Shown piece after piece: positions 1 through 64,000 of a DNA stretch of 64,000 nucleotides (position 1 is the stretch's first letter; each line of letters begins with the position of its first letter). The stretch comes from Butyricicoccus sp. Marseille-Q5471 (GTDB lineage Bacteria; Bacillota; Clostridia; Oscillospirales; Butyricicoccaceae), in NCBI RefSeq assembly GCF_951230135.1, contig NZ_CATNVC010000001.1:264746-328745 (forward strand). The letters are read 5' to 3'. Both the position numbers and the translations under genes were made by a program. The notes under the pieces were generated by a model, which saw nothing but the letters and a program-made list of their open reading frames with translations, searched no databases and had not been told where the DNA came from.

Positions 1-1
1 C

Positions 2-943
2 ATCCTTACTGCGGGCGCGACAATGGCGCTCAATCAGGCAATCAGCGGCTTTCTGCATCCGGGCGACCATGTTCTGGTCAGCGGGATGGAGCACAACGCC
101 GTCATGCGGCCGCTCCTGCGTCTGCCGGACGTGTCCTGCACCCGTGTCCCCTGCGACCGCACGGGCAAGCTGGAACTCTCTGCCCTGCCCGCGCTCGTGC
201 AGCCGAATACACGGCTGTTCGTGCTGTCGCACGCGTCAAACGTCTGCGGCACGCTACAGGATGCGGCTGCGGTGGGTGCGTTTTGCCAGTCGCACGGCAT
301 CGCCTTCGTGCTCGATGGGGCGCAGACAGCAGGGCATCTTGACCTTGATTTTGGAGCACTCGGCCTGTCCGCCCTCGCCGTTCCGGGGCACAAGGGTCTG
401 CTCGGCCCGCAGGGCATCGGCGCACTGCTGCTGACGCGGGACTTTGCCGCGCAGCTCACCCCGCTGATTGCGGGCGGCACGGGCAGCGCGTCCGACGCTG
501 AGGACATGCCCCCCTTCCTGCCCGATCGGCTGGAAGCAGGCACGCCCAATCTGCCCGGCATCTACGGCTGGCAGGCTGCGCTGACCGTGCTGGAGCAGCA
601 AGGCATTCGAAACCGCCGCGCACGCGAAACCGCGCTGACCCGTCGCTTTTTGGACGGACTTGCCACCATTCCGGCGGTTTCTCTCGTCGGTACGCGTGAT
701 TTAGACGCGCGGGTCGGCGTAATCGCCGTCGATTTTCACCGACTGGACAACGCTGACGCAAGCGATCGGCTTGCCACCGAATACGGCGTACTCACCCGAT
801 GCGGTCTGCACTGCGCACCCGCCGCGCACCGAACGCTCGGCACATTTCCGCGCGGCGTGGTTCGCTTTTCGCTCGGATACACCACGACAGAAGCGGAAAT
901 CGACGCGGCGCTTGACGCGATTCGCGCCGTCAGCGCAGGCTGA
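2..943 (+). CDS. Class V aminotransferase / cysteine desulfurase-like protein (5' end outside window)
   Basis: PLP-dependent enzyme of the cysteine desulfurase/selenocysteine lyase fold. The frame is open to the left edge, and the residues before the first visible ATG (TAGATMALNQAI) fit the family core, so the gene starts upstream. Visible motifs are the PLP-contacting LDGAQTAG, the Schiff-base lysine in PGHKG (codon 392-394) and the catalytic cysteine in RCGLHCAP near the C-terminus. A close desulfurase subfamily (the E. faecalis EF2568 type) is found with selD, yqeB and yqeC, as here. It probably supplies sulfur or selenium for the molybdenum hydroxylase cofactor. That role is inferred from context. 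The 3' end overlaps convergent selD by 14 bp. Confidence 0.85.
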   Translation: MLTAGATMALNQAISGFLHPGDHVLVSGMEHNAVMRPLLRLPDVSCTRVPCDRTGKLELSALPALVQPNTRLFVLSHASNVCGTLQDAAAVGAFCQSHGIAFVLDGAQTAGHLDLDFGALGLSALAVPGHKGLLGPQGIGALLLTRDFAAQLTPLIAGGTGSASDAEDMPPFLPDRLEAGTPNLPGIYGWQAALTVLEQQGIRNRRARETALTRRFLDGLATIPAVSLVGTRDLDARVGVIAVDFHRLDNADASDRLATEYGVLTRCGLHCAPAAHRTLGTFPRGVVRFSLGYTTTEAEIDAALDAIRAVSAG

Positions 944-1967
944 TACGCACCCCGTCCCGCGGTGCTTCGACCGTGCCGATGCGCTGCGCACAGGGCACGA
1001 CCGCCGCAAGCTCATCAAGCAGTGCGTCCGCGTCCCCCGGCGCGACCGCCATCAGCAGGCCGCCCGAGGTCTGCGGATCGTAAAGCAAATCCTGCTTGGC
1101 AAGCGCGGTTTCGCCCGGGTCAACATACGGCTCGGCGAACTGCCGGTTGCGGTACATGCCCTCGGGAATCAGTCCCATCTCGGCAAACGAAACGGCCTCC
1201 TCCGGCAGGGAAATCTCGTCCACGCGGAGCGTGATGTGCACATCGCTTCCCTGCGCCATCTCGGTCAGATGTCCGAGCAGACCGAAGCCGGTCACATCGG
1301 TGCAGGCGTGCACCTCATAGCGCACCATTGCGTCCCGCGCGGCTTTGTTGAGCGTCGTCATCATCCGATACGCAAACTGTTCGCCCTCGTCAGAGAGCAT
1401 TTCCGCCTTTTTTGCCGTCATCAGCACCCCGATGCCGAGCGGCTTGGTCAGCAGCAGCACGTCCCCCGGTCTCGCTCCGCTGTTTTTCAGCACGCGGTCG
1501 GGATGGACAAAGCCGGTGACGCTCAGGCCGTACTTGGGTTCGTCGTCCAGAATGGTGTGTCCACCCGTGATGAGCGCACCCGCTTCGTACACCTTGTCGT
1601 AACCGCCGCGCAGCAGCTCGTGCACCGCGCTTTGCGGCATGGAGGCAGGCACAGCCATAATGTTGAGCGCAAGCCGCGGCTCGCCGCCCATCGCATACAC
1701 ATCGGACAGCGCATTGGCCGCGGCAATCTGCCCGAACAGGTACGGATCGTCCGCAATGGGTGGAAAAAAGTCCACCGTCTGTACGAGCGCAAGCTCGTCC
1801 GAGATGCGATAAACCGATGCATCGTCGCTCTTGTCAAAACCGACGAGCAAATTGGGATCGTGGTGGACACGCAGTCCCTCGAGCAGCCGGGCCAGCGTGC
1901 CTGCGCCGACCTTGGCGCCGCAGCCCGCGCATTTGGCGAGGTTAGTCAGCCGAATTTCCTCTTCCAT
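930..1967 (-). CDS. selD: Selenide, water dikinase SelD
   Basis: Makes selenophosphate from selenide and ATP. The N-terminal motif CAGCGAK carries the catalytic cysteine (C16) and lysine (K19). The second cysteine of the E. coli GCGCK form is alanine here, which is common in clostridial SelD. DVYAMGG, GGHTI and the AIR-synthase-like C-terminal half (TGFGLLGHL) support the call. An in-frame GTG at 1976 lies inside the GGAGGTG ribosome site, so ATG 1967, eight bases after GGAGG, is taken as the start (345 aa). No selA, selB or tRNA-Sec is visible. The neighbours suggest selenium is used for a labile selenium cofactor of a molybdenum hydroxylase. It is last in the yqeC-yqeB-selD operon. Confidence 0.95.
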   Translation of the reverse strand: MEEEIRLTNLAKCAGCGAKVGAGTLARLLEGLRVHHDPNLLVGFDKSDDASVYRISDELALVQTVDFFPPIADDPYLFGQIAAANALSDVYAMGGEPRLALNIMAVPASMPQSAVHELLRGGYDKVYEAGALITGGHTILDDEPKYGLSVTGFVHPDRVLKNSGARPGDVLLLTKPLGIGVLMTAKKAEMLSDEGEQFAYRMMTTLNKAARDAMVRYEVHACTDVTGFGLLGHLTEMAQGSDVHITLRVDEISLPEEAVSFAEMGLIPEGMYRNRQFAEPYVDPGETALAKQDLLYDPQTSGGLLMAVAPGDADALLDELAAVVPCAQRIGTVEAPRDGVRISLR

Positions 1968-1972
1968 GTGGT

Positions 1973-2758
1973 TCACCTCCCCGTGAGCATCAAAATCGCC
2001 TCAAGCACGCCGCCGCCCACCGCGAGCGCCTTGTCCGACGCGGTAAAACAATGATCTTTCGCGCAGCGCGGGTCAATATCGCCGCTTTTCATACCCGCGT
2101 GAACGGGCGTGGCGTCGGGCAGGATGCCGCGCAGTACACCGTCAATGGTGCACTGCATGGGGGTATCGTCCACCATGCCCGCAATCTCGCCCGCCTTTAC
2201 CTCGTCCCCAATGCAGCGCACGGGACGAAACAGGCCGTCCGTCGGCGCACGCAGCACGCGCTCGGTCGTGAATCCGCCGATGCTGCCGGGCACGCCGGTG
2301 TTGGGTGCGGCGCTCCCGCTCGTCAGCACACGGCCCAGATAATGCCCGCGCTGTGTCTCAATCACGGCATGGCAGTCCACGCCCGCGGTAAACCCCGGGC
2401 CGACGCCGATCACGACCGGCGCATCCGAAATTTTCGTGCCCAGATTGCGCTTGGCGAGGATTGCGTCAACCACCGCATCCGGTCGGAGCGCGGCAATGCA
2501 GCTACCCTCCGCGTCGGCGAGCACCGGGATGGTGCGGCGGTTCAACGCCGCTGTGATTTTCTGCAAATCGCGTGCTAAAACGCCCTCTACGCCCTCCACC
2601 GTCGTTTTTCCGCACCGAATGGCTTCGGAAAAGCACACCGTGCGGCGAATGGCGGTCGGATGCGGCAAATCGGTCATCACCACGTCAAACTGCGCGCGGT
2701 GCAGCCGCAGGGCGATCCCGCTGGCCAAATCCCCCGCTCCCCTGATTAAAATAAGCAT
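1973..2758 (-). CDS. yqeB: YqeB-family selenium-dependent molybdenum hydroxylase maturation protein
   Basis: The N-terminus reads MLILIRGAGDLASGIALRL, the Rossmann-like opening of the YqeB/EF2563 family that accompanies selenium-dependent molybdenum hydroxylases. The family is thought to act in cofactor maturation, but its biochemistry is not settled. A first ATG at 2764 sits one base from GGAGG (2766-2770). The ATG at 2758 has a normal 7-base spacing and is chosen, giving 261 aa, normal for the family. The stop overlaps the selD ribosome site and the start overlaps the end of yqeC by 13 bp, so the three genes are probably translationally coupled. Confidence 0.88.
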   Translation of the reverse strand: MLILIRGAGDLASGIALRLHRAQFDVVMTDLPHPTAIRRTVCFSEAIRCGKTTVEGVEGVLARDLQKITAALNRRTIPVLADAEGSCIAALRPDAVVDAILAKRNLGTKISDAPVVIGVGPGFTAGVDCHAVIETQRGHYLGRVLTSGSAAPNTGVPGSIGGFTTERVLRAPTDGLFRPVRCIGDEVKAGEIAGMVDDTPMQCTIDGVLRGILPDATPVHAGMKSGDIDPRCAKDHCFTASDKALAVGGGVLEAILMLTGR

Positions 2759-3417
2759 TCCCATTCCTCCTTTTGCAGCGCTCCGCCAACTGTCGGGCAG
2801 TGCAGCAGCCGCGCAAGCGCCTGCGCCTGTATACGGTCAACTGCCGTTTCGATTTGATTGATGAACACACGGTCATGCAGTCCCTCGGCTTTGAGCAGAT
2901 GCGCCACGATTTCCGGCGTTGCAATGTCCTGTTCGCTGCAGCCTGCTCGCGCGGCATACAGCGCGGGGCGGTGTGCAGCCTCTGCAATCGGTCTGCCCAG
3001 ACCCGACGCGCCGAGCACCAGTATGGTCTGCCCGCACGCGGGCGGGATAACCGGCTCATGCGCATCGTGCGCCTTGAGCGGCAGACCACGCGAGCCGTCG
3101 GCCTCAATGAGCACATAGTCGGCCAGCGTGCACAGCCTTGAAACGGGCAGGCTGGGCGCACTAAGCTTGGCGTGCCGATCCATCGTGCCGATGCAAAGCT
3201 GTCGGTGCGTACCAAGCACGGCCGCAATCGCTTGCTCCTCCGCGCCGAGCAGCACGGGGATGTGCGACGGCGGGAAAATGTGTGTGGTCGTCAAAATAAG
3301 GACGGTGCCGCGTGCGGCAAGCTCCCGCCCCAATGTGTAAAGCAGGGTGGTCTTTCCGCCGCCGCCAATCAGCGCGGTCGCTCCCCTTTGAATTTTCAGC
3401 AGGTCACAGCAGTGCAA
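2746..3417 (-). CDS. yqeC: YqeC-family selenium-dependent hydroxylase accessory protein (P-loop)
   Basis: A 223-residue P-loop protein with the Walker A motif GGGGKTT near residue 18, followed by LTTTHIFPP and the acidic motif LIEADGS. These are typical of the YqeC family found with selD and yqeB. Its function is presumed to be in maturation of the selenium/molybdenum cofactor. The start is a TTG (3415-3417) behind a GAAGGA ribosome site. It is the first gene of the leftward operon yqeC-yqeB-selD. The promoter and the operator-like palindrome lie just upstream (3441-3480). Confidence 0.85.
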   Translation of the reverse strand: MHCCDLLKIQRGATALIGGGGKTTLLYTLGRELAARGTVLILTTTHIFPPSHIPVLLGAEEQAIAAVLGTHRQLCIGTMDRHAKLSAPSLPVSRLCTLADYVLIEADGSRGLPLKAHDAHEPVIPPACGQTILVLGASGLGRPIAEAAHRPALYAARAGCSEQDIATPEIVAHLLKAEGLHDRVFINQIETAVDRIQAQALARLLHCPTVGGALQKEEWECLF

Positions 3418-3440
3418 AGCGGTCCTTCTTTCCCCTCGTC

Positions 3441-3456
3441 ATTCTTGTACAAGAAT
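3441..3456. promoter_or_regulatory. Perfect 16-bp palindrome, candidate operator
   Basis: ATTCTTGTACAAGAAT is its own reverse complement. It begins inside the -10 hexamer of the leftward yqeC promoter, where a repressor would block transcription, and lies about 75 bp upstream of the rightward transporter promoter. The regulator is unknown. No repressor gene is visible beside it. Confidence 0.6.
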
Positions 3457-3480
3457 AACGCTTTTGCCCCGCAAAGTCAA
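3452..3480 (-). promoter_or_regulatory. Sigma-A type promoter for yqeC-yqeB-selD
   Basis: On the minus strand, TTGACT (3475-3480) and TATTCT (3452-3457) are separated by 17 bp. The -10 overlaps the 16-bp palindrome. Confidence 0.6.
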
Positions 3481-3481
3481 A

Positions 3482-3512
3482 GGCAAATTTGTATAGATGC
3501 ATAACCTTTGCC
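3482..3512 (+). promoter_or_regulatory. Inverted repeat in the divergent control region
   Basis: GGCAAA (3482-3487) and TTTGCC (3507-3512) form an inverted repeat. A second pair, GCATAAC (3499-3505) and GTTATGC (3552-3558), overlaps the -10 of the rightward promoter. These could be operator halves. I could not match a known riboswitch. Confidence 0.3.
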
Positions 3513-3530
3513 AAATTCATGCCTTATTAC

Positions 3531-3559
3531 TTGCGCAGCAGCGGGGGATTTGTTATGCT
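3531..3559 (+). promoter_or_regulatory. Promoter for the FecBCD-type transporter/xdhC operon
   Basis: TTGCGC (3531-3536) and TATGCT (3554-3559) are separated by 17 bp, upstream of the GGAGGG ribosome site (3582-3587) of the permease gene. Confidence 0.55.
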
Positions 3560-3599
3560 TTAGTCGTTTTGAAACGCGAATGGAGGGAAAACAGCACGC

Positions 3600-4586
3600 A
3601 TGAAACACAGAAAAATCATCGGGCGGCTGTGGCTGCTGCTCATCGTGGTCATCGTATCGTCCTTATGTATCGGCCGCTACGCCGTGCCGCTGACCGAGCT
3701 CGGGCGCATCCTGTTTGGCCTGCCCTCAGGCGGGGATGCGACGATGACGACTGTCATCCGGAACGTGCGTCTGCCGCGCATCCTGCTCGCAGGACTGATT
3801 GGCGCGGCGCTCTCGGCAGCGGGCGTGTGCTTCCAGAGCGTGTTCCAGAACCCCATGGCGTCGCCTGATATTCTGGGCGCGTCCTCGGGTGCGGGACTCG
3901 GCGCGGCGCTCGGTCTGCTGTGCGGACTGTCGGCGCGCGGCGTGATGCTCAGCGCGTTTGTCTGCGGCATCGTGACGATTGTCGGGGTTTTTCTCATCGG
4001 CGCACGTGCGCAGGGCAAGCAGGTGGTCAACCTGATTCTGGCGGGTATTATGGTCGGTTCGCTGTGTAATGCGGGCATTTCCTATATCAAGCTCGTCGCT
4101 GACCCGACCAATCAGCTGCCCGCCATCACCTACTGGCTGATGGGCAGCCTTTCGGGCGTCAAATGGAGCGATTTGCAGTTTTTCGCGCCCTTCATCGCGG
4201 TGGGTGCGGTGCCGCTGCTGCTGCTTCGCTGGCGGATCAACATCCTGTCGCTCGGCGACGATGAAGCGCGCACCATGGGAGTTTCGACCGATCGGCTGCG
4301 GTGGCTGGTCATCTGCTGTGCCACACTGCTGACGGCGGCCTGTGTTGCGGTCTGCGGTATGATTGGATGGGTCGGCTTGGTCGTGCCCAACCTGTGTCGG
4401 CGGCTGGTCGGCAATGATGTGCGGGTGCTGCTGCCGTCCGGCCTGCTGCTCGGCGCAAGCTTTCTGCTGATTGTGGACAACGTTTCCCGTTCTCTGCTCG
4501 CAACCGAAATCCCCATCGGCATTCTGACGGCGTTCATCGGCGCACCGTTTTTCCTCTGGATGCTGATGCGAAAGGAGAAACTATGA
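3600..4586 (+). CDS. FecCD-family ABC transporter permease
   Basis: A 328-residue, very hydrophobic protein of the iron-siderophore/cobalamin/molybdate permease family. It has the usual N-terminal membrane segment (LWLLLIVVIVSSLCIG), the conserved FQSVFQNPMASPDILGASSGAG block, and the C-terminal GWVGLVVPNLCRR region, which contacts the ATPase. It is the first gene of a five-gene operon with ATPase, methyltransferase, binding protein and XdhC. Family members import siderophores, heme, B12 or, in the MolBCA type, molybdate. Molybdate or tungstate is a reasonable guess from the xdhC and selenium-molybdenum context but is not shown by sequence. The stop overlaps the next start (ATGA). Confidence 0.9.
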   Translation: MKHRKIIGRLWLLLIVVIVSSLCIGRYAVPLTELGRILFGLPSGGDATMTTVIRNVRLPRILLAGLIGAALSAAGVCFQSVFQNPMASPDILGASSGAGLGAALGLLCGLSARGVMLSAFVCGIVTIVGVFLIGARAQGKQVVNLILAGIMVGSLCNAGISYIKLVADPTNQLPAITYWLMGSLSGVKWSDLQFFAPFIAVGAVPLLLLRWRINILSLGDDEARTMGVSTDRLRWLVICCATLLTAACVAVCGMIGWVGLVVPNLCRRLVGNDVRVLLPSGLLLGASFLLIVDNVSRSLLATEIPIGILTAFIGAPFFLWMLMRKEKL

Positions 4587-5341
4587 TACAGGTAGAATCG
4601 CTTTCGGTCGGCTACGGCGCACGGCAGGTGCTGCACGACATCTCCTTTTCCGCGGCGCAGGGCGAGCTGCTGGCCGTGCTCGGGCCGAACGGCGTAGGCA
4701 AAACAACGCTGTTTCGCTGCATGCTGGGACTCAAAGCGCCGACCGGCGGCCGCGTACTGCTTGGCGGCGACGATGTACGGCAGCTCAGCGCACGCGAACT
4801 GGCCGACCGCGCGGCCTACATTCCGCAGAGCCATTATCCCGCCTTCCACTACACCGTGTATGATATGGTGCTGATGGGCACGGCGCACGGTCTTTCTCCC
4901 TTCGTTTCGCCCGGCCGTGCGCAGCAGAAACAGGCTGAGCAGGCACTGGCACGGCTCGACATAACTGCGCTCGCCGACCGATACTATACCCAGCTTTCGG
5001 GCGGGCAGCAGCAGCTGGTGCTCATCGCCCGTGCGCTTGCCCAGCAGGCGCGGATTTTGTTCATGGACGAACCCGCGTCCGGTCTGGACTTCGGCAACCG
5101 CATCAAGCTGATGAGGCAGGTGCGGCGGCTGACCGGAGAAGGTTATACCGTCGTTCTCTCCTCCCATGATCCGCAGACTGCGCTGACCTACGCCGACCGG
5201 GTGCTCGCGCTCCATTCAGGCGGTGTGCTCGCCTGCGGTACGGCGCGGGAGGTTATCACCGAAGCGACCATGGGTGCGCTGTACGGCGTGCCGTTTGAGC
5301 TGCTGGACGGCCGTGTGATTGTGCCAAAGGGGGCGGAATAA
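4583..5341 (+). CDS. FecE-family ABC transporter ATP-binding protein
   Basis: Nucleotide-binding subunit of the importer, 252 aa. Walker A GPNGVGKTT (K40), Q-loop PQSHYP, signature LSGGQQQ, Walker B ILFMDEP followed by ASGLD, and the switch histidine in SSHDPQ are all intact, so it should hydrolyse ATP. It overlaps the permease by 4 bp and its stop shares one base with the next start. The set fits the FecE/MolC group. Confidence 0.93.
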   Translation: MIQVESLSVGYGARQVLHDISFSAAQGELLAVLGPNGVGKTTLFRCMLGLKAPTGGRVLLGGDDVRQLSARELADRAAYIPQSHYPAFHYTVYDMVLMGTAHGLSPFVSPGRAQQKQAEQALARLDITALADRYYTQLSGGQQQLVLIARALAQQARILFMDEPASGLDFGNRIKLMRQVRRLTGEGYTVVLSSHDPQTALTYADRVLALHSGGVLACGTAREVITEATMGALYGVPFELLDGRVIVPKGAE

Positions 5342-6039
5342 TGTTCGCTTGGACGCCTGAGCGGTTGCGGTTTCGGGTGGATGCGGCACGTTTCGGCTCA
5401 TTTTACCGTGAAATCGCGCTGGAAATTGCGGCGCGGGTGCCCGCTTCCACCCATATCTGCGACGCAGGCTGCGGGACGGGCGATTTGGCGCGTGCGCTTG
5501 CCGCATCCTTTGCTCAGGTGACGGCGCTCGACCATGATTCGGCGGCGCTCCGCGCCCTGCGCGAGGACTGCCCCCCGAATGTGACGGCGCTCTGCCGTGA
5601 TGCGCTGACCGACACCCCAAGCGTACGGTATGATGCAATGGTGTTCTGCTTTTTCGGCAGCGTGGCAGAGATTCTTTCGGCCGCCAAGCGTCAGTGCAAC
5701 GGCACGGTGATTGCGATCAAAAAGCAGGGCGGCGCACACCGTTTTTCGCCGGGCTGTGTACAGGCGCGCCGCGACTCGCTGCAAACACTTGAAAATGAGC
5801 TTGCGGCGCGCGGCATTGACTACACCTGCGTGCGCCGCACACTCGACTTGGGGCAGCCCTTTCGCACGCTGGAGGACGCAGTACGGTTTTTCCGCCTGTA
5901 CCACCGCGGCGGGGATGAATCCACTGTCTCATCCGAGCGGGTGGCGGCGCTGCTGCGGCCGATCGACCATTCGGAATTTCGTTATTACTATCCTGCCGAA
6001 ACCTCGGTCGGGTTGTTATTTTTCAATTTGGAGGAATAA
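5341..6039 (+). CDS. Class I SAM-dependent methyltransferase in the transporter operon
   Basis: A 232-residue protein with the SAM-binding motif DAGCGTGDLARAL (about residue 40) and the acidic end of strand 2 in ALDHDSAAL, typical of small-molecule methyltransferases. The substrate is unknown. It sits between the ATPase and the binding protein, joined by TAATG, so it is probably co-expressed with the importer. It could modify the imported metal carrier or chelate. A methyltransferase within a FecBCD-type operon is not a usual transporter component. No frameshift or missing motif is seen. Confidence 0.75.
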   Translation: MFAWTPERLRFRVDAARFGSFYREIALEIAARVPASTHICDAGCGTGDLARALAASFAQVTALDHDSAALRALREDCPPNVTALCRDALTDTPSVRYDAMVFCFFGSVAEILSAAKRQCNGTVIAIKKQGGAHRFSPGCVQARRDSLQTLENELAARGIDYTCVRRTLDLGQPFRTLEDAVRFFRLYHRGGDESTVSSERVAALLRPIDHSEFRYYYPAETSVGLLFFNLEE

Positions 6040-6042
6040 AAG

Positions 6043-7125
6043 ATGAAAAAACTCAAGCAATTACTGGCACTGACCCTGTGCTTTGCGGCCCTGTCCGGCT
6101 GCGGACAGCCTGCCGCATCCCAAACGCAGGACACGCCCCCCGCTGCCTCGCAGACGGCGCAGACCCGCTCGTTCACCGATTCGGTCGGCCGCACGGTTGA
6201 GCTGCCCGCCGAGATTTCCAAGGTCGCGGTCACAGGCACGATGGCACAGATCGTCGTGTTTTCGCTCGCACCCGACCGCATGGTCGGCCTGTCCGGCGCA
6301 TGGGAAGCGCCTGAATATTTCGCCGAGCAGTACCAAAACCTGCCCGTTTTGGGGCAGCTGTACGGCGGCAAGGGCGAAATGAATCTGGAAGAGCTGCTCT
6401 CCGCCGCGCCTGACGTGGTGATTGATGTGGGCGAACCCAAGTCCACCATCGTCGAGGATTTGGACGGACTGTCCCAGCAGACCGGCATCCCCTTTGTGCA
6501 CATCACCGCAACGCTCGAAACCATGCCCGATGCATACCGCAAGCTGGGCGAACTGCTGAATCTGTCCGACGAGGCCGCCGTGCTTGCCGATTACTGCCAG
6601 ACACAGTATGAGCGTTTTCAGGCGCTGTCGGAAAAGGTGGACAAGAAGCGCGTACTGTATGTGACGGGAGAATCCGGCCTGAACGTCATCGCCAAGGGCT
6701 CGTACCACGCCGAGGTGCTTGATTTGCTGACCGACAACGTCGCCGTGGTCGAAGAGCCCTCCTCCAAGGGCACGGGCAACGAGGTGGACGCCGAGCAGAT
6801 TCTCAAATTCTCGCCCGACGTGATTCTGTTTGCACCCGATGCCCCGTATGCAACGGCAAAGCAGCTCGCTTATGCCTCGGTTCCGGCGATTGCAAACGGT
6901 GCGTACTATCAGGTGCCGCACGGACCTTACAACTGGCTGGGCTTCCCGCCCTCGGTGCATCGCTATCTGGGCATGCTGTGGATGGGCACTGTGCTGTATC
7001 CCGATCAGGTCGATTATGATTTGTACACCGAATGCGCCAAGTTCTTTGAGCTGTTCTATCACACCGAGCTGACACAGGAGCAGTTTTCCGCGCTGACCGC
7101 AAATTCGATTGGACAGCAGGGCTAA
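6043..7125 (+). CDS. ABC transporter substrate-binding lipoprotein (FepB/BtuF type)
   Basis: A 360-residue lipoprotein. The N-terminus is a lipoprotein signal peptide (MKKLKQLLALTLCFAALSGC) with the lipidated cysteine at C20, so it should be tethered to the outer face of the membrane. The mature protein begins with the family start RSFTDSVGRTVELP and contains LEELLSAAPDVVIDVG and LKFSPDVILF, the two lobes of the PF01497-type fold. It captures the substrate for the FecCD/FecE importer. The C-terminal NWLGFPPSVHRYLGMLWM stretch resembles molybdate/iron-chelate members. The substrate is not determinable here. Confidence 0.88.
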   Translation: MKKLKQLLALTLCFAALSGCGQPAASQTQDTPPAASQTAQTRSFTDSVGRTVELPAEISKVAVTGTMAQIVVFSLAPDRMVGLSGAWEAPEYFAEQYQNLPVLGQLYGGKGEMNLEELLSAAPDVVIDVGEPKSTIVEDLDGLSQQTGIPFVHITATLETMPDAYRKLGELLNLSDEAAVLADYCQTQYERFQALSEKVDKKRVLYVTGESGLNVIAKGSYHAEVLDLLTDNVAVVEEPSSKGTGNEVDAEQILKFSPDVILFAPDAPYATAKQLAYASVPAIANGAYYQVPHGPYNWLGFPPSVHRYLGMLWMGTVLYPDQVDYDLYTECAKFFELFYHTELTQEQFSALTANSIGQQG

Positions 7126-7128
7126 GCG

Positions 7129-8160
7129 ATGAAAGAACTGTTTTCCGCGATTCTTTCCCGCCTTGACGCGGGAGAAAACGCGGTGCTCTGCTGCATCCTC
7201 GCCTCCTCCGGCTCAACGCCGCGCGGGGCAGGTGCAAAAATGGCCGTCTTTGCCGACGGCACAGCGCTTGGCACGGTCGGCGGCGGCGCGGTCGAGCAGC
7301 ACGCGGCCGCACAGGCGATGGCGGTGCACGAAAACGGCCGCGGCTGCGTCAAGGGGTACTCGCTCGCGCCCGGTGAGGCGGGTGACATCGGCATGATCTG
7401 CGGCGGCAACGTCACCGTGTATTTCCGCCTGTTCGCCCCTGCCGACCGCGCCGAGGTGCAGGGCATTATTGACCAGTGCGGCGTCTCGCGGGACAGCTGG
7501 CTCGTTTACGTGCTGCGCGGCGGTGAACTGACCGATTTCACGGTGTGGACCGACGCACCCGCGCGTCCCCTGTCGATTGACGCGTCACTCGTTCGCCCGC
7601 TGCTCGGCGCACGGGCAGTCTACCGGAAGGGTGACCCGGCCATCTACGTCGAGCCGCTCGTGCGGTGCGGACGCGCACTGATTTTCGGCGCGGGGCATGT
7701 CGCACGGGCGCTCGCCCCTGTTCTGAGCGGCATCGGCCTGCCGGTTCTGGTCTTCGATGACCGTGCACCGCTTGCCGATCCCGCCTTTTTCCCGACCGCC
7801 GAGCAGGTGGTGTGCGCCCCCTTCTCCGACCTTTCGCAAACGGTGTCCATCGGTGAGGGTGACGCGGTCATCGTCATGACACCGGGGCATGAAGCCGACT
7901 TCGAGGTGCTTGCGCAGGTGCTGTGTACGCCTGCGGACTATGTCGGCTGCATCGGCAGCAGACACAAGGTTGCGCGCACCAAGGAGCGCCTGCGGCAGGC
8001 CGGTATTGGGGAGCAGGACATCGCCCGTCTGCACTCCCCGATTGGTCTGAACATCGGCGCGGAGACGCCGGCCGAAATCGCCATCAGCATCGCCGCGGAG
8101 CTCATCGCACACCGCGCGGGATACGAGCGCGATATCGGCTGGGCGACGGCCGAATCCTGA
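7129..8160 (+). CDS. xdhC: XdhC-family molybdenum hydroxylase maturation protein
   Basis: A 343-residue XdhC/CoxI family protein. The N-terminal domain has the family pattern ILASSGSTPRGAGAKM, and the C-terminal Rossmann domain begins IFGAGHVARAL with the pattern FDDR at the end of strand 2 and YVGCIGSRHK later. XdhC binds molybdenum cofactor and helps its sulfuration and insertion into xanthine dehydrogenase-type enzymes. It ends the transporter operon three bases after the binding-protein stop. With selD, yqeB and yqeC next door it indicates a selenium-dependent molybdenum hydroxylase, whose structural genes must lie outside the window. Confidence 0.9.
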   Translation: MKELFSAILSRLDAGENAVLCCILASSGSTPRGAGAKMAVFADGTALGTVGGGAVEQHAAAQAMAVHENGRGCVKGYSLAPGEAGDIGMICGGNVTVYFRLFAPADRAEVQGIIDQCGVSRDSWLVYVLRGGELTDFTVWTDAPARPLSIDASLVRPLLGARAVYRKGDPAIYVEPLVRCGRALIFGAGHVARALAPVLSGIGLPVLVFDDRAPLADPAFFPTAEQVVCAPFSDLSQTVSIGEGDAVIVMTPGHEADFEVLAQVLCTPADYVGCIGSRHKVARTKERLRQAGIGEQDIARLHSPIGLNIGAETPAEIAISIAAELIAHRAGYERDIGWATAES

Positions 8161-8192
8161 CTTCCTACGTTTTCAACCCCGTACTGCGGCAT

Positions 8193-8219
8193 ACTTCCCC
8201 TTGCCTGCCACATACCTTA
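8193..8219 (+). promoter_or_regulatory. Possible mother-cell (SigK/SigE-like) promoter for recombinase 1
   Basis: CATACCTTA (8211-8219) matches the SigK -10 pattern CATANNNTA, and AC lies 16 bases upstream (8193-8194). It is placed just before the small ORF and recombinase. Such short patterns occur by chance, so this is a candidate only. Confidence 0.3.
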
Positions 8220-8242
8220 TAAAGAAGGATGGTGAGTGCCGC

Positions 8243-8377
8243 ATGGGAAAGCCGCCGGTGCAGATTATTTGCGACAATGTGTTCCAAAGCGGCACGCCCG
8301 AGGAACGTTCCATCCGCCTGACTGACACCTTAGCCGTGCTGATTGACCGGCTTGAGCAGGACGAACAGACCGTTTAA
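8243..8377 (+). CDS. Small ORF upstream of recombinase 1 (44 aa)
   Basis: A 44-residue reading frame starting MGKPPVQIICDNVFQSG and ending with an acidic helix (TLAVLIDRLEQDEQTV). AGAAGGA lies upstream at a somewhat long distance. I do not recognise a family. A small ORF in the same position precedes recombinase 2, which favours it being real. Small proteins next to large serine integrases can be directionality factors, but nothing in the sequence proves that role here. Confidence 0.5.
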   Translation: MGKPPVQIICDNVFQSGTPEERSIRLTDTLAVLIDRLEQDEQTV

Positions 8378-8384
8378 ATGGCAT

Positions 8385-8432
8385 ACAATCCTTTTCCGAC
8401 AGGGGGATCTCCCCAAATCGGAGAAGGATTGT
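8385..8432 (+). terminator. Hairpin between the small ORF and recombinase 1, terminator/attenuator-like
   Basis: A 15-bp stem with one mismatch pairs 8385-8399 with 8418-8432. GGGGG/CTCCCC pairing sits inside the loop and TTTTGTTTT follows. CTCCCC (8409-8414) is also complementary to the recombinase ribosome site GGGGAG (8441-8446), so it could switch between two pairings and limit recombinase expression. Confidence 0.5.
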
Positions 8433-8456
8433 TTTGTTTTGGGGAGGAGGCGTTTG

Positions 8457-9995
8457 ATGAAAGCCGCCATTTACTGCCGCCTGTCGGAAGAAGACCGCGG
8501 CAAACAGCTTGCAGATGCGGACAGCGAAAGCATTCAGAACCAAAAGACCATGCTGCTGTCCTATGCAATGGAACAGGGGTGGGAGATAGCCGGGATTTAC
8601 AGCGACGATGATTATGCGGGCGCGGATCGCAGCCGTCCGGCCTTTTGCCGCCTGCTGCGGGATGCCGAAGCGCGACGCTTCGACATTGTGCTCTGCAAAA
8701 CACAGTCACGCTTCACGCGTGAGCTGGAGCTTGTGGAAAAGTACATTCACGGTCTGTTCCCCATCTGGGGTATTCGCTTCATCAGCATCGTCGACAACGC
8801 CGACACTGCGAACAAGGGCAACAAGAAGTCGCGCCAAATCAATGGTCTGGTCAACGAGTGGTATCTTGAGGACATGTCAGACAGCATCAAAAGCGTGCTC
8901 GATACCAAACGCAGAAACGGCCGCCATATCGGGTCGTTCGCGCTGTACGGCTACCGCAAGGATCCCGATCGCAAGGGCGGTCTGCTCATCGACGAGCAAG
9001 CCGCTGCGGTGGTGCGCGAGGTGTTCACCCTCTTTGCGCAGGGACACGGAAAAACAGCGATTGCCCGTATGCTCAATGAGAGAGGCGTTCCCAACCCTAC
9101 CGAATACAAACACCGTCAGGGACTGCGCTATCAGCAGCCAAAAAACAGTACGCTGTGGAAATACGCCGCAATTTCTCGTATGCTGACGAATGAAATCTAT
9201 CTGGGTCACATGGTGCAGGGCAAATACGGCAGCGTATCCTACAAGTCGAAGGTCAACCGCCCACGCCCGCGCGAAGACTGGTTCCGCGTGGAGGACACGC
9301 ACGAGGCGATCATTGATTTGGCACTTTGGAATCGGGTACAAACCATTCTCAAGCAGAGGACCAAGCCATTTTCGACCGGCGAAATCGGGGTATTTGCGCA
9401 AAAAGCGCGCTGCGCGGGCTGCGGCGCTGTGCTGCGTTCTACGCAGAGCAACGGGCGCAGATATCTGAAATGCCCCAATCACGGTGTCTCACCGACGGCG
9501 TGCACCGGCGCCTTTATCGCGGTTGACCGACTGGAGCAGGCGGTGCTGTCCGAGCTGTGCCAGCTGATCGACCGGTACTTAGATGCGGCGGCTCTTGCGT
9601 GCAAACTTACCCGCAGCGTCCATTCGGATGCGCAGGAGCAGCGTTTGCAGGCGACAAAAGCATCCTGCGAAAAGAAATGTGCTGCATACGCAAAGAATAT
9701 CACCGCGCTCTATCTTGACAAGGCAAACGGCATCCTCACGGAGCAGGAGTTCATCACCATTTCCGCGCAGCTCCGCCGGGAGCAGGCACAGCTTGTCGGG
9801 CGCATCACGGACTGCACCGCAAAGCTTGCGCAGCTGCAGCAGACAGCAAGGACCCCGCGCGACGCGATTGCGCAATATGTTCCCCCTTCGCATCTCAGCC
9901 GCACCATGGTAGAGCTTTTGATTGACCACATAGCCGTTGGGCGGCGCGAACCGGGCACCTCGCAGCTCCCCATCACGATTTACTGGAACTTTTAA
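8457..9995 (+). CDS. Large serine recombinase 1
   Basis: A 512-residue site-specific recombinase. The resolvase domain starts AIYCRLSEEDRG with the catalytic serine at S10, followed by the arginine-rich active-site region (KTQSRFTRELE). A recombinase domain follows (FALYGYRKDP to about residue 310), then a zinc ribbon (CAGCG ... CPNH) and a C-terminal coiled coil (about 400-470), the usual large serine integrase layout. The start chosen is ATG 8457, six bases after GGGGAGGAGG. An upstream in-frame ATG would run through the hairpin and lacks a ribosome site. It ends 26 bp before the resumption of cotJC coding sequence, so it probably lies at the right end of an element inserted in that gene. 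No phage genes surround it. Confidence 0.93.
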   Translation: MKAAIYCRLSEEDRGKQLADADSESIQNQKTMLLSYAMEQGWEIAGIYSDDDYAGADRSRPAFCRLLRDAEARRFDIVLCKTQSRFTRELELVEKYIHGLFPIWGIRFISIVDNADTANKGNKKSRQINGLVNEWYLEDMSDSIKSVLDTKRRNGRHIGSFALYGYRKDPDRKGGLLIDEQAAAVVREVFTLFAQGHGKTAIARMLNERGVPNPTEYKHRQGLRYQQPKNSTLWKYAAISRMLTNEIYLGHMVQGKYGSVSYKSKVNRPRPREDWFRVEDTHEAIIDLALWNRVQTILKQRTKPFSTGEIGVFAQKARCAGCGAVLRSTQSNGRRYLKCPNHGVSPTACTGAFIAVDRLEQAVLSELCQLIDRYLDAAALACKLTRSVHSDAQEQRLQATKASCEKKCAAYAKNITALYLDKANGILTEQEFITISAQLRREQAQLVGRITDCTAKLAQLQQTARTPRDAIAQYVPPSHLSRTMVELLIDHIAVGRREPGTSQLPITIYWNF

Positions 9996-10018
9996 ACCGC
10001 TCGATTATTTGTTTTTAC

Positions 10019-10154
10019 ACCATCGCAGCAGAGCAGAAGGCGCGCACCACTTATGACAACCTGCTGCGCCTGATTGACGACCCCGATGTGCGTGAACCGA
10101 TCAAATTCCTGCGCGCACGTGAAATCGTTCACTTCCAACGCTTTGGTGAAGCGC
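10019..10154 (+). pseudogene. cotJC: cotJC (spore-coat manganese catalase), middle-to-late coding segment, interrupted on both sides
   Basis: In frame from about 10022 this reads IAAEQKARTTYDNLLRLIDD, then DPDVREPIKFLRAREIVHFQ and RFGEA. It matches the late region of CotJC/manganese catalases, including the metal-ligand glutamate in AAEQ and histidine in EIVHFQ. It has no start codon: upstream lies recombinase 1, and after GCG (10151-10153) the frame runs into unrelated sequence (PQPKRQ). The missing C-terminus is found at 24174-24332. The N-terminal part is not in the window. The segment has no stop or frameshift, so it is intact rather than decayed. It could be a leftover, or part of a gene restored by excision in the sporulating mother cell. 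Confidence 0.85.
10142..10154 (+). repeat. Left copy of 13-bp near-direct repeat, candidate attL core of the 14-kb element
   Basis: TTTGGTGAAGCGC here and TTCGGCGATGCGC at 24162-24174 match at 10 of 13 positions. The mismatches fall at codon third positions of Phe-Gly-Glu/Asp-Ala, and the last four bases GCGC are identical. Joining the copies gives Phe-Gly-Glu/Asp-Ala-Leu-Arg in the cotJC frame. The exact crossover dinucleotide cannot be fixed from one sequence. Confidence 0.7.
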
Positions 10155-10175
10155 CGCAACCCAAGCGACAGACGG

Positions 10176-10213
10176 CAAAAAAGGCGCATAAAGCATTTCG
10201 CTTTATGCGCCTT
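10176..10213 (-). terminator. Rho-independent terminator of the 10216-10950 gene
   Basis: A 14-bp perfect stem (10181-10194 with 10200-10213) and five-base loop. A-tracts at 10177-10182 give U's after the stem on the minus strand. Confidence 0.8.
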
Positions 10214-10215
10214 TC

Positions 10216-10950
10216 CTATTGCCGTATCCGATACCCGCAAATCGGCTTTGGCTGCTGCGCTATTTGCAGCTGACTGTCATCGACCACCATCACTACGGTA
10301 AAATCGGCGTTCAGTTCTTCATTGACAATCCGCAGAATTTCCGCTTTTGTGTACGGAAACAAGTGCGAATACAGTCCGCTTGCCGTTTGCTCCCGTCCCG
10401 GTGTGCGATATCGCTTGCTCCGCGCATCACAATAGCGGCAGCATTCGATTTCTCCTCGTCCGTCCGCTCTGCGGCGCACCTGTAAGTGGATGCTGCGGCA
10501 TGACCGATTCTGAAAACAGGTCTCCATGCGGTCAAACAGCGTGTCCTGCCCCTGTGCGCCGTGCCCGATGAGAAGCAGCATTCGGTTACCTTCGTTTTGC
10601 TGCTTGTATGCTGCAATGAACGTGTCATCTGTGCAGGCGGCGCTTGCCTGCACGCCGCTGAACCGGATGCTCTCATATTGCCGGTCGAGCTCCTTTGCTA
10701 TGACCTGTACCAACTCCTGTTTCGTGCACGACCGTGTGGTCAGCCTTTTCGGCGCGGCAGCTCCTGTGCCCCGTCGGTTTCGATCCGCATAAAAGCAGTC
10801 TGTGATTTGACACACGCCGCGTTCGACCCGCAGCTTAATAAAAATCAACCGACCGTGATTTGTTTTTATCATACCGCGATAAAGTCCCGCCGAAACCGGA
10901 TAAAGCATCAAAATCGCGCGCCCTCCCGCTTGCGCCTTCGCTTGCTTCAT
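10216..10950 (-). CDS. Hypothetical protein (244 aa), family not recognised
   Basis: A basic, cysteine-containing protein of 244 residues starting MKQAKAQAGGRAILMLYPVS behind an AGGGGG ribosome site, followed by its own terminator. I see no signal peptide, membrane segment or known motif. A central CCRYC cysteine cluster (about residue 185) might bind metal. It is the first gene inside the left end of the element that splits cotJC, transcribed toward that end. Its codon and base use look less GC-rich than the neighbouring genes by eye. I assign no function. Confidence 0.6.
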   Translation of the reverse strand: MKQAKAQAGGRAILMLYPVSAGLYRGMIKTNHGRLIFIKLRVERGVCQITDCFYADRNRRGTGAAAPKRLTTRSCTKQELVQVIAKELDRQYESIRFSGVQASAACTDDTFIAAYKQQNEGNRMLLLIGHGAQGQDTLFDRMETCFQNRSCRSIHLQVRRRADGRGEIECCRYCDARSKRYRTPGREQTASGLYSHLFPYTKAEILRIVNEELNADFTVVMVVDDSQLQIAQQPKPICGYRIRQ

Positions 10951-11013
10951 GTTTGTCCCCCTCTCTGTGCCAAGCTACTGAAATCTATGTTGCGGCGGTT
11001 TCTTCTATGCGGC

Positions 11014-11064
11014 AAAAAGCGGCACGAACCCGATTGGAGTCCGTGCCGCTTTGGCATCATTTTT
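11014..11064 (-). terminator. Terminator after ccdA-tlpA
   Basis: An 11-bp stem pairs 11016-11026 with 11042-11052, with A-tracts on the left and T-tracts (11060-11064) on the right. It can work in both directions and ends the leftward redox operon. Confidence 0.75.
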
Positions 11065-11068
11065 TAAT

Positions 11069-12364
11069 TTAAGCGGCGCGCTTGCCCGTCATCGTTTGCT
11101 GAACGATGCTTTCCATCACTTCTCCGGTTAATGCGCTTTCCACATATCCAAATACATTTCCGTCCGCATCAATCATAAAGGTCGTCGGGAATGCACGGAT
11201 GCCGTAGGTCTGGAACACTTCGCCGCTTTCATCCATGACAACCGGGAAGGAATAATTGTTATCGGACAAAAACTTCGTAATATGCGCCGTGTCGCCCTCT
11301 TGCCCCTGATTCGGTCCGGCGACGCCCAGCACCACCAAATCCTCCGCGTTGCCGCCATACTTTTCATAGAGCGCCTGAATTTCCGGCATCTCGCCGCGGC
11401 ACGGCGGGCACCAGGTCGCCCAAAAGTTGAGAAACACCGTTTTGCCCTTATAGTCGGACAGGGTATGTGTCTCGCCGTTTTGATCAACTAAGGTAAAGTC
11501 CGGCGCGACACTCACCTGCACCTCCGGCTCCGCCACAGGCTCTTCCACAGGCTTTTCTGCCTCGGGTTCGGTCACCGCCGGTGTTTCAGCATCCGGCTGC
11601 TGCTGACTCTGCGAAACGTCGACAGCATTCCCGCCGGAGCTGGACAGATAATTGGTAAATCCGTTCATAAATCCGGTAAAGGTCATAACACCCATGATAA
11701 TCAGCAGCGCTGCGCCGATTTTAACGGTATACTGCACCACATTTTTATATTTTTTGAAGAAATCGAGCACCGCACTGGTAAACAGACCGACTGCAAGGAA
11801 GGGCAGAATAAAGCCGAGGGTGTACACGCCAATCAGCACCGCACCCTTGGCCATCGAGGCCGACGAGCCTGCCATGAGCATGACGCTGCCCAACACCGGT
11901 CCGACGCAGGGCGTCCACGCAAAGCTGAACGTAAAGCCCAGCAGCAGTGCCGGAATCGGCCCCATCGACCAGCGTTCCAGCCGGAACGGCAGACGATGCT
12001 CTCGGTCGATTGCCTGCGAACGGCCGAAAAAGCCGAACTGGTACAGACCGAACAGCACCATAACAATGCCGCTGATGCGTGCAAACAAGATTCGATTGGT
12101 GCTAAAAAAGCGTCCTAACGCCGTAAATCCAAATCCCAGCAGGAAAAAAGCTGCGCTCACGCCCAGTACAAAGAAGATGGTGTTCACCATCGCCTGCTTG
12201 CGCGGATAATGAATGTTGCCCTCTGCGTCCACCTGCTTGCCACCGCCTGCCAGATAGCTGACATACAGCGGCACTAGCGGTAGAATACAAGGGGAAAAGA
12301 AGCTCAATAAGCCCTGTAAAAATACGGTCAAGACCGGGATGCTGGTTTCAACTGAAAAACCCAT
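11069..12364 (-). CDS. CcdA-TlpA fusion: membrane thiol-electron transporter with extracytoplasmic thioredoxin domain
   Basis: Residues 1-235 form a six-helix CcdA/DsbD-type domain with two redox cysteines, C26 in FFSPCILPLVP and C153 in WTPCVGP. A Pro/Glu-rich linker (about 245-285) joins a TlpA-like thioredoxin domain with WCPPC (C319/C322) and a later cis-Pro loop. CcdA passes electrons from cytoplasmic thioredoxin through the membrane, and the fused domain would deliver them to outside substrates. At 431 aa both modules are complete. It follows a rhodanese lipoprotein and an Rrf2 regulator, so the operon probably handles thiol, sulfur or peroxide stress outside the cell. ATG 12364 is preceded by AAAGGAT. 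Confidence 0.93.
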   Translation of the reverse strand: MGFSVETSIPVLTVFLQGLLSFFSPCILPLVPLYVSYLAGGGKQVDAEGNIHYPRKQAMVNTIFFVLGVSAAFFLLGFGFTALGRFFSTNRILFARISGIVMVLFGLYQFGFFGRSQAIDREHRLPFRLERWSMGPIPALLLGFTFSFAWTPCVGPVLGSVMLMAGSSASMAKGAVLIGVYTLGFILPFLAVGLFTSAVLDFFKKYKNVVQYTVKIGAALLIIMGVMTFTGFMNGFTNYLSSSGGNAVDVSQSQQQPDAETPAVTEPEAEKPVEEPVAEPEVQVSVAPDFTLVDQNGETHTLSDYKGKTVFLNFWATWCPPCRGEMPEIQALYEKYGGNAEDLVVLGVAGPNQGQEGDTAHITKFLSDNNYSFPVVMDESGEVFQTYGIRAFPTTFMIDADGNVFGYVESALTGEVMESIVQQTMTGKRAA

Positions 12365-12399
12365 ATTCAGATCCTTTCATCGGTAATTGTAATCTTCCA

Positions 12400-12810
12400 T
12401 CAAGTAAAGATTTTCTTGTCTATATCGGCAATGGTGATGCCGCGCAGGCGCTCCTTGCAGTCCCGATCGAGCTGCAGATACAGTTCATCCATAATATCTG
12501 CCATGCCCGAGGCCACCAGGCACTCCATATCACTGTCACCGCTTCTCCATGCGGCATCTACAAAGCGGGTATCCAGCGCCTGCGCTACCTCGGCAAGGGA
12601 AAGCTGCTGCGCATCCCCGCAAAACCGGTAGCCGCCGACACTGCCTTCCTTCGTTTCCACAAAGCCTGCCTTCTTTAGCTTTGCCATGACCTTGCGCACC
12701 CGCGCGGGATTGGTGCAAATGTTCTCCGCCAGTGCTTCGCTGGTCAGCACACAGGCCTTGTGATTGAGATAAACCAAGGCGTGCACCGCCACGCTGAACA
12801 TACTGTCCAT
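12400..12810 (-). CDS. Rrf2-family transcriptional regulator
   Basis: A 136-residue winged-helix regulator. The N-terminus MDSMFSVAVHALVYLN, the recognition helix ENICTNPARVRKVMAKL, and the wing GSVGGYRF are hallmarks of Rrf2 proteins. The three-cysteine iron-sulfur cluster of IscR/NsrR is absent as a clear cluster. Cysteines occur at CTN, FCG, MEC and RDC, so redox sensing by thiols remains possible. It lies between the rhodanese and CcdA-TlpA genes and probably controls that operon through the inverted repeat at 13322-13340. Confidence 0.88.
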   Translation of the reverse strand: MDSMFSVAVHALVYLNHKACVLTSEALAENICTNPARVRKVMAKLKKAGFVETKEGSVGGYRFCGDAQQLSLAEVAQALDTRFVDAAWRSGDSDMECLVASGMADIMDELYLQLDRDCKERLRGITIADIDKKIFT

Positions 12811-12826
12811 GGTTTGTGCTCCTTTC

Positions 12827-13306
12827 TCAGTCCTTCACAACATCATACGGCCAATCATTGATACCGCCAAAATCATACACATTCCGGTATCCCAGCTCGA
12901 GCAGCTTTTCAGAGGCTTCCTTGCTGCGCCGTCCGCTGCGGCAGTACACCAGCAGCGTTGCTTCTTTATCCGGCAGCGCCTCGGGCATTTGATCTACAAT
13001 GCTCTCGTTGGGCACCAAAACCGCATCGGCAATGTGCCCTTCCTGATATTCCGCTTCCGTACGCACATCGACCACGGTGACTGTCTGCTCATCCATCATC
13101 GTTTTGGTTTCCTCTGCGGTGATTTTATGGTAGACGCCCGCTTCCTCTGTCTTTGCGCTGTCCGCGGCCATGTCGTCCGTCGCCATATCGCCGTTGTTCG
13201 TGCCGGCGCTGCCCTCCATCGTCTTATCGCTGCCGGCCGACGGATTCGCCTGACAGGCCGTTAACAGCAGCAGAATTGAAAATACCAGCGGAATCATCTT
13301 TTTCAT
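12827..13306 (-). CDS. Rhodanese-like lipoprotein
   Basis: A 159-residue extracytoplasmic lipoprotein. The signal peptide ends in LLLLTAC (lipid cysteine C18), followed by a Ser/Asp/Met-rich linker. The rhodanese domain has VVDVRTEAEYQEGHI and an active-site loop YCRSGRRS with C122. Rhodaneses carry persulfide sulfur or act as thiol-relay proteins. It is the first gene of an operon with rrf2 and ccdA-tlpA. Fused CcdA-TlpA may keep its cysteine reduced. AAGGAG precedes the start. Confidence 0.9.
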   Translation of the reverse strand: MKKMIPLVFSILLLLTACQANPSAGSDKTMEGSAGTNNGDMATDDMAADSAKTEEAGVYHKITAEETKTMMDEQTVTVVDVRTEAEYQEGHIADAVLVPNESIVDQMPEALPDKEATLLVYCRSGRRSKEASEKLLELGYRNVYDFGGINDWPYDVVKD

Positions 13307-13321
13307 ACGCTCTACTCCTTA

Positions 13322-13381
13322 TGTAATTATTTTAATTACAGTTTATACTGTTACTATACAGGTTACAGTTGAGTCTGTCAA
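13322..13381 (-). promoter_or_regulatory. Promoter and inverted-repeat operator of the rhodanese-rrf2-ccdA/tlpA operon
   Basis: On the minus strand, TTGACA (13376-13381) and TATAGT (13353-13358) are separated by 17 bp, near consensus. TGTAATTA-TTT-TAATTACA (13322-13340) lies just downstream of the -10, and a looser ACTGT...ACAGT repeat overlaps the -10. The Rrf2 protein in the operon is the likely binder (inference). The rest of this gap (13382-13584) shows nothing else I can support. Confidence 0.7.
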
Positions 13382-13584
13382 GCAGTTTTTCACATTTCCG
13401 GATTTATTTCTCCTCAAGACGATGTCCTCCACAATAGGCATGTATCCCCATGATGTAAACCACAAGATACAGTATCTTTCCCATTGACTTCACGCTTGGC
13501 ATTCGGCGAAGCGAAATGGATGGATTAAACGCCTGACTTTCGCGCAGCGGATTGCAGGTGATGCTGTGCCTTTGGATTTCATAA

Positions 13585-13631
13585 AAAACCACCGTCCACA
13601 ACACAGAAACTGCGTTGTGGACGGTGGTTTT
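13585..13631 (-). terminator. Terminator after the GGDEF/HD-GYP gene
   Basis: A perfect 18-bp stem pairs 13585-13602 with 13614-13631, with A/T tracts on both sides. A short open frame over this hairpin is therefore not taken as a gene. Confidence 0.85.
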
Positions 13632-13636
13632 ATTCA

Positions 13637-16147
13637 TTAGTAATTCAGCAGTTTGATTTTGCCCTCTTCAACCATCGAAATAAACAGGAAACCCAGTTCG
13701 GGATCGAACTGACGCCCCAGATTACGCCGAATTTCATTGAGTGCATCTTCAACCGGCATTGCGTGCTTATACGAACGGCGGGACACCATCGCATCGAACG
13801 AATCGACGATGCAGAGGCACCGCGCACCGATGGGGATGGCTTCCCCCGCGATGCCGCGTGGATAGCCCTTGCCGTCCCATCGCTCATGATGCCCCAGCAC
13901 GGCTGGAATAACATAATCCAGCGAAGGCAGATGGCGAATCATCTCAATCGAACGCTCCACATGCTGCCGCATGATGGCAAACTCTTCGTCGGTCAGCTTG
14001 CCGGCCTTGGTTAGAATGGAATCCGGAATGCCGATTTTACCGATATCATGCAGAAGACCCGCCTGACGGATGATCTCCACATGGTCGCCGTTGAGTCCGT
14101 AGGCCTCAGCCAGTGATGCTGCGTACTGCGCCACACAGTTGGAATGGTTGAAGGTATAATGATCCTTCGCATCGATTGCCGCAGTCAGCGCATAAATGGT
14201 CGAGGAATACTCCTCTACAATCGTTGCCTTGTCCATTTGCTGCGGCTCATTATCCGCAGAACGGGTGTAGACCATAATGCGATTCTTGCCGTGCTGCTTA
14301 GCGCTGAACACCGCAAGGTTTGCATAGGACAGCAGCTGATCCGGGTTTGCCGCCGCGGTCGGATAATTGCAGATGCCGGCCGAGAAAGTCAGGAAGTGAC
14401 GCGTGCTCTCCTCCTCCCTGCGGATATCCTCCTGCAGGCGGCGGCCGATTCGTTCTGCAATCTCGCGTGCCGCCGTGCTGTCAAAGAACGGCAGCAGTAT
14501 GGCGAATTCCTTGCCGCCATACCGTGCAATTGTGCCCTTGCTGCCGATTTCGCTCTCCAAAATTCGGCTGAAGGTGATGAGCATCTCATCCCCCTTCCCG
14601 GAACCGTACAGCTCGTTATACAGGCGGAAATTATCCAGATTGAACAGAATGACCGAAATCGAGTGCCCACTCGCCTGTTGGAACGCAACCTCCATTTTGT
14701 TGTTAAAATAGCGGCGGTTATACAGGCCGGTCAGCGCATCGCACTGTGCATCGCGCTGGATGGTCTCATACAGGTTTGCGTTCTGCATCGCAATCGAGAC
14801 AATCGACACGGCGGACTCCAGAAACATGGTTTCATCAAAAGAATACGGCTTGCGGTCGTTCTTTTCCGACAGCAGCGTGATACCCACCATCTGTTCATCA
14901 CAGCGAATGGGCAGAATCAGGCCGATGTTCAGTTCTGCCAGTGCGCGTTTTTCGGTCTCCCACATGGATTTGAAATAGGAGGAGTGCCGGAATTCGCTGT
15001 AGGAAATGCTCGATTCATGCTCCCGCAGCCAGAGAATCAGCGGATTATCCTCCCGCAGCGACATTTTGCGGTGTATCGGCGCACTGCCGGCCTCCGACCA
15101 GTAGCACTGATCCTCCCGGTGATACAGGCATACATAGGCATGCTCCACATGCACCGCCTCGTGCAGCAGGTCGACATAGGTGTCGATGATTTGATCGAGC
15201 TGCAGGGTGCGGTTGACCGCCGTAGAAAACCGGCGCAGGCGATCCTCGCGCTCAATCTGGTCACGCACAAATACCTTGCTCAGCAGCAGATTCAGCACAT
15301 TGAACACCAAAATCGCAAGCATTGTGCACAGCACGGCCACAATAATCATTTCATATTCGACATAATCCTGCAGTATGGTATCAAACAGGAAGCGAATCGC
15401 GCTGTTTGCGCCGACCAGCACCGAGCACACGACGAGAATGGTCATAAAATAGGCTGCGCCCTTGGATGCAATCTGGCTGAGTGCAAAAATACGCTTTTTA
15501 CAGAACGCATAATAGATGCAAATCGCGTTAATTGCACAGGCGGCGGTATCGAGCGGCAGGGTATTGAGCACCGGCGCGACCGATTGCAGCACAATTACGA
15601 TAAACATGACCAAAACGCCAATTAAGAACGGGGTAAAATGAACCGACGGCACACCCTGCTTGCGCAGTCCGCGCAGCATAATCCGCCAGACTGAGATGAA
15701 AATCAGCACCGCAATCAGAATCGGCACCGCTGCGAGCGGATGGGTGATATAGCTCAAATTCGGCCGCCCTGCTTCCACAGTGATGACCGGCCGCGACATG
15801 TACATGTCGTTGTGGTTCATAATCAGCATGAGAATCGTGGCAGCGCCCCAGACGCACTTCATTACCCAGCCGCGCTCGCCCACATAATGGCCCGCCATTA
15901 AATAGTAAAGCCATGGAACCAAGATAATACCGCTGACCGATACTTCCCACCAGAAGTTGGGCGAGGGGTACATTTGCAGGCGCAGCATCAGCGAACCGCC
16001 CGTCCACATCATGAATGCACCGAGCATCATCATAAACGAGTAGATCGTCTGATTTTTGCGCGCGGTCAGCAGCGTCATAAACAAAAACAGGTTGCACAGC
16101 AGCGCCACTGCGGGAATCAGGGAGAAGATGTGCGGATTCATTGTCAT
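13637..16147 (-). CDS. Membrane-bound GAF-GGDEF-HD-GYP protein (cyclic-di-GMP phosphodiesterase type)
   Basis: An 836-residue signalling protein. Residues 1-290 hold about eight membrane helices of the histidine-kinase-N-terminal 7TM type. A GAF-like domain follows (about 300-455), then a GGDEF domain (470-625), then HD-GYP (655-836). The GGDEF signature is GGKEF (544-548), a change that often goes with loss of diguanylate cyclase activity. The HD-GYP signature is complete: HDIGKIGIP (700-708) and HHERWDGKGYP (753-763), so c-di-GMP hydrolysis is likely. The start overlaps the upstream gene's stop. It lies within the element that interrupts cotJC. Confidence 0.92.
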   Translation of the reverse strand: MTMNPHIFSLIPAVALLCNLFLFMTLLTARKNQTIYSFMMMLGAFMMWTGGSLMLRLQMYPSPNFWWEVSVSGIILVPWLYYLMAGHYVGERGWVMKCVWGAATILMLIMNHNDMYMSRPVITVEAGRPNLSYITHPLAAVPILIAVLIFISVWRIMLRGLRKQGVPSVHFTPFLIGVLVMFIVIVLQSVAPVLNTLPLDTAACAINAICIYYAFCKKRIFALSQIASKGAAYFMTILVVCSVLVGANSAIRFLFDTILQDYVEYEMIIVAVLCTMLAILVFNVLNLLLSKVFVRDQIEREDRLRRFSTAVNRTLQLDQIIDTYVDLLHEAVHVEHAYVCLYHREDQCYWSEAGSAPIHRKMSLREDNPLILWLREHESSISYSEFRHSSYFKSMWETEKRALAELNIGLILPIRCDEQMVGITLLSEKNDRKPYSFDETMFLESAVSIVSIAMQNANLYETIQRDAQCDALTGLYNRRYFNNKMEVAFQQASGHSISVILFNLDNFRLYNELYGSGKGDEMLITFSRILESEIGSKGTIARYGGKEFAILLPFFDSTAAREIAERIGRRLQEDIRREEESTRHFLTFSAGICNYPTAAANPDQLLSYANLAVFSAKQHGKNRIMVYTRSADNEPQQMDKATIVEEYSSTIYALTAAIDAKDHYTFNHSNCVAQYAASLAEAYGLNGDHVEIIRQAGLLHDIGKIGIPDSILTKAGKLTDEEFAIMRQHVERSIEMIRHLPSLDYVIPAVLGHHERWDGKGYPRGIAGEAIPIGARCLCIVDSFDAMVSRRSYKHAMPVEDALNEIRRNLGRQFDPELGFLFISMVEEGKIKLLNY

Positions 16148-17790
16148 TTCCGCTCGCCCCCTCCTGCATCCCCGGCACGCTGCAGGTACAGTAAGTCCAC
16201 AACGTCCTGCGTGGAGGGATTGATTTTACGAATAGGGCGGCCGTATTTATCCGCATACCGCGCCATCGTGCCGGTTGTCAGCAGTGTAATCTGCATGGGG
16301 TCTACGCCAAGCAGGCGCTTGAGATCCTCATAATCATGGTCATAGTGGCGGAAATAGATGCCCATATGCTCTCGCAGGATGCGCTCGGTAACCGGATAGG
16401 TCGCCGCGGCATGCTCGTCCATTTCCACATACAGGTGCATAAACGAGCGATTTTCCCCATCGTACTCCTTAAAGGCAAACCAATCATGCACCTCAAGACG
16501 CGACATCTCGATGACGCGCCGCACAGCGTTTTCGGTGATGCGGGTAAAGCCTGCGATGTCAATGACCGACGGAATGCGGTCTATGTATTCAAACTGCGGC
16601 ATATCCAGTCCGTCGCGCTCGTTGCGCAGCCGCAGGCAGCGATACATGTCGCCCACACGGTACCGCACAAACGCCCCGCCCTTGAACACGGTGATAACCA
16701 GCTCATAATTCTGTCCCGCGGTCAGCTCGTTCATCAGATACGTCTTGGGCACATAGGTCGAATCATCCATGCCGCGCAGCATTTCCTGCTCGGGAATGAA
16801 CTCATAGAAGCAGGCGTCCGGGAAAAAGACCAGACCATTCCGGCTCCAGGTTTCCGTGCCGATGCAGGTCGGCTCGGTTCCGCCGTGAATTTCGAGCGGA
16901 CGGCAGCCCCATGCCTTTTCCAGTTCATCCTTGAACAGCTCGGTATCCGTGCCGACGCACACAAGTGCCTGCAGGTCGAACAAATCGGCCGGGCGGATGG
17001 GCGTGCCGTCCCGCGCGGAGCGGTATTTGGCCATTGCGAGGCGATACAGCATTGTCGGCGTGAAGTGAATCAAATTGCGCAGCTTAAACTTGCCGCCGCC
17101 GCTGATAAAGTCGTTAAAATTCTTGGTGATTGTATAAATAATGCTGCTCATGCCGAAAAACATATCGATGCCGCGCTGTGCGGCCAGCTTGAAGCCGACC
17201 TTGTTCTGCTCGGAAAACGACATGCGCGCCACATCGTTGAGCGGCGGGAAGAACTGCATATCATATTCCGGCTCAATCAGCAGCGGAAACAAGCCGGTCG
17301 CATACGGCAGCGGAGCCAGACAATACAGCGTTCTGGCGCTCGGCTTGAGCGTAAACTTCCCCCTTTGCCTCGATGCGGCAAGCAGCATAGCCGCAAGGAT
17401 GTTGTTCTGGTACACGCCCAGCATTTCCTTGCAGTACGGTGCGACCTTAACCGGGCGGCTGCCGCTCTCCCACGTGGTTTCGAGCCAGACCATCGGCTCG
17501 CTCGGCAGCATCTCGACCCGCTTTTGCAGCAGCACATCCGCGTAGTCGTCATAGGTGGTCAGCGGCACGGTTTGACGGAATTCATCAACCGATGCCGGTA
17601 TTTTCCCACGGAAAATACGCTGTCCCAGTCCGCTGCGGCCAAACAGCTGTATCTGCTCTTCGAGCAAACGGAACTGAATGCCCATATATTGCTCCATCGA
17701 CAAATCCAGAAAGCTGCAGTACTGCTTCCAGATTTCCTCCGGTTCCATTTTGGAGAGCTTATCTCTAAACCGCAACGGTGATACCCCCAT
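16144..17790 (-). CDS. GH3-like adenylate-forming enzyme
   Basis: A protein of about 548 aa resembling the GH3/auxin-responsive superfamily of acyl-adenylating enzymes. Visible features are TTWESGSRPVKV (phosphate-binding loop region), IHGGTEPTCIG, and the hinge/C-terminal part VRYRVGDMYRC with EYIDRIPSVIDIAG. Such enzymes activate a carboxylic acid as AMP ester and usually join it to an amine. The substrate is unknown. ATG 17790 is chosen because the longer TTG start would overlap the previous gene. It is downstream of a PEMT-like methyltransferase and DegV, and upstream of the HD-GYP gene, all overlapping or nearly so, suggesting one operon. Confidence 0.8.
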   Translation of the reverse strand: MGVSPLRFRDKLSKMEPEEIWKQYCSFLDLSMEQYMGIQFRLLEEQIQLFGRSGLGQRIFRGKIPASVDEFRQTVPLTTYDDYADVLLQKRVEMLPSEPMVWLETTWESGSRPVKVAPYCKEMLGVYQNNILAAMLLAASRQRGKFTLKPSARTLYCLAPLPYATGLFPLLIEPEYDMQFFPPLNDVARMSFSEQNKVGFKLAAQRGIDMFFGMSSIIYTITKNFNDFISGGGKFKLRNLIHFTPTMLYRLAMAKYRSARDGTPIRPADLFDLQALVCVGTDTELFKDELEKAWGCRPLEIHGGTEPTCIGTETWSRNGLVFFPDACFYEFIPEQEMLRGMDDSTYVPKTYLMNELTAGQNYELVITVFKGGAFVRYRVGDMYRCLRLRNERDGLDMPQFEYIDRIPSVIDIAGFTRITENAVRRVIEMSRLEVHDWFAFKEYDGENRSFMHLYVEMDEHAAATYPVTERILREHMGIYFRHYDHDYEDLKRLLGVDPMQITLLTTGTMARYADKYGRPIRKINPSTQDVVDLLYLQRAGDAGGGERK

Positions 17791-17803
17791 TTCTTTCCGT
17801 CTG

Positions 17804-18346
17804 CTACCGTTTGCCGCGGCAAGCCGCAAGGCTCACACGGGTTGGCAGTAAAAACGGTATTTCTTTTTGATAGTCGCTATAGCCTGCAATATAACGCGGA
17901 AACAGCCAGCGATCCTGAATAAATATGTAAACAAAGTTCAGCAGAGAAAACAATATCGCCCCTGTCAGCATCGACGTTGTTCCGGCCAGTCCCCACAGGC
18001 CAAGATAAAACATTGCCAGGCACCATCCCCCCGGATGGCGGCACAGCGCATAAACGCCCGCCGAACACACGGCAATGTCAGCAGTTCCGTAGGTATCCCC
18101 TGCCGGAAGTGCGAAAAACAGCACATAAACCTCCGCCAACATCCACAGCAGCGCCCACGCGCCGCTCAGCACACGCAGCACGGATATCGCGCCGTGCAGC
18201 GGGAGCAGCAGTCCTGCCGTCCCCCCTGCAAGCAGCAGCGCGCCCGCGGCGAACAGCGGTCCGCTCGCACCGCCGGCTGCCTTGCTCAGGTCGGACAGTA
18301 CAAACAGCACAAACGCCAACGTGCCCGCGGCAAGCCAGCCAATCAT
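17804..18346 (-). CDS. PEMT/ICMT-like integral membrane methyltransferase
   Basis: A 180-residue protein with about five membrane segments and the C-terminal signature of phospholipid/isoprenylcysteine methyltransferases: GVYALCRHPGGW, then a hydrophobic hairpin, then QDRWLFPRYIAGYSDYQKEI and PFLLP. The RHP motif binds SAM in this family. The usual glutamate before the Arg is glutamine here. Substrates are likely lipids or prenylated molecules (inference). It overlaps the DegV gene by 4 bp and lies 13 bp from the GH3-like gene, so the three are probably co-translated. Confidence 0.7.
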   Translation of the reverse strand: MIGWLAAGTLAFVLFVLSDLSKAAGGASGPLFAAGALLLAGGTAGLLLPLHGAISVLRVLSGAWALLWMLAEVYVLFFALPAGDTYGTADIAVCSAGVYALCRHPGGWCLAMFYLGLWGLAGTTSMLTGAILFSLLNFVYIFIQDRWLFPRYIAGYSDYQKEIPFLLPTRVSLAACRGKR

Positions 18347-19218
18347 TCTGCTGCCCTTTTGCGGAACACGATGCCGATGCTCTTAGGCCCGGAATACACG
18401 CCCATCACCGGCCCGACGCCGCCCATGCGAATCGGAATGTCGGGTGAAATCGCGCGAATGCGTTCGGTCAGGAGTTTGGCCTCTTGCTCCATGCGGGACT
18501 GGAAGATAATAATCTCCTCCCCCTGAGCATGCTCCTCCTCATAGTGCCTCACCATGAAGTCCATTCCGTCCCGATATCCGCGGCGTGATATGCCCACGTC
18601 CTTGACCAATCCATCCCGAAAAACAAGAATCGGGCGAAGTCCCAACGTATCAGCCGCCAGTGCGCGGATTGCGCCGACACGGCCGCCGCGCCGCAAATAT
18701 TTCAGTGCGTCAAATATAAAATAAATGCCGACGTTCGGTCGAAGCAAATCGAGCTCGGCAATGATTTGCTCCGCGCCCAGTCCACGACCCGCCAGCCGCG
18801 CCGCCTGCGCAGCGACGAAATCCAGCCCGTGCGAGGACTGCTCGGAATCATACACATAAATCGGGATTTGGAATCCCTGCTCCTGCAGCAGCTTGCGGGC
18901 GGTATCCGCAGTGGCAAAACAGCCGGACATTTTAGCGGTGCAAAGCACGCAGACAATCTCCGTCGCCCCCATCGCGGCCGCCTGCTCGAACCCTTCGATA
19001 AATGCGGCAATCGGCGGCTGCGAACTGGTGGGAACTGTTTTTTCGGTCTCCAGCCTGCGGAAAAAAGTTTCGCTGTCGATGTCGCGCAGCGTGCGATACT
19101 GCTCGTCCCCCAAGATGACGATGTCGGATACCAGCACAATATCGTTCTCTGCAGCGTATTCCAGCGTCATATCCGAACCGGTATGACAAACTACCACTGT
19201 TTTCTTGCATTCTGACAT
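18343..19218 (-). CDS. DegV-family fatty-acid-binding protein
   Basis: A 291-residue DegV protein. It has the expected fold markers: N-terminal HTGSDMTLEYA, the PTSSQPPIAAF loop, SGCFATA near the lipid head-group site, DSEQSSHGLDF, and LKYLRRGGRVG. The family binds a fatty acid between two domains, and in FakB serves the fatty-acid kinase FakA. No fakA is visible here. It heads the operon with the PEMT-like, GH3-like and HD-GYP genes. A second DegV is encoded at 54410-55285. Confidence 0.9.
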   Translation of the reverse strand: MSECKKTVVVCHTGSDMTLEYAAENDIVLVSDIVILGDEQYRTLRDIDSETFFRRLETEKTVPTSSQPPIAAFIEGFEQAAAMGATEIVCVLCTAKMSGCFATADTARKLLQEQGFQIPIYVYDSEQSSHGLDFVAAQAARLAGRGLGAEQIIAELDLLRPNVGIYFIFDALKYLRRGGRVGAIRALAADTLGLRPILVFRDGLVKDVGISRRGYRDGMDFMVRHYEEEHAQGEEIIIFQSRMEQEAKLLTERIRAISPDIPIRMGGVGPVMGVYSGPKSIGIVFRKRAAE

Positions 19219-19345
19219 GTCTTTCCCCCAGTCCTTGTGTATCGCGTTTCAACGTTCTACCACCTTTATGATGCGTAAAACGGTTTCATTTCGCCGATTT
19301 TATTGCTTTTTCAAAACCCATCTGTAACCTACGTTCAATACTCTT

Positions 19346-19375
19346 ATTTTACCATATTTCACCCTTATATTGCAA
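19346..19375 (-). promoter_or_regulatory. Promoter for the degV-PEMT-GH3-HD-GYP operon
   Basis: On the minus strand, TTGCAA (19370-19375) and TAAAAT (19346-19351) are separated by 18 bp. The divergent gap 19219-19511 is AT-rich and also holds the rightward fabF promoter. Confidence 0.5.
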
Positions 19376-19453
19376 GAATCTTTTCCAGTTGCCCCTTGCT
19401 ATATCACCGCTCACTTTGGTCAATCCGTCCATTTTCAAACCGTATTTTTTTGG

Positions 19454-19459
19454 TATAAT
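19454..19459 (+). promoter_or_regulatory. -10 element (TATAAT) upstream of fabF
   Basis: A consensus TATAAT lies 52 bp before the fabF start. TTTTCA (19432-19437) is a weak -35 candidate at 16-bp spacing. I see no FapR- or FabT-like repeat. Confidence 0.5.
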
Positions 19460-19511
19460 AGGATATAAACGAGAGTTTTAGGGCACTATTTCCACTAAGG
19501 AGGATTCCACT

Positions 19512-20741
19512 ATGACACAAATTAAATTAGTGATAACCGGCATGGGCGCTGTCACCCCCGTCGGCTTGGGGGTGGACGCATATTGGAGCGGCCTGACGCA
19601 CGGGGTCTGCGGCATCGGGCCAATCACCCGATTTGACGCCTCCTCCCTGCCGATACAAATTGCAGCGGAGCTGCGAGATTTTCATGCGGAAAACTACATG
19701 CCGCGTCAGCTTGCACGCACCATGGATCCCTTCATGCAGTATGCTTTCATCGCGGCGGATGAGGCACTGCGCGGCAGCGCGCTTTCTATTGAGCGCGAGG
19801 CCGACCGCATCGGCCTGGTCATGGGCACGGCGATGGCGGGCGTTACCACGGTCGCATGCACGCAAGCCGCATTTGACGCGGGAAAGCGCGTCGGCCCCCG
19901 GTTTGTTCCGATGGCCATCGGCAACATAGCCGCCGCCCAAATCGCCATTGCGCACGGTCTGCACGGCCCCAGCCTGACGGTAGGCACCGCCTGCTCGGCA
20001 GGCGGCGACGCGATTTTGACCGCTGCGCTGCTGCTGCAAGCAGGCGAGGCCGATGCCGTGCTTGCGGTCGGCGGGGAAAGCATCCTGTGCCCGGTTGTCG
20101 TGTCGGGTCTGGCGCAGGCGGGTGCACTGTCTCGCCGCAACGACGACCCTGAGCATGCTTGCCGTCCGTTTGACGCAATGCGGGATGGGTTCGTCATCGG
20201 TGAAGGCGGCGGCGCACTGCTCATCGAAACACTTGAGCATGCTCAGGCACGCGGTGCGCAGATTTACGCAGAACTCGCCGGTTGGGCGAACACCAACGAT
20301 GCGCACCACGTCACCGCGCCCGACCCGACCGGCGCAGGCGCCGCCGCCTGCATGCGCCGCGCACTGGAGCGAGCGGCTCTGCCCCCTTCTGCCATCGGCT
20401 ATATCAACGCCCACGGCACCTCGACCCCGCTGGGCGACCGCGCTGAAACCCTTGCGGTCAAGGCGGTATTCGGCGATGACGCGCCGCCGATTTCCTCCAC
20501 CAAATCCATGACCGGTCATCTGATGGGCGCCGGCGGTCTGACCGAGGTCATCGCCTGCGTGCAGGCACTGCGGGAGGGCATTTTGCCGCCCACGCTGCAC
20601 CTTGACACCCCTGATCCTGCCTGCGACCTTGACTATGTGCCCAATACCGCACGCAAGGCCGATATTGCCGCCGCCATGTCTAACTCGCTCGGCTTTGGCG
20701 GCCAGAATTCCAGCATCATTGTCACCCGCTGCGAAAAGTAA
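19512..20741 (+). CDS. fabF: Beta-ketoacyl-ACP synthase II
   Basis: A 409-residue condensing enzyme of fatty acid elongation type. The Cys-His-His triad is complete: C161 in TACSAGG, H301 in NAHGTSTPLGD and H336 in KSMTGHLMGAGG. It condenses malonyl-ACP with an acyl-ACP. No ACP, ketoreductase or malonyl transferase gene is adjacent, unlike a housekeeping fab operon. It is instead paired with an acyl-CoA synthetase inside the element that splits cotJC. It could serve a specialised lipid or polyketide-like product. AGGAGG precedes ATG 19512. Confidence 0.93.
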   Translation: MTQIKLVITGMGAVTPVGLGVDAYWSGLTHGVCGIGPITRFDASSLPIQIAAELRDFHAENYMPRQLARTMDPFMQYAFIAADEALRGSALSIEREADRIGLVMGTAMAGVTTVACTQAAFDAGKRVGPRFVPMAIGNIAAAQIAIAHGLHGPSLTVGTACSAGGDAILTAALLLQAGEADAVLAVGGESILCPVVVSGLAQAGALSRRNDDPEHACRPFDAMRDGFVIGEGGGALLIETLEHAQARGAQIYAELAGWANTNDAHHVTAPDPTGAGAAACMRRALERAALPPSAIGYINAHGTSTPLGDRAETLAVKAVFGDDAPPISSTKSMTGHLMGAGGLTEVIACVQALREGILPPTLHLDTPDPACDLDYVPNTARKADIAAAMSNSLGFGGQNSSIIVTRCEK

Positions 20742-20753
20742 GGAGTCCTTCAC

Positions 20754-22367
20754 TTGCAACTCACCTATGATGTTTCCATGTTTCAGCAAACCTTTGAGAC
20801 CGAATTCACCTATCTGAACGGTTTTCTGCGCAATGTTTCCCGTTTTGGCAGCCGTCCCGCGCTGCACGACCCACTATCCGGCCGCCGGTGGAGCTACCGC
20901 GACCTAAACGCCGAGGCCAACCGCCTGGCGCACGCCCTGCGCGCGGACGGCGTGGGCAAAAACGATGTGGTCCTATTCGCCCTGCTCAACTCACCCGAAT
21001 TTGTGTTCTGTTACCTTGCCGCGCACAAAATCGGCGCGATTGCCTGCCCGGTCAACTATCGGCAGGGCGAGGGTGAAATCGCCCTGATGCTTGACGACAG
21101 CCGCCCCAAGGTGTTTCTGTACGACGCGGAGTTCGCCGCGCTGTCCGAGCAGGCGCTGCGCCTTGCCGCGTACAAGCCCACACGTTCGGTCATGGTCGGC
21201 GGCAAGCCGGACGCTTACGACCGCTATACCGCAGATCAGCCCGAAACCGACCCTCCGGTTGACTTTGCACCCCATATTTATGACGAAACCACCCGTCTTT
21301 ACACCTCCGGTACGACCAACCGCCCCAAAGGCGTACCGATCAACAACGTGAACGAAGTGCTGTCTGCGCACGATGTGATGATGCATTTTCCGCTCGGCCC
21401 GACCGACCGCACCATGAACATGACCCCCTGGTTTCATCGCGGCGGCCTGCACTCGGGCGGCCCCTGTCCAACGCTGTACGCAGGCGGCGAGGTCGTTATC
21501 CTGCGTGATTTTCACCCCCGCCGCTGCCTTGAGTTGGCAGAGCGGCTCGGCATCACCTTTTTGATTGGCGTGCCGACCATCATCGGCATGCTGGCACGGG
21601 CGCAGGAGCATACTCCCGCCGATTTATCGGCGCTGCGCGGCATTGTGACCATGGGCGCACCCTTTGAAAAGGCCGCGTGCGAGCAGTATATGCAGCTGCT
21701 GACCCCGAATATTTTCAACGGCTACGGCACGACCGAAACCTTTTGGAACACGTTTCTCCGTCCCTTTGATTTGCCTGATATGGCAGGTTCGGCCGGCCGT
21801 TCGTGCACGGATGATGAAGTGCGCGTCGTGCGGCTCTGCGCGGACGGTCATGCCGCCCCCGACGACACCGTCGCGCGTGACGGCGAGGAAATCGGCGAAA
21901 TTATCATCAAATCCCCTACGAAATCGGCCTACTGCTACTTTAACAACGCGGAAATGACCGCTGAAAAATTCCATCAGGGCTGGCTGTACACAGGCGACGC
22001 GGGCACGTGGGACGAAAATGAGTTTATCACCGTTGCCGGACGCAAGGACGACATGATTGTGTCCGCAGGCGAGAATATTTACCCGACGCAAATTGAGGCC
22101 GTGCTCAATGAGCATCCCAAGGTGGCGGAGAGCGCCGTTATCGGCCTGCCCGACCGGCTGCGCGGCGAGAGTGTCGCGGCGTATGTTGTGCCTTCGGACG
22201 ACAGCCTGACCGTGGACGAGCTGAAGGACTACTGCGTGCATCATCCGATGCTGTCCAGCTATAAATGGCCGCGCGTTTACGAGCTCGTGACTGAACTGCC
22301 GCACACCGCGACCGGAAAGCTGATGCATTACCGGGTGCGCGACATGGAGGCCGGTAAAATGCTATAA
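20754..22367 (+). CDS. Acyl-CoA synthetase / AMP-dependent ligase (ANL family)
   Basis: A 537-residue ANL enzyme activating a carboxylate via acyl-AMP. Motifs are complete: P-loop YTSGTTNRPKG, GYGTTETFW, YTGDAGTWDENEFI, the hinge GRKDDMIVSAGENIYP, and the catalytic lysine in TATGKLMHYR. The start is TTG 20754, eight bases after AGGAG. It follows fabF by 12 bp, so the two form an operon that ends at the terminator 22371-22402. Its layout resembles medium/long-chain acyl-CoA ligases. The substrate is not determinable. Confidence 0.9.
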   Translation: MQLTYDVSMFQQTFETEFTYLNGFLRNVSRFGSRPALHDPLSGRRWSYRDLNAEANRLAHALRADGVGKNDVVLFALLNSPEFVFCYLAAHKIGAIACPVNYRQGEGEIALMLDDSRPKVFLYDAEFAALSEQALRLAAYKPTRSVMVGGKPDAYDRYTADQPETDPPVDFAPHIYDETTRLYTSGTTNRPKGVPINNVNEVLSAHDVMMHFPLGPTDRTMNMTPWFHRGGLHSGGPCPTLYAGGEVVILRDFHPRRCLELAERLGITFLIGVPTIIGMLARAQEHTPADLSALRGIVTMGAPFEKAACEQYMQLLTPNIFNGYGTTETFWNTFLRPFDLPDMAGSAGRSCTDDEVRVVRLCADGHAAPDDTVARDGEEIGEIIIKSPTKSAYCYFNNAEMTAEKFHQGWLYTGDAGTWDENEFITVAGRKDDMIVSAGENIYPTQIEAVLNEHPKVAESAVIGLPDRLRGESVAAYVVPSDDSLTVDELKDYCVHHPMLSSYKWPRVYELVTELPHTATGKLMHYRVRDMEAGKML

Positions 22368-22370
22368 TCC

Positions 22371-22402
22371 AAAGCGCTGTCGATCGGACAGCGCTTTTCT
22401 TT
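22371..22402 (+). terminator. Terminator after the fabF-acyl-CoA synthetase operon
   Basis: An 11-bp perfect stem (22371-22381 with 22387-22397) and a loop of five bases, followed by TTTCTTTG. Confidence 0.85.
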
Positions 22403-22419
22403 GTGTTGGGGCAAGTGTT

Positions 22420-22450
22420 CTCCTGCCTGCGCATAGGCTTGCATCAGGAG
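22420..22450 (+). promoter_or_regulatory. Possible ribosome-site-masking hairpin before the small ORF of element 2
   Basis: CTCCTG (22420-22425) is complementary to CAGGAG (22445-22450), which contains the start of the AGGAGG ribosome site for the 55-residue ORF. The stem is short, so this is tentative. Confidence 0.35.
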
Positions 22451-22458
22451 GGATTCTT

Positions 22459-22626
22459 ATGCTCAAACAACCCATCAAACGGTGCGTCGTCTCATCCGCA
22501 CAGTGGCTCGACCGAAACGGAATCGCGCATCCGGTCACGCACGCCGTCTGCACGCCCGCCGAACCCGAGGACAGCGTGAAAGACGCGCTTTACCGCATCT
22601 TCGTGCCTGAGGAGACATCAGAATGA
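22459..22626 (+). CDS. Small ORF coupled to recombinase 2 (55 aa)
   Basis: A 55-residue reading frame starting MLKQPIKRCVVSSAQWLDRN behind AGGAGGG, ending with an acidic tail (YRIFVPEETSE). Its stop overlaps the recombinase start as ATGA, a sign of translational coupling and of a real gene. I do not recognise a family. It occupies the same place as the 44-residue ORF before recombinase 1. A role with the recombinase, for example in directionality control, is plausible but unproven. Confidence 0.65.
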   Translation: MLKQPIKRCVVSSAQWLDRNGIAHPVTHAVCTPAEPEDSVKDALYRIFVPEETSE

Positions 22627-24143
22627 TTGCGCTGTATGCCCGCCAGTCGGTCGAGCGCGAGAACAGCGTGAGCATCGAAACGCAGCTGCAATACTGCCGC
22701 GCTGCCCTGCGCCCGCCTGAGCATGCTCAGCCGACCGAAACCTACATAGACGAAGGGTGCAGCGGCGGCAACATCAATCGTCCCGCCTTTCAAAAGCTGA
22801 TGCGCGACATCGAAAACGGCCGCGTGCGCAAGGTCGTGGTGTATAAACTGGATCGTATCAGCCGCTCACTGGTCGACTTTGTCGGCATTTTGCAGACCTT
22901 CAAGGCGCACAGCGTTGAATTTATCTCCTCGCAGGAGGCGTTCGACACATCGTCCGTCTACGGTGACCTCATCCTGAAAATCCTGATTGTGTTCGCGGAA
23001 TTCGAGCGCACCTCCATCATTGGCCGTGTGCGCGACGCCTATGACAAACGCACCGACCTCGGCATTTACATGGGCGGCCGCCGGCAGTACGGCTTTCATC
23101 TGGAGGACACCCTGGTCGGCGGGCTGAAAACCAAGAAATACGCGCCAAATCCCGAAGAACTTGCGCACATCCGCTTTCTTTTCGAGCAGTATGCTTGCGA
23201 AAACACCACGCTTCGCTCGGTGCAGACCGCGCTGCTTGCGCAGAACATGCGCCCTCTGGACGGCGCAGATTGGACGACCGCCAAGCTGTCCGCGCTGCTG
23301 CGCAATCCGGTCTATGTGCGTGCAGACAGCGCAGTTTATGATTACTTTGCACAAAAACACGTGCGCATTGTCGGCGATTTGCCCAGCTTCGACGGGCAGC
23401 ATGCTGTGCTGCTTTACGGACGCACCACGCACGACGACACGCTGCCCGATTGGTCAGACATGAAGCTTGTACCCGCGCAGCACGAGGGCGTTATCCCATC
23501 CGACCTATGGCTTGCCTGTCAGCGGCGGCTGGCGCGCAACCGACAGGTCGGCAGCAGTCTGTCCAACCAGACCAGCTGGCTCGCGGGCAAACTGGTGTGC
23601 ACCCAGTGCGGCCATGCGCTGACCACCATCAAAAGCCGCCGCGCGGACGGCACGGTGCGGCGGTATTTCCAGTGCATCGGCCGCTCGCACAAAAAGACCT
23701 GCCCCGGCATTTCGTGCACGTTATATGCCGATGATCTGGAGGATTTGATTTCCGACTGCATGCTGCAAAAGCTTGGGCAGTTGGGGACCGCTCCACCGCC
23801 CAAGACCGACACGCAGGCCTCTGCGCGAAACGAGCTGACGCTCCGCATACGCGCGGTAGAACAGCGGCAAAGCAAGCTATCCCAATCCCTGCTGGACGGA
23901 GAATGGAACGCCTCGCTGCTGCGGCTTGCAAACGAGCAGGCTTTCGAATTAGAGCGGGAGCGCGAGGCGCTTGCGCACAAACTATCGGCGCTTACGCAGC
24001 CGGAAAGCACCGCGGCCGGTCTTAATTTGGCAGACTGCTGGCGAGCCGCTTCGTTTGCACAGAAAAAGGCGGCTGCCGCCGTGCTGCTCCGCTGCGTGCT
24101 GCTCTCCCCCGACGGGGCGCCCGAGTTGGTTTGGACGCTGTAA
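22623..24143 (+). CDS. Large serine recombinase 2
   Basis: A 506-residue site-specific recombinase. The resolvase domain begins MIALYARQSVERENSVS, with the catalytic serine at S9, and continues with YKLDRISRSL. A recombinase domain (GGRRQYGFHLED to about 300), a zinc ribbon (CTQCGHA ... CIGRSHKKTC), and a C-terminal helical coiled coil follow. It differs clearly from recombinase 1, so the two are not a recent duplication. The gene ends 27 bp before GCGC (24171), where the cotJC frame resumes. That is the same spacing as for recombinase 1 and is the position expected for an integrase gene at an attachment site. Confidence 0.93.
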   Translation: MIALYARQSVERENSVSIETQLQYCRAALRPPEHAQPTETYIDEGCSGGNINRPAFQKLMRDIENGRVRKVVVYKLDRISRSLVDFVGILQTFKAHSVEFISSQEAFDTSSVYGDLILKILIVFAEFERTSIIGRVRDAYDKRTDLGIYMGGRRQYGFHLEDTLVGGLKTKKYAPNPEELAHIRFLFEQYACENTTLRSVQTALLAQNMRPLDGADWTTAKLSALLRNPVYVRADSAVYDYFAQKHVRIVGDLPSFDGQHAVLLYGRTTHDDTLPDWSDMKLVPAQHEGVIPSDLWLACQRRLARNRQVGSSLSNQTSWLAGKLVCTQCGHALTTIKSRRADGTVRRYFQCIGRSHKKTCPGISCTLYADDLEDLISDCMLQKLGQLGTAPPPKTDTQASARNELTLRIRAVEQRQSKLSQSLLDGEWNASLLRLANEQAFELEREREALAHKLSALTQPESTAAGLNLADCWRAASFAQKKAAAAVLLRCVLLSPDGAPELVWTL

Positions 24144-24161
24144 CGCGCTTAACCGAGCCAG

Positions 24162-24174
24162 TTCGGCGATGCGC
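24162..24174 (+). repeat. Right copy of 13-bp near-direct repeat, candidate attR core
   Basis: TTCGGCGATGCGC, partner of 10142-10154, 14,020 bp away in direct orientation. Rejoining at GCGC gives GAAGCGCTTC, a 10-bp palindrome, and CAACGC...GCGTTG arms around it, a symmetry expected of a recombinase target. Confidence 0.7.
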
Positions 24175-24332
24175 TTCGCGTTGTGCAGGACAATCTGGAC
24201 GCGAAAAACTACTATGCTTTCAATCCCGCCTTTGACACCCGCCGCCCCTCCCGCGGCTGCTCGACCACGATTCTCGACAGTTTGACCACTGCCGCACAGC
24301 AGGCCGAAGAAACCGCCCCAATCCCCGAATAA
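24174..24332 (+). pseudogene. cotJC: cotJC C-terminal coding segment
   Basis: Reads LRVVQDNLDAKNYYAFNPAF followed by DTRRPSRG and a tail ending ETAPIPE, with TAA at 24330. The LRxVQDxLDxKNxYAFNPxFD ending is characteristic of clostridial CotJC. It directly continues the segment ending at 10154: splicing at GCG|C restores FGEALRVVQ without a frame shift. It has no start codon of its own and is followed by a terminator, as expected for the natural end of the gene. All 52 codons are open, which argues against long neutral decay. Confidence 0.85.
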
Positions 24333-24357
24333 TTCACTCCTATTTCCGCTTTGCGCG

Positions 24358-24388
24358 AAAAAGCCTCCCCTTTCGGGGAGGCTTTTTT
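24358..24388. terminator. Bidirectional terminator between cotJC and the siroheme protein gene
   Basis: The AGCCTCCCC/GGGGAGGCT stem with loop TTTC, flanked by A5 and T6 tracts, serves convergent genes on both sides. Confidence 0.9.
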
Positions 24389-24398
24389 CATGCACAGA

Positions 24399-25331
24399 TT
24401 ACGGACGCTGCTTGACCTCAGCCGCGAGGATTTCATCCTTACGGGCAAACAGCTCATCGCTCCACAAAGCAGATTCCAGTTTGTCTGCGCCCACGCGGTC
24501 AATCGCCGCGCCCAGACGCTCCTTCTGGTACGCATTGTCCTTAAACCACAGCATGGTCTTCTCAAGAATGGGGAAAATCTCTTCCCGCGTGATCAGACGC
24601 GACAGCGGCGTGCCGACCCGGGTATGCTTGCCCCACGTGCCGCCGACAAAGATTTGATACCGCACATTTTCCTCATGCGCGACCGCGCCGAAGGGGCACT
24701 TATCGCCACACACGCCGCAGGTTTTGCAGATTTCCGGATCAATCGCGAGCTTGCCGTCGGTCAGCTTTGCCGCCTTCATCGGGCAGCGCTTCTCAATCTG
24801 GCAAACCTTACAGCCGCGGCATTTCTCTTCATCAAACACCGGTGCGCGGTGTCCCTCAATGCCGAAATCATTCAGGCTGGGCTTCATGCAGCTGTTCGGA
24901 CAGCCGCCAACTGCAATCTTAAACTTATGCGGCAGCTTGACTGCATCCCAACCAAGATAGTATTTTTCATGCAGCTCTTTGCCGAGCGCCTGCGTATCGT
25001 AGTTACCATAAATGCAGGTCGTGCCCTTGCAGGCCGCCACCGGACGAACCTTCGCCCCGGTGCCGCCAAAATACAGACCGTGCGCCTCAGCATAGGCGAC
25101 AGCTTCGTCGATTTTATCATACGAAATGCCGACGATTTCCGCGGTGAGACGGGTGGTAAACGCAATTTTGCCGTTACCAAAGCGGTCTGCAATCTCTGCC
25201 ACCGTTTTCAAATCGTCCGCCGTGAATACGCTGCCTGCCGGAACAATGCGGCCGGAAAACTGCTCCGTACCGCGGTTTTGCAGAAAACCCATCGCCTTGA
25301 CACGAGCGATGTCGTTTGGATGAATTGCCAT
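24399..25331 (-). CDS. Siroheme/[4Fe-4S] reductase-like protein with ferredoxin domain (AsrC-like)
   Basis: A 310-residue protein with a nitrite/sulfite reductase half-domain followed by two [4Fe-4S] clusters. The siroheme-cluster cysteines are CKGTTC and GGCPNSCMK. The ferredoxin part shows CRGCKVCQIEKRC and CKTCGVCGDKC. The order matches the C subunit of anaerobic sulfite reductase, but no AsrA or AsrB gene is adjacent, and at 310 aa it is a bit short. It may be a stand-alone assimilatory or small-molecule reductase. Expression depends on a GGAGGAG ribosome site before ATG 25331. Confidence 0.82.
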   Translation of the reverse strand: MAIHPNDIARVKAMGFLQNRGTEQFSGRIVPAGSVFTADDLKTVAEIADRFGNGKIAFTTRLTAEIVGISYDKIDEAVAYAEAHGLYFGGTGAKVRPVAACKGTTCIYGNYDTQALGKELHEKYYLGWDAVKLPHKFKIAVGGCPNSCMKPSLNDFGIEGHRAPVFDEEKCRGCKVCQIEKRCPMKAAKLTDGKLAIDPEICKTCGVCGDKCPFGAVAHEENVRYQIFVGGTWGKHTRVGTPLSRLITREEIFPILEKTMLWFKDNAYQKERLGAAIDRVGADKLESALWSDELFARKDEILAAEVKQRP

Positions 25332-25345
25332 TTTTCTTACTCCTC

Positions 25346-25879
25346 CTATGCACTATGCGCAGTCACGCCTGCTTCTTTGCACAGCGTGCTGTAGAAATTC
25401 TGTGCGTCATCCACATCCTCAAATGCGGCGAGCGGCACGGTAATCGCATCTTTTTCTGCGGTCAGAATAAATAAATGGGACGCTGTTCGTTCGACATGTA
25501 CAATGCGGTCGAACGGAAAGCGAGTCTCACCCTCCTTGTCGGTCAGGCGAAGGCCGTCTGTCAGCAAATCGATCTGCTTGTCTCCGCATGCGTTATTTTC
25601 GACCTGCTCCAGCGCAAGATTCACCTGCTTGTCCAAGCTCGATTTGGCCTGCGACGGTACGTAGACCACGAAGAGCGCGGCTACAATGACGAAAAGCGCC
25701 ATGCCCGCAAGCGTCACACCGCCGCGCATGAAACCGACAATAACACCAAGCGCGAGCACAGCGGCTGCCCCGCCGACCTGCAGCGCACGCACGCGGCGGC
25801 GATAGGCGGGGTCACGTTTTGCAAGAAACAGGTTAAACGCCACATAATCATCCGGCGTAATGGTATAATGCATCTGCAT
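25346..25879 (-). CDS. YcxB-like membrane protein
   Basis: A 177-residue protein starting MQMHYTITPDDYVAFNLFLA, with two adjacent membrane helices (about residues 34-73) and a soluble C-terminal half (LRLTDKEGETRFPFDRIVHV), the pattern of the YcxB-like family. The function of the family is unknown. It lies 14 bp upstream of the siroheme protein gene and 11 bp downstream of the mgtC-like gene, so it may share their transcript. Confidence 0.7.
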   Translation of the reverse strand: MQMHYTITPDDYVAFNLFLAKRDPAYRRRVRALQVGGAAAVLALGVIVGFMRGGVTLAGMALFVIVAALFVVYVPSQAKSSLDKQVNLALEQVENNACGDKQIDLLTDGLRLTDKEGETRFPFDRIVHVERTASHLFILTAEKDAITVPLAAFEDVDDAQNFYSTLCKEAGVTAHSA

Positions 25880-25890
25880 AAAGCTCCTTC

Positions 25891-26589
25891 TCAGGCGTTG
25901 TCGTTGCGGTTTTCCATGGATACGATGCCGGGCACAGCCGCCAGCGACTGTGTAAACTGCGACTGCGCAAACTCATAATTCTTCGCGGGAAAGTTCGCGC
26001 GGAAGCTGATGATATATGTATTGTGCGAAGTGCGTCCAAAGGACAAATCGACCAGCGAGGCAAAGTGGCGATCCGCCAATTCGTCAACCGCGACCAGAAC
26101 CTCGGACATATGCTCGCATTCCAGCTGAATATCCAGTTCAGGACGCTTGCCGTAGCGAACCGCGTGCTGAATGCTGTCGAACGCGATGAGTGTCAGAAAA
26201 ATCGCAATGCCGCCGAGCAGCGTCAGCCAGTAATACCCCATGCCGGCCGCAAGACCCAGGCAGGCGACCGACCACAGGCTCGCCGCTGTTGTCAGGCCGC
26301 GCACGGAAAAGCCTTCCTTCATAATCGTGCCCGCACCCAGAAAGCCGACGCCCGAAATGACCTGCGCACCCAAACGCGCGGGGTCGGGGCCGGTGCCGAA
26401 CATGGTGTTGGTATCATAATACAGCAAAGAGCCGGTAATCATCACCACACACGCGCCGAGCGCCACCAGCATATGCGTGCGCAGACCGGCCGGATGTGCC
26501 GTGCGGGCACGCTGTCCGCCGACAAAAAAACCCACCGCCATTGCCGCAAGCAGGCGCAGTGTAATATCAACCAGTGTGATTTGTCCCAT
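25891..26589 (-). CDS. MgtC/SapB-family membrane protein
   Basis: A 232-residue protein. The N-terminal half has about five helices with the family core RLLAAMAVGFFVGGQRARTA and GAGTIMKEGFSVRGLTTAAS. The C-terminal half is a soluble ACT-like domain. MgtC proteins support growth in low magnesium and affect membrane potential or ATP synthase in pathogens. The role in an anaerobic commensal-type bacterium is unclear. It is the first gene of the leftward group with the YcxB-like and siroheme genes. Confidence 0.88.
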   Translation of the reverse strand: MGQITLVDITLRLLAAMAVGFFVGGQRARTAHPAGLRTHMLVALGACVVMITGSLLYYDTNTMFGTGPDPARLGAQVISGVGFLGAGTIMKEGFSVRGLTTAASLWSVACLGLAAGMGYYWLTLLGGIAIFLTLIAFDSIQHAVRYGKRPELDIQLECEHMSEVLVAVDELADRHFASLVDLSFGRTSHNTYIISFRANFPAKNYEFAQSQFTQSLAAVPGIVSMENRNDNA

Positions 26590-26755
26590 GCTGTTTTGTC
26601 TCCTCTACAACGTTTCAAAATCGCTCTGCGAAAACCTTTGCACCAGTATAACATATTTGCCCCCGACGCACAAGATACTGTGTCTTGCATTTCTACGATG
26701 TATCCGTTAGAATAGCAGTAGAACTCAGCCTAAGGCTGGAAGGAAGTGCAAATTT

Positions 26756-27421
26756 ATGCTCATTACCGCTCACTCCGGATGTGACGGCACGCCCGATAAC
26801 TCGCTCGATTACGTTCGGTACGCGCTCGAACTCGGCCCGGACGCCTTCGAAATCGACGTGCACCGCCGCGCCGACAGCGTCCTCGTTATCAACCATGATG
26901 TGGATACCACCGGTGCCTATCCCGGATGCCCCACGCTACACGAGGTCTGCGCGCTTGCCGCAGCGTATCCGCACATCGGTCTGAACTATGACCTAAAGGA
27001 TGCCGGACTGGAAGAAGCCGTGTGCGCGCTGCATGCGTCACTCTGCCCGGATAATGGGATTTATCTTTCGGGAACAGTATCACCCGCTATCCTGAAAAAT
27101 AACCGTTCCGCGCTCGGACACGCCGTCCCCCTGCTCAATGCGGAGGAGGTTGTCGACCGATTTTACCCGCGTATGCTGGAGGGGGAATACCGTGCCTGCG
27201 GTGAAGAGGCTGCCAAAGCCTGCATCGCCTGCGGTGTCAGCGTGCTCAACGTGTTTTACTGGTGCTGTCCGGATGAATTCCTGTCCGCGCTGCGCGAGCA
27301 CGGTGTGAACGCTTCGGTCTGGACGATTGAGTCCGCAAACGAAGCGCCGCATTTCTTTGCACGGGACGTGTTCAATATTACGACCCGCCGCCCCAAGGAG
27401 CTGCTCGCACTGCGCGCATAA
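26756..27421 (+). CDS. Glycerophosphodiester phosphodiesterase-family protein
   Basis: A 221-residue TIM-barrel protein. HSGCDGTPDNSLDYVRYALE replaces the usual HRG...PENT start, followed by FEIDVHRRADSVLVINHD, which holds the metal-binding Glu-Asp and catalytic His. WTIESAN near the end is typical. The enzyme would split glycerophosphodiesters to glycerol-3-phosphate and an alcohol. The first metal/histidine motif is altered (HSG instead of HRG), so substrate or activity may differ. Confidence 0.78.
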   Translation: MLITAHSGCDGTPDNSLDYVRYALELGPDAFEIDVHRRADSVLVINHDVDTTGAYPGCPTLHEVCALAAAYPHIGLNYDLKDAGLEEAVCALHASLCPDNGIYLSGTVSPAILKNNRSALGHAVPLLNAEEVVDRFYPRMLEGEYRACGEEAAKACIACGVSVLNVFYWCCPDEFLSALREHGVNASVWTIESANEAPHFFARDVFNITTRRPKELLALRA

Positions 27422-27430
27422 GAAAGAGCA

Positions 27431-27460
27431 AAGAGGAAGCCGTTCGGCCTCCTCTTTTTT
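27431..27460. terminator. Bidirectional terminator between the phosphodiesterase and PfkB genes
   Basis: The AAGAGGAAGCC/GGCCTCCTCTT stem (one mismatch) with T6 at the right end sits between convergent genes. Confidence 0.8.
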
Positions 27461-27464
27461 CATT

Positions 27465-28346
27465 TTAATAAAATTCCTTGATGTAGTCCAGCACCTGCTG
27501 CCGGTCGCCCTTGAAGGGGCCGGGGGTCTCCATCTTGAGCGAGACCAGTGCGGTCGCATACTGCAGCGCTTCGCCGACCGGCGCATGCAGACGCTCAACC
27601 AGATAGCCGGCAAAGGTCGTATCGCCGCGGCCGGAGCGGCCAACCAGACTGCGCGCCTTGACCGGACTGGTGTAAAAGTCCTTACCGTCGTAAACCAGCA
27701 TCTCGGTGTTATGCGAAATCATGATTTCCTTCGCGCCGTAGGAATACAGCACCTTGGCAGCTTCAAAGCGGTCGGACAGACCGGTCAAAATCTCAGCCTC
27801 AGCCGCGTCGGTCTTGAGGTAAGTAATGTACGGGAACACGTCCTTCTTTTCGGCATAATCGAAGAACTGCATCGAGCCATCGGGCATGACCGTGCGCAGC
27901 AGGCATTGCACGTCGACCGCAACTGCGCCCTTTTCGCTTGCCTTACGAATCAGCTCCGCGCCGAAATCACCGACCATCAGGCCTGCGAAGTGGTAAATCG
28001 AGGTATCGATGTCGGGCAGCTCGTCAAAGGTAAACGGCTCGCACTGACCCAGCGCACGGCATTCGCGGCGCTCTTTATCGGCTGTAAAGTATTTATTGTG
28101 GATAGAGGTTGTCCGCGGCGCATCCTTACTGAACACATCCGCGCCCGAGCCTGCAAAAATTTGCTCCGCATCTGCGTCCGCGCTGCTCAGCTTGGTGAAA
28201 ATCGCCGTTTCCGCGCCGCTGCGCGCTGCCGCCCAGCCGGACTGCACGACTGCGCCGCCGATTTCCCGCTCTTCATTTTCTTGATAATCGATGTTGATAT
28301 CCAGCGAGATCGGTCCGACGACCAACGTGTCATAGTGTTTGCCCAT
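27465..28346 (-). CDS. PfkB-family carbohydrate/nucleoside kinase
   Basis: A 293-residue ribokinase-fold kinase. The N-terminus VVGPISLDINIDYQ and the glycine pair IGGAVVQSGWAAARSG fit the substrate lid and sugar-binding region. GRGDTTFAGYLVERL contains the catalytic aspartate and anion hole. The sugar or nucleoside substrate cannot be told. It is unusual in having a long leader that can form a strong hairpin (28379-28445). No transporter or pathway partner is adjacent. Confidence 0.85.
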   Translation of the reverse strand: MGKHYDTLVVGPISLDINIDYQENEEREIGGAVVQSGWAAARSGAETAIFTKLSSADADAEQIFAGSGADVFSKDAPRTTSIHNKYFTADKERRECRALGQCEPFTFDELPDIDTSIYHFAGLMVGDFGAELIRKASEKGAVAVDVQCLLRTVMPDGSMQFFDYAEKKDVFPYITYLKTDAAEAEILTGLSDRFEAAKVLYSYGAKEIMISHNTEMLVYDGKDFYTSPVKARSLVGRSGRGDTTFAGYLVERLHAPVGEALQYATALVSLKMETPGPFKGDRQQVLDYIKEFY

Positions 28347-28378
28347 TCCATATCTCTCCTGTCAAATAATATGGCAAC

Positions 28379-28445
28379 ATGATACCAGCAGTGTCCTGCG
28401 GGTTTTTCGCCCCAACCGCACGACATGCGCTGCTGATGGTATCAT
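28379..28445 (-). promoter_or_regulatory. Structured leader upstream of the PfkB kinase
   Basis: On the minus strand, AUGAUACCAUCAGCAG pairs with CUGCUGGUAUCAU around a GC-rich inner region. It is immediately followed by the ribosome site and start of the kinase. It could be a regulatory RNA. I could not match a known riboswitch class. Confidence 0.4.
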
Positions 28446-28520
28446 TGTAAAACAGTCGCCTTGCGGCTATTATACCATAAAATTCAAACTTTACAAGGCT
28501 GTTTTTTGGGCAATATATGT

Positions 28521-28552
28521 AAAAAGGCGGTGCTTTCGCACCGCCTTTTTAC
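28521..28552. terminator. Terminator after the SLH-transglutaminase gene
   Basis: The AAAAAGGCGGTGC/GCACCGCCTTTTT stem with loop TTTC ends the leftward surface-protein gene and could also stop rightward transcripts. Confidence 0.9.
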
Positions 28553-28564
28553 TTTTGAAAGCCC

Positions 28565-30328
28565 TTACAGAGCTGATTTGAAGTTTTTGAGCAGTTTTTG
28601 CGCATTATCGTTGTCCATAATCAAAATGACAACGTTTCCGACGTTCTCTACCAGAACATTTTCATCGCTTACGCCAACGCAAATCCACTTGTACGGATCG
28701 CAGGTTTCGCGAATGGTCTTTTTAACCGCTTCCATGTCCGTGCCGTCCTTCATGCGGGCGACAACGACCGAGTGCGCATATGAGGTAATCATGCCCTCAG
28801 ACGCAAGGCCTGCTTCAATCGGCAGGTCGTTCGAACCGAGGAAGTAGCTGAGCTGGTAGGACATTCCGTCCGCGCCCATGCCCTTGTAAAGCGGCGTGCG
28901 GTTGGTGGGGCCGTTGGTCTCAACACCCTCATACACCTTATCGAGCAGCGCGGACAGCGCTGCGTCCGCCTCAATCTGATCGCCCGGCTGCGTGCTGTTT
29001 TCATCCGCCTTGTAGCCCCATTCGGATTCGCCGTACTTTTTCATGAACAAATCATAGTGCTCATTATAGCGGGAAGCATAAATGCTCTCAATCTGCGGAT
29101 CGAAGGTGTAGGCCGTGCCGTCGATGGTAATTTCCGTCCAAGCGTGCACCGATTCGTTGCCCTTGGGCGAAACGCCCGTGCCCGCGATTGCCTTTGCGTC
29201 AAAGCCAACCTGACGCGCCAGATAGGTGAAGCCCGAGGCCCAAGAATAGCAGTTGCCCTTGCCGTTTGTCAGCATATTGGTGGCCTGCTCAATCTGCCAG
29301 CCGGGAATCGTCGTATCGACCGTGCCGATGCCGAGATAGCCGAAGTGCTCCTTGGCGTAATCGTACATGGCGCGCAGCTTTTCCATCTGCGTCATCTCGG
29401 ACTTTACCACCTTCGTCGCAACCGCGGTCAGCAGCGTGTCCAGCTTTTCCGAGCCGGTGGTAAAGCGGCCGTCCTGATTCAGTTCAATTCCGTCCACCGT
29501 CGTGCTTTTGTCAAACTGCTTGCTGTCGTTTACATGGAACAGCTCACCAAGAACGTTGTGCCAGCCGGGTGCCAGCGTGGTCGTCTCCTTATCAAAGGTT
29601 GTCCAACGTTCAAAGTTGTCCGTCATTTCATATTTGTGGTCGGTCGTTGCTTCAATCATCGCAAGATATGCCCAGTGCGAACTCGGCACATCCGGCATGA
29701 TGCGGATACCGTCACCGGTTGCAGCCATCGAGGCGTCGCCCTGACGGCCGAGCACGCGGTTAAGCAGCGTCACTGCTTCGGCGCGGGTGATAAATGCATC
29801 GGGCTTAAACGTGCCGTCTGCATAGCCGCCGACCCAGCCGTTGCCCAGCGCGACCTGAATGGCGTCATACGCCCAGTGTGCGCGGGTCACATCGGAAAAG
29901 CTCTCAGTTGAAGCAATGTCCTTATGCGGAAAACGCGACAAAATCGTGGCAAATTCGGCGCGGGTAATCGGTGCGTCCGGCTGGAACGTGCCGTCGGCAT
30001 AGCCCGAAAGCAGCGAGAAGCCGGTCATCTGGCTGATTGCTTCGGCATACCATGCGGAAGCCTCCACGTCGGAGAACAGGTAATCGCCACCTGCATTTTT
30101 TTCCGCAAGCAGACCGGCAATCAGCTTGCATGCTTCGGCGCGCGTAATCGTCGCATCGGGACGGAAGGTGCCGTCGGCATAGCCATCCATGTACTGCATA
30201 TGGTCGGTCGTGTTGAAGGCCGGTGTTTTCGGGTTGCTTGTATCAAGTTCCGCGGCGCACGCCGATACCGGCAGCGCAGTGGCGGCCATCAGTGCGGCGA
30301 GTGCCGCGCTGGTGAGTCTTGTTTTCAT
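28565..30328 (-). CDS. Secreted SLH-domain protein with transglutaminase-like domain
   Basis: A 587-residue exported protein. The signal peptide (MKTRLTSAALAALMAATALP...) is followed by three S-layer homology repeats (about 45-205), each with GYADGTFxPDxxITRAE, which should bind cell-wall polymer. A transglutaminase/protease-like domain follows with the Cys-His-Asp triad C360 (GKGNCYSWASG), H396 (VHAWTEI) and D410 (FDPQ). The last 110 residues (GMITSYAHSVVVARMKDGTD...) look like a separate module, possibly DUF4358-like. The catalytic function may be peptide cleavage or cross-linking at the wall. Confidence 0.85.
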   Translation of the reverse strand: MKTRLTSAALAALMAATALPVSACAAELDTSNPKTPAFNTTDHMQYMDGYADGTFRPDATITRAEACKLIAGLLAEKNAGGDYLFSDVEASAWYAEAISQMTGFSLLSGYADGTFQPDAPITRAEFATILSRFPHKDIASTESFSDVTRAHWAYDAIQVALGNGWVGGYADGTFKPDAFITRAEAVTLLNRVLGRQGDASMAATGDGIRIMPDVPSSHWAYLAMIEATTDHKYEMTDNFERWTTFDKETTTLAPGWHNVLGELFHVNDSKQFDKSTTVDGIELNQDGRFTTGSEKLDTLLTAVATKVVKSEMTQMEKLRAMYDYAKEHFGYLGIGTVDTTIPGWQIEQATNMLTNGKGNCYSWASGFTYLARQVGFDAKAIAGTGVSPKGNESVHAWTEITIDGTAYTFDPQIESIYASRYNEHYDLFMKKYGESEWGYKADENSTQPGDQIEADAALSALLDKVYEGVETNGPTNRTPLYKGMGADGMSYQLSYFLGSNDLPIEAGLASEGMITSYAHSVVVARMKDGTDMEAVKKTIRETCDPYKWICVGVSDENVLVENVGNVVILIMDNDNAQKLLKNFKSAL

Positions 30329-30334
30329 GGAATG

Positions 30335-31231
30335 TTATTCCCCTTTCAGATTCTCTTGCTCATTTGGACGGACCTCATCCGCCATTTGTTCCGTATCTTC
30401 AGGAGAAATTTCTTCCGCAGCATCAGAACTCTCGTGCTCCTGCCCAACGACAACCGGGATCAGCGAAGCGGCCAGCTTGCCCTTGCCGCGTGTTTTGACA
30501 TAGAAAAAGCCGATAATCGAAAAAACCACGGCGCCGACAAAGTTCACCAACAAATCCTTCATCGTATCAATTAGGCCGATATCGATATAGCCGCCAGGGA
30601 ACTGCATCCAGTCCTGCCCGTTGACAACCACGCTTTGAATCGGCTCATGCACCACGGTGTTCAGTCCGCTCGGATTGAGCAGCACGGAGTTGACCGTGGT
30701 CACAAGGAAGTCCTTCTGCATATCGGTGGCGAAGAACTGATCCATGCCAAATTCAAAAAACTCCCACAGCACACCAACCGTCATCGAAAAGCAAAATGCC
30801 ACGATTGCCAAAAACAGCGGGGATAGTTTAAAGGAAAACCGCTCGCTGCGGTTGCACAAATCGACCAATGCAAAGCCGACCGCCGCGACGAGGAAGCCGT
30901 TGATGGTGTGCAGCATGGTATCCCACCCGGGGATAATGGTATAAAACGAATTAATTTCACCCAGAATTTCAGCCGCAAAAATGAAGCAGTAGATGATGGC
31001 CTCCATCAGCGGCGGGATGTCGATGGACAGGTGCTTTTCCATCAGCATCGGCACACAGAACAGCACGAGCGACAGCACGCATACGAACACATTTTCATAT
31101 CGATGCATGAAGGCCGAGCGAATCATCGTCATTAAAATAAAGAAGGACAACACGCCGCGAATGGTCAGGCGACGGCGAGTGTGCATCGACCAACGTTCTT
31201 TGGGTTGTCCGGATGTTTGTTTTTTTGACAT
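30335..31231 (-). CDS. YjdF/DUF2238-like integral membrane protein
   Basis: A 298-residue protein with about seven membrane helices and the motifs FYTIIPGWDTMLHTINGFLV and VGVLWEFFEFGMDQ, which resemble the DUF2238/YjdF family. The function is unknown. The C-terminal 45 residues are acidic and cytoplasm-like (EHESSDAAEEISPEDTEQ). It ends six bases before the SLH gene start, so the two may be co-transcribed. Confidence 0.7.
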   Translation of the reverse strand: MSKKQTSGQPKERWSMHTRRRLTIRGVLSFFILMTMIRSAFMHRYENVFVCVLSLVLFCVPMLMEKHLSIDIPPLMEAIIYCFIFAAEILGEINSFYTIIPGWDTMLHTINGFLVAAVGFALVDLCNRSERFSFKLSPLFLAIVAFCFSMTVGVLWEFFEFGMDQFFATDMQKDFLVTTVNSVLLNPSGLNTVVHEPIQSVVVNGQDWMQFPGGYIDIGLIDTMKDLLVNFVGAVVFSIIGFFYVKTRGKGKLAASLIPVVVGQEHESSDAAEEISPEDTEQMADEVRPNEQENLKGE

Positions 31232-31287
31232 AAGTATTCCTTTCCCTACACGTTTTTACTAATAGTTTTATTATAGCATTCCCCGGA

Positions 31288-31318
31288 ATAAAAGAAAAGA
31301 GACGAGTGTTCTCGTCTC
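31288..31318 (-). terminator. Terminator after bioY
   Basis: The GAGACGAG (31299-31306)/CTCGTCTC (31311-31318) stem has a TTTTCTTTTAT tail on the minus strand. Confidence 0.8.
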
Positions 31319-31326
31319 CCTTCCAT

Positions 31327-31899
31327 TTATTCGGCCTGCATCGGCGGAGACTGCTGGCCGACAATCGGTACCAGCCGCACCGCAAGCAACGCGGAAACCA
31401 CACACTTGACCACATCCACCCCGATGGTCGGCAGAAAGCAGGTCAGGAACAGCGGCCATACACCAATCGGGTCGTGCAGGTAAAACGATTTGACGGCGTA
31501 AAACCATGCCACACCGAGTGCGTAAACGCAAGCCATATTGACCAGACCCGCGGCAAGATAAACACCAAATCCGCTTTTTTTGGCGTGCCGCACGACCGTT
31601 CCCGCCGCAAACGCGCCCAGTACAAAGCCGAGGATACAGCCAAAGGTCGGCTCAAAGATATACTGCGGGCCGCCGCCTTTGGTGAAGATTGGCAGCCCGA
31701 GCAGTCCCAACACGATATACGCCGCACAGGCGATCGTGCCGTATCTTCGCCCAAGCAGCAGCGCCGCCAGATTGGCGAACAGGAATTGCAGCGTGAACGG
31801 CCATACCGGAATGGGCACGCGCAGAAATGCACCCACCGCAATCAGCGCGGTAAACAGGGCGCACAGCACCAGCATACGGGTGGAAATCGGCTTTTTCAT
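31327..31899 (-). CDS. bioY: Biotin transporter BioY
   Basis: A 190-residue S-component of the ECF-type biotin importer. It has six helices and the family pattern AVGAFLRVPIPVWPFTLQFL near the N-terminus and LGLLGLPIFTKGGGPQYI. Starting at ATG 31899 avoids a 21-residue extension and follows AGGA. No energising A1A2T genes are adjacent, so it should use shared ECF modules. The BirA-like operator upstream implies repression by biotin. Confidence 0.93.
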   Translation of the reverse strand: MKKPISTRMLVLCALFTALIAVGAFLRVPIPVWPFTLQFLFANLAALLLGRRYGTIACAAYIVLGLLGLPIFTKGGGPQYIFEPTFGCILGFVLGAFAAGTVVRHAKKSGFGVYLAAGLVNMACVYALGVAWFYAVKSFYLHDPIGVWPLFLTCFLPTIGVDVVKCVVSALLAVRLVPIVGQQSPPMQAE

Positions 31900-31957
31900 G
31901 GCTTGCAGTCCTCGCTTTCGCTTGTCTGGTGACAGTTTACCATAACCTCCCGGAATC

Positions 31958-31985
31958 GTCAACCGGAATTATATTTCCGGTTAAC
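31958..31985 (-). promoter_or_regulatory. BirA-like biotin operator overlapping the bioY -10 element
   Basis: GTCAACCGGAA-TTATAT-TTCCGGTTAAC is an inverted repeat with one mismatch, close to the BirA consensus GTTAACC-N15-GGTTAAC. TATAAT on the minus strand (31968-31973) sits in its centre, so a bound BirA would block the promoter. Confidence 0.65.
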
Positions 31986-31999
31986 GTCGCTTGAATATC

Positions 32000-32028
32000 T
32001 TGACAAACGCACAAAAGCGCCATACAAT
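32000..32028 (+). promoter_or_regulatory. Promoter of tRNA-Gly
   Basis: TTGACA (32000-32005) and TACAAT (32023-32028) are separated by 17 bp, ending 12 bp before the tRNA. Confidence 0.8.
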
Positions 32029-32040
32029 AGAAAAGTACAT

Positions 32041-32114
32041 GCGGGTGTAGTTCATCGGTAGAACGGCAGCTTCCCAAGCTGCATAGGTGGGTTCGACTCC
32101 CATCATCCGCTCCA
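32041..32114 (+). tRNA. tRNA-Gly (anticodon CCC), with encoded CCA
   Basis: The cloverleaf closes cleanly: acceptor GCGGGTG/CATCCGC, D-stem GTTC/GAAC, anticodon stem GCAGC/GCTGC with loop TTCCCAA (anticodon CCC), T-stem GTGGG/CCCAT with loop TTCGACT, discriminator T and CCA at 32112-32114. It reads GGG codons. It has its own promoter and terminator and is the only tRNA I can fold in the window. Confidence 0.95.
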
Positions 32115-32118
32115 AAGA

Positions 32119-32150
32119 GAAAGCACCGCTCAAGCGGTGCTTTTTGTTTT
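32119..32150 (+). terminator. Terminator of tRNA-Gly
   Basis: The AAAGCACCGCT/AGCGGTGCTTT stem with a two-base spacer is followed by TTTTTGTTTT, directly after the tRNA. Confidence 0.9.
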
Positions 32151-32178
32151 ATACAGCGTCCTCTGTCCCTGCGATTGA

Positions 32179-33003
32179 TTAGAGCAGGAACACGGCCAAA
32201 ACGATGACGCCCAATATGATTCGATACCAGCCAAAAACCTTGAAATCGTGCTTTTTGATATAGCTCATCAGGAACTTGATGACCAGCACCGATACAACGA
32301 ACGCCACCACCATGCCAAGAATCAATGTCATAAACTCCGCTCCCGTAAAGTGAAAGCCGAATTTCAGCATTTTCAGTGCGCTCAGTCCAAACATGACCGG
32401 CACCGCCAAAAAGAACGTGAATTCCGCCGCGGCCACGCGCGATACGCCGATGAGCAGCGCACCGATGATGGTCGCACCCGAACGTGAGGTGCCCGGAATG
32501 ATCGACAGCACCTGAAACATACCGATTGCCAGCGCGGTCTGATAGGTAATATCGGACAATCGCGTCACACGCGCGGTGCGCGTCTTGTTCCAATCCTCAA
32601 TCAAAATAAAGGCAATGCCGTACAAAATCAGCATCGCGGCAATCACAACCGGCGTATGCAGATGCGCCTCAATATAATCGTCAAACAAAATCGTCACAAT
32701 CGCGCCCGGAATGCAGGCAACCACGACCTTAAACCAGAGCGAAAAAATATCCTTCCGCACCACCGGCTTTGCCTTGTCATGAAACTGGAACGGGAACATC
32801 CGCTTCCAGAACATCACAACCACGGCCAGAATCGCGCCTAGCTGTATGACCACGAAAAACATATCCTTAAACGCGTCGCTCATGTTCATGTGGAGAAATT
32901 CATCCACGAGCAGCATGTGTCCGGTGCTGCTGATTGGGAGCCATTCGGTAATACCCTCTACAATGCCGAGAAAAATTACCTTTAAAATTTCGATAAAATT
33001 CAT
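32179..33003 (-). CDS. uppP: Undecaprenyl-diphosphate phosphatase UppP
   Basis: A 274-residue integral membrane enzyme that recycles the lipid carrier of peptidoglycan synthesis and gives bacitracin tolerance. The active-site motifs are both clear: GIVEGITEWLPISSTGHMLL near residue 14 and PGTSRSGATI near the middle. Eight or so helices are predicted by hydrophobicity. It is transcribed alone, toward the tRNA. Confidence 0.95.
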   Translation of the reverse strand: MNFIEILKVIFLGIVEGITEWLPISSTGHMLLVDEFLHMNMSDAFKDMFFVVIQLGAILAVVVMFWKRMFPFQFHDKAKPVVRKDIFSLWFKVVVACIPGAIVTILFDDYIEAHLHTPVVIAAMLILYGIAFILIEDWNKTRTARVTRLSDITYQTALAIGMFQVLSIIPGTSRSGATIIGALLIGVSRVAAAEFTFFLAVPVMFGLSALKMLKFGFHFTGAEFMTLILGMVVAFVVSVLVIKFLMSYIKKHDFKVFGWYRIILGVIVLAVFLL

Positions 33004-33183
33004 TGTCTGCTATCCTCTCTGTCCTAACTGATATCGCTCTCTGCGCTTTCATCGCCGCAATCAATGAAAAGACATAATCTGATTAAAACACGAATTGCAC
33101 CGGAAATCAACCGCTATCCGCGCAAGTCTCGCCGCCCGCCCTCCCATCGTTTCACCTATTGAAACGGATTGTCTACCTTTTCC

Positions 33184-33212
33184 TTGTGTTTTTCCGTTTC
33201 CTATGTTAGTAT
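33184..33212 (+). promoter_or_regulatory. Promoter of the marR gene
   Basis: TTGTGT (33184-33189) and TAGTAT (33207-33212) are separated by 17 bp. The AT-rich imperfect repeat TTTAGTTAGATAAA immediately downstream could be the binding site of the encoded regulator. The rest of the gap 33004-33183 shows nothing I can support. Confidence 0.45.
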
Positions 33213-33249
33213 TTAGTTAGATAAATTAATTGAAAGGCGGCGCGACGAC

Positions 33250-33690
33250 ATGCCCGGTTCGGAACAAATCAATTCTTTTCTGGTCGATATGTTCGGCCGC
33301 GTCAACAAAATAGAGGAACGTGCCATGGCCGCCGGTCTGGGCAACTCCATCTCCATCACCGAAATTCACATTATTGAGAAGATTGGTGATATGGAGCCAA
33401 TCCGCATGAGCGAGGTTGCCAAATCCATCGGCGTGACGCTCGCGACGCTGACCGTCGCCTGCGACAAGCTGGAGACTAAGGACCTGGTCTGCCGCACGCG
33501 CGACAAGACCGACCGGCGCGTTGTCAACATCACGCTGACCGACAAGGGACGCGCGGCCTACGAATACCACAAGGCGTTTCACGAGCGGATGATTGAGTCC
33601 ATCATCGAAACGCTCACCCCCGAGCAGACCGCGATTCTGGGGAAGAGTCTGGAAACGCTGCAGGACTTCTTCCTTCAGCAGGAAACGTAA
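33250..33690 (+). CDS. MarR-family transcriptional regulator
   Basis: A 146-residue winged-helix repressor type. The recognition part EVAKSIGVTLATLTVACDKL and the wing RTRDKTDRRVVNITLTDKG are typical. It could respond to phenolic or fatty-acid-like ligands. It lies upstream of an AEC transporter with a terminator between them, so it may control both by attenuation and repression. ATG 33250 follows GAAAGGCGGC. Confidence 0.88.
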   Translation: MPGSEQINSFLVDMFGRVNKIEERAMAAGLGNSISITEIHIIEKIGDMEPIRMSEVAKSIGVTLATLTVACDKLETKDLVCRTRDKTDRRVVNITLTDKGRAAYEYHKAFHERMIESIIETLTPEQTAILGKSLETLQDFFLQQET

Positions 33691-33696
33691 TAACAC

Positions 33697-33727
33697 CGCT
33701 CCGCCGACCCCGGCGGAGCGTTCTTTT
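33697..33727 (+). terminator. Terminator between marR and the AEC transporter gene
   Basis: The CGCTCCGCCG/CGGCGGAGCG perfect 10-bp stem with loop ACCC is followed by TTCTTTT. It may allow partial read-through into the transporter gene. Confidence 0.75.
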
Positions 33728-33738
33728 GGAGGAACCCA

Positions 33739-34683
33739 ATGAGCAACCTGATTTTTTGCCTGCAGGCCACTGTGCCGATTTTTGCAGTCATCCTGCTGGG
33801 CTATCTGCTTCGGCGGCGCGGCTTCTTTCCGGGCGAAACCGCCGCCGCGATTGATCGATTGGTCTTTAAGGTGCTGCTGCCTGTGCTGCTGTTTCGCGAC
33901 ATCGCGGCAGGACGCATCACCGAGCAGTTCAATCTGCGTTTTTTCCTCTTCTGCGCCGGCGCGACGACGGTATGCTTCTTCGCAAGCTGGCTGTTTGCCG
34001 CCAAAACGCTGCCCGACAAACACATGGTCGGCGCGTTCACACAGGGCGCGTTCCGCAGTTCACAGGCCGTGCTGGGTGTGGCCTTTGTGCAGAATCTGTA
34101 CGGCGAAGCAGGCTTTGTGCCGCTGATGATTGTTGCGACCGTGCCGCTGTACAATATTTACTCTGTCCTTGTGCTCTCGGTCACCGCGCCGCGGGAAACG
34201 CAGTCGCATGGTGTGGTTTCGCGCACGCTGGGCAATATCATCACCAACCCGATCATCCTCGGCATTTTGGCCGGACTCCCCTTTTCTCTGCTCGGCATCG
34301 AGCTGCCGACCATCGCCGCCCGCACCATCGACAGTCTGGCCGTCTGCGGCACGCCGCTTGCCCTGCTGAGCATTGGCGCAGGTTTCGAGGGCGCAAAGGC
34401 CATCCAAAAGTTGAAGCCGACCTGCATGGCGACGCTCATTAAGCTGATTGTGATGCCCGCCGTCTTTCTGCCGCTCGGCTGGATGCTGGGTTTTCGCGGG
34501 CAGGCCGCCGTCGCCCTGCTGATTCTGTTCGGCGCGCCGAGTACGGTCAGCGGCTACATCATGGCCAAAAACATGGACGGCGATTACCGGCTTTCCTCCT
34601 CAATTATCGTGCTGTCGACCGCGCTGTCCGCCTTCACACTGACCCTTGCGCTCTATCTGATGCGCGTGACCGGAATGATATAA
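33739..34683 (+). CDS. AEC-family transporter
   Basis: A 314-residue protein with about ten helices in the auxin efflux carrier/malate permease family. It has FAVILLGYLLRRRGFF and VLLPVLLFRDIAAG in the N-terminal helices and NPIILGILAGL in the second half. Members export or import dicarboxylates or other weak acids. The substrate is unknown. It follows the marR gene by 48 bp with a GGAGG ribosome site. Confidence 0.88.
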   Translation: MSNLIFCLQATVPIFAVILLGYLLRRRGFFPGETAAAIDRLVFKVLLPVLLFRDIAAGRITEQFNLRFFLFCAGATTVCFFASWLFAAKTLPDKHMVGAFTQGAFRSSQAVLGVAFVQNLYGEAGFVPLMIVATVPLYNIYSVLVLSVTAPRETQSHGVVSRTLGNIITNPIILGILAGLPFSLLGIELPTIAARTIDSLAVCGTPLALLSIGAGFEGAKAIQKLKPTCMATLIKLIVMPAVFLPLGWMLGFRGQAAVALLILFGAPSTVSGYIMAKNMDGDYRLSSSIIVLSTALSAFTLTLALYLMRVTGMI

Positions 34684-34716
34684 AAACAGCCTCCCGATGT
34701 ATTCGGGAGGCTGTTT
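34684..34716. terminator. Bidirectional terminator between the AEC transporter and thiC
   Basis: The perfect 14-bp stem AAACAGCCTCCCGA/TCGGGAGGCTGTTT with a five-base loop lies between convergent genes. Confidence 0.9.
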
Positions 34717-34726
34717 GAGTTTTTCG

Positions 34727-36049
34727 TCAGCAACTACCGTTTTCCGAGCAGAACTCAACCTTTTTGCCTTCGAGAATCAGGTTGGTCGTGCGTACTGCGC
34801 ACATCTTGCCGCACATCGAACAGGTGTGGCGCTCGGTCGGCGGAACCTGATTGTAGAAGCGCTCCGCCTTCTCGGGATCGAGCGCAAGCGCGAACTGCGC
34901 CGGCCAGTCGAGCTTGTGACGGGCGTCAGCCATCGCATTATCACGATCGCGCGCACCCGGCAGTCCGAGCGCGATGTCGGCCGCGTGCGCCGCAATCTTG
35001 GAGGCGACGATGCCCTCGCGCACGTCGTCCAAATCGGGCAGACGCAGATGCTCTGCCGGCGTCACATAGCACAGGAAGTTTGCACCGGCCTGCGCCGCGA
35101 TTGCGCCGCCGATGGCCGAAGTGATGTGATCGTAGCCGGGTGCGATATCGGTCACGAGGGGGCCGAGCACGTAGAACGGTGCACCGTGGCAAATGCGCTT
35201 CTGCATGACCATGTTGGCCGTAATTTCGTTCATTGCCATGTGTCCCGGGCCTTCGACCATGACCTGCACATCCTTATCCCACGCGCGGCGGGTGAGGTTG
35301 CCCAGCTCGATCAGCTCGGTAATCTGGCCTGCGTCGGACGCATCGTCGATGCAGCCGGGGCGCAGCGCGTCGCCGAGCGAGATGGTCACATCGTAGCGGC
35401 GCAGAATTTCGAGTACGTCGTCATAAAACTCAAAGAAGGGGTTTTCGTTGCCCGTCATCTGCATCCATGCAAACAGCAGCGAGCCGCCGCGGGACACGAT
35501 GTTCATCTTGCGTCCCTCGCGCATGAAGGTCTCTACCGCGCGGCGGTTGATACCCGCGTGAATGGTCATAAAGTCCACGCCTTCCTTGGCGTGCGCCTCG
35601 ACCACCTTGAGGAAATCCGCGGCGGTGATTTCAAGCAAATCCTTTTCCAGATAGCCGATTGCATCATACATCGGCACAGTGCCAATCATCGCAGAGGAAT
35701 ATTCAATCAATTTATTACGGAAAGTATTCGTCTTGCCGTAGTTGGACAAATCCATAATGGACTCTGCACCCATATCGATGGCCATTTTGACCTTGCCCAT
35801 TTCCATCTCGTAATCCTTGCAGTCGCCAGAAATACCGAGGTTTACATTGATTTTCACGCGTGTGCCGTCGCCGACTGCCTCAGCCGACAGGCTTTTGTGG
35901 TTGATATTCGCCGGAATCGCAATCGTGCCCTTGGCAACGCGCTCCATAATATATGCAGTGGTGCGGCCTTCCTTCTTGGCGACGGTCTCCATCTCCGGGG
36001 TCACAATGCCGCGCTTGGCGGCATCCATCTGAGTCGCGTAGTTTCTCAT
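34727..36049 (-). CDS. thiC: Phosphomethylpyrimidine synthase ThiC
   Basis: Radical-SAM enzyme that rearranges aminoimidazole ribotide to the HMP-phosphate half of thiamine. At 440 aa it is the bacterial core form. The C-terminal CSMCGKMC (Cx2Cx4C) motif binds the [4Fe-4S] cluster. [11 protein letters not shown] and [13 protein letters not shown] are family blocks. It is last in thiSFGHC and gains TPP-riboswitch control through that transcript. AAGGAG precedes ATG 36049. Confidence 0.97.
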
Positions 36050-36061
36050 TGTACTGCTCCT

Positions 36062-37249
36062 TTATACATATAAATAGTCGGCCATAACAGGCTGTAAACC
36101 TTGTTGCTCAATGGCCTGATAGACTTCATCGACCGTGCGGCCGTCCGAAATTTCAAACTGTGCATCGCCCTTGTCCGCGTTGTCCTCGCTGTGCTCGCCG
36201 ATGCCGGTCGATACGCCCGCGGAAATCTTGGTCGCGGCAATACCGATCACGTTGTCGCGGAAGCCCGCACGCTCACGCGTGGAAATCGTAATGGACGCAA
36301 AGGGCATGAAAATGCGGTACGCGCAAATCACCTGCAAGAGCTGCGGCTCGTGCACGTCCTTGGGGTTAATCTTGTCGTTGTTGATAATTGGGCGCAGGCG
36401 CGGACAGGAAAAGGCGATTTCCGCGTGCGGATACTTCCGCTGCAGCAGATAAGCGTGCAGGCCGGTCGCAAATGCGTCGCGGCGGAAGTCGGACAGCCCC
36501 AAAAGCGCCGCAAAGCCAACGCCGCGAATGCCGCCCTGCAGCGCACGCTCCTGCGCGTTCAGCCGATAGGGGAAAATCCGCTTGTGCCCGCCCAGATGCA
36601 GGGTTTCGTACTTATCCGAATCGTAGGTCTCCTGAAACACGGTCACATAATCCACGCCGCACTCGTGCAGATAGGCGTATTCATCGACGTTGAGCGGATA
36701 AATCTCCACGCCGATGACACGGAAATACTTGCGTGCCAGCCGCACCGCTTCGCCGATATAGGAAACAGGCGACATGGAACGGCTCTCGCCGGTCAGCAGC
36801 AGCAGCTCCTGCAGGCCGCTCGCCGCGATGGCCTTCAGCTCCCGCTCGATTTCGTCCATGTCGAGCTTCGCGCGGCGAATCTTGTTGTGACAGTTGAAGC
36901 CGCAGTAAATGCAGTAGTTTTCACAGTAATTTGCAATGTAAAGCGGCGTGAACATCTGTACCGAGTTGCCGAAGTGCTTGCGCGTCTCTGCCTGTGCGCG
37001 GCTCGCCATCTGCTCCAAAAAGGGAAAAGCGGCTTGTGACAGCAGCGCTGCAAAATCCTCGGGCGAGAGCACGTCCCTGCCCAGGGCACGGCGCACGTCG
37101 GCGGCGGTGTAGCGGTCAAATTCTTCGGCGTTCATGCGGGAAATGACCTCGTCCTGCACTTCCGAGCCGATGTCGTCCATGCCGGTCTGATACTCCATGT
37201 GGCTGGTCTCGCGGGTGATGTACCGCGCGCCGATTACTTCATCTTTCAT
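36062..37249 (-). CDS. thiH: 2-iminoacetate synthase ThiH
   Basis: Radical-SAM tyrosine lyase giving dehydroglycine for the thiazole ring of thiamine in anaerobes. The CxxxCxxC cluster motif is CENYCIYCGFNC. The following GEAVRLARKYF and IEIYPLNVDEYA blocks, and STRERAGFRD near the end, support it. At 395 aa it is a bit longer than E. coli ThiH at the N-terminus. The gene overlaps nothing and follows thiG by 15 bp. ThiH instead of ThiO is the oxygen-free route, consistent with an anaerobe. Confidence 0.96.
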   Translation of the reverse strand: MKDEVIGARYITRETSHMEYQTGMDDIGSEVQDEVISRMNAEEFDRYTAADVRRALGRDVLSPEDFAALLSQAAFPFLEQMASRAQAETRKHFGNSVQMFTPLYIANYCENYCIYCGFNCHNKIRRAKLDMDEIERELKAIAASGLQELLLLTGESRSMSPVSYIGEAVRLARKYFRVIGVEIYPLNVDEYAYLHECGVDYVTVFQETYDSDKYETLHLGGHKRIFPYRLNAQERALQGGIRGVGFAALLGLSDFRRDAFATGLHAYLLQRKYPHAEIAFSCPRLRPIINNDKINPKDVHEPQLLQVICAYRIFMPFASITISTRERAGFRDNVIGIAATKISAGVSTGIGEHSEDNADKGDAQFEISDGRTVDEVYQAIEQQGLQPVMADYLYV

Positions 37250-37264
37250 CGTAGCAGCGCCCCC

Positions 37265-38029
37265 TCAGTCCTGCAAAAAGCCGGTCAGCGGCGAGGACGC
37301 GGATGCGGTTTCCCGCACCCGGCCAAGTCCGGAGAGATACGCCGCGCGGCCCGCTTCAATTGCCTTTTTAAACGCCTCTGCCATCGCGGGAATGTCGCCC
37401 GCGGTGGCGATGGCGGTGTTTGCCATGACGGCAGCCGCGCCCATCTCCATCGCTTCGCACGCCTGTGAGGGTCGGCCGATGCCTGCGTCGACAATAATCG
37501 GCAGGTCGATTTCGTTGATGAGAATCTGGATGAACTCCCGCGTTGCCAGTCCCTTGTTGGTGCCGATCGGCGCGCCGAGCGGCATGACACAGGCCGCGCC
37601 CGCGTTGACCAGATCGCGTGCGACGTTCAGGTCGGGATACATATACGGCATGACCACGAAGCCTTCGTCCGCCAGAATTTCGGTTGCGTGAATGGTCTCC
37701 TGATTGTCCGGCAGCAGGTATTTGGAGTCGCGCATGATTTCAATCTTGACAAAATCGCCGCAGCCGCATTCGCGCGACAGGCGGGCGATGCGCACCGCTT
37801 CCTCCGCATTGCGCGCGCCCGAGGTGTTGGGCAGCAGCGTCACGCCCTCCGGAATGTAGTCGAGGATATTGGCTGTGCCGCCTTCATTGGCGCGGCGCAG
37901 GGCGAGCGTGATGATCTGCGCGTCTGCGTGCTGCACCGCCGCATTGATCAAATCGAGCGAATACTTGCCCGAGCCGAGGATGAAACGGGAGGAAAATTCG
38001 TGCCCGCCGAGAATGAGCTTGTCTTGCAT
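37265..38029 (-). CDS. thiG: Thiazole synthase ThiG
   Basis: Joins dehydroglycine, deoxyxylulose phosphate and ThiS thiocarboxylate into the thiamine thiazole. The start is ATG 38029 ([20 protein letters not shown]), removing 15 residues that would lie before the AAAGGA ribosome site. The active-site lysine is in [22 protein letters not shown] and [10 protein letters not shown] are conserved blocks. Length 254 aa is normal. Confidence 0.96.
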
Positions 38030-38089
38030 GTTGGGAACAGTCCTTTCTATGTTTAGGCAGCACCGAAGCTGCAATTGAGCGGTGTCGCC

Positions 38090-38722
38090 TTAAGGGTTTC
38101 GCTTGCCTAAAATAAGCCGCAGCGCGGTGGTCGCCTGATGCGCAGCGCAGAGTGCAACGCGCGGGGCCATCAGCCCCAGTCCGCTGGCCACGTCGCTCTC
38201 GCCGTCACCGCAGACATACAGGTTGGCAAACCGGCGGCGCGTCATAATATCGTTCGGCGAGCCGTCGCCCGCCATGCCGCTGCCCGAAACAATGGGCATG
38301 TCCGGACAGGCGTTCAGCAGCGTTTCAATCAGCATTGCCTTTTGATCGGCACGGTCAAAGGCTTCGCAAACCAAATCACATCCCTCAAACAGCCGCACGG
38401 CGTTGGCAGGAATGACACGTTCTGTATACGCTTCGTAATATAAGTACGGATTGATTGCTTCCAGTTGTTCCTGTAACGCAACCGTTTTGGGAATACCCAA
38501 ATCCCTCATCGTGTAATGCTGACGGTTTAAATTGGTCACATCGACCACGTCAAAATCGACGAGCACCAGCTTGCCCACGCCGAGCCGCGCCAGATGCACC
38601 GCGATATTCGACCCCAGACCGCCCAGCCCCGCGATGCCGACACAGGCGTTGTCGAGCTTGTGCTGGATGTCCGCACCGTGCCGTTCAACGAGCGCGGCGT
38701 GCAGTTCTTCCCGTGTCAGCAT
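38090..38722 (-). CDS. thiF: ThiS adenylyltransferase ThiF (short family 2)
   Basis: Activates ThiS by C-terminal adenylation. The ATP-binding motif GLGGLGSNIAVHLARLGVG and DFDVVDVTNLNRQHY are clear. The protein is short (210 aa), lacks the Cys-X2-Cys zinc pairs of E. coli ThiF and belongs to the smaller clostridial type. Its ATG overlaps the ThiS stop (ATGA), so the two are translationally coupled. A longer in-frame start upstream would overlap thiS further and is not used. Confidence 0.92.
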   Translation of the reverse strand: MLTREELHAALVERHGADIQHKLDNACVGIAGLGGLGSNIAVHLARLGVGKLVLVDFDVVDVTNLNRQHYTMRDLGIPKTVALQEQLEAINPYLYYEAYTERVIPANAVRLFEGCDLVCEAFDRADQKAMLIETLLNACPDMPIVSGSGMAGDGSPNDIMTRRRFANLYVCGDGESDVASGLGLMAPRVALCAAHQATTALRLILGKRNP

Positions 38723-38916
38723 CAGCCGCCACCCACAAAGCACACGATTTCAATCGCATCGTCCTCGCACAGTGCTTCCTGCCTGAACGACGCGCGCGGC
38801 ACAATCTGTCCGTTCTTCTCCACCGCGACGCGCTGCGGGTCATGGCCGAGCGATTCGAGCAGCGCCAGCACGGTTTCCAGGCCGTTTCGCGGCTGTTCCC
38901 GTCCGTTTACTTTCAT
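38722..38916 (-). CDS. thiS: Sulfur carrier protein ThiS
   Basis: A 64-residue ubiquitin-like sulfur carrier ending in VGGG, whose terminal glycine is adenylated and thiocarboxylated. The start is ATG 38916 (MKVNGREQP), six bases after GAGGA. The ATG two codons earlier sits inside the ribosome site. It is the first gene after the TPP riboswitch and terminator. Confidence 0.93.
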   Translation of the reverse strand: MKVNGREQPRNGLETVLALLESLGHDPQRVAVEKNGQIVPRASFRQEALCEDDAIEIVCFVGGG

Positions 38917-38937
38917 TTCCATTCCTCTTTTCGCAAC

Positions 38938-38976
38938 AAAAAAACTCCGGTTTCACCAAAATCGGTAAAACCGGAG
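38938..38976 (-). terminator. Riboswitch-controlled terminator before thiS
   Basis: The CTCCGGTTT (38945-38953)/AAACCGGAG (38968-38976) stem is followed on the minus strand by seven U's, between the TPP aptamer and thiS. Confidence 0.85.
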
Positions 38977-39003
38977 CATACAAAATCACGTAAATTCAAG
39001 ATG

Positions 39004-39092
39004 CGACAGCTTCCCTACGATGGTGCTAACCAACAGGTTCAAAGGGTTAGGCTCTCGCCCTCTCAGCCGTTCATCGCGGCACCCCTGCTTGC
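39004..39092 (-). promoter_or_regulatory. TPP riboswitch controlling thiSFGHC
   Basis: On the minus strand the conserved elements appear in order: GGGGUGCC, GGCUGAGA, CCCUUUGAACCUG and GUAGGGAAG. The aptamer core is complete. TPP binding should favour the terminator at 38938-38976. Confidence 0.95.
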
Positions 39093-39184
39093 GACTTCAG
39101 TATACGCCAGCACGTTCCCCCTTGTCAAGCCCCATTTAAACGGTTATAATAAAAGAAACATATGTTCGCAAAGGAGGGTGTGCA

Positions 39185-40417
39185 ATGGATCGAACGATTT
39201 TGCACTGTGACTGCAACTCATTTTTCGCCTCGGTCGAGACTGCGCTGCGCCCGGAGCTTGCGGCAGGGCCGATGGCGGTCTGCGGCGATCCTGAAAGCCG
39301 CCACGGCATCATTCTGGCCAAAAACGAGAAGGCCAAGGCCTTCGGCGTGCAGACAGCCGAAACCATCTGGCAGGCCAAGCGAAAATGCCCGGAGCTGACG
39401 CTCGTGCGACCGCACCGCGAGGAATACGTCAAGTTTTCGCGCCGCTGCAACGAGCTTTACCTGCAATACACCGATTTGGTCGACCCGTTCGGCATTGACG
39501 AATCCTTTCTGGATGTGACCGGCTCGCTGCACCTGTTCGGCACGGGCGAGCAGATTGCAAATGAACTGCGGCAGCGCATGAAGACGGAAATCGGGCTGAG
39601 CATCTCGGTCGGCGTGTCCTGGAACCGCGCGTTTGCAAAGCTCGGCAGCGATTATAAAAAGCCGGATGCCACCACCCTGTTCACCCGTGAAAACTACCGC
39701 GAGCTGGTCTGGCCGCTGCCGGCGAATACGCTGCTCTTTGTCGGCCCGCGCGTGGCCAAGCGGCTCGGCGACCTCGGCGTACACACCATCGGTGAACTGG
39801 CCGCCTGCGACGCGGCGTTCGTCCACAGCGTGTTCGGCAAAGCCGGAGACACCGTGCTGCGCTACGCCCGCGGCGAGGACAACGAGCGCGTGCATTCGTT
39901 TTATGAGGAGCACGCCCCGAAATCGGTCGGCAACGGCATGACCTTCCCCCGCAATCTGCTGGGTGAGGAGGAATTTCGCATGGGTCTGACCGCGCTGTGC
40001 GACAATGTCGGGCGGCGGCTGCGGGCGCACCACCTGAAATGCCAGACCGTACAGCTGCTCATCCGCGATCCGGATTTTAAGAACCGCTCGCGTCAGGTGA
40101 CGCTGCCCCGCCCGACCGACTCGACGCGCGTACTGCTCGACACCTCGATGAAACTGCTGCGCGCGCACTGGCGGCCGGACAAAGCCGTGCGCATGTTGAC
40201 GGTGACGGCCGCAAACCTGCTGCCGGCGGACGAGGCGGGCGAGCAGCTTTCGCTGTTCGACGGTGCGGGCAGCGTGCAGAAAATCGAGAAGCACGAAAAA
40301 CTGGATCGCGCGATGGACGCACTGCGTCAGCGCTTCGGACAGGATGCGGTGCTCTACGGCCACACGGTCAAAAAGCAGCACAAAAAGGGAGAGAATGAAC
40401 CGCCCGACGGAACATGA
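39185..40417 (+). CDS. dinB: Y-family DNA polymerase IV (DinB)
   Basis: A 410-residue translesion polymerase. The N-terminus MDRTILHCDCNSFFASVE and DESFLDVT hold the catalytic acidic residues. SISVGVSWNRAFAKLGSD is the palm/finger region, and the little-finger domain ends with a clamp-binding QLSLF motif near residue 356. In many clostridia this gene is SOS-controlled, but I see no LexA box upstream. ATG 39185 follows AAGGAGGG. Confidence 0.95.
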   Translation: MDRTILHCDCNSFFASVETALRPELAAGPMAVCGDPESRHGIILAKNEKAKAFGVQTAETIWQAKRKCPELTLVRPHREEYVKFSRRCNELYLQYTDLVDPFGIDESFLDVTGSLHLFGTGEQIANELRQRMKTEIGLSISVGVSWNRAFAKLGSDYKKPDATTLFTRENYRELVWPLPANTLLFVGPRVAKRLGDLGVHTIGELAACDAAFVHSVFGKAGDTVLRYARGEDNERVHSFYEEHAPKSVGNGMTFPRNLLGEEEFRMGLTALCDNVGRRLRAHHLKCQTVQLLIRDPDFKNRSRQVTLPRPTDSTRVLLDTSMKLLRAHWRPDKAVRMLTVTAANLLPADEAGEQLSLFDGAGSVQKIEKHEKLDRAMDALRQRFGQDAVLYGHTVKKQHKKGENEPPDGT

Positions 40418-40476
40418 CTTGAAAAGCGCGGAAAAAACAGGTAGAATAAGAGCAAACGGAATAGGGAGAGGACTGT

Positions 40477-41205
40477 ATGAAAAGAAAACTCTGCACCCTG
40501 CTGACAGCGCTTTTGCTGATTGTGCCCGCCTTTGCGGCCGGACAGCATGTTTCGGTGGATTCGATTGGTCTTTCGGTGGATGTACCCGAAGATTTCGGCG
40601 TGTTTACACAGGAAATGGACCCCTCCGCACCCCAGCTTGCCCAGTTCGGCTTTACTTACGATGCTTGCATGCAGACGCTCAAGGACAACAACATCGTGCT
40701 GCAGGCGATTGCGCCCGATCAGAGCTATTCGGTCGTTGTCAACGTATTTGAGGACTCGCGCACGCGCGGGGAGGTCGAATATCTCCAGCTTTCCGACGAA
40801 GAACTGACCAAAATGGCCGAAAATCTGGTCGCTGCCTACGAAAAGAACGGTGTATCCTGCAAACCGATTACGCTTTACACCGAAAATCCCGCGGCGAAGT
40901 TTATGCGCATTGAGCTGACCGGCTCTACCGGCGATACCACCACTCCGCCCGTCATACAGTATGCGACAGTCGTCGGCGGTCGAGGAGTGCATTTCACACT
41001 CCTTGAGCCGAAAAGCGGCGCGTTTACCGACGAAATGGAGCAGACGCTGCTCTCCGTTGTGCGGAGCGCGGCCTTCCGCGCCGATGCAAGCGTTGCGACC
41101 GAGACCGACTTTACGCCCCTGATTGTGATTGTTTTCGCGATTGTGCTGCTCGGCGTGTTCCTCCGCCGCAAACGGCGTAAGGCTGCCGCCAAGCCGAAGG
41201 AATAA
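40477..41205 (+). CDS. Surface-exposed protein with C-terminal membrane anchor, unknown function
   Basis: A 242-residue protein with an N-terminal signal peptide (MKRKLCTLLTALLLIVPAFA) and a C-terminal membrane helix (PLIVIVFAIVLLGVFL) followed by a basic tail (RRKRRKAAAKPKE). The outside domain (about 22-200) resembles small beta-rich extracytoplasmic domains, with LSVDVPEDFGVFTQEM at the start. I do not recognise a named family. It is transcribed alone, 59 bp downstream of dinB, and followed by a terminator. Confidence 0.7.
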   Translation: MKRKLCTLLTALLLIVPAFAAGQHVSVDSIGLSVDVPEDFGVFTQEMDPSAPQLAQFGFTYDACMQTLKDNNIVLQAIAPDQSYSVVVNVFEDSRTRGEVEYLQLSDEELTKMAENLVAAYEKNGVSCKPITLYTENPAAKFMRIELTGSTGDTTTPPVIQYATVVGGRGVHFTLLEPKSGAFTDEMEQTLLSVVRSAAFRADASVATETDFTPLIVIVFAIVLLGVFLRRKRRKAAAKPKE

Positions 41206-41207
41206 TG

Positions 41208-41239
41208 AAAAACCGCCGCACAGCTGTGCGGCGGTTTTT
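41208..41239. terminator. Bidirectional terminator between the membrane-anchored protein and the MocR gene
   Basis: The 28-bp palindrome from 41210 to 41237 (AAACCGCCGCACAG arms) has flanking A and T tracts. It serves both convergent genes. Confidence 0.9.
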
Positions 41240-41243
41240 CTGT

Positions 41244-42644
41244 TTAACTGCGCCAGGCGTCACCCAACAGGCGCACCGCCTGCGCGATCTGTCCTTCGGT
41301 CAGACCCGCATAGCCGAGCACGAGCGTTGCACGCGGCGGCTTTGCCGGCGGGGTAAAATAACCCGACAAGCCATACACCCGCACGCCTTGTGCCCGGGCG
41401 CGCTCGATGAGCGTTTGTTCGTTCATGCCGTTTTCCACCGTCAGCAAAATATGCAGTCCTGCTTCCGCGCCCGCAACCGTATACGGTACGCCCGACAATT
41501 CCTTTGCAAGCGCCGCAAGCAGTGCGTCACGCCGCTGCTGATACACCTTTCGGCTGCGGCTGATATGGCGCTCAAAGCCGCCTGTGCGCATAAACTCCGC
41601 TAGCGTATGCTGCTCAAAGCTGGGCACGGTGGACGAATAGAGCGAAAACCGCTCCCGATACTGCGCCATCAGCCGGTCGGGCAGCACCAGATAACCGATG
41701 CGCAGCGAAGGTGCAAGGCTTTTTGCAAAGGTGTTGACGTATATCACGCGGTCAGCATGGTCAAGCTCTTTGAGAGCGGGAATTGGGCGGGAGGAATAGC
41801 GGAACTCACTGTCATAATCGTCCTCAATAATGTATCGATTCTCGGCTTCGGCAGCCCAGCGCAGCAGCTCCATGCGCCGTGCGGCAGGCATGACCAGACC
41901 GAGCGGAAAATGGTGCGACGGCGTCAGATAGACCGCCGAGGCGTCACTTTTCCGCAGCGCATCGGCACGCAGACCGTCCCCGTCGAGCGGCAGCGGCCGC
42001 ACGGTCGCACCGTTGTTGCCGAAAATCTGATACAGCTTGCGGTAGCCCGGATTTTCGAGCGCATAGACCCGCCCGCGCCCGAGCAGCTCAATGACCAGAT
42101 GAATCAGGTATTCCGAACCCGCGCCGATCAGAATTCGCTCCGCTGACACATCAATTCCGCGAAAATCATACAAATACCGCCGAATTTGCTCCCGCAGCTC
42201 GGCAGCGCCCTGCGGGACGGCAGCACGCAGCAAACGCTCGGAATACTCGCTCAGCACGCTGCGGGACAGCCGCGCCCACGTGGAAAACGGAAAGCAGTCC
42301 GTATCGACGATGTTGGTGCGAAAGTCAAAAACGCAGTCGTCTGCCGCACGCGAAACGGGCTGCTGCTCCGATTTTGCAGGCGGCTTGGGCGCAGCAGGGG
42401 CGGACAGGCGCTGCACAAAATAGCCCCGCCGCGGCTCAGAAACGATGTATCCCTCGGCAAGCAACTGGCCGTAGGCGGTTTCCACCGTAATCTGGCTGAC
42501 ACGCAGGTGCGCCGCAAACTGCCGCTTGCTCGGCAGCCGATCCCCGCCGGCAAGCACGCCGGAAACGATGTCCCCCCGCACGGCGCGGTACAGCTGCTCA
42601 TACAGCGGCACCGGCGCTTTCGCGTCCAAATGATAGGTAAGCAT
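41244..42644 (-). CDS. MocR-type GntR regulator with aminotransferase domain (PdxR-like)
   Basis: A 466-residue PLP-dependent regulator. An N-terminal GntR helix-turn-helix (LPSKRQFAAHLRVSQITVET) is fused to a fold-type I aminotransferase domain, with NTFAKSLAPSLRIGYL holding the PLP lysine. The start is ATG 42644, eight bases after GGAGGGG, not the upstream in-frame ATG. Such regulators usually control vitamin B6, taurine or GABA genes. No pdxST is adjacent, so the target is unknown. Confidence 0.9.
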   Translation of the reverse strand: MLTYHLDAKAPVPLYEQLYRAVRGDIVSGVLAGGDRLPSKRQFAAHLRVSQITVETAYGQLLAEGYIVSEPRRGYFVQRLSAPAAPKPPAKSEQQPVSRAADDCVFDFRTNIVDTDCFPFSTWARLSRSVLSEYSERLLRAAVPQGAAELREQIRRYLYDFRGIDVSAERILIGAGSEYLIHLVIELLGRGRVYALENPGYRKLYQIFGNNGATVRPLPLDGDGLRADALRKSDASAVYLTPSHHFPLGLVMPAARRMELLRWAAEAENRYIIEDDYDSEFRYSSRPIPALKELDHADRVIYVNTFAKSLAPSLRIGYLVLPDRLMAQYRERFSLYSSTVPSFEQHTLAEFMRTGGFERHISRSRKVYQQRRDALLAALAKELSGVPYTVAGAEAGLHILLTVENGMNEQTLIERARAQGVRVYGLSGYFTPPAKPPRATLVLGYAGLTEGQIAQAVRLLGDAWRS

Positions 42645-42677
42645 AAAAATCCCCTCCGCACTGGCATTGTTACTTTC

Positions 42678-42706
42678 ACAATACCAATCCAAAGGGGCAA
42701 TGTCAA
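42678..42706 (-). promoter_or_regulatory. Promoter of the MocR gene with an inverted repeat at the -10
   Basis: On the minus strand, TTGACA (42701-42706) and TATTGT (42678-42683) are separated by 17 bp. CATTGT-TACTTTC-ACAATA spans the -10, a possible autoregulatory site. Confidence 0.6.
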
Positions 42707-42708
42707 GC

Positions 42709-43020
42709 CTATAATCCTTCCCACTGAAAGCGTGCCATCTCCACATGACCGTCAGCCGTGAACGCAATCCCGTCCGCTTCGAGCATGGCACGCTGCACAT
42801 CGCCGCCGCCAAACGCAAACGCCGGCGAGGTTCGTCCGTCCTTAGTCACCACTCGATAGCATGGAATGCCATCGGGATCGGGATTGGCATGCAGGGCGTA
42901 GCCCACCACCCGCGCCCAGCGCGGATTGCCCGCGAGCGCCGCAACCTGCCCATAGGTCGCCACATATCCGCGAGGAATTTTTCTCACGACTTCGTAAATT
43001 TTCTCAAAAGCACCAGACAT
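42709..43020 (-). CDS. MGMT/ATL-like DNA-repair family protein
   Basis: A 103-residue protein corresponding to the C-terminal domain of O6-alkylguanine-DNA alkyltransferase. It has the HTH GYVATYGQVAALAG and the active-site loop GIPCYRVV. The cysteine is present, but the usual histidine of PCHRV is tyrosine. ATL proteins, which bind but do not repair alkylated DNA, have tryptophan in place of the cysteine, so this is neither form exactly. It may have weak or no alkyl transfer. It is transcribed just before the MocR gene. Confidence 0.8.
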   Translation of the reverse strand: MSGAFEKIYEVVRKIPRGYVATYGQVAALAGNPRWARVVGYALHANPDPDGIPCYRVVTKDGRTSPAFAFGGGDVQRAMLEADGIAFTADGHVEMARFQWEGL

Positions 43021-43122
43021 ATGCGTCCCTCCCCTGTTTCACTTAATTTTATCAGGTCAACATGCCAATTTCTATACCTATGTGGCAAGAAAAAAAATGT
43101 ATATTTTTAACACGCTAAATTA

Positions 43123-43151
43123 TTGCACTATTCTGCAAAATACTATATAAT
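43123..43151 (+). promoter_or_regulatory. Promoter of gdhA
   Basis: TTGCAC (43123-43128) and TATAAT (43146-43151) are separated by 17 bp. A roughly 90-base leader follows, without a recognised riboswitch. The region 43021-43122 is AT-rich, otherwise featureless. Confidence 0.75.
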
Positions 43152-43213
43152 AATTAGGCACAAAAGCATGTATGTAAGCTCTTCAACACTTTTTCCTTAT
43201 ATTTGGAAAGTGA

Positions 43214-44590
<1,377 letters not shown>

Positions 44591-44620
44591 GTTTCCCCTT
44601 TTGCCCGCTTGAGCGCTTTA

Positions 44621-44656
44621 AGAGCATCGGAATTTCGATTCCGATGCTCTTTTTTG
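44621..44656. terminator. Terminator after gdhA
   Basis: A 13-bp perfect stem (44621-44633 with 44638-44650) with a TTCG tetraloop and T7. Confidence 0.92.
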
Positions 44657-44666
44657 CTGCATATTA

Positions 44667-44703
44667 AAAACAGGATGCCGACCAAAGTCTGCATCCTGTT
44701 TTT
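44667..44703 (-). terminator. Terminator after htrA
   Basis: The AAAACAGGATGC/GCATCCTGTTTT stem (44667-44678, 44691-44702) sits directly downstream of the leftward htrA stop. Confidence 0.85.
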
Positions 44704-44711
44704 GCGTGTCA

Positions 44712-46313
44712 TTACCAGTTAAAATAGTAAGAGAAGGGATTCTGATCATCGCCATACTGGGAATAGCCGCCCTCACCCTGCGAAGGGGTCTGCTGCTGCT
44801 GTTCCTGCTGCTGCGACTGTGCGCTCTCGTCGGACAAGTCATGCTCGTCGGTCAGGGTGATGCTCATATCCAGGAATTTGCCGGTAGACATACGGTACAC
44901 CTTGATTTTCAGTGTGTCGCCCGCCTGCTTTTCTTCCTTAATGGTGTTGATTTCATCCATGGTGGTAATCTGCTGGCCATCGACCTCAGTAATGATGTCG
45001 CCCGCCATCAGACCCTGCTGCGCTGCGGCAGCGCGTTCATCAACCGAGTAGACATAAACACCCTGCGGCACGTTGTTATACTGTGCCTTCTGCTCGGAAA
45101 TGTTCTGTCCCGTGATACCAATCGACGGACGGCCTGCAATGTAGCCGGTTGCAATCAGCTGGTCGACGATTTCCTTAGCCGTATTCATCGGAATTGCGAA
45201 GCCAAGGCCTTCATAATAGCTGATACCGAGCTTCGCCGAAGTGATGCCGACGACCTGACCGTACTTGTTAATCAGCGCACCGCCCGAGTTGCCGGGGTTG
45301 ATGGATGCGTCGGTCTGAATCAGCGTCATAACGCGGTCATCAATCGTAATGTCGCGGTTGATTGCCGAAATACGGCCGCCGGTGATGGTGTTGGCCAGCT
45401 CCAGACCGCCGGGAGAACCGATGGCATATGCATACTCACCGGGTTCCAGCTCGTCGGAATCGCCGAACTCCGCCGCTGTCAGCTTGATATTGGTGTCAAT
45501 CTTCAGCACGGCAAGGTCGGTTTTGGCATCCGTGCCCTTGACCGTAGCTTCGATTTTGGTGCCGTCGGACATCTGCACGGCAACTGCCTGCGCGCCCTCA
45601 ACGACGTGGTTGTTGGTGATGATGTAGCCATCCGCACTCATGATAACGCCCGAGCCGGTGCCACCGCCGTCCAGCGAGGTGGAAATGACGCTGACGATGG
45701 AGGGATTGACCTTTTTATAGATTTCCTCGCCTGCCAGACCGTTAACCACATCGTAATTATCGGGATCGTAATCCGGCTTCTGCGCGATCTGCACGGTCGG
45801 CATATTGCCTGCCTGCGTTGCGGAGCTTGTGTTGTCCGGCGAATTGCCACCTGCGACCACATGGCCAAGCATTGCGCCGCCCGCAAACAGCAGGCACGCT
45901 GCCGCAACCGAGCACAGCGCAATGACCGGGCCGTTGGCGCGTTTTTTCTTCTTCGGCGGCTGCTGCGGCGGAGTCTGATCAGCGTAGGGCGGCTGCTGCG
46001 GCTGTTCATTCTCCTGCGGCGGCGTTTGATATACCGGATGCTGCACCGGCGTCTGATGCGGGGTATGCGGTTCCTCTGCGGCCATCGGCGTCTGTTCCGC
46101 CTGCGCTGCCGGCGCCTCGGTGTACGGAGCTGCCGGCTCAGGGGATTCCGGCTGCGCCGGCTCTGCGTCGTACGCCTGCGGTACGGCAGGCTCCTGATTT
46201 ACTGTCTGTGCGTCCTGCGGCACGGTCGGCTCCGTGTAAGGCGGCTGCGGCTGCTGGTTCTCGCTATGCTCATCGCCGCGCGGTGCGGACGCGAATTCGT
46301 TGTTGTTATCCAT
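44712..46313 (-). CDS. HtrA/DegP-like membrane-anchored serine protease
   Basis: A 533-residue protease. A Pro/Gln-rich cytoplasmic region (1-120) is followed by KKKKRA and one membrane helix (128-150), then the trypsin-like domain with triad H236 (NNHVVEG), D266 (KTDLAVL) and S343 (PGNSGGA), and a PDZ domain near 420-500. It degrades or senses misfolded proteins outside the membrane. The terminal 40 residues are Gln-rich. It lies downstream of a two-component system, which may control it. Confidence 0.93.
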   Translation of the reverse strand: MDNNNEFASAPRGDEHSENQQPQPPYTEPTVPQDAQTVNQEPAVPQAYDAEPAQPESPEPAAPYTEAPAAQAEQTPMAAEEPHTPHQTPVQHPVYQTPPQENEQPQQPPYADQTPPQQPPKKKKRANGPVIALCSVAAACLLFAGGAMLGHVVAGGNSPDNTSSATQAGNMPTVQIAQKPDYDPDNYDVVNGLAGEEIYKKVNPSIVSVISTSLDGGGTGSGVIMSADGYIITNNHVVEGAQAVAVQMSDGTKIEATVKGTDAKTDLAVLKIDTNIKLTAAEFGDSDELEPGEYAYAIGSPGGLELANTITGGRISAINRDITIDDRVMTLIQTDASINPGNSGGALINKYGQVVGITSAKLGISYYEGLGFAIPMNTAKEIVDQLIATGYIAGRPSIGITGQNISEQKAQYNNVPQGVYVYSVDERAAAAQQGLMAGDIITEVDGQQITTMDEINTIKEEKQAGDTLKIKVYRMSTGKFLDMSITLTDEHDLSDESAQSQQQEQQQQTPSQGEGGYSQYGDDQNPFSYYFNW

Positions 46314-46406
46314 AATCCTGACCTCCTGCTTGGTTTATGGCTTTATTGTACAAGGTCATTGTGGTGTTTTATTGAAAACAATGTGAACGGTTTTTGAACA
46401 TTATCG

Positions 46407-47855
46407 TTATGCCTTCGGTAAATTCGCAGCGGGTACGAGCGGCAGGGTGAACTCAAACTCAGTCTCGCCGCCGTCCGAGCGCACCGAAATTTCGCCGCCA
46501 TGCAGGTTAATAATGTTCTTGACGATATACAGACCCAGTCCCGCGCCGGTTTTGTCCATCGAGCGTGAACGGTCAGCCTTGTAAAAGCGGTCAAAGATAT
46601 GCGGCAAATCCTCCGCGGAGATTCCTGTGCCCGTGTTGGTAATGGAGAACGCGCAGAAGGTTTCCTCGGGATGCGCGCGCAGCGTAAGCCGGCCGCCGTC
46701 CTCGGTGAATTTGACCGCGTTGTCTACCAGATTGTAAACCGCGCGGAACACATGATCACGGTCGCCCATCACGAGCAGGCGCTCGGTCAGCTCGCAGTCG
46801 ACTTCGATATGCCGCGCTTCAATTTTCTGCTCAAACGAGAGGATAATTTGCGTTGTCATCTCGGAGAAATCAAAAGGCGCAGGGTTGAGCAGCAGTTCGC
46901 CCGACTGGATTTTCGCCGCATCCAGCATACGATTGACCATACGGGACAGGCGGCGCGTTTCCTCCGCAATGATGCGCAGGTACTTATCGTGCTGCTCGGG
47001 CGGAATCGTGCCGTCGACCATGCCGTCGACAAAGCCGCCGATGGTCGTCATCGGGGTTTTGAATTCATGGCTCACGTTGCCGATAAAGCCGCGCGTCAAT
47101 TCCTCAAGCTGGTCGAGATCGCGCGCCATATTGTTAAAGGATACCGCCAGCTCGTCAATTTCAATACAGTGGTTATCCTCCGGCACGCGCACGTCGAAAT
47201 TGCCTGCGGCAAACTCCTTCGCGGCGCCTGCAATCGTCTTGAGCGGACGGGTCATGTGGCGCGAAATGATGAATGAAATAATCAGCGCACAGGTCAGTGT
47301 GACCATAATAATCAGCAGCAGCGTCTGCGTCGAATGACGAATCACGCCTGCCACCACCGTGTCCTGCGTGGAGACAAACACCATGGCGCTCAGGTTGCCC
47401 GCATCATCCTTCACGCCTGCGCCCACACCATAGGTGGAAGCCTCGGCGAACACGCCCATTGAGCCTACTTCGGCGTAGGTTCCGGTCATGCGCACCTGCC
47501 GGGCGGCCGGTTCTGCGATCTGATAGCCGGGATTGTCTGCAATCGTGCCGTCGGTCAGCACAATCATGCGTACTTTGCCCTCTGCATCCGCCACCAGAAT
47601 GGTGATTTCATCCTCCTCGGCAATGCGGGCCAGGGACAGGCGGTAAATCTGCTGCACATCTTCCAAGCCGTTGTCAAACATGAGCTTGGTCTGCGCGGCG
47701 ATGCTGGACACCGTTGTGCGCAGCTCTGTCTGCTTGGAGGACAGCGCGTAGCTGCTCATTTGATAATAAAACGCACCGCCTGCCAGCGCAAACGCCATCA
47801 GAATCAGCAAAAAATGTGCAATATAGTTATTGAAGAAAAAGGTGTGTCTACCCAT
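46407..47855 (-). CDS. Sensor histidine kinase
   Basis: A 482-residue kinase. Two membrane helices (about 11-32 and 175-198) enclose an extracytoplasmic domain with ITILVADAEGKVRMI, typical of PAS-like/dCache sensors. HAMP (199-252), the HisKA site VSHEFKTPMT with H263, and the ATPase domain (DNAVKF, GTGISAEDLPHIFDRF, GAGLGLYIVK) follow. It pairs with the response regulator 3 bp upstream and is followed by htrA, resembling cell-envelope stress systems. Confidence 0.94.
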   Translation of the reverse strand: MGRHTFFFNNYIAHFLLILMAFALAGGAFYYQMSSYALSSKQTELRTTVSSIAAQTKLMFDNGLEDVQQIYRLSLARIAEEDEITILVADAEGKVRMIVLTDGTIADNPGYQIAEPAARQVRMTGTYAEVGSMGVFAEASTYGVGAGVKDDAGNLSAMVFVSTQDTVVAGVIRHSTQTLLLIIMVTLTCALIISFIISRHMTRPLKTIAGAAKEFAAGNFDVRVPEDNHCIEIDELAVSFNNMARDLDQLEELTRGFIGNVSHEFKTPMTTIGGFVDGMVDGTIPPEQHDKYLRIIAEETRRLSRMVNRMLDAAKIQSGELLLNPAPFDFSEMTTQIILSFEQKIEARHIEVDCELTERLLVMGDRDHVFRAVYNLVDNAVKFTEDGGRLTLRAHPEETFCAFSITNTGTGISAEDLPHIFDRFYKADRSRSMDKTGAGLGLYIVKNIINLHGGEISVRSDGGETEFEFTLPLVPAANLPKA

Positions 47856-47858
47856 GGA

Positions 47859-48539
47859 TTACTCCTTGGTCTCAAACTTGTAGCCAACACCCCAGACCGT
47901 CTTGAGCTCCCACTTATCCGAAACGCCCTCCAGCTTTTCGCGCAGGCGCTTGACATGTACGTCAACCGTACGGGTGTCGCCGAAGTAATCAAAGCCCCAT
48001 ACATCGTCCAGCAGCTGTGCGCGGGTGAATACGCGGTTGGGGCTGGACGCGAGAAAATACAGCAGCTCAATTTCCTTGGGCGGTGCGTCCACGCGCTTGC
48101 CGCCAATGATCAGGTCATAGGCCTGCTTGTCGATGGTCAGATTGTCGAACGAAATCTTCTCCGCCGTTTCCTCCGGCGTCATGCGGCGGAACACCGCACG
48201 CACGCGGGCAATGACCTCGCGCATATCGAGCGGCTTTACGATATAATCGTCCGCACCCATTTCCAGACCGCCGACGCGATCCATCGTTTCACCCTTGGCG
48301 GTCAGCATAATAATCGGCACATCGCTGTCCGCACGGATTTCCTTGCACACAGCCCAGCCGTCCATCACAGGCATCATTACATCGAGCAGCAGCATGTCGG
48401 GCTTTTCACTTTTCCAGCAGCGAATGCCCTCTACACCGTTTGCAGCCTCGATTACGGCGTAACCCTCGCGCTCCAGATACAGGCGCAGCAGTTCCCGGAT
48501 ATTTTCTTCGTCCTCAACGATCAAAATCTTTTTCGCCAT
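47859..48539 (-). CDS. OmpR-family response regulator
   Basis: A 226-residue regulator. The receiver has the acidic pocket VEDE, the phosphorylated D53 (LLLDVMMP) and the lysine in VKPLDM. The DNA-binding winged helix ends with RTVDVHVKRLREKL. The start ATG 48539 follows GAAGGA. It heads the operon with the histidine kinase and possibly htrA. Confidence 0.95.
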   Translation of the reverse strand: MAKKILIVEDEENIRELLRLYLEREGYAVIEAANGVEGIRCWKSEKPDMLLLDVMMPVMDGWAVCKEIRADSDVPIIMLTAKGETMDRVGGLEMGADDYIVKPLDMREVIARVRAVFRRMTPEETAEKISFDNLTIDKQAYDLIIGGKRVDAPPKEIELLYFLASSPNRVFTRAQLLDDVWGFDYFGDTRTVDVHVKRLREKLEGVSDKWELKTVWGVGYKFETKE

Positions 48540-48570
48540 AGAATCCTTCTCCATTTCATGATATGTCTTT

Positions 48571-48592
48571 ATTATACCGCCATTTTATGGCG
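48571..48592 (-). promoter_or_regulatory. -10 box and inverted repeat upstream of the response regulator
   Basis: TATAAT on the minus strand (48571-48576) is immediately preceded by CGCCAT-TTT-ATGGCG (48578-48592), a perfect 6-bp-arm repeat in the spacer region. No clear -35 is present, so activation by a bound regulator is possible. Confidence 0.5.
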
Positions 48593-48807
48593 ATTGCATT
48601 AACAATCTGTGAAAAACATAGGAATGACGCCCACGCATACGGCGCGGGCGCCAAGGAATGAAGAGATGTTGTCAGTTTGAAGCGCAGGGGTTTGGAAGAA
48701 CCTTATGTTATTATTATAATATCACTTCAATGTTTTAAGGTCAATGTCCAATATCGTACGAATAACACTTTTGCTGCCACTTGCCGATAACTGCACCTAA
48801 AATGCGC
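48593..48807. other. Intergenic region, nothing identified
   Basis: About 215 bp of mixed composition between the regulator promoter and the eno terminator. I see no open frame with a ribosome site and no convincing RNA structure. Confidence 0.6.
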
Positions 48808-48843
48808 AAAAAAGCCGTTCTCCTGTTGGGGGAACGGCTTTTT
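48808..48843 (-). terminator. Terminator after eno
   Basis: The AAAGCCGTTC (48811-48820)/GAACGGCTTT (48832-48841) stem with flanking A/T tracts ends the glycolytic operon. Confidence 0.9.
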
Positions 48844-48857
48844 AGTACAAAATAAAC

Positions 48858-50213
<1,356 letters not shown>

Positions 50214-51980
50214 TTATTTGACAAGCAGGCTGTGGCCGGTCATTTCAACCGGCTGCTTCAGACCCATCATGTCGAGCAGTGTGGGTGCGAGGTCGGCCAG
50301 TACGCCGCCCTCCATCAGCTTGCCTTCGTGGCCGATCATCACGAGCGGCACGAGATTGGTCGTGTGCGCGGTGAACGGCGTAACGCCGTCCTCGTCGTAC
50401 ATCTGGTCAACGTTGCCGTGGTCGGCGGTGAGCAGTGCCTGACCGCCCATCTCACGGATGGCGGCGACAACCTGTCCCACACCGTCGTCGACAGCTTCGA
50501 TGGCCTTAACCGCCGCGTCAAACACGCCGGTGTGGCCGACCATATCGCAGTTTGCGAAGTTGAGGACAATCATATCATACTTGCCCGACTTGATGCGCTT
50601 GACGCACTCAGCCGTGACAGCAGGCTCGCTCATCTCCGGCTGCAGGTCATAGGTTGCGACCCGCGGGCTGGGGATGAGGGCACGTTCCTCGTTCTTATAT
50701 TCCTTTTCAACGCCGCCGTTAAAGAAGAAGGTCACATGCGCGTACTTCTCGGTCTCGGCAATGCGAAGCTGGGTCAGTCCCTGGTCAGAGATATACTCGC
50801 CAAAGGTATTGGACAGCGTCTGCGGTTTGAACGCCACTTCAACGCCGGCAATCGTCGCATCGTACTGCGTCATGCAGACATAGTGGACGTTATGGCGCTT
50901 GCGTTCAAAGCCGTCAAACTTATGATCCACAAAAGCACGGGTGATTTCACGCGCGCGGTCGGGACGGAAGTTTGCGAAGATGATCGCGTCGTTATCCTGC
51001 ACGGTTGCGCCCTCGGTCACGATGACCGGCTCGACGAATTCATCCGTCACGCCTGCATCGTAGGATGCCTGCATGGCGTCATGTGCGGATGCGGCATGCA
51101 TGCCCACGCCCTCAGCGATGGCACGGTACGCCTTTTCGACGCGCTCCCAGCGGTTATCGCGGTCCATTGCGTAATAGCGACCCTCGACCGTGGCAATGCA
51201 GCCAACGCCCATCAGGTCAATTTTATTCTGCAGGCGGTCGATATAGCCGATGCCCGACTCGGGCGCGGTGTCACGGCCGTCCATAAAGCAGTGGAAGCAG
51301 ACCTTCTTGAGGCCCTTGCGCTTGGCAAGCTCGAGCAGTGCAATCATATGATCGATATGCGAATGCACGCCGCCGTCAGACAGCAGGCCGAAAATGTGCA
51401 GCGTAGAGCCGAACCAGAGGCACTGGTCGACCGCCTTGCACAGCGCGGCGTTGTCAAAGAAATCACCGTCCTTGATGGACTTGGTGATGCGGGTCAGCTC
51501 CTGATAAACGATGCGGCCTGCACCCATGTTGGTGTGACCGACCTCAGAGTTGCCCATCTGTCCGTCGGGCAGGCCGACATCCAGACCGGATGCACCGATG
51601 TAAACCATCGGATTCTCTGCAAAAATCTTGTTCAGGTTCGGTGTGTTGGCAGCGCCGATGGCATTGCCCTTCTTCTCATCGCGGTGGCCGTAGCCATCCA
51701 TGATAATCAGCGCGGTCGGCTTTTTCGGGCCCAAATCAGCCGTCTTCTTCGCCGCTGCGGTCTTCTTTGCGGCAGGCTTTCTGCCGGCAGAGGCACGCTT
51801 CGGCTTCTCCGCCTTGTCAGCGGTTTTTGCGGCCTTTTTCGCCGGTGCTTTTTTAGCGGCAGCCGGCTTGGCCGACTCTGCCTTCAGTTCCAGCTGCATC
51901 GCCGGCTCAGCCTTGGATGCGGTCGCTTCCTTTTTCACCTCGGCAGCCGCGGCGGCCGCCTTCTTGATAACGGATTCCAC
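50214..51980 (-). CDS. gpmI: Cofactor-independent phosphoglycerate mutase with Lys/Ala-rich N-terminal extension
   Basis: Interconverts 3- and 2-phosphoglycerate. The catalytic core starts at TALIIMDGYG (about residue 89), with the phosphoserine S145 in QMGNSEVGH and the C-terminal TADHGNVDQM metal site. The first 86 residues are absent from usual family members (about 510 aa). They are rich in Ala, Lys and Pro (KKAPAKKAAK, KPAAKKTAAAKK), like histone H1 or ribosomal tails. The start is GTG 51980 without a strong ribosome site. ATG at residue 28 is an alternative, still leaving a long basic tail. Confidence 0.92.
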   Translation of the reverse strand: MESVIKKAAAAAAEVKKEATASKAEPAMQLELKAESAKPAAAKKAPAKKAAKTADKAEKPKRASAGRKPAAKKTAAAKKTADLGPKKPTALIIMDGYGHRDEKKGNAIGAANTPNLNKIFAENPMVYIGASGLDVGLPDGQMGNSEVGHTNMGAGRIVYQELTRITKSIKDGDFFDNAALCKAVDQCLWFGSTLHIFGLLSDGGVHSHIDHMIALLELAKRKGLKKVCFHCFMDGRDTAPESGIGYIDRLQNKIDLMGVGCIATVEGRYYAMDRDNRWERVEKAYRAIAEGVGMHAASAHDAMQASYDAGVTDEFVEPVIVTEGATVQDNDAIIFANFRPDRAREITRAFVDHKFDGFERKRHNVHYVCMTQYDATIAGVEVAFKPQTLSNTFGEYISDQGLTQLRIAETEKYAHVTFFFNGGVEKEYKNEERALIPSPRVATYDLQPEMSEPAVTAECVKRIKSGKYDMIVLNFANCDMVGHTGVFDAAVKAIEAVDDGVGQVVAAIREMGGQALLTADHGNVDQMYDEDGVTPFTAHTTNLVPLVMIGHEGKLMEGGVLADLAPTLLDMMGLKQPVEMTGHSLLVK

Positions 51981-52136
51981 TTTGATTCACCGTCTCTTTC
52001 TTCGTAAGCGACGTTCCGGAGAACGCCGCGGGGTTGCGCGGCCGTCTTGCCCTGACGGTACGAAAGGGGAACAATCGATATCCCGATGTCCCCCTCCGCA
52101 GCACGGTTTTGGGCAGACCCTTACCGTTTTATTATC

Positions 52137-52907
52137 TTATTGGTTTGCTGCTTCGACGATAGCTGCAAAGTCCGCGGACTTCAGAGACGCGCCGCCGATC
52201 AGGCCGCCGTCTACGTCGGGCTGTGCAAGCAACTCAGCCGCATTCTTGGCGTTCATCGAACCGCCGTACTGCACGGTGATGCCACGGGCAGCACGTGCGC
52301 CGTACTTCTCACGCAGGCAGTCGCGGATTGCAGCGCAAACTTCGTTTGCCTGCTCAGAGGTTGCGGTCTTGCCGGTGCCGATAGCCCAGATGGGCTCGTA
52401 AGCAATGACAACCTTCTTGATTTCTTCAACCGCAACGCCCTGCAGCGCAATCTTGATCTGCTTGCGGATGACTTCCATGGTCACGTCCTGCTCGCGCTCG
52501 GTCAGGCTCTCGCCAACGCACAGGATCGGGCGCAGACCGTTCTCCAGAGCAACCAGAACCTTCTTGTTGCAAGCCTCGTCGGTCTCGTTAAAGTACTGGC
52601 GACGCTCGGAGTGACCGATAATCACGTACTTGACGCCCAGCTCCTTGAGCATGTCAGCCGAGATTTCGCCGGTGAATGCGCCGGACTTCTCGTAGTGCAT
52701 GTTCTCAGCGCCGATGGCAATCTTGGAGCCCTTGGCAGCCTTAACAGCCATCTGAATATCGGTGAACGGTACGCAAAGCACCATCTCGCACCACTTAGTC
52801 TTGGAGAGAAGCGGCTTCATCTCTTCGATGAGGGCCTTAGCCTCTGCGGGCGTTTTGTTCATCTTCCAGTTGCCGGCGATGATGGTCTTACGATATCTGC
52901 GATTCAT
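52137..52907 (-). CDS. tpiA: Triose-phosphate isomerase
   Basis: A 256-residue TIM barrel. The lysine in AGNWKMN, the histidine in IIGHSERRQ and the glutamate in [10 protein letters not shown] are all present. ATG 52907 follows AAAGGGG. It sits between pgk and gpmI in the operon. Confidence 0.97.
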
Positions 52908-53002
52908 GGTTTGTACCCCTTTCAATACTTCAAGACGATTCTAGTGTCGTCCTCATTTATATGTATTATACGGAGCGCCGTGCGCTCCGGTATAAAGCGA
53001 AA

Positions 53003-54193
53003 TTACTTATCCTGCAGGCAGGCGATGCCGGGCAGCTCCAGGCCTTCCAGGAATTCCAGCGAAGCGCCGCCGCCGGTGGAGATGTGGGTCATCTTGTCGG
53101 CAAAGCCGAGCTTCTCAACAGCCGCAGCAGAGTCGCCGCCGCCGATGATGGAAACTGCCTTGCTCTCTGCAATCGCCTTGGCGACTGCCTTGGTGCCAAC
53201 CGCGAACGCGTCAAACTCGAACACGCCCATCGGGCCGTTCCAAACAACCGTGCCTGCGTCGGCAACAGCGTTCGAGAAAAGCTCTACGGTCTTGGGGCCG
53301 ATGTCCAGACCCATCATGTTTTCGGGCAGCTTGCCTGCCTCATAAACCACGGGCTCTGCATCCGCGCCGAAGTGATCGCCGCAGACGGTGTCGAGCGGAA
53401 GCAGCAGCTTTACGCCCTTGTCGGCAGCCTTCTTAATCAGGCCAAGCGCCAGATCAAGTTTATCCTCCTCGCACAGCGAGGTGCCGATCGAACCGCCCTG
53501 CGCCTTGGAGAAGGTGTAGGCCATGCCGCCGCCGATGATGACGGTGTCGCACTTGTCGATCAGGTTGTTGATGACATTAATCTTGTCGGAGACCTTTGCG
53601 CCGCCCAGAATGGCAACGAACGGACGAGCCGGGTCAGACAGTGCCTTGCCCATGATGGAGATTTCCTTGTTAATCAGGAAACCGCAGGCAGCCGGCAGAT
53701 AATCCGCAATGCCGGCAGTCGAAGCATGCGCACGGTGTGCGGTGCCGAATGCGTCATTTACGTAGACTTCAGCCAAATCGGCCATTGCCTTGGCAAGCGC
53801 GGGATCGTTCTTCTCCTCGCCCTTTTCAAAGCGAACGTTTTCCAGCAGAACCGCTTCGCCGGGCTTGACAGCCGCAGCCAGCTTCTTTGCGTCCTCGCCG
53901 ACAACGTCCTTTGCGAGCTTGACCTCGATGCCGAGCAGCTCAGACAGACGCTCTGCAACCGGAGCCAGCGAATACTTCATGTTGAACTCACCCTTCGGAC
54001 GACCGAGGTGCGAGCAGAGGATGACGGCCGCGTTATGGCCGAGCAGATACTTGATGGTCTCGAGCGAAGCGACGATACGCTTATCGTCGGTGATGCGACC
54101 GTTTTCGTCCTGCGGAACGTTGAAATCGCAGCGAACGATGACCTTTTTGCCGTTTACGTCGATGTCCTCGACGCTCTTCTTGTTGTACTGCAT
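53003..54193 (-). CDS. pgk: Phosphoglycerate kinase
   Basis: A 396-residue two-domain kinase. [17 protein letters not shown] and SHLGRPKG bind the 3-phosphoglycerate, and [12 protein letters not shown] and [14 protein letters not shown] bind ATP. ATG 54193, ten bases after GAAGGAG, is chosen over an in-frame upstream ATG. It is the first gene of the glycolytic operon; no gapA precedes it here. Confidence 0.97.
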
Positions 54194-54280
54194 ATATACA
54201 TCTCCTTCAAGATATAAATGGTAGCAAACGAATGCGGGACCCTGCCGATCCCATGGTAAGAATTCCATTTCCAAGACAAA

Positions 54281-54309
54281 ATTATACTCGTTTTTCCCCT
54301 TCTAGGCAA
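54281..54309 (-). promoter_or_regulatory. Promoter of pgk-tpiA-gpmI-eno
   Basis: On the minus strand, TTGCCT (54304-54309) and TATAAT (54281-54286) are separated by 17 bp, with an approximately 80-base leader before pgk. Confidence 0.7.
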
Positions 54310-54409
54310 GTAAAATTCGCAAAAACATCATCAAAAAGTTTTCTTTTAGCGGTTTTTCACGGATTGCGCCAGAAACTTGTGAAAGTTTTAACCATTTTGC
54401 CCAATGTGC

Positions 54410-55285
54410 TTAAGAGCGGGGTTGTCCGTAAAATGCGACTGCCAATGCCTGCGGCCCGGTGTTGGTTATCACCGATACGCCGATTGGGCAGCGCTGCACG
54501 CCCATGAAACCCAATTCGGTAAACAGGCGCTTTTCCAGTTCGTCAATCCGCTCGGACGGCACCTCGCCATAGAGCAGAATTGCGGTTTGTTTTTCCGGCT
54601 GCACGACGCGTGCGGACACCTTTTTGATGATGCCGGACACCAGCGCCTTTTCGCCGCGCACCTTATCGCAGACCTGTACTTCGCCGGCATACACATGGCT
54701 GATGGGTTTCAGGCCGAGCGCTTCGCCGACAAAGGCCGCGCCGCCCGAAATACGGCCGGATTTTTTCAGGTGCTTGAGGCTGTACACGCCGAGATAACAC
54801 TCCACACGGCGCAGGCGGCTTTCCACCACGCTGAGGATTGCATCAAAGCTGTCGCCCGCATCGCGCAGCTCGGCGGCAAGCACCACGATATGGCCGTAAA
54901 TGTAGGTATAGGTTTCGGAATCAATCAGTTCAATGCGCATGCTTTCGCCGTATTCTTCATAAAACATGCTGCGCGCCATGCAGGCGGACTGATAAGTACC
55001 CGAACCGCCGCCGTTGATCAGCACGCCCAGCACGTGGGTGCACCCGCGGTCGAACGCGCGGCGGTAGCAATCCAGGAACTGCGCGGGCGTGACCTGCGTG
55101 GTCATCGGGATTTCGCTACTCTCGCCGAGCAGCTTCCAGTATTCCTCGGGCGTGATGTCGTAATATTCACGAAAGGTGCGCCCCTCGTGCGTAATCATAA
55201 TCGGCAGAATCTCAATGCCGCGCGCTTCCACATGCGCCTGCGGGATATCTGCCGCGGAATCGGTGAAAATATGTATTTTTTCCAT
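54410..55285 (-). CDS. DegV-family fatty-acid-binding protein
   Basis: A 291-residue DegV protein starting MEKIHIFTDSAADIP. MTTQVTPAQFLDCYRRAF corresponds to the serine/threonine head-group loop, INGGGSGTYQSA to the lipid-binding turn, and LKHLKKSGRISGGAAFVG to the second domain. It probably presents fatty acids to a FakA kinase encoded elsewhere. It differs in loops from the DegV at 18343-19218, so both may have different lipid preference. Confidence 0.92.
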   Translation of the reverse strand: MEKIHIFTDSAADIPQAHVEARGIEILPIMITHEGRTFREYYDITPEEYWKLLGESSEIPMTTQVTPAQFLDCYRRAFDRGCTHVLGVLINGGGSGTYQSACMARSMFYEEYGESMRIELIDSETYTYIYGHIVVLAAELRDAGDSFDAILSVVESRLRRVECYLGVYSLKHLKKSGRISGGAAFVGEALGLKPISHVYAGEVQVCDKVRGEKALVSGIIKKVSARVVQPEKQTAILLYGEVPSERIDELEKRLFTELGFMGVQRCPIGVSVITNTGPQALAVAFYGQPRS

Positions 55286-55295
55286 ATCCTTCTCC

Positions 55296-55781
55296 TTATT
55301 CTTGCGGGAACGGTCCGGCCATCTCCAGATTCTGAAATCCGGTCTGCCGCAGTGCTTCGTATGCAATCACCGCGACCGAGTTGGACAGATTCAGGCTGCG
55401 TGCCCCATCGCGCATCGGGATGCGGATGCAGCGCTCGGGATGGTCCACCAGCAGCGATTCCGGCAGACCGCGCGTTTCCTTGCCAAAGAGCAGGAAATCG
55501 CCGTCGCGGAATGCAACCTCATGATAGGCATGAGGTGCTTTTGTTGTTGCATAGAAATAGCGGCCATCGGGGTTTTTGGCGAAGAAATCATCCAAATCCG
55601 CGTAATGCCGCACATCGAGCAGATGCCAGTAATCCAGTCCCGCCCGCTTCATTTTTTTATCGTCCAGCGCAAAGCCCAGTGGCTCTACCAAATGCAGTAC
55701 ACATCCGGTCGCCGCGCAGGTGCGCGAGATGTTGCCGGTATTCTGAGGAATCTCCGGCTCGACCAATACAATATGAATCAT
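55296..55781 (-). CDS. trmL: tRNA (cytidine(34)-2'-O)-methyltransferase TrmL
   Basis: A 161-residue SPOUT methyltransferase that methylates the wobble ribose of tRNA-Leu. EPEIPQNTGNISRTCAATG, LFGKETRGLP and RSLNLSNSVAV form the knotted SAM site. ATG 55781 follows AGAGAG. It precedes degV by ten bases and may share its transcript. Confidence 0.93.
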   Translation of the reverse strand: MIHIVLVEPEIPQNTGNISRTCAATGCVLHLVEPLGFALDDKKMKRAGLDYWHLLDVRHYADLDDFFAKNPDGRYFYATTKAPHAYHEVAFRDGDFLLFGKETRGLPESLLVDHPERCIRIPMRDGARSLNLSNSVAVIAYEALRQTGFQNLEMAGPFPQE

Positions 55782-55861
55782 GAAAATCTCTCTTTTCATA
55801 GAAGTACAAGTTTATTCTATGCGATTGACGCGGTTTTTGCAAGCATTTCGCGTATTTTTTG

Positions 55862-55900
55862 CAAAAAGAATCCCCCAATTCTTAAAAATTGGGGGATTCT
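55862..55900 (-). terminator. Terminator of the rimP-ribF operon
   Basis: The AGAATCCCCCAATT (55867-55880)/AATTGGGGGATTCT (55887-55900) stem has TTTTT on the minus strand after it. It lies downstream of ribF. Confidence 0.85.
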
Positions 55901-55959
55901 TTCCACTTGGTTATAATTTTTTCCGAAACCTGCACCGAATCAGCAGCGCAATCGTCCGG

Positions 55960-56871
55960 TTATACACCATCCGAGAAAAATTCTCTGGTTTCACGTACAT
56001 TATCGGCAATTGCGTTTTTCAGCGCGTCAACCGACTCAAACTGCATCTCGGGACGCAGAAATTTATGCAGCTCAACATGAATCAGCTTGCCGTACAGGTC
56101 ACCCGAAAAGTCGAGCAGATGCGGCTCAATGGTCGGCGCGCCCCCGTCAAGGAAGGTTGGCTTGACGCCGATATTGGTCGCCGCGATATAGGCCTTGTCG
56201 TCCACGAGCACGCGCGTCGCATACACCCCATAGGGCGGCAGCGCCATCTCGGTCGGCAGACGCAGGTTGACCGTCGGCACCTTGAGCACGCTCGTGCCGA
56301 CCTTGCGGCCATGCTCGACCACGCCGGTCACCGTGTACGGGTGGCCGAGGAACCGAGCCGCGCCTTCCATATCGCCCTGCGAAATCAGCTGGCGGATATA
56401 AGTGGAGGACACGACGACACCGTCGACCTTAATATCATCAATACAGTCGTAGCCGATGCCGGCCTTTCTGCATTCTTCCGCCATGCCGTCTGCATTGCCC
56501 AGTCCCTTATAGCCGAAGCGGTTGTTGCGGCCGGATACAATCCAACCTGCATGGAACTCGCCGATCAGCAGCTCATGAATGAAATCACGCCAATCCATAT
56601 TGCGCATGCGCTCGTCAAAATGGCCGAAAATGACCTCGTCCACCCCACCGAGCTTTTTAATTTCTTCCCGGCGGTAGGAGTTGGCCGTAATAAGCGGCAC
56701 CTGACGCCCCAGCACAATAGAGTCCGGGTGCACATCAAAGGTGAATACCGCGCTTGTGCCGCCGATTTGCTTTGCGCGCTGCACCGCCCGCTCCATCAGC
56801 GCACGGTGGCCGAGGTGTACACCGTCAAAATAACCGAGCGCAATCGCACGCGGCTTTGTATTTTCCTGCAA
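55960..56871 (-). CDS. ribF: Bifunctional riboflavin kinase/FAD synthetase
   Basis: A 303-residue enzyme making FMN then FAD. The N-terminal nucleotidyltransferase has GYFDGVHLGHRAL and VSSTYIRQL. The C-terminal kinase has GHPYTVTGVVEHGRKVGTSV and PTVNLRLP. The start is TTG 56871, seven bases after GGAGG. It follows truB and is the last gene in the operon. Confidence 0.96.
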   Translation of the reverse strand: MQENTKPRAIALGYFDGVHLGHRALMERAVQRAKQIGGTSAVFTFDVHPDSIVLGRQVPLITANSYRREEIKKLGGVDEVIFGHFDERMRNMDWRDFIHELLIGEFHAGWIVSGRNNRFGYKGLGNADGMAEECRKAGIGYDCIDDIKVDGVVVSSTYIRQLISQGDMEGAARFLGHPYTVTGVVEHGRKVGTSVLKVPTVNLRLPTEMALPPYGVYATRVLVDDKAYIAATNIGVKPTFLDGGAPTIEPHLLDFSGDLYGKLIHVELHKFLRPEMQFESVDALKNAIADNVRETREFFSDGV

Positions 56872-56891
56872 AGGGAATCCTCCCCTTTATC

Positions 56892-57809
56892 CTATTTAAA
56901 ATTCTTATAGACAAACAGACCAAGACCGCCGATGTCGAGTGCCCGCACCTGTCCGAGCATCAGAAAACGCCCTGCGTGGTAGACACGGCAAAGCGCGCCC
57001 TCGGTTTCCGGCATGCCCGATGCCTGACGCGGAAAAATCACCGCGCCGCGGGATGCGCGCTCCGCGCCCTCCTCGGTCAGCTCTACCGCAGGATGGTCGA
57101 GGAACAGGCTGTCGGTCGGCAGTAAAAGCTGCTGTCCGATGCCTTCCGCCATCGCCTGCTCGACCTGCTCGAAGCCGACGCACTGCGCAAGCGGATAGGC
57201 GCCCGAACGGGTGCGAACCAGGCTGTGCATACACGCCAGCGTGCGCAGATGCTCCCCAAGGTCGTTTATCAGCGTGCGCACATAGGTGCCCTTGCTGACC
57301 AGACACCGAAGCGTGCCCTTCTGCGCGTCCTCGTCATAGTCGAGCAGCTCAATTTCGTGTACGGTAATTTCACGCGAAGGGCGCTCGACCTCCCGCCCTT
57401 TTCGCGCAAGATCGTACAGCTTCTGACCGCCCACCTTAACGGCAGAGTACATAGGCGGCAGCTGCTGCTGAACGCCCTGAAAATGCAAAATCGCACGCTC
57501 CACCGCGATGCGGGAGGCATAATTGCCGCTCATCTGCAGGGTCTGCCCCGTCACATCCTGTGTGTCGGTCGAGTAGCCGAGGGTGAAGCCTGCAACATAC
57601 TCCTTGTCCTGCGCGGCGGCAAAATCAGCCGCCTTGGTCGCGCCGCCGATGAACACGGGCAGCACGCCAGTCGCCAGCGGGTCAAGCGTGCCGCCGTGGC
57701 CGATTTTCCGCGTTTTGAGAATGCCGCGCAGCTTCGCCACCACATCGTGCGAGGTAAAGCCCTGCGGCTTATTCATCAGCAGAATGCCGGAAAGCTCATT
57801 TGTTGGCAT
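56892..57809 (-). CDS. truB: tRNA pseudouridine(55) synthase TruB
   Basis: A 305-residue pseudouridine synthase. The catalytic aspartate is in HGGTLDPLATGVLPV. The KPQGFTSHDVV opening and the PUA-like C-terminus support the call. ATG 57809, after GGAG, overlaps the nrnA gene by 14 bp. Confidence 0.96.
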   Translation of the reverse strand: MPTNELSGILLMNKPQGFTSHDVVAKLRGILKTRKIGHGGTLDPLATGVLPVFIGGATKAADFAAAQDKEYVAGFTLGYSTDTQDVTGQTLQMSGNYASRIAVERAILHFQGVQQQLPPMYSAVKVGGQKLYDLARKGREVERPSREITVHEIELLDYDEDAQKGTLRCLVSKGTYVRTLINDLGEHLRTLACMHSLVRTRSGAYPLAQCVGFEQVEQAMAEGIGQQLLLPTDSLFLDHPAVELTEEGAERASRGAVIFPRQASGMPETEGALCRVYHAGRFLMLGQVRALDIGGLGLFVYKNFK

Positions 57810-58755
57810 GATACTGCTCCGTTGCAGCTGCAAGCAGCTGGTTTTTCGCCTCATCAAGGCTGCAGTCGAAGCTTGCGCCCGCCGCGCGGATGTGTCCGCC
57901 GCCGCCCACCTTTTTGCAGATGGCCGAAGCGTCCATTTCCTTGGTCGTGCGTGCGGATGCCTTGACTGTGCCGTCGGCGTTCTCGGTCAGCGTCAGGCCG
58001 ATCTGCACGCCCTCGATTTGCCGCGTGAGCGACGCGATCGAGTCCAGATCGTCCATATCCGCGCCTGTTTTATCGATGTCCGCCCGCCGCAGCAAGGCTA
58101 GCGCAATCGCACCGTCTTCATAGAACTCCATCGTATCAAACACGATGCGCTCCATCTCAAACCGCGGACGCGACTTGGTTTCAAACAGCGCACGGTTGAT
58201 TTCGCCGCCGTCGATGCCCGCCGAAAGGCAGGCCGCCGCGACCGCATGGGTGTGCGCGGTCGTATTGGAATACTTGAAACACCCTGTGTCGGTCGAAACG
58301 CCGACATAGATGCATTCGGCGATTTCATTGGTCAGCTTAACACCCATCGCCATCAGCACATCATAGATCACTTCGGCACAGCCGCCCGCATCGGTGCGAA
58401 CCAGGTTTTTCTTGCCGAAAAGCGGGTTGGAACGGTGGTGATCGATGACCAAATCGATTTTCCCCTCATACTGCACGGCATTGTCCGAAAACAGCTTGTA
58501 TTCGGCAATGTCAGTCGTGACAATATACTGCGGGTTGAAATCTTCCGGTGGATAACAGGGTGTAATCAGCGTGGCATAACGCTTGGTGATATCCGGGTTC
58601 TCCAGAATATAAGCGCGTTTGCCGAGCTGGCGCAGGCCGCGGCACAGCGCACCGGCGCAGCCGGTGGTGTCGCCGTCCGGTCGGCGGTGGGTCAGAATCA
58701 GAATGCTGTTTGCAGCGAGAAGCTCGGCGGCGGCGCCTGCAACGTCAACCGTCAT
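57796..58755 (-). CDS. nrnA: DHH-family phosphoesterase NrnA (oligoribonuclease/pAp phosphatase)
   Basis: A 319-residue DHH-DHHA1 phosphoesterase degrading short oligonucleotides and 3'-phosphoadenosine phosphate. The metal-binding motifs are THRRPDGD, VTTDIAE, and DHHRSN. The DHHA1 domain has GGGGHIRAAGASF. It overlaps rbfA by 4 bp and truB by 14 bp. Confidence 0.93.
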   Translation of the reverse strand: MTVDVAGAAAELLAANSILILTHRRPDGDTTGCAGALCRGLRQLGKRAYILENPDITKRYATLITPCYPPEDFNPQYIVTTDIAEYKLFSDNAVQYEGKIDLVIDHHRSNPLFGKKNLVRTDAGGCAEVIYDVLMAMGVKLTNEIAECIYVGVSTDTGCFKYSNTTAHTHAVAAACLSAGIDGGEINRALFETKSRPRFEMERIVFDTMEFYEDGAIALALLRRADIDKTGADMDDLDSIASLTRQIEGVQIGLTLTENADGTVKASARTTKEMDASAICKKVGGGGHIRAAGASFDCSLDEAKNQLLAAATEQYHANK

Positions 58756-59123
58756 TCTTCCGATCCTCCCATTTTACCATCCCGATCCAGTTCATGCAGC
58801 ACTTCAGAGATGTGCGCGCCGTGAGTGATTGAGGTATCGAGTGTAAAAATGAGTTCCGGTGCGTAGCGCAGCTGGACCTTGTGTCCGACTTCGCGGCGCA
58901 GGTAACCGGATGCGGATTTGAGGCCCTTCATGACCTCATTGGCCTGCTCCTCGCTGCCGAGCACCGAGATAAACGCCTTTGCGTAGCGCAGGTCGCCCGC
59001 GACCTCACAGTGCACGACGGACACCAGTCCGTTCTGCACACGCGGGTCCTTTACCGTGCGGATTGCCTCCGCCAGAGCCTTCATGACCTCTTCCGAGATG
59101 CGGTCAATTCGATTAGATGCCAT
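58752..59123 (-). CDS. rbfA: Ribosome-binding factor A
   Basis: A 123-residue 30S maturation factor with a KH-like fold. MASNRIDRISEEVMKALAEA, the AKAFISVLG strand and RYAPELIFTLDTSI match RbfA. It follows infB by 84 bp and overlaps nrnA (ATGA). Confidence 0.95.
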   Translation of the reverse strand: MASNRIDRISEEVMKALAEAIRTVKDPRVQNGLVSVVHCEVAGDLRYAKAFISVLGSEEQANEVMKGLKSASGYLRREVGHKVQLRYAPELIFTLDTSITHGAHISEVLHELDRDGKMGGSEE

Positions 59124-59207
59124 AATAAAATTCCTCCTTTTTACGAGGATATCGGTTTTATGAAACAGGAAACCGCCGCAATGCAGCGATTTCCTGTCTA
59201 AAACGAT

Positions 59208-61556
59208 TTACTGCTTGATTTCTTCCATGATGAAGCACTCAATGATATCGTTTTCCTTGATGTCATTATAGTTTTCGATGCTCATGCCGCATTCATACCC
59301 GGAAGCAACTTCCTTCTGGTCATCCTTAAAGCGCTTGAGGGTGTTGAGTTGGCCTTCGTGGAAGACGATGCCGTCACGCACCACACGCACCTGCGCGTTG
59401 CGCTGAATCTTGCCATCCTGCACATAGCAGCCGGCGATTGCACCTGCGCCGGTGATTTTGAACACCTGACGCACCTCGGCATGGCCGAGTACGACTTCCT
59501 TGAACTTGGGCTCGAGCATGCCCTTCATGGCCTGCTCCATTTCCTCGATGCAGTCATAGATGATGCGGTACATGCGCATATCGACGCCCTGCATTTCGGC
59601 GGACACCGCCGCCGCGCGGTCAGGACGGACATTGAAGCCAACGATAATCGCGCCGGAAGCGGATGCCAGCATAACGTCCGACTCGTTAATCGCGCCGACT
59701 GCACCGTGAATCACGCGCACGCGCACTTCTTCGTTGGACAGCTTTTCGAGCGACGAACGCACGGCTTCAACCGAACCCTGCACATCGGCCTTGACGATGA
59801 TGCTCAGTTCCTTCATTTCGCCCTGCTGAATGGAATCGAAGAGGTTGTCGAGCGTGACCTTGTGGTACGCCTTGTTGCGCTCTTCCTTTTCCTTATCGCG
59901 GCGCTGCTCAACCAGCTCACGCGCCATCTTCTCGTCGTCAACGGCGTAGAACTCGTCGCCCGCGTTCGGAACATCGGCCAGACCGATGATTTCGACCGGA
60001 ACAGACGGGCCGGCTTCTTGAATGCGCTCGCCGTCGTCGTTGGTCATGGCACGAACGCGGCCAACCGCGGTACCCGCGATGACAACGTCGCCCGCGTGCA
60101 GCGTACCGTTCTGAATCAGGATGGTCGCAACCGGGCCGCGGCCCTTGTCGAGCTTTGCCTCGATAACCGTACCCTTGGCCTGACGGTTCGGGTTTGCGTG
60201 CAAGTCAGCCATTTCGGCGGTCAGCAGCACCATCTCGAGCAGGTTTTCAATGCCCTGACCGTACTTTGCCGAAATGTTGCAGACGATGGTCTCGCCGCCC
60301 CACTCTTCGGGCACCAGTTCGTACTCGGTCAGCTGCTGCAGCACGCGCTCGGGGTTCGCGCCTTCCTTGTCAATCTTATTCACCGCAACGATGATCGGCA
60401 CATTTGCCGCCTTCGCGTGGTTAATTGCCTCAATGGTCTGCGGCATGATGCCGTCGTCCGCTGCAACGACCAGAATGGCAATATCGGTAACCTGCGCGCC
60501 GCGGGCACGCATCGACGTAAACGCAGCGTGACCCGGGGTGTCCAGGAAGGTAATCGGCTTGTCGTTAATTGCAACGCGGTATGCGCCGATGTGCTGCGTG
60601 ATGCCGCCGGCCTCGCCCTCGGTCACCTTGGTCTTGCGGATTGCGTCGAGCAGCGAAGTCTTGCCGTGGTCAACGTGACCCATGACGACGACGACCGGAT
60701 CGCGCGAAACGAGATCCTCTGCCTTATCCTCATGCTCATCGAACAGGCGCTCTTCAATCGTAACGTGGACTTCCTTCTCCACCTTGCAGCCCATTTCCTC
60801 CGCGATAATCGCGGCAGTCTCGTAATCGATGACCTCGGAAATCGACGCCATAACGCCCAGCTTAATCAGACCCTTGATCACGTCCGCCGCCGTGCGCTTC
60901 ATGCGGGAAGCCAACTCGCCAACAGAAATCTCTTCCGGAATCATAACCTTGAGCGGAATCTTCTTGAGAGCTGCCATCTGCTGCTGACGCTGCAGGCGAC
61001 GCATCTTCTCCTGCTCCTCCTGACGGCGCTTGTTGCCGAAGGGACGGTTGCGCTGATCAGCCTTCTTGGTCAGCTTCTGCTTGGTCGAGGTGCCCATCTT
61101 GTCGGCCTTCTGCGGCACGAGATTGTCGATGCGCTCATCGTACTTGGCGAGGTTTACATCGCCGCCGCCGCGCGTGTCGATGCGGTGAACCTGCTTTACC
61201 TTGGTCTGCTGTGCCGCAGCAGCGTCGCCGGGTTTGCCCTCGGCGGACTTGTTTTCAGCCGGTTTGCCCTCAGTCGGCTTGCCCTGCACAGACTCGGCCG
61301 GCTTTGCGGCAGGCTTCTCCTGCGTCTGCTGCGGCGCGGTCGTCTGCTGCTGGGACTTCATGACGGCCTCAATGTCGGCCACCTGATTGTGCTGCGTCAG
61401 GTACTCAAACAGCACGGAAAGCTCCTGATCGCCCAATACCTGCATATGGTTCTTAGGCGCGGTGCAATACTCGGTTAAAATTTCGGTGATTTCCTTGGTG
61501 CTTACGTTAAAGTCCTTCGCGAACTCGTGCACCCGATACTTGTTATCAATTGCCAT
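59208..61556 (-). CDS. infB: Translation initiation factor IF-2
   Basis: A 782-residue GTPase that brings initiator tRNA to the ribosome. The N-terminal domain (1-50) is followed by an Ala/Lys/Glu-rich linker (70-140). The G domain has [20 protein letters not shown] and [10 protein letters not shown]. The C-terminal domains bind fMet-tRNA. Length is as in clostridial IF-2. Confidence 0.98.
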
Positions 61557-61578
61557 TGGCGCTCACCTCCGTAGTGAT

Positions 61579-62025
61579 TCATTTGGTTTGTGGTTTATCT
61601 GCGCCGCCTGTGCGTCCGGCATCGGACGCCGCGGATTGTTTCTTTTTGCCCTTGCGCGACTGGATGCGCGTATTTTTAGCGGAGAGCTGCTCGGCAGCCT
61701 CAGCGTACTGCGGATCAATCTCCGCCAAACGCTTTGCAACGCTCGCCGCAAGGCCGATATCGCCCAGTGCGCACACTGCGCAGCCTTCACGACCGAGCGC
61801 ACCGCCCAGTGCCGCGCGATCCTGCGGCAGCGTGATGCAGGGAATATTGGCTCGCTCTGCGCTCAGCGCCGCTTTTTTTGCGGTTGAGCCGCCCGCGTCG
61901 CACGCGACGAGCACGCATCTGGCCTTGCCCATCTCGCACAGCTCGCGCGCCATGTCGTCGCCCAGCGCAAGCTTGCCTGCGCGTTTGGCCAGACCTAACG
62001 TGCCAAGCACCGGATCATTTGCCAT
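61579..62025 (-). CDS. ylxQ: L7Ae-like ribosomal/RNA-binding protein YlxQ
   Basis: A 148-residue L7Ae-family K-turn RNA-binding protein, with LGLAKRAGKLALGDD near the start and LVACDAGGSTAKK. It is extended by a basic tail (KNTRIQSRKGKKKQSA). The start ATG 62025 overlaps ylxR. Known homologues bind K-turn RNA, though the exact role in bacteria is unclear. Confidence 0.9.
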   Translation of the reverse strand: MANDPVLGTLGLAKRAGKLALGDDMARELCEMGKARCVLVACDAGGSTAKKAALSAERANIPCITLPQDRAALGGALGREGCAVCALGDIGLAASVAKRLAEIDPQYAEAAEQLSAKNTRIQSRKGKKKQSAASDAGRTGGADKPQTK

Positions 62026-62293
62026 CTGCCTGTTCCTCCATTTGCGCTTCGAGCGCGTCATATACCTCTTCCGGCACGGCAACGCTCAGTGCGCGCTCAA
62101 TTGCACGGCTCTTTCGCGCCTTTTTAAGGCACTCCGGCTTGCCGCACAGATACGCGCCGCGTCCCGGCGCTTTGCCCTTGAAATCCAGCGAGAGCACACC
62201 CTCGGGCGACCGCACAACGCGGATCAGCTCACGCTTGGGGAACATTTCACGGCAGCCGAGACATTGCCGCATGGGGATTTTCTTCTGTACCAT
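62015..62293 (-). CDS. ylxR: YlxR/RnpM RNA-binding protein
   Basis: A 92-residue protein with the YlxR pattern MRQCLGCREMFPKRELIRVV and GRGAYLCGKPEC. Bacillus homologues (RnpM) modulate RNase P. It lies between nusA and ylxQ. Confidence 0.92.
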   Translation of the reverse strand: MVQKKIPMRQCLGCREMFPKRELIRVVRSPEGVLSLDFKGKAPGRGAYLCGKPECLKKARKSRAIERALSVAVPEEVYDALEAQMEEQADGK

Positions 62294-62315
62294 ATTCTGC
62301 CGCTCCCCCCGTTTC

Positions 62316-63380
62316 TTATTCGCCCTGTGACTCGGGCGCGATGTCGATCTTGCAGCCGGTCAGCTTTGCGGCCAGACGGGCATTCTGCCCTTCCTTGCCG
62401 ATAGCGAGCGACAGCTGATCGTCCGGCACGAGCACGCGGCAGGACTTTCCGTCCGCCTGCACGGTGGCGGAAACGACGTCTGCGGGAGCAAGCGCGGCGG
62501 AAACGAAGGCTGCGGTGTCATCCGACCATTTGATAATGTCAATCTTCTCGCCGCCCAGCTCGTTGCCGATGTTGCCGACACGCGCGCCGCGGGTACCGAC
62601 ACATGCGCCGATCGGATCGACGTTCTCATCGTGGGACATCACAGCGATCTTGGTGCGGTTGCCGGCTTCACGCGCGATCGACTTTACCTCAACCACGCCG
62701 GAGTGAATTTCAGGCACTTCAAGCTCAAACAGGCGCTTGACCAGACCCGGATGCGTGCGCGAGGTGATAACCTGCGGACCGCGCGTACCGCGGCGCACCT
62801 CAATCAGGTACACCTTGATGCGCTGGCCTTCAAAAAGCTCCTCGTCGCGCACCTGCTCACTCGATGCGAGAACGGCCTCGGTCTTTTCGCCCGCCGAAGT
62901 CACATCCAGATAAGCGTTGCCCGTGCGGGGGTCGATACGAGAAATCAGAGCGGTCAGGATTTCATGCTCCTTAGACTCAAACTCGGACAAAACCATGCCG
63001 CGCTCGGCCTCACGGATGCCCTGAATGATAACCTGCTTTGCCGTCTGCGCTGCGATGCGGCCGAACGACTTGGTCGGGATGTCGATGTCGATGATGTCGC
63101 CCAGCATGGCGGTCGCCTTGATTTCACGCGCTTCTTCAAGGGAAATTTCCTCGTAGGGCTCGTAAATATCCTCCGCCTTGACCACCGTTTTGCGCACATA
63201 CATGTGGATGGTTTTTCTTGCACGGTCGGGGTCGACATAGACATTGTCGGTCATGCCGTCGTTGTCGCGCTTGTAGGCGGTAATCAGCGCCTGTCCGACA
63301 CGCTCGAGCATATAATCGACCGGGATGCCCTTTTCTTTCTCGAGCTGCTCCAGGGCGTCAAAAAATTCTGCGTTCACCAT
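62316..63380 (-). CDS. nusA: Transcription termination/antitermination protein NusA
   Basis: A 354-residue NusA without the C-terminal acidic repeats of E. coli, as in Firmicutes. The N-terminal polymerase-binding domain begins MVNAEFFDALEQLEKEKGIP. S1 and KH domains follow, with the KH motif DPIGACVGTRGARVGNI. It modulates pausing and termination. Confidence 0.97.
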   Translation of the reverse strand: MVNAEFFDALEQLEKEKGIPVDYMLERVGQALITAYKRDNDGMTDNVYVDPDRARKTIHMYVRKTVVKAEDIYEPYEEISLEEAREIKATAMLGDIIDIDIPTKSFGRIAAQTAKQVIIQGIREAERGMVLSEFESKEHEILTALISRIDPRTGNAYLDVTSAGEKTEAVLASSEQVRDEELFEGQRIKVYLIEVRRGTRGPQVITSRTHPGLVKRLFELEVPEIHSGVVEVKSIAREAGNRTKIAVMSHDENVDPIGACVGTRGARVGNIGNELGGEKIDIIKWSDDTAAFVSAALAPADVVSATVQADGKSCRVLVPDDQLSLAIGKEGQNARLAAKLTGCKIDIAPESQGE

Positions 63381-63401
63381 TTTTTCTAAGTCAACTCCTT
63401 A

Positions 63402-63866
63402 TTAAATCGTCACCGCGAGTCGCACCGCGGCAATGTCCTTGGGTTCGTAAACCGTTTGCTTGCCGGCGACTTCAAGCGTTACGCTGCCCTGATCATACGC
63501 AATCAGCGTACCTTCTGCCTGCTTGCAGCCGTTTTGGGGCTTGTAAAAGCCAATTTCGACCGTATGGCCGAGAAAGGCCGTAAAATGCTCGGGGCGCTTT
63601 AGTCTGCGCGAAAGTCCGGCCGAGGACACGCAGAGCGTGTAGGACGGCATAGCGTCGAACTCCTTCGCATCAAGCATGGGATCGAGCGCGCGCGAAACCT
63701 GCTCGCACTGGTCGATATTCACGCCCTCCGGATGGTCGACGGTCACGGTCAGCATATACTGGCCGCCCTCTTTTTCAAATTCCACGTCCCAGAGCGAAAC
63801 GCCCGCCTGTTCACACAGCGGCCGCACCAGCTCTTCCACGCGGGCAACAATCTGCTTTGCCTGCAA
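63402..63866 (-). CDS. rimP: Ribosome maturation factor RimP
   Basis: A 154-residue 30S maturation factor. LWDVEFEKEGGQYMLTVTVD and CEQVSRALDPMLD are family blocks. The start is TTG 63866, seven bases after GGAGG. It is the first gene of the rimP-nusA-ylxR-ylxQ-infB-rbfA-nrnA-truB-ribF operon. Confidence 0.95.
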   Translation of the reverse strand: MQAKQIVARVEELVRPLCEQAGVSLWDVEFEKEGGQYMLTVTVDHPEGVNIDQCEQVSRALDPMLDAKEFDAMPSYTLCVSSAGLSRRLKRPEHFTAFLGHTVEIGFYKPQNGCKQAEGTLIAYDQGSVTLEVAGKQTVYEPKDIAAVRLAVTI

Positions 63867-63900
63867 AGCCGTACCTCCTTATTTTGCCCAAGCAATAGTG

Positions 63901-63924
63901 AAGGAGTGGCTTTCGCCACTCCTT
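63901..63924 (-). repeat. Perfect hairpin in the rimP leader
   Basis: AAGGAGTGGC and GCCACTCCTT are complementary with a TTTC loop. It sits between the promoter and the rimP ribosome site and contains a second AAGGAG. It may pause or attenuate the leader. Confidence 0.5.
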
Positions 63925-63952
63925 ACGATTACTTATCTTACTGAATGCTGTT

Positions 63953-63981
63953 AGTATATCACCATTTGAAAAGAATTGCAA
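63953..63981 (-). promoter_or_regulatory. Promoter of the rimP-nusA-infB operon
   Basis: On the minus strand, TTGCAA (63976-63981) and TATACT (63953-63958) are separated by 17 bp. Confidence 0.75.
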
Positions 63982-64000
63982 GGCTTTTTGCACATAAAGT

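Follow-up and report, generated by a model that had tools for sequence, protein, structure and literature searches.

A spore-coat gene, cotJC, divided into six pieces by five serine-recombinase elements

The spore-coat gene cotJC of an Agathobaculum genome (Oscillospirales) is divided into six pieces by five elements that occupy four interruption sites (A, B, C and D) and recur at the same sites in other genomes. We consider it likely, with a probability of about three in four, that cotJC is a developmentally spliced gene that would be rebuilt in the mother cell by excision of skin-like elements. This reading draws on computed results, namely the pieces, the cores at the element ends, the in-frame joints, the site-specific recombinase families, the recurrence and the low dN/dS of the gene. 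We infer from them excision, its confinement to the mother cell and the role of small open reading frames (ORFs) as directionality factors, with mother-cell excision suggested by analogy to known elements and by promoter evidence.

The host genome is a draft of 2.94 Mb in 43 contigs with a completeness of 99.82%. The window, that is the whole stretch of 64,000 nucleotides that was analysed, corresponds to C1:264746-328745 of the 480,607-bp contig C1. The sequence-only reading had located two cotJC pieces in the window, the second running to the natural stop, and both are there as described. It had also pointed outside the window for the N-terminal part of the gene, which was found further upstream on C1, in the same orientation. 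Altogether, the six pieces are spread across 83.6 kb of C1, all on the plus strand and in gene order. Matches to Pfam Mn_catalase (E ≤ 0.001, whole genome) correspond to four pieces, all on C1, whereas the C-terminal piece was located by protein search. A micro-piece of about 11 bp sits at an internal junction, C1:228455, between two elements at site B that we call B1 and B2.

C1:205516-205620, plus strand: Mn_catalase match to a cotJC piece (Pfam)
C1:212870-213037, plus strand: Mn_catalase match to a cotJC piece (Pfam)
C1:262174-262398, plus strand: Mn_catalase match to a cotJC piece (Pfam)
C1:274764-274898, plus strand: Mn_catalase match to a cotJC piece (Pfam)
Window 10025-10149, plus strand: fifth of the six cotJC pieces (codons ~134-175), bounded by the C and D cores (tblastn, junction alignment)
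Window 24165-24332, plus strand: last of the six cotJC pieces (codon ~174 to the natural stop; protein search, junction alignment)

Joined together, the six pieces yield 200 CotJC codons with no stop and no frameshift. A second, complete cotJC, which would have left these pieces free to drift, was not found in the assembly by the whole-genome Mn_catalase search (E ≤ 0.001), which detected pieces only. SpoIVA is intact in the host genome, which favours the splicing reading; sigG is split too, which counts against it. The open frames of the pieces would also suit their expression as separate assembling peptides with no DNA excision. This is very improbable, because a piece of about 11 bp is too short for a peptide and, by eye, a start with a ribosome site is not seen at the piece junctions inspected. 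An assembly or binning artefact uniting unrelated cotJC fragments, a concern of the earlier reading and one that a draft of 43 contigs might invite, is hardly credible: the pieces are ordered on one strand of a single long contig, and independent genomes, including the one-contig G005, the two-contig G001 and many others, are broken at the same sites.

Every one of the five elements is flanked by cotJC pieces. From the sequence alone, a tandem pair of elements had been proposed, but this two-element reading was dropped when the whole-genome search showed further pieces; the upstream pieces on the same contig and strand and the junction at C1:228455 make the number five. At that junction, a B1-type right end is followed by AGGTACAGAAGA and then by a B2-type left end, and a single 49-kb element at site B was rejected on this ground. 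Measured between homologous codons, the elements are 7,309 (A), 15,448 (B1), 33,715 (B2), 12,383 (C) and 14,020 bp (D) in size. Since B1 and B2 lie so close to each other, they may need a set order of removal. Two of the elements reach into the window:

Window 1-10027, no strand assigned: right part of element C (whole element C1:262390-274772, of which 2,356 bp precede the window; attL/attR alignment)
Window 10148-24167, no strand assigned: element D, 14,020 bp (junction alignment, Pfam)

By eye, the arms at C1:228455 resemble those of G022 and G006 and those of G005.

The two ends of each element have a short core in common. The core is GG with flanking G's at A, GGTAC at B1, GA at B2, GGnGA at D and GCAGCAGA at C (window 10025-10032), where alignment gives TCGCAGCAGA as common to attL and attR. 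Recombination at these matching cores would restore the cotJC frame. In the host genome, B1 and B2 join through the micro-piece to read GTEELAH, in frame, and across the genus an in-frame joint with the family CotJC sequence is possible in all 21 aligned junction pairs, though in some of them an alternative crossover point would yield a variant that differs at one or a few residues. The C core is complete in five of eight aligned C pairs and partial in G002, G013 and G016; that of G002 is poor, which counts against the excision reading. At site A, the arms flanking the core look by eye like mutual inverted repeats. Such inverted-repeat arms are expected of serine integrase attP sites.

Each element possesses one large serine recombinase at one end, beside a junction. 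Four of those in the host genome are directly ahead of cotJC pieces (C1:211466, 260611, 273208 and 287371), while the fifth is on the minus strand, at the left-hand border of the stretch that follows piece 2. Two fall within the window:

Window 8457-9995, plus strand: large serine recombinase of element C (Pfam; site-C branch)
Window 22623-24143, plus strand: large serine recombinase of element D (Pfam; site-D branch)

Both contain the domains Resolvase, Recombinase and Zn_ribbon_recom, and the frame of the element C enzyme is open from 8343 with a TTG start. The two had been called unrelated in the sequence-only reading, and both identity and tree assign them to different families. Across the genus, recombinases were found for 23 of 27 junction sets; beside the junction of the other four (G007 A, G011 C, G017 D and G024 C) none was recognised, which counts against the splicing reading. 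Identity within sites is 56-88% for A, 40-76% for B1, 80% for B2, 60-81% for C and 34-50% for D. Between sites, the pairs listed do not exceed about 35%; judged on identity only, D therefore does not stand out from the background. A tree of the 23 recombinases has five branches that match the five site classes with support of 99-100, albeit with a program warning of long branches between the groups, and 0 of 200 label shufflings matched the site grouping as well. The B1 branch is the least exclusive, as it includes three host-genome recombinases unlinked to cotJC. The five different recombinases, whose candidate att sites are mapped, could also serve as tools.

Small ORFs and promoter-like boxes lie upstream of many of the recombinases:

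Window 8243-8377, plus strand: ORF of 44 aa, putative recombination directionality factor of element C (small ORF before 7/7 C-site recombinases)
Window 22459-22626, plus strand: 55-aa ORF, candidate directionality factor of element D (weak by-eye likeness to ORFs in G006 and G011)
Window 8188-8218, plus strand: sigma-E/K-like promoter box ggcatact-15-CATACCTT of element C (scan with controls)
Window 22432-22439, plus strand: CATAGGCT box ahead of the D small ORF (scan with controls)

The 44-aa ORF has no match in Pfam, and the 55-aa ORF overlaps the recombinase start by 4 bp. Judged by eye, similar small ORFs precede the recombinase in all seven C loci, in all three D loci with weak likeness, and at B1 in G006, G022 and G020; the B1 small ORF of the host genome (C1:228139-228366) is at the opposite end of the element, and at A or B2 loci none was recognisable ahead of the recombinase.

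Of the 23 recombinase loci, 14 have a CATANNNT box 20-48 bp upstream of the start of the operon. In loci with a small ORF the box was looked for ahead of that ORF, as decided in advance, which may bias the test in its favour. By site, the box occurs in 7/7 loci at C, 3/5 at B1, 2/2 at B2, 1/3 at D and 1/6 at A, one of the six A loci (G009) having upstream sequence too short to judge; site A thus does not share in the enrichment. Markov shuffles predict 0.63 of 23 loci, and in a control set of 77 predicted genes from this region, which includes the host's five recombinase ORFs with their longest starts, four are preceded by the box (Fisher p = 4e-8). A sigma-E-like score is also enriched before the recombinases relative to these 77 genes (p = 2e-6). 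The same box is located ahead of the cotJ operon, 506-512 bp 5' of cotJC, in 21 of 23 genomes; in B. subtilis, cotJ is a sigma-E operon.

According to the mechanism that we propose, five serine-recombinase elements, each independent of the others, would keep cotJC split into six pieces in growing cells. When the cell sporulates, a mother-cell promoter of the sigma-E/K type would turn on the recombinase, together with a small directionality factor encoded ahead of it in the case of element C at least. Each recombinase would then join its own attL and attR, the element departing as a circle, and the rebuilt reading frame would deliver CotJC into the coat. Since the mother cell dies, the forespore line would lose neither the elements nor their cargo.

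Breaks at these sites recur in further genomes, within the genus as well as in the wider family and order, which indicates that the break points are more than chance and that the interruption is not peculiar to a single genome. Among 25 genus genomes, cotJC is broken in 18 and unbroken in seven (G003, G004, G008, G010, G014, G018 and G021). Site A is broken in seven genomes (one side only in G007), B in six and C in nine (one side only in G024), whereas D is seen from both sides in G000 and G011 and from one side in G006 and G017, with G023 doubtful at a contig end. Only the host genome, G000, is broken at all sites. In the family, 75 of 87 genomes have a cotJC match, and 21 extra genomes outside the genus have a piece that ends or starts at the same sites (table reading, some one-sided). 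The order scan gave a match in at least 255 of 297 genomes, and from the matches listed we chose by eye 71 genomes outside the family with a best E weaker than about 1e-45, leaving out eight such genomes with one weak match. In all 71 a piece ends at one of the sites A, B and C, and in 60 of them one site or more is visible from both sides (A 17, B 31, C 18), within wide position bins and with site D lying beyond the coverage of Pfam Mn_catalase. Fourteen of the 71 seem to be broken at more than one site, some via stray or paralogue matches.

We find it somewhat more likely than not that cotJC acts throughout the order as a docking gene, in which five or more private slots each belong to one serine-recombinase lineage, and that the host gene is rebuilt at sporulation from six pieces by five excisions. 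If this is correct, cotJC would to our knowledge be the most heavily DNA-spliced bacterial gene, and skin-type interruption, so far known from a few isolated examples, would become a recurrent feature of one coat gene, with several slots, across gut Clostridia.

No stop codon is present in any joined or unbroken cotJC of the genus, including the seven unbroken genes; a comparison with intact copies had been proposed in the earlier reading. Median dN/dS is 0.058 between broken genes (77 of 78 pairs), 0.045 between broken and unbroken genes (85 of 91) and 0.040 between unbroken genes (19 of 21), calculated with the 13 of 18 broken genes complete enough for it and after removal of pairs in which dS was saturated or close to zero. 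Selection could predate insertion, given that the closest gene without a break is distant (dS 1.69) and that recombinase distances track those of cotJC only loosely. The earlier idea of skin-like, restorable elements fits the in-frame joints and the low dN/dS, but it has to be extended from a pair of elements to five.

A different explanation is that cotJC is a crowded landing site, where phages and islands hit a conserved att in a dispensable gene that is inactive in its carriers; conservation would then reflect insertions that are young and often lost again. It agrees with the prophage nature of B2, with the near identity of cotJC between G005 (broken) and G004 (unbroken; dS 0.03), with the presence of the same recombinase families beside cotJC pieces on IMG/VR contigs, and with the finding of 0 excised circles each for A and C in IMG/VR by strict attP patterns. 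Nevertheless, we regard it as unlikely. All examined broken genes are restorable and have low dN/dS, even when two broken genes are compared with each other, and boxes of the mother-cell type are found ahead of many recombinases. Moreover, a disposable gene should decay in its unbroken form too, yet stops occur in 0 of the 7 unbroken genes. Distances between recombinases and between cotJC genes also correlate, though loosely, at A (Mantel r = 0.73, p = 0.017, n = 5) and C (r = 0.72, p = 0.051 only, n = 7).

Counted by eye, IMG/VR loci with recombinases of a site family have cotJC broken at the site that matches the family in 16 of 65 cases for A, 0 of 1 for B2, 5 of 14 for C and, among 80 of the 558 loci of the D family, in at least seven, many of the contigs ending near the recombinase. 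Three IMG/VR contigs are broken at two sites.

Interrupted sporulation genes are already known, whereas five elements in one coat gene together with a micro-piece are new; no report of an interrupted cotJC was recognised in the open-licence literature. Skin in sigK of Bacillus subtilis and Clostridioides difficile is a large serine recombinase element in a sporulation gene that is precisely restored, with a small directionality factor under mother-cell control in C. difficile (PMC5025042). Skin is one element in a regulator gene, whereas cotJC is a coat gene with five, B1 and B2 being stacked. SP-beta, an entire prophage in the spore-envelope gene spsM that departs in sporulation (PMC4191935), resembles B2 but is a single element. 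The gin element in gerE of Bacillus cereus is without phage genes and has three serine recombinases in one element (PMC5595907), making it comparable to C and D, though it has one insertion point. In yabG of Clostridium botulinum, yin, beside which vfbin in spoVFB is named, is prophage-like with att repeats, a putative directionality factor and a SigK promoter (PMC10747680); it is a single element in one strain, compared with five elements in cotJC, and the interruption of spoVFB is likewise by one element. Heterocyst elements likewise belong to a terminal cell type, and their recombinases mostly cluster by element variant (PMC4874684). They interrupt cyanobacterial genes and reach a reported maximum of four elements in Rivularia nifD, whereas cotJC has five and a micro-piece. 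In phi027 of C. difficile R20291, attR is beside a CotJC-like catalase gene, ORF 1465 (PMC11222575), which is described there as a neighbouring bacterial gene rather than an interrupted one, as cotJC is here.

Cargo was assigned by Pfam on scanned ORFs, a subset of all ORFs, and among these no tie to sporulation was noticed in any of the five elements. The metabolic cargo announced by the sequence-only reading holds for C and D, but B1 houses a type I-C CRISPR-Cas system (Cas3 parts, Cas5d, Csd1, Cas7, Cas1 and Cas2 in Pfam) with an array of 79 repeats, and B2 is a prophage with terminase, holin and amidase among 10 scanned proteins, and a DNA methylase as well. The 78 spacers of B1 had 0 matches to the C1 region and the collected loci (four overlapping loci omitted) at a cut-off of 85% length and 5 mismatches. 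Should cotJC be spliced as proposed, a CRISPR-Cas locus and a prophage would be discarded solely by the dying mother cell, and why mobile elements, CRISPR-Cas and metabolic genes sit in genes used only by a dying cell becomes testable. Element A carries cell-wall hydrolases (an M23 peptidase and an amidase) and an ABC-type membrane protein. Phage structural or packaging genes are absent among the scanned proteins of C and D. Element C encodes sulphur transport, a SelD-like AIRS protein, YqeC, a FecCD/ABC/binding protein set, a methyltransferase and XdhC, and element D encodes DsbD-thioredoxin, Rrf2, rhodanese, GGDEF-HD, GH3, DegV, ketosynthase and AMP-ligase proteins.

The gene for the forespore sigma factor, sigG, is also split in this genome, with the break falling between FSTYAVPM and IIGEIRR. 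Its pieces lie on two contigs:

C9:50737-51021 (L393), sigG piece
C8:84141-84629 (L392), sigG piece

An ORF with a resolvase domain is found at C8:82760, ahead of the C-terminal piece. No recombinase adjoining the sigG pieces was recognised in a scan of the loci around them. Across the 25 genomes of the genus, sigG occurs as two pieces in 20 and, among the matches listed, as a single piece in three (G013, G014 and G022); it is without the split in G002, where the match is shorter, and in G017. The junction sequences appear conserved among the loci read.

The arrangement of the halves was followed in two relatives (L395-L398):

C2:296939 and C2:408910, two-contig genome G001, order reversed, 112 kb between
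C1:2504338 and C1:1747354, one-contig genome G005, opposite strands, 757 kb between

Because the halves are reversed in one genome and on opposite strands in the other, simple excision would not rebuild sigG; restoration would need an inversion, a sigG-bearing circle or a split protein.

Element B1, one of two at site B of cotJC, carries a CRISPR-Cas locus outside the window:

C1:222811-228007 (L029), type I-C CRISPR-Cas locus, 79 repeats

The mother cell would lose this locus with the element. Its spacers gave 0 matches to the loci compared.

Relatives contain further cotJC stretches:

C1:1028284-1028552 (L092), G005, second stretch, decayed, with an internal deletion and its start close to site B
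L107:2944-3042 on contig C211, G016, a different cotJC start, 48% identical, likewise ending at site A

The different start is possibly a paralogue or lies on a contaminant contig.
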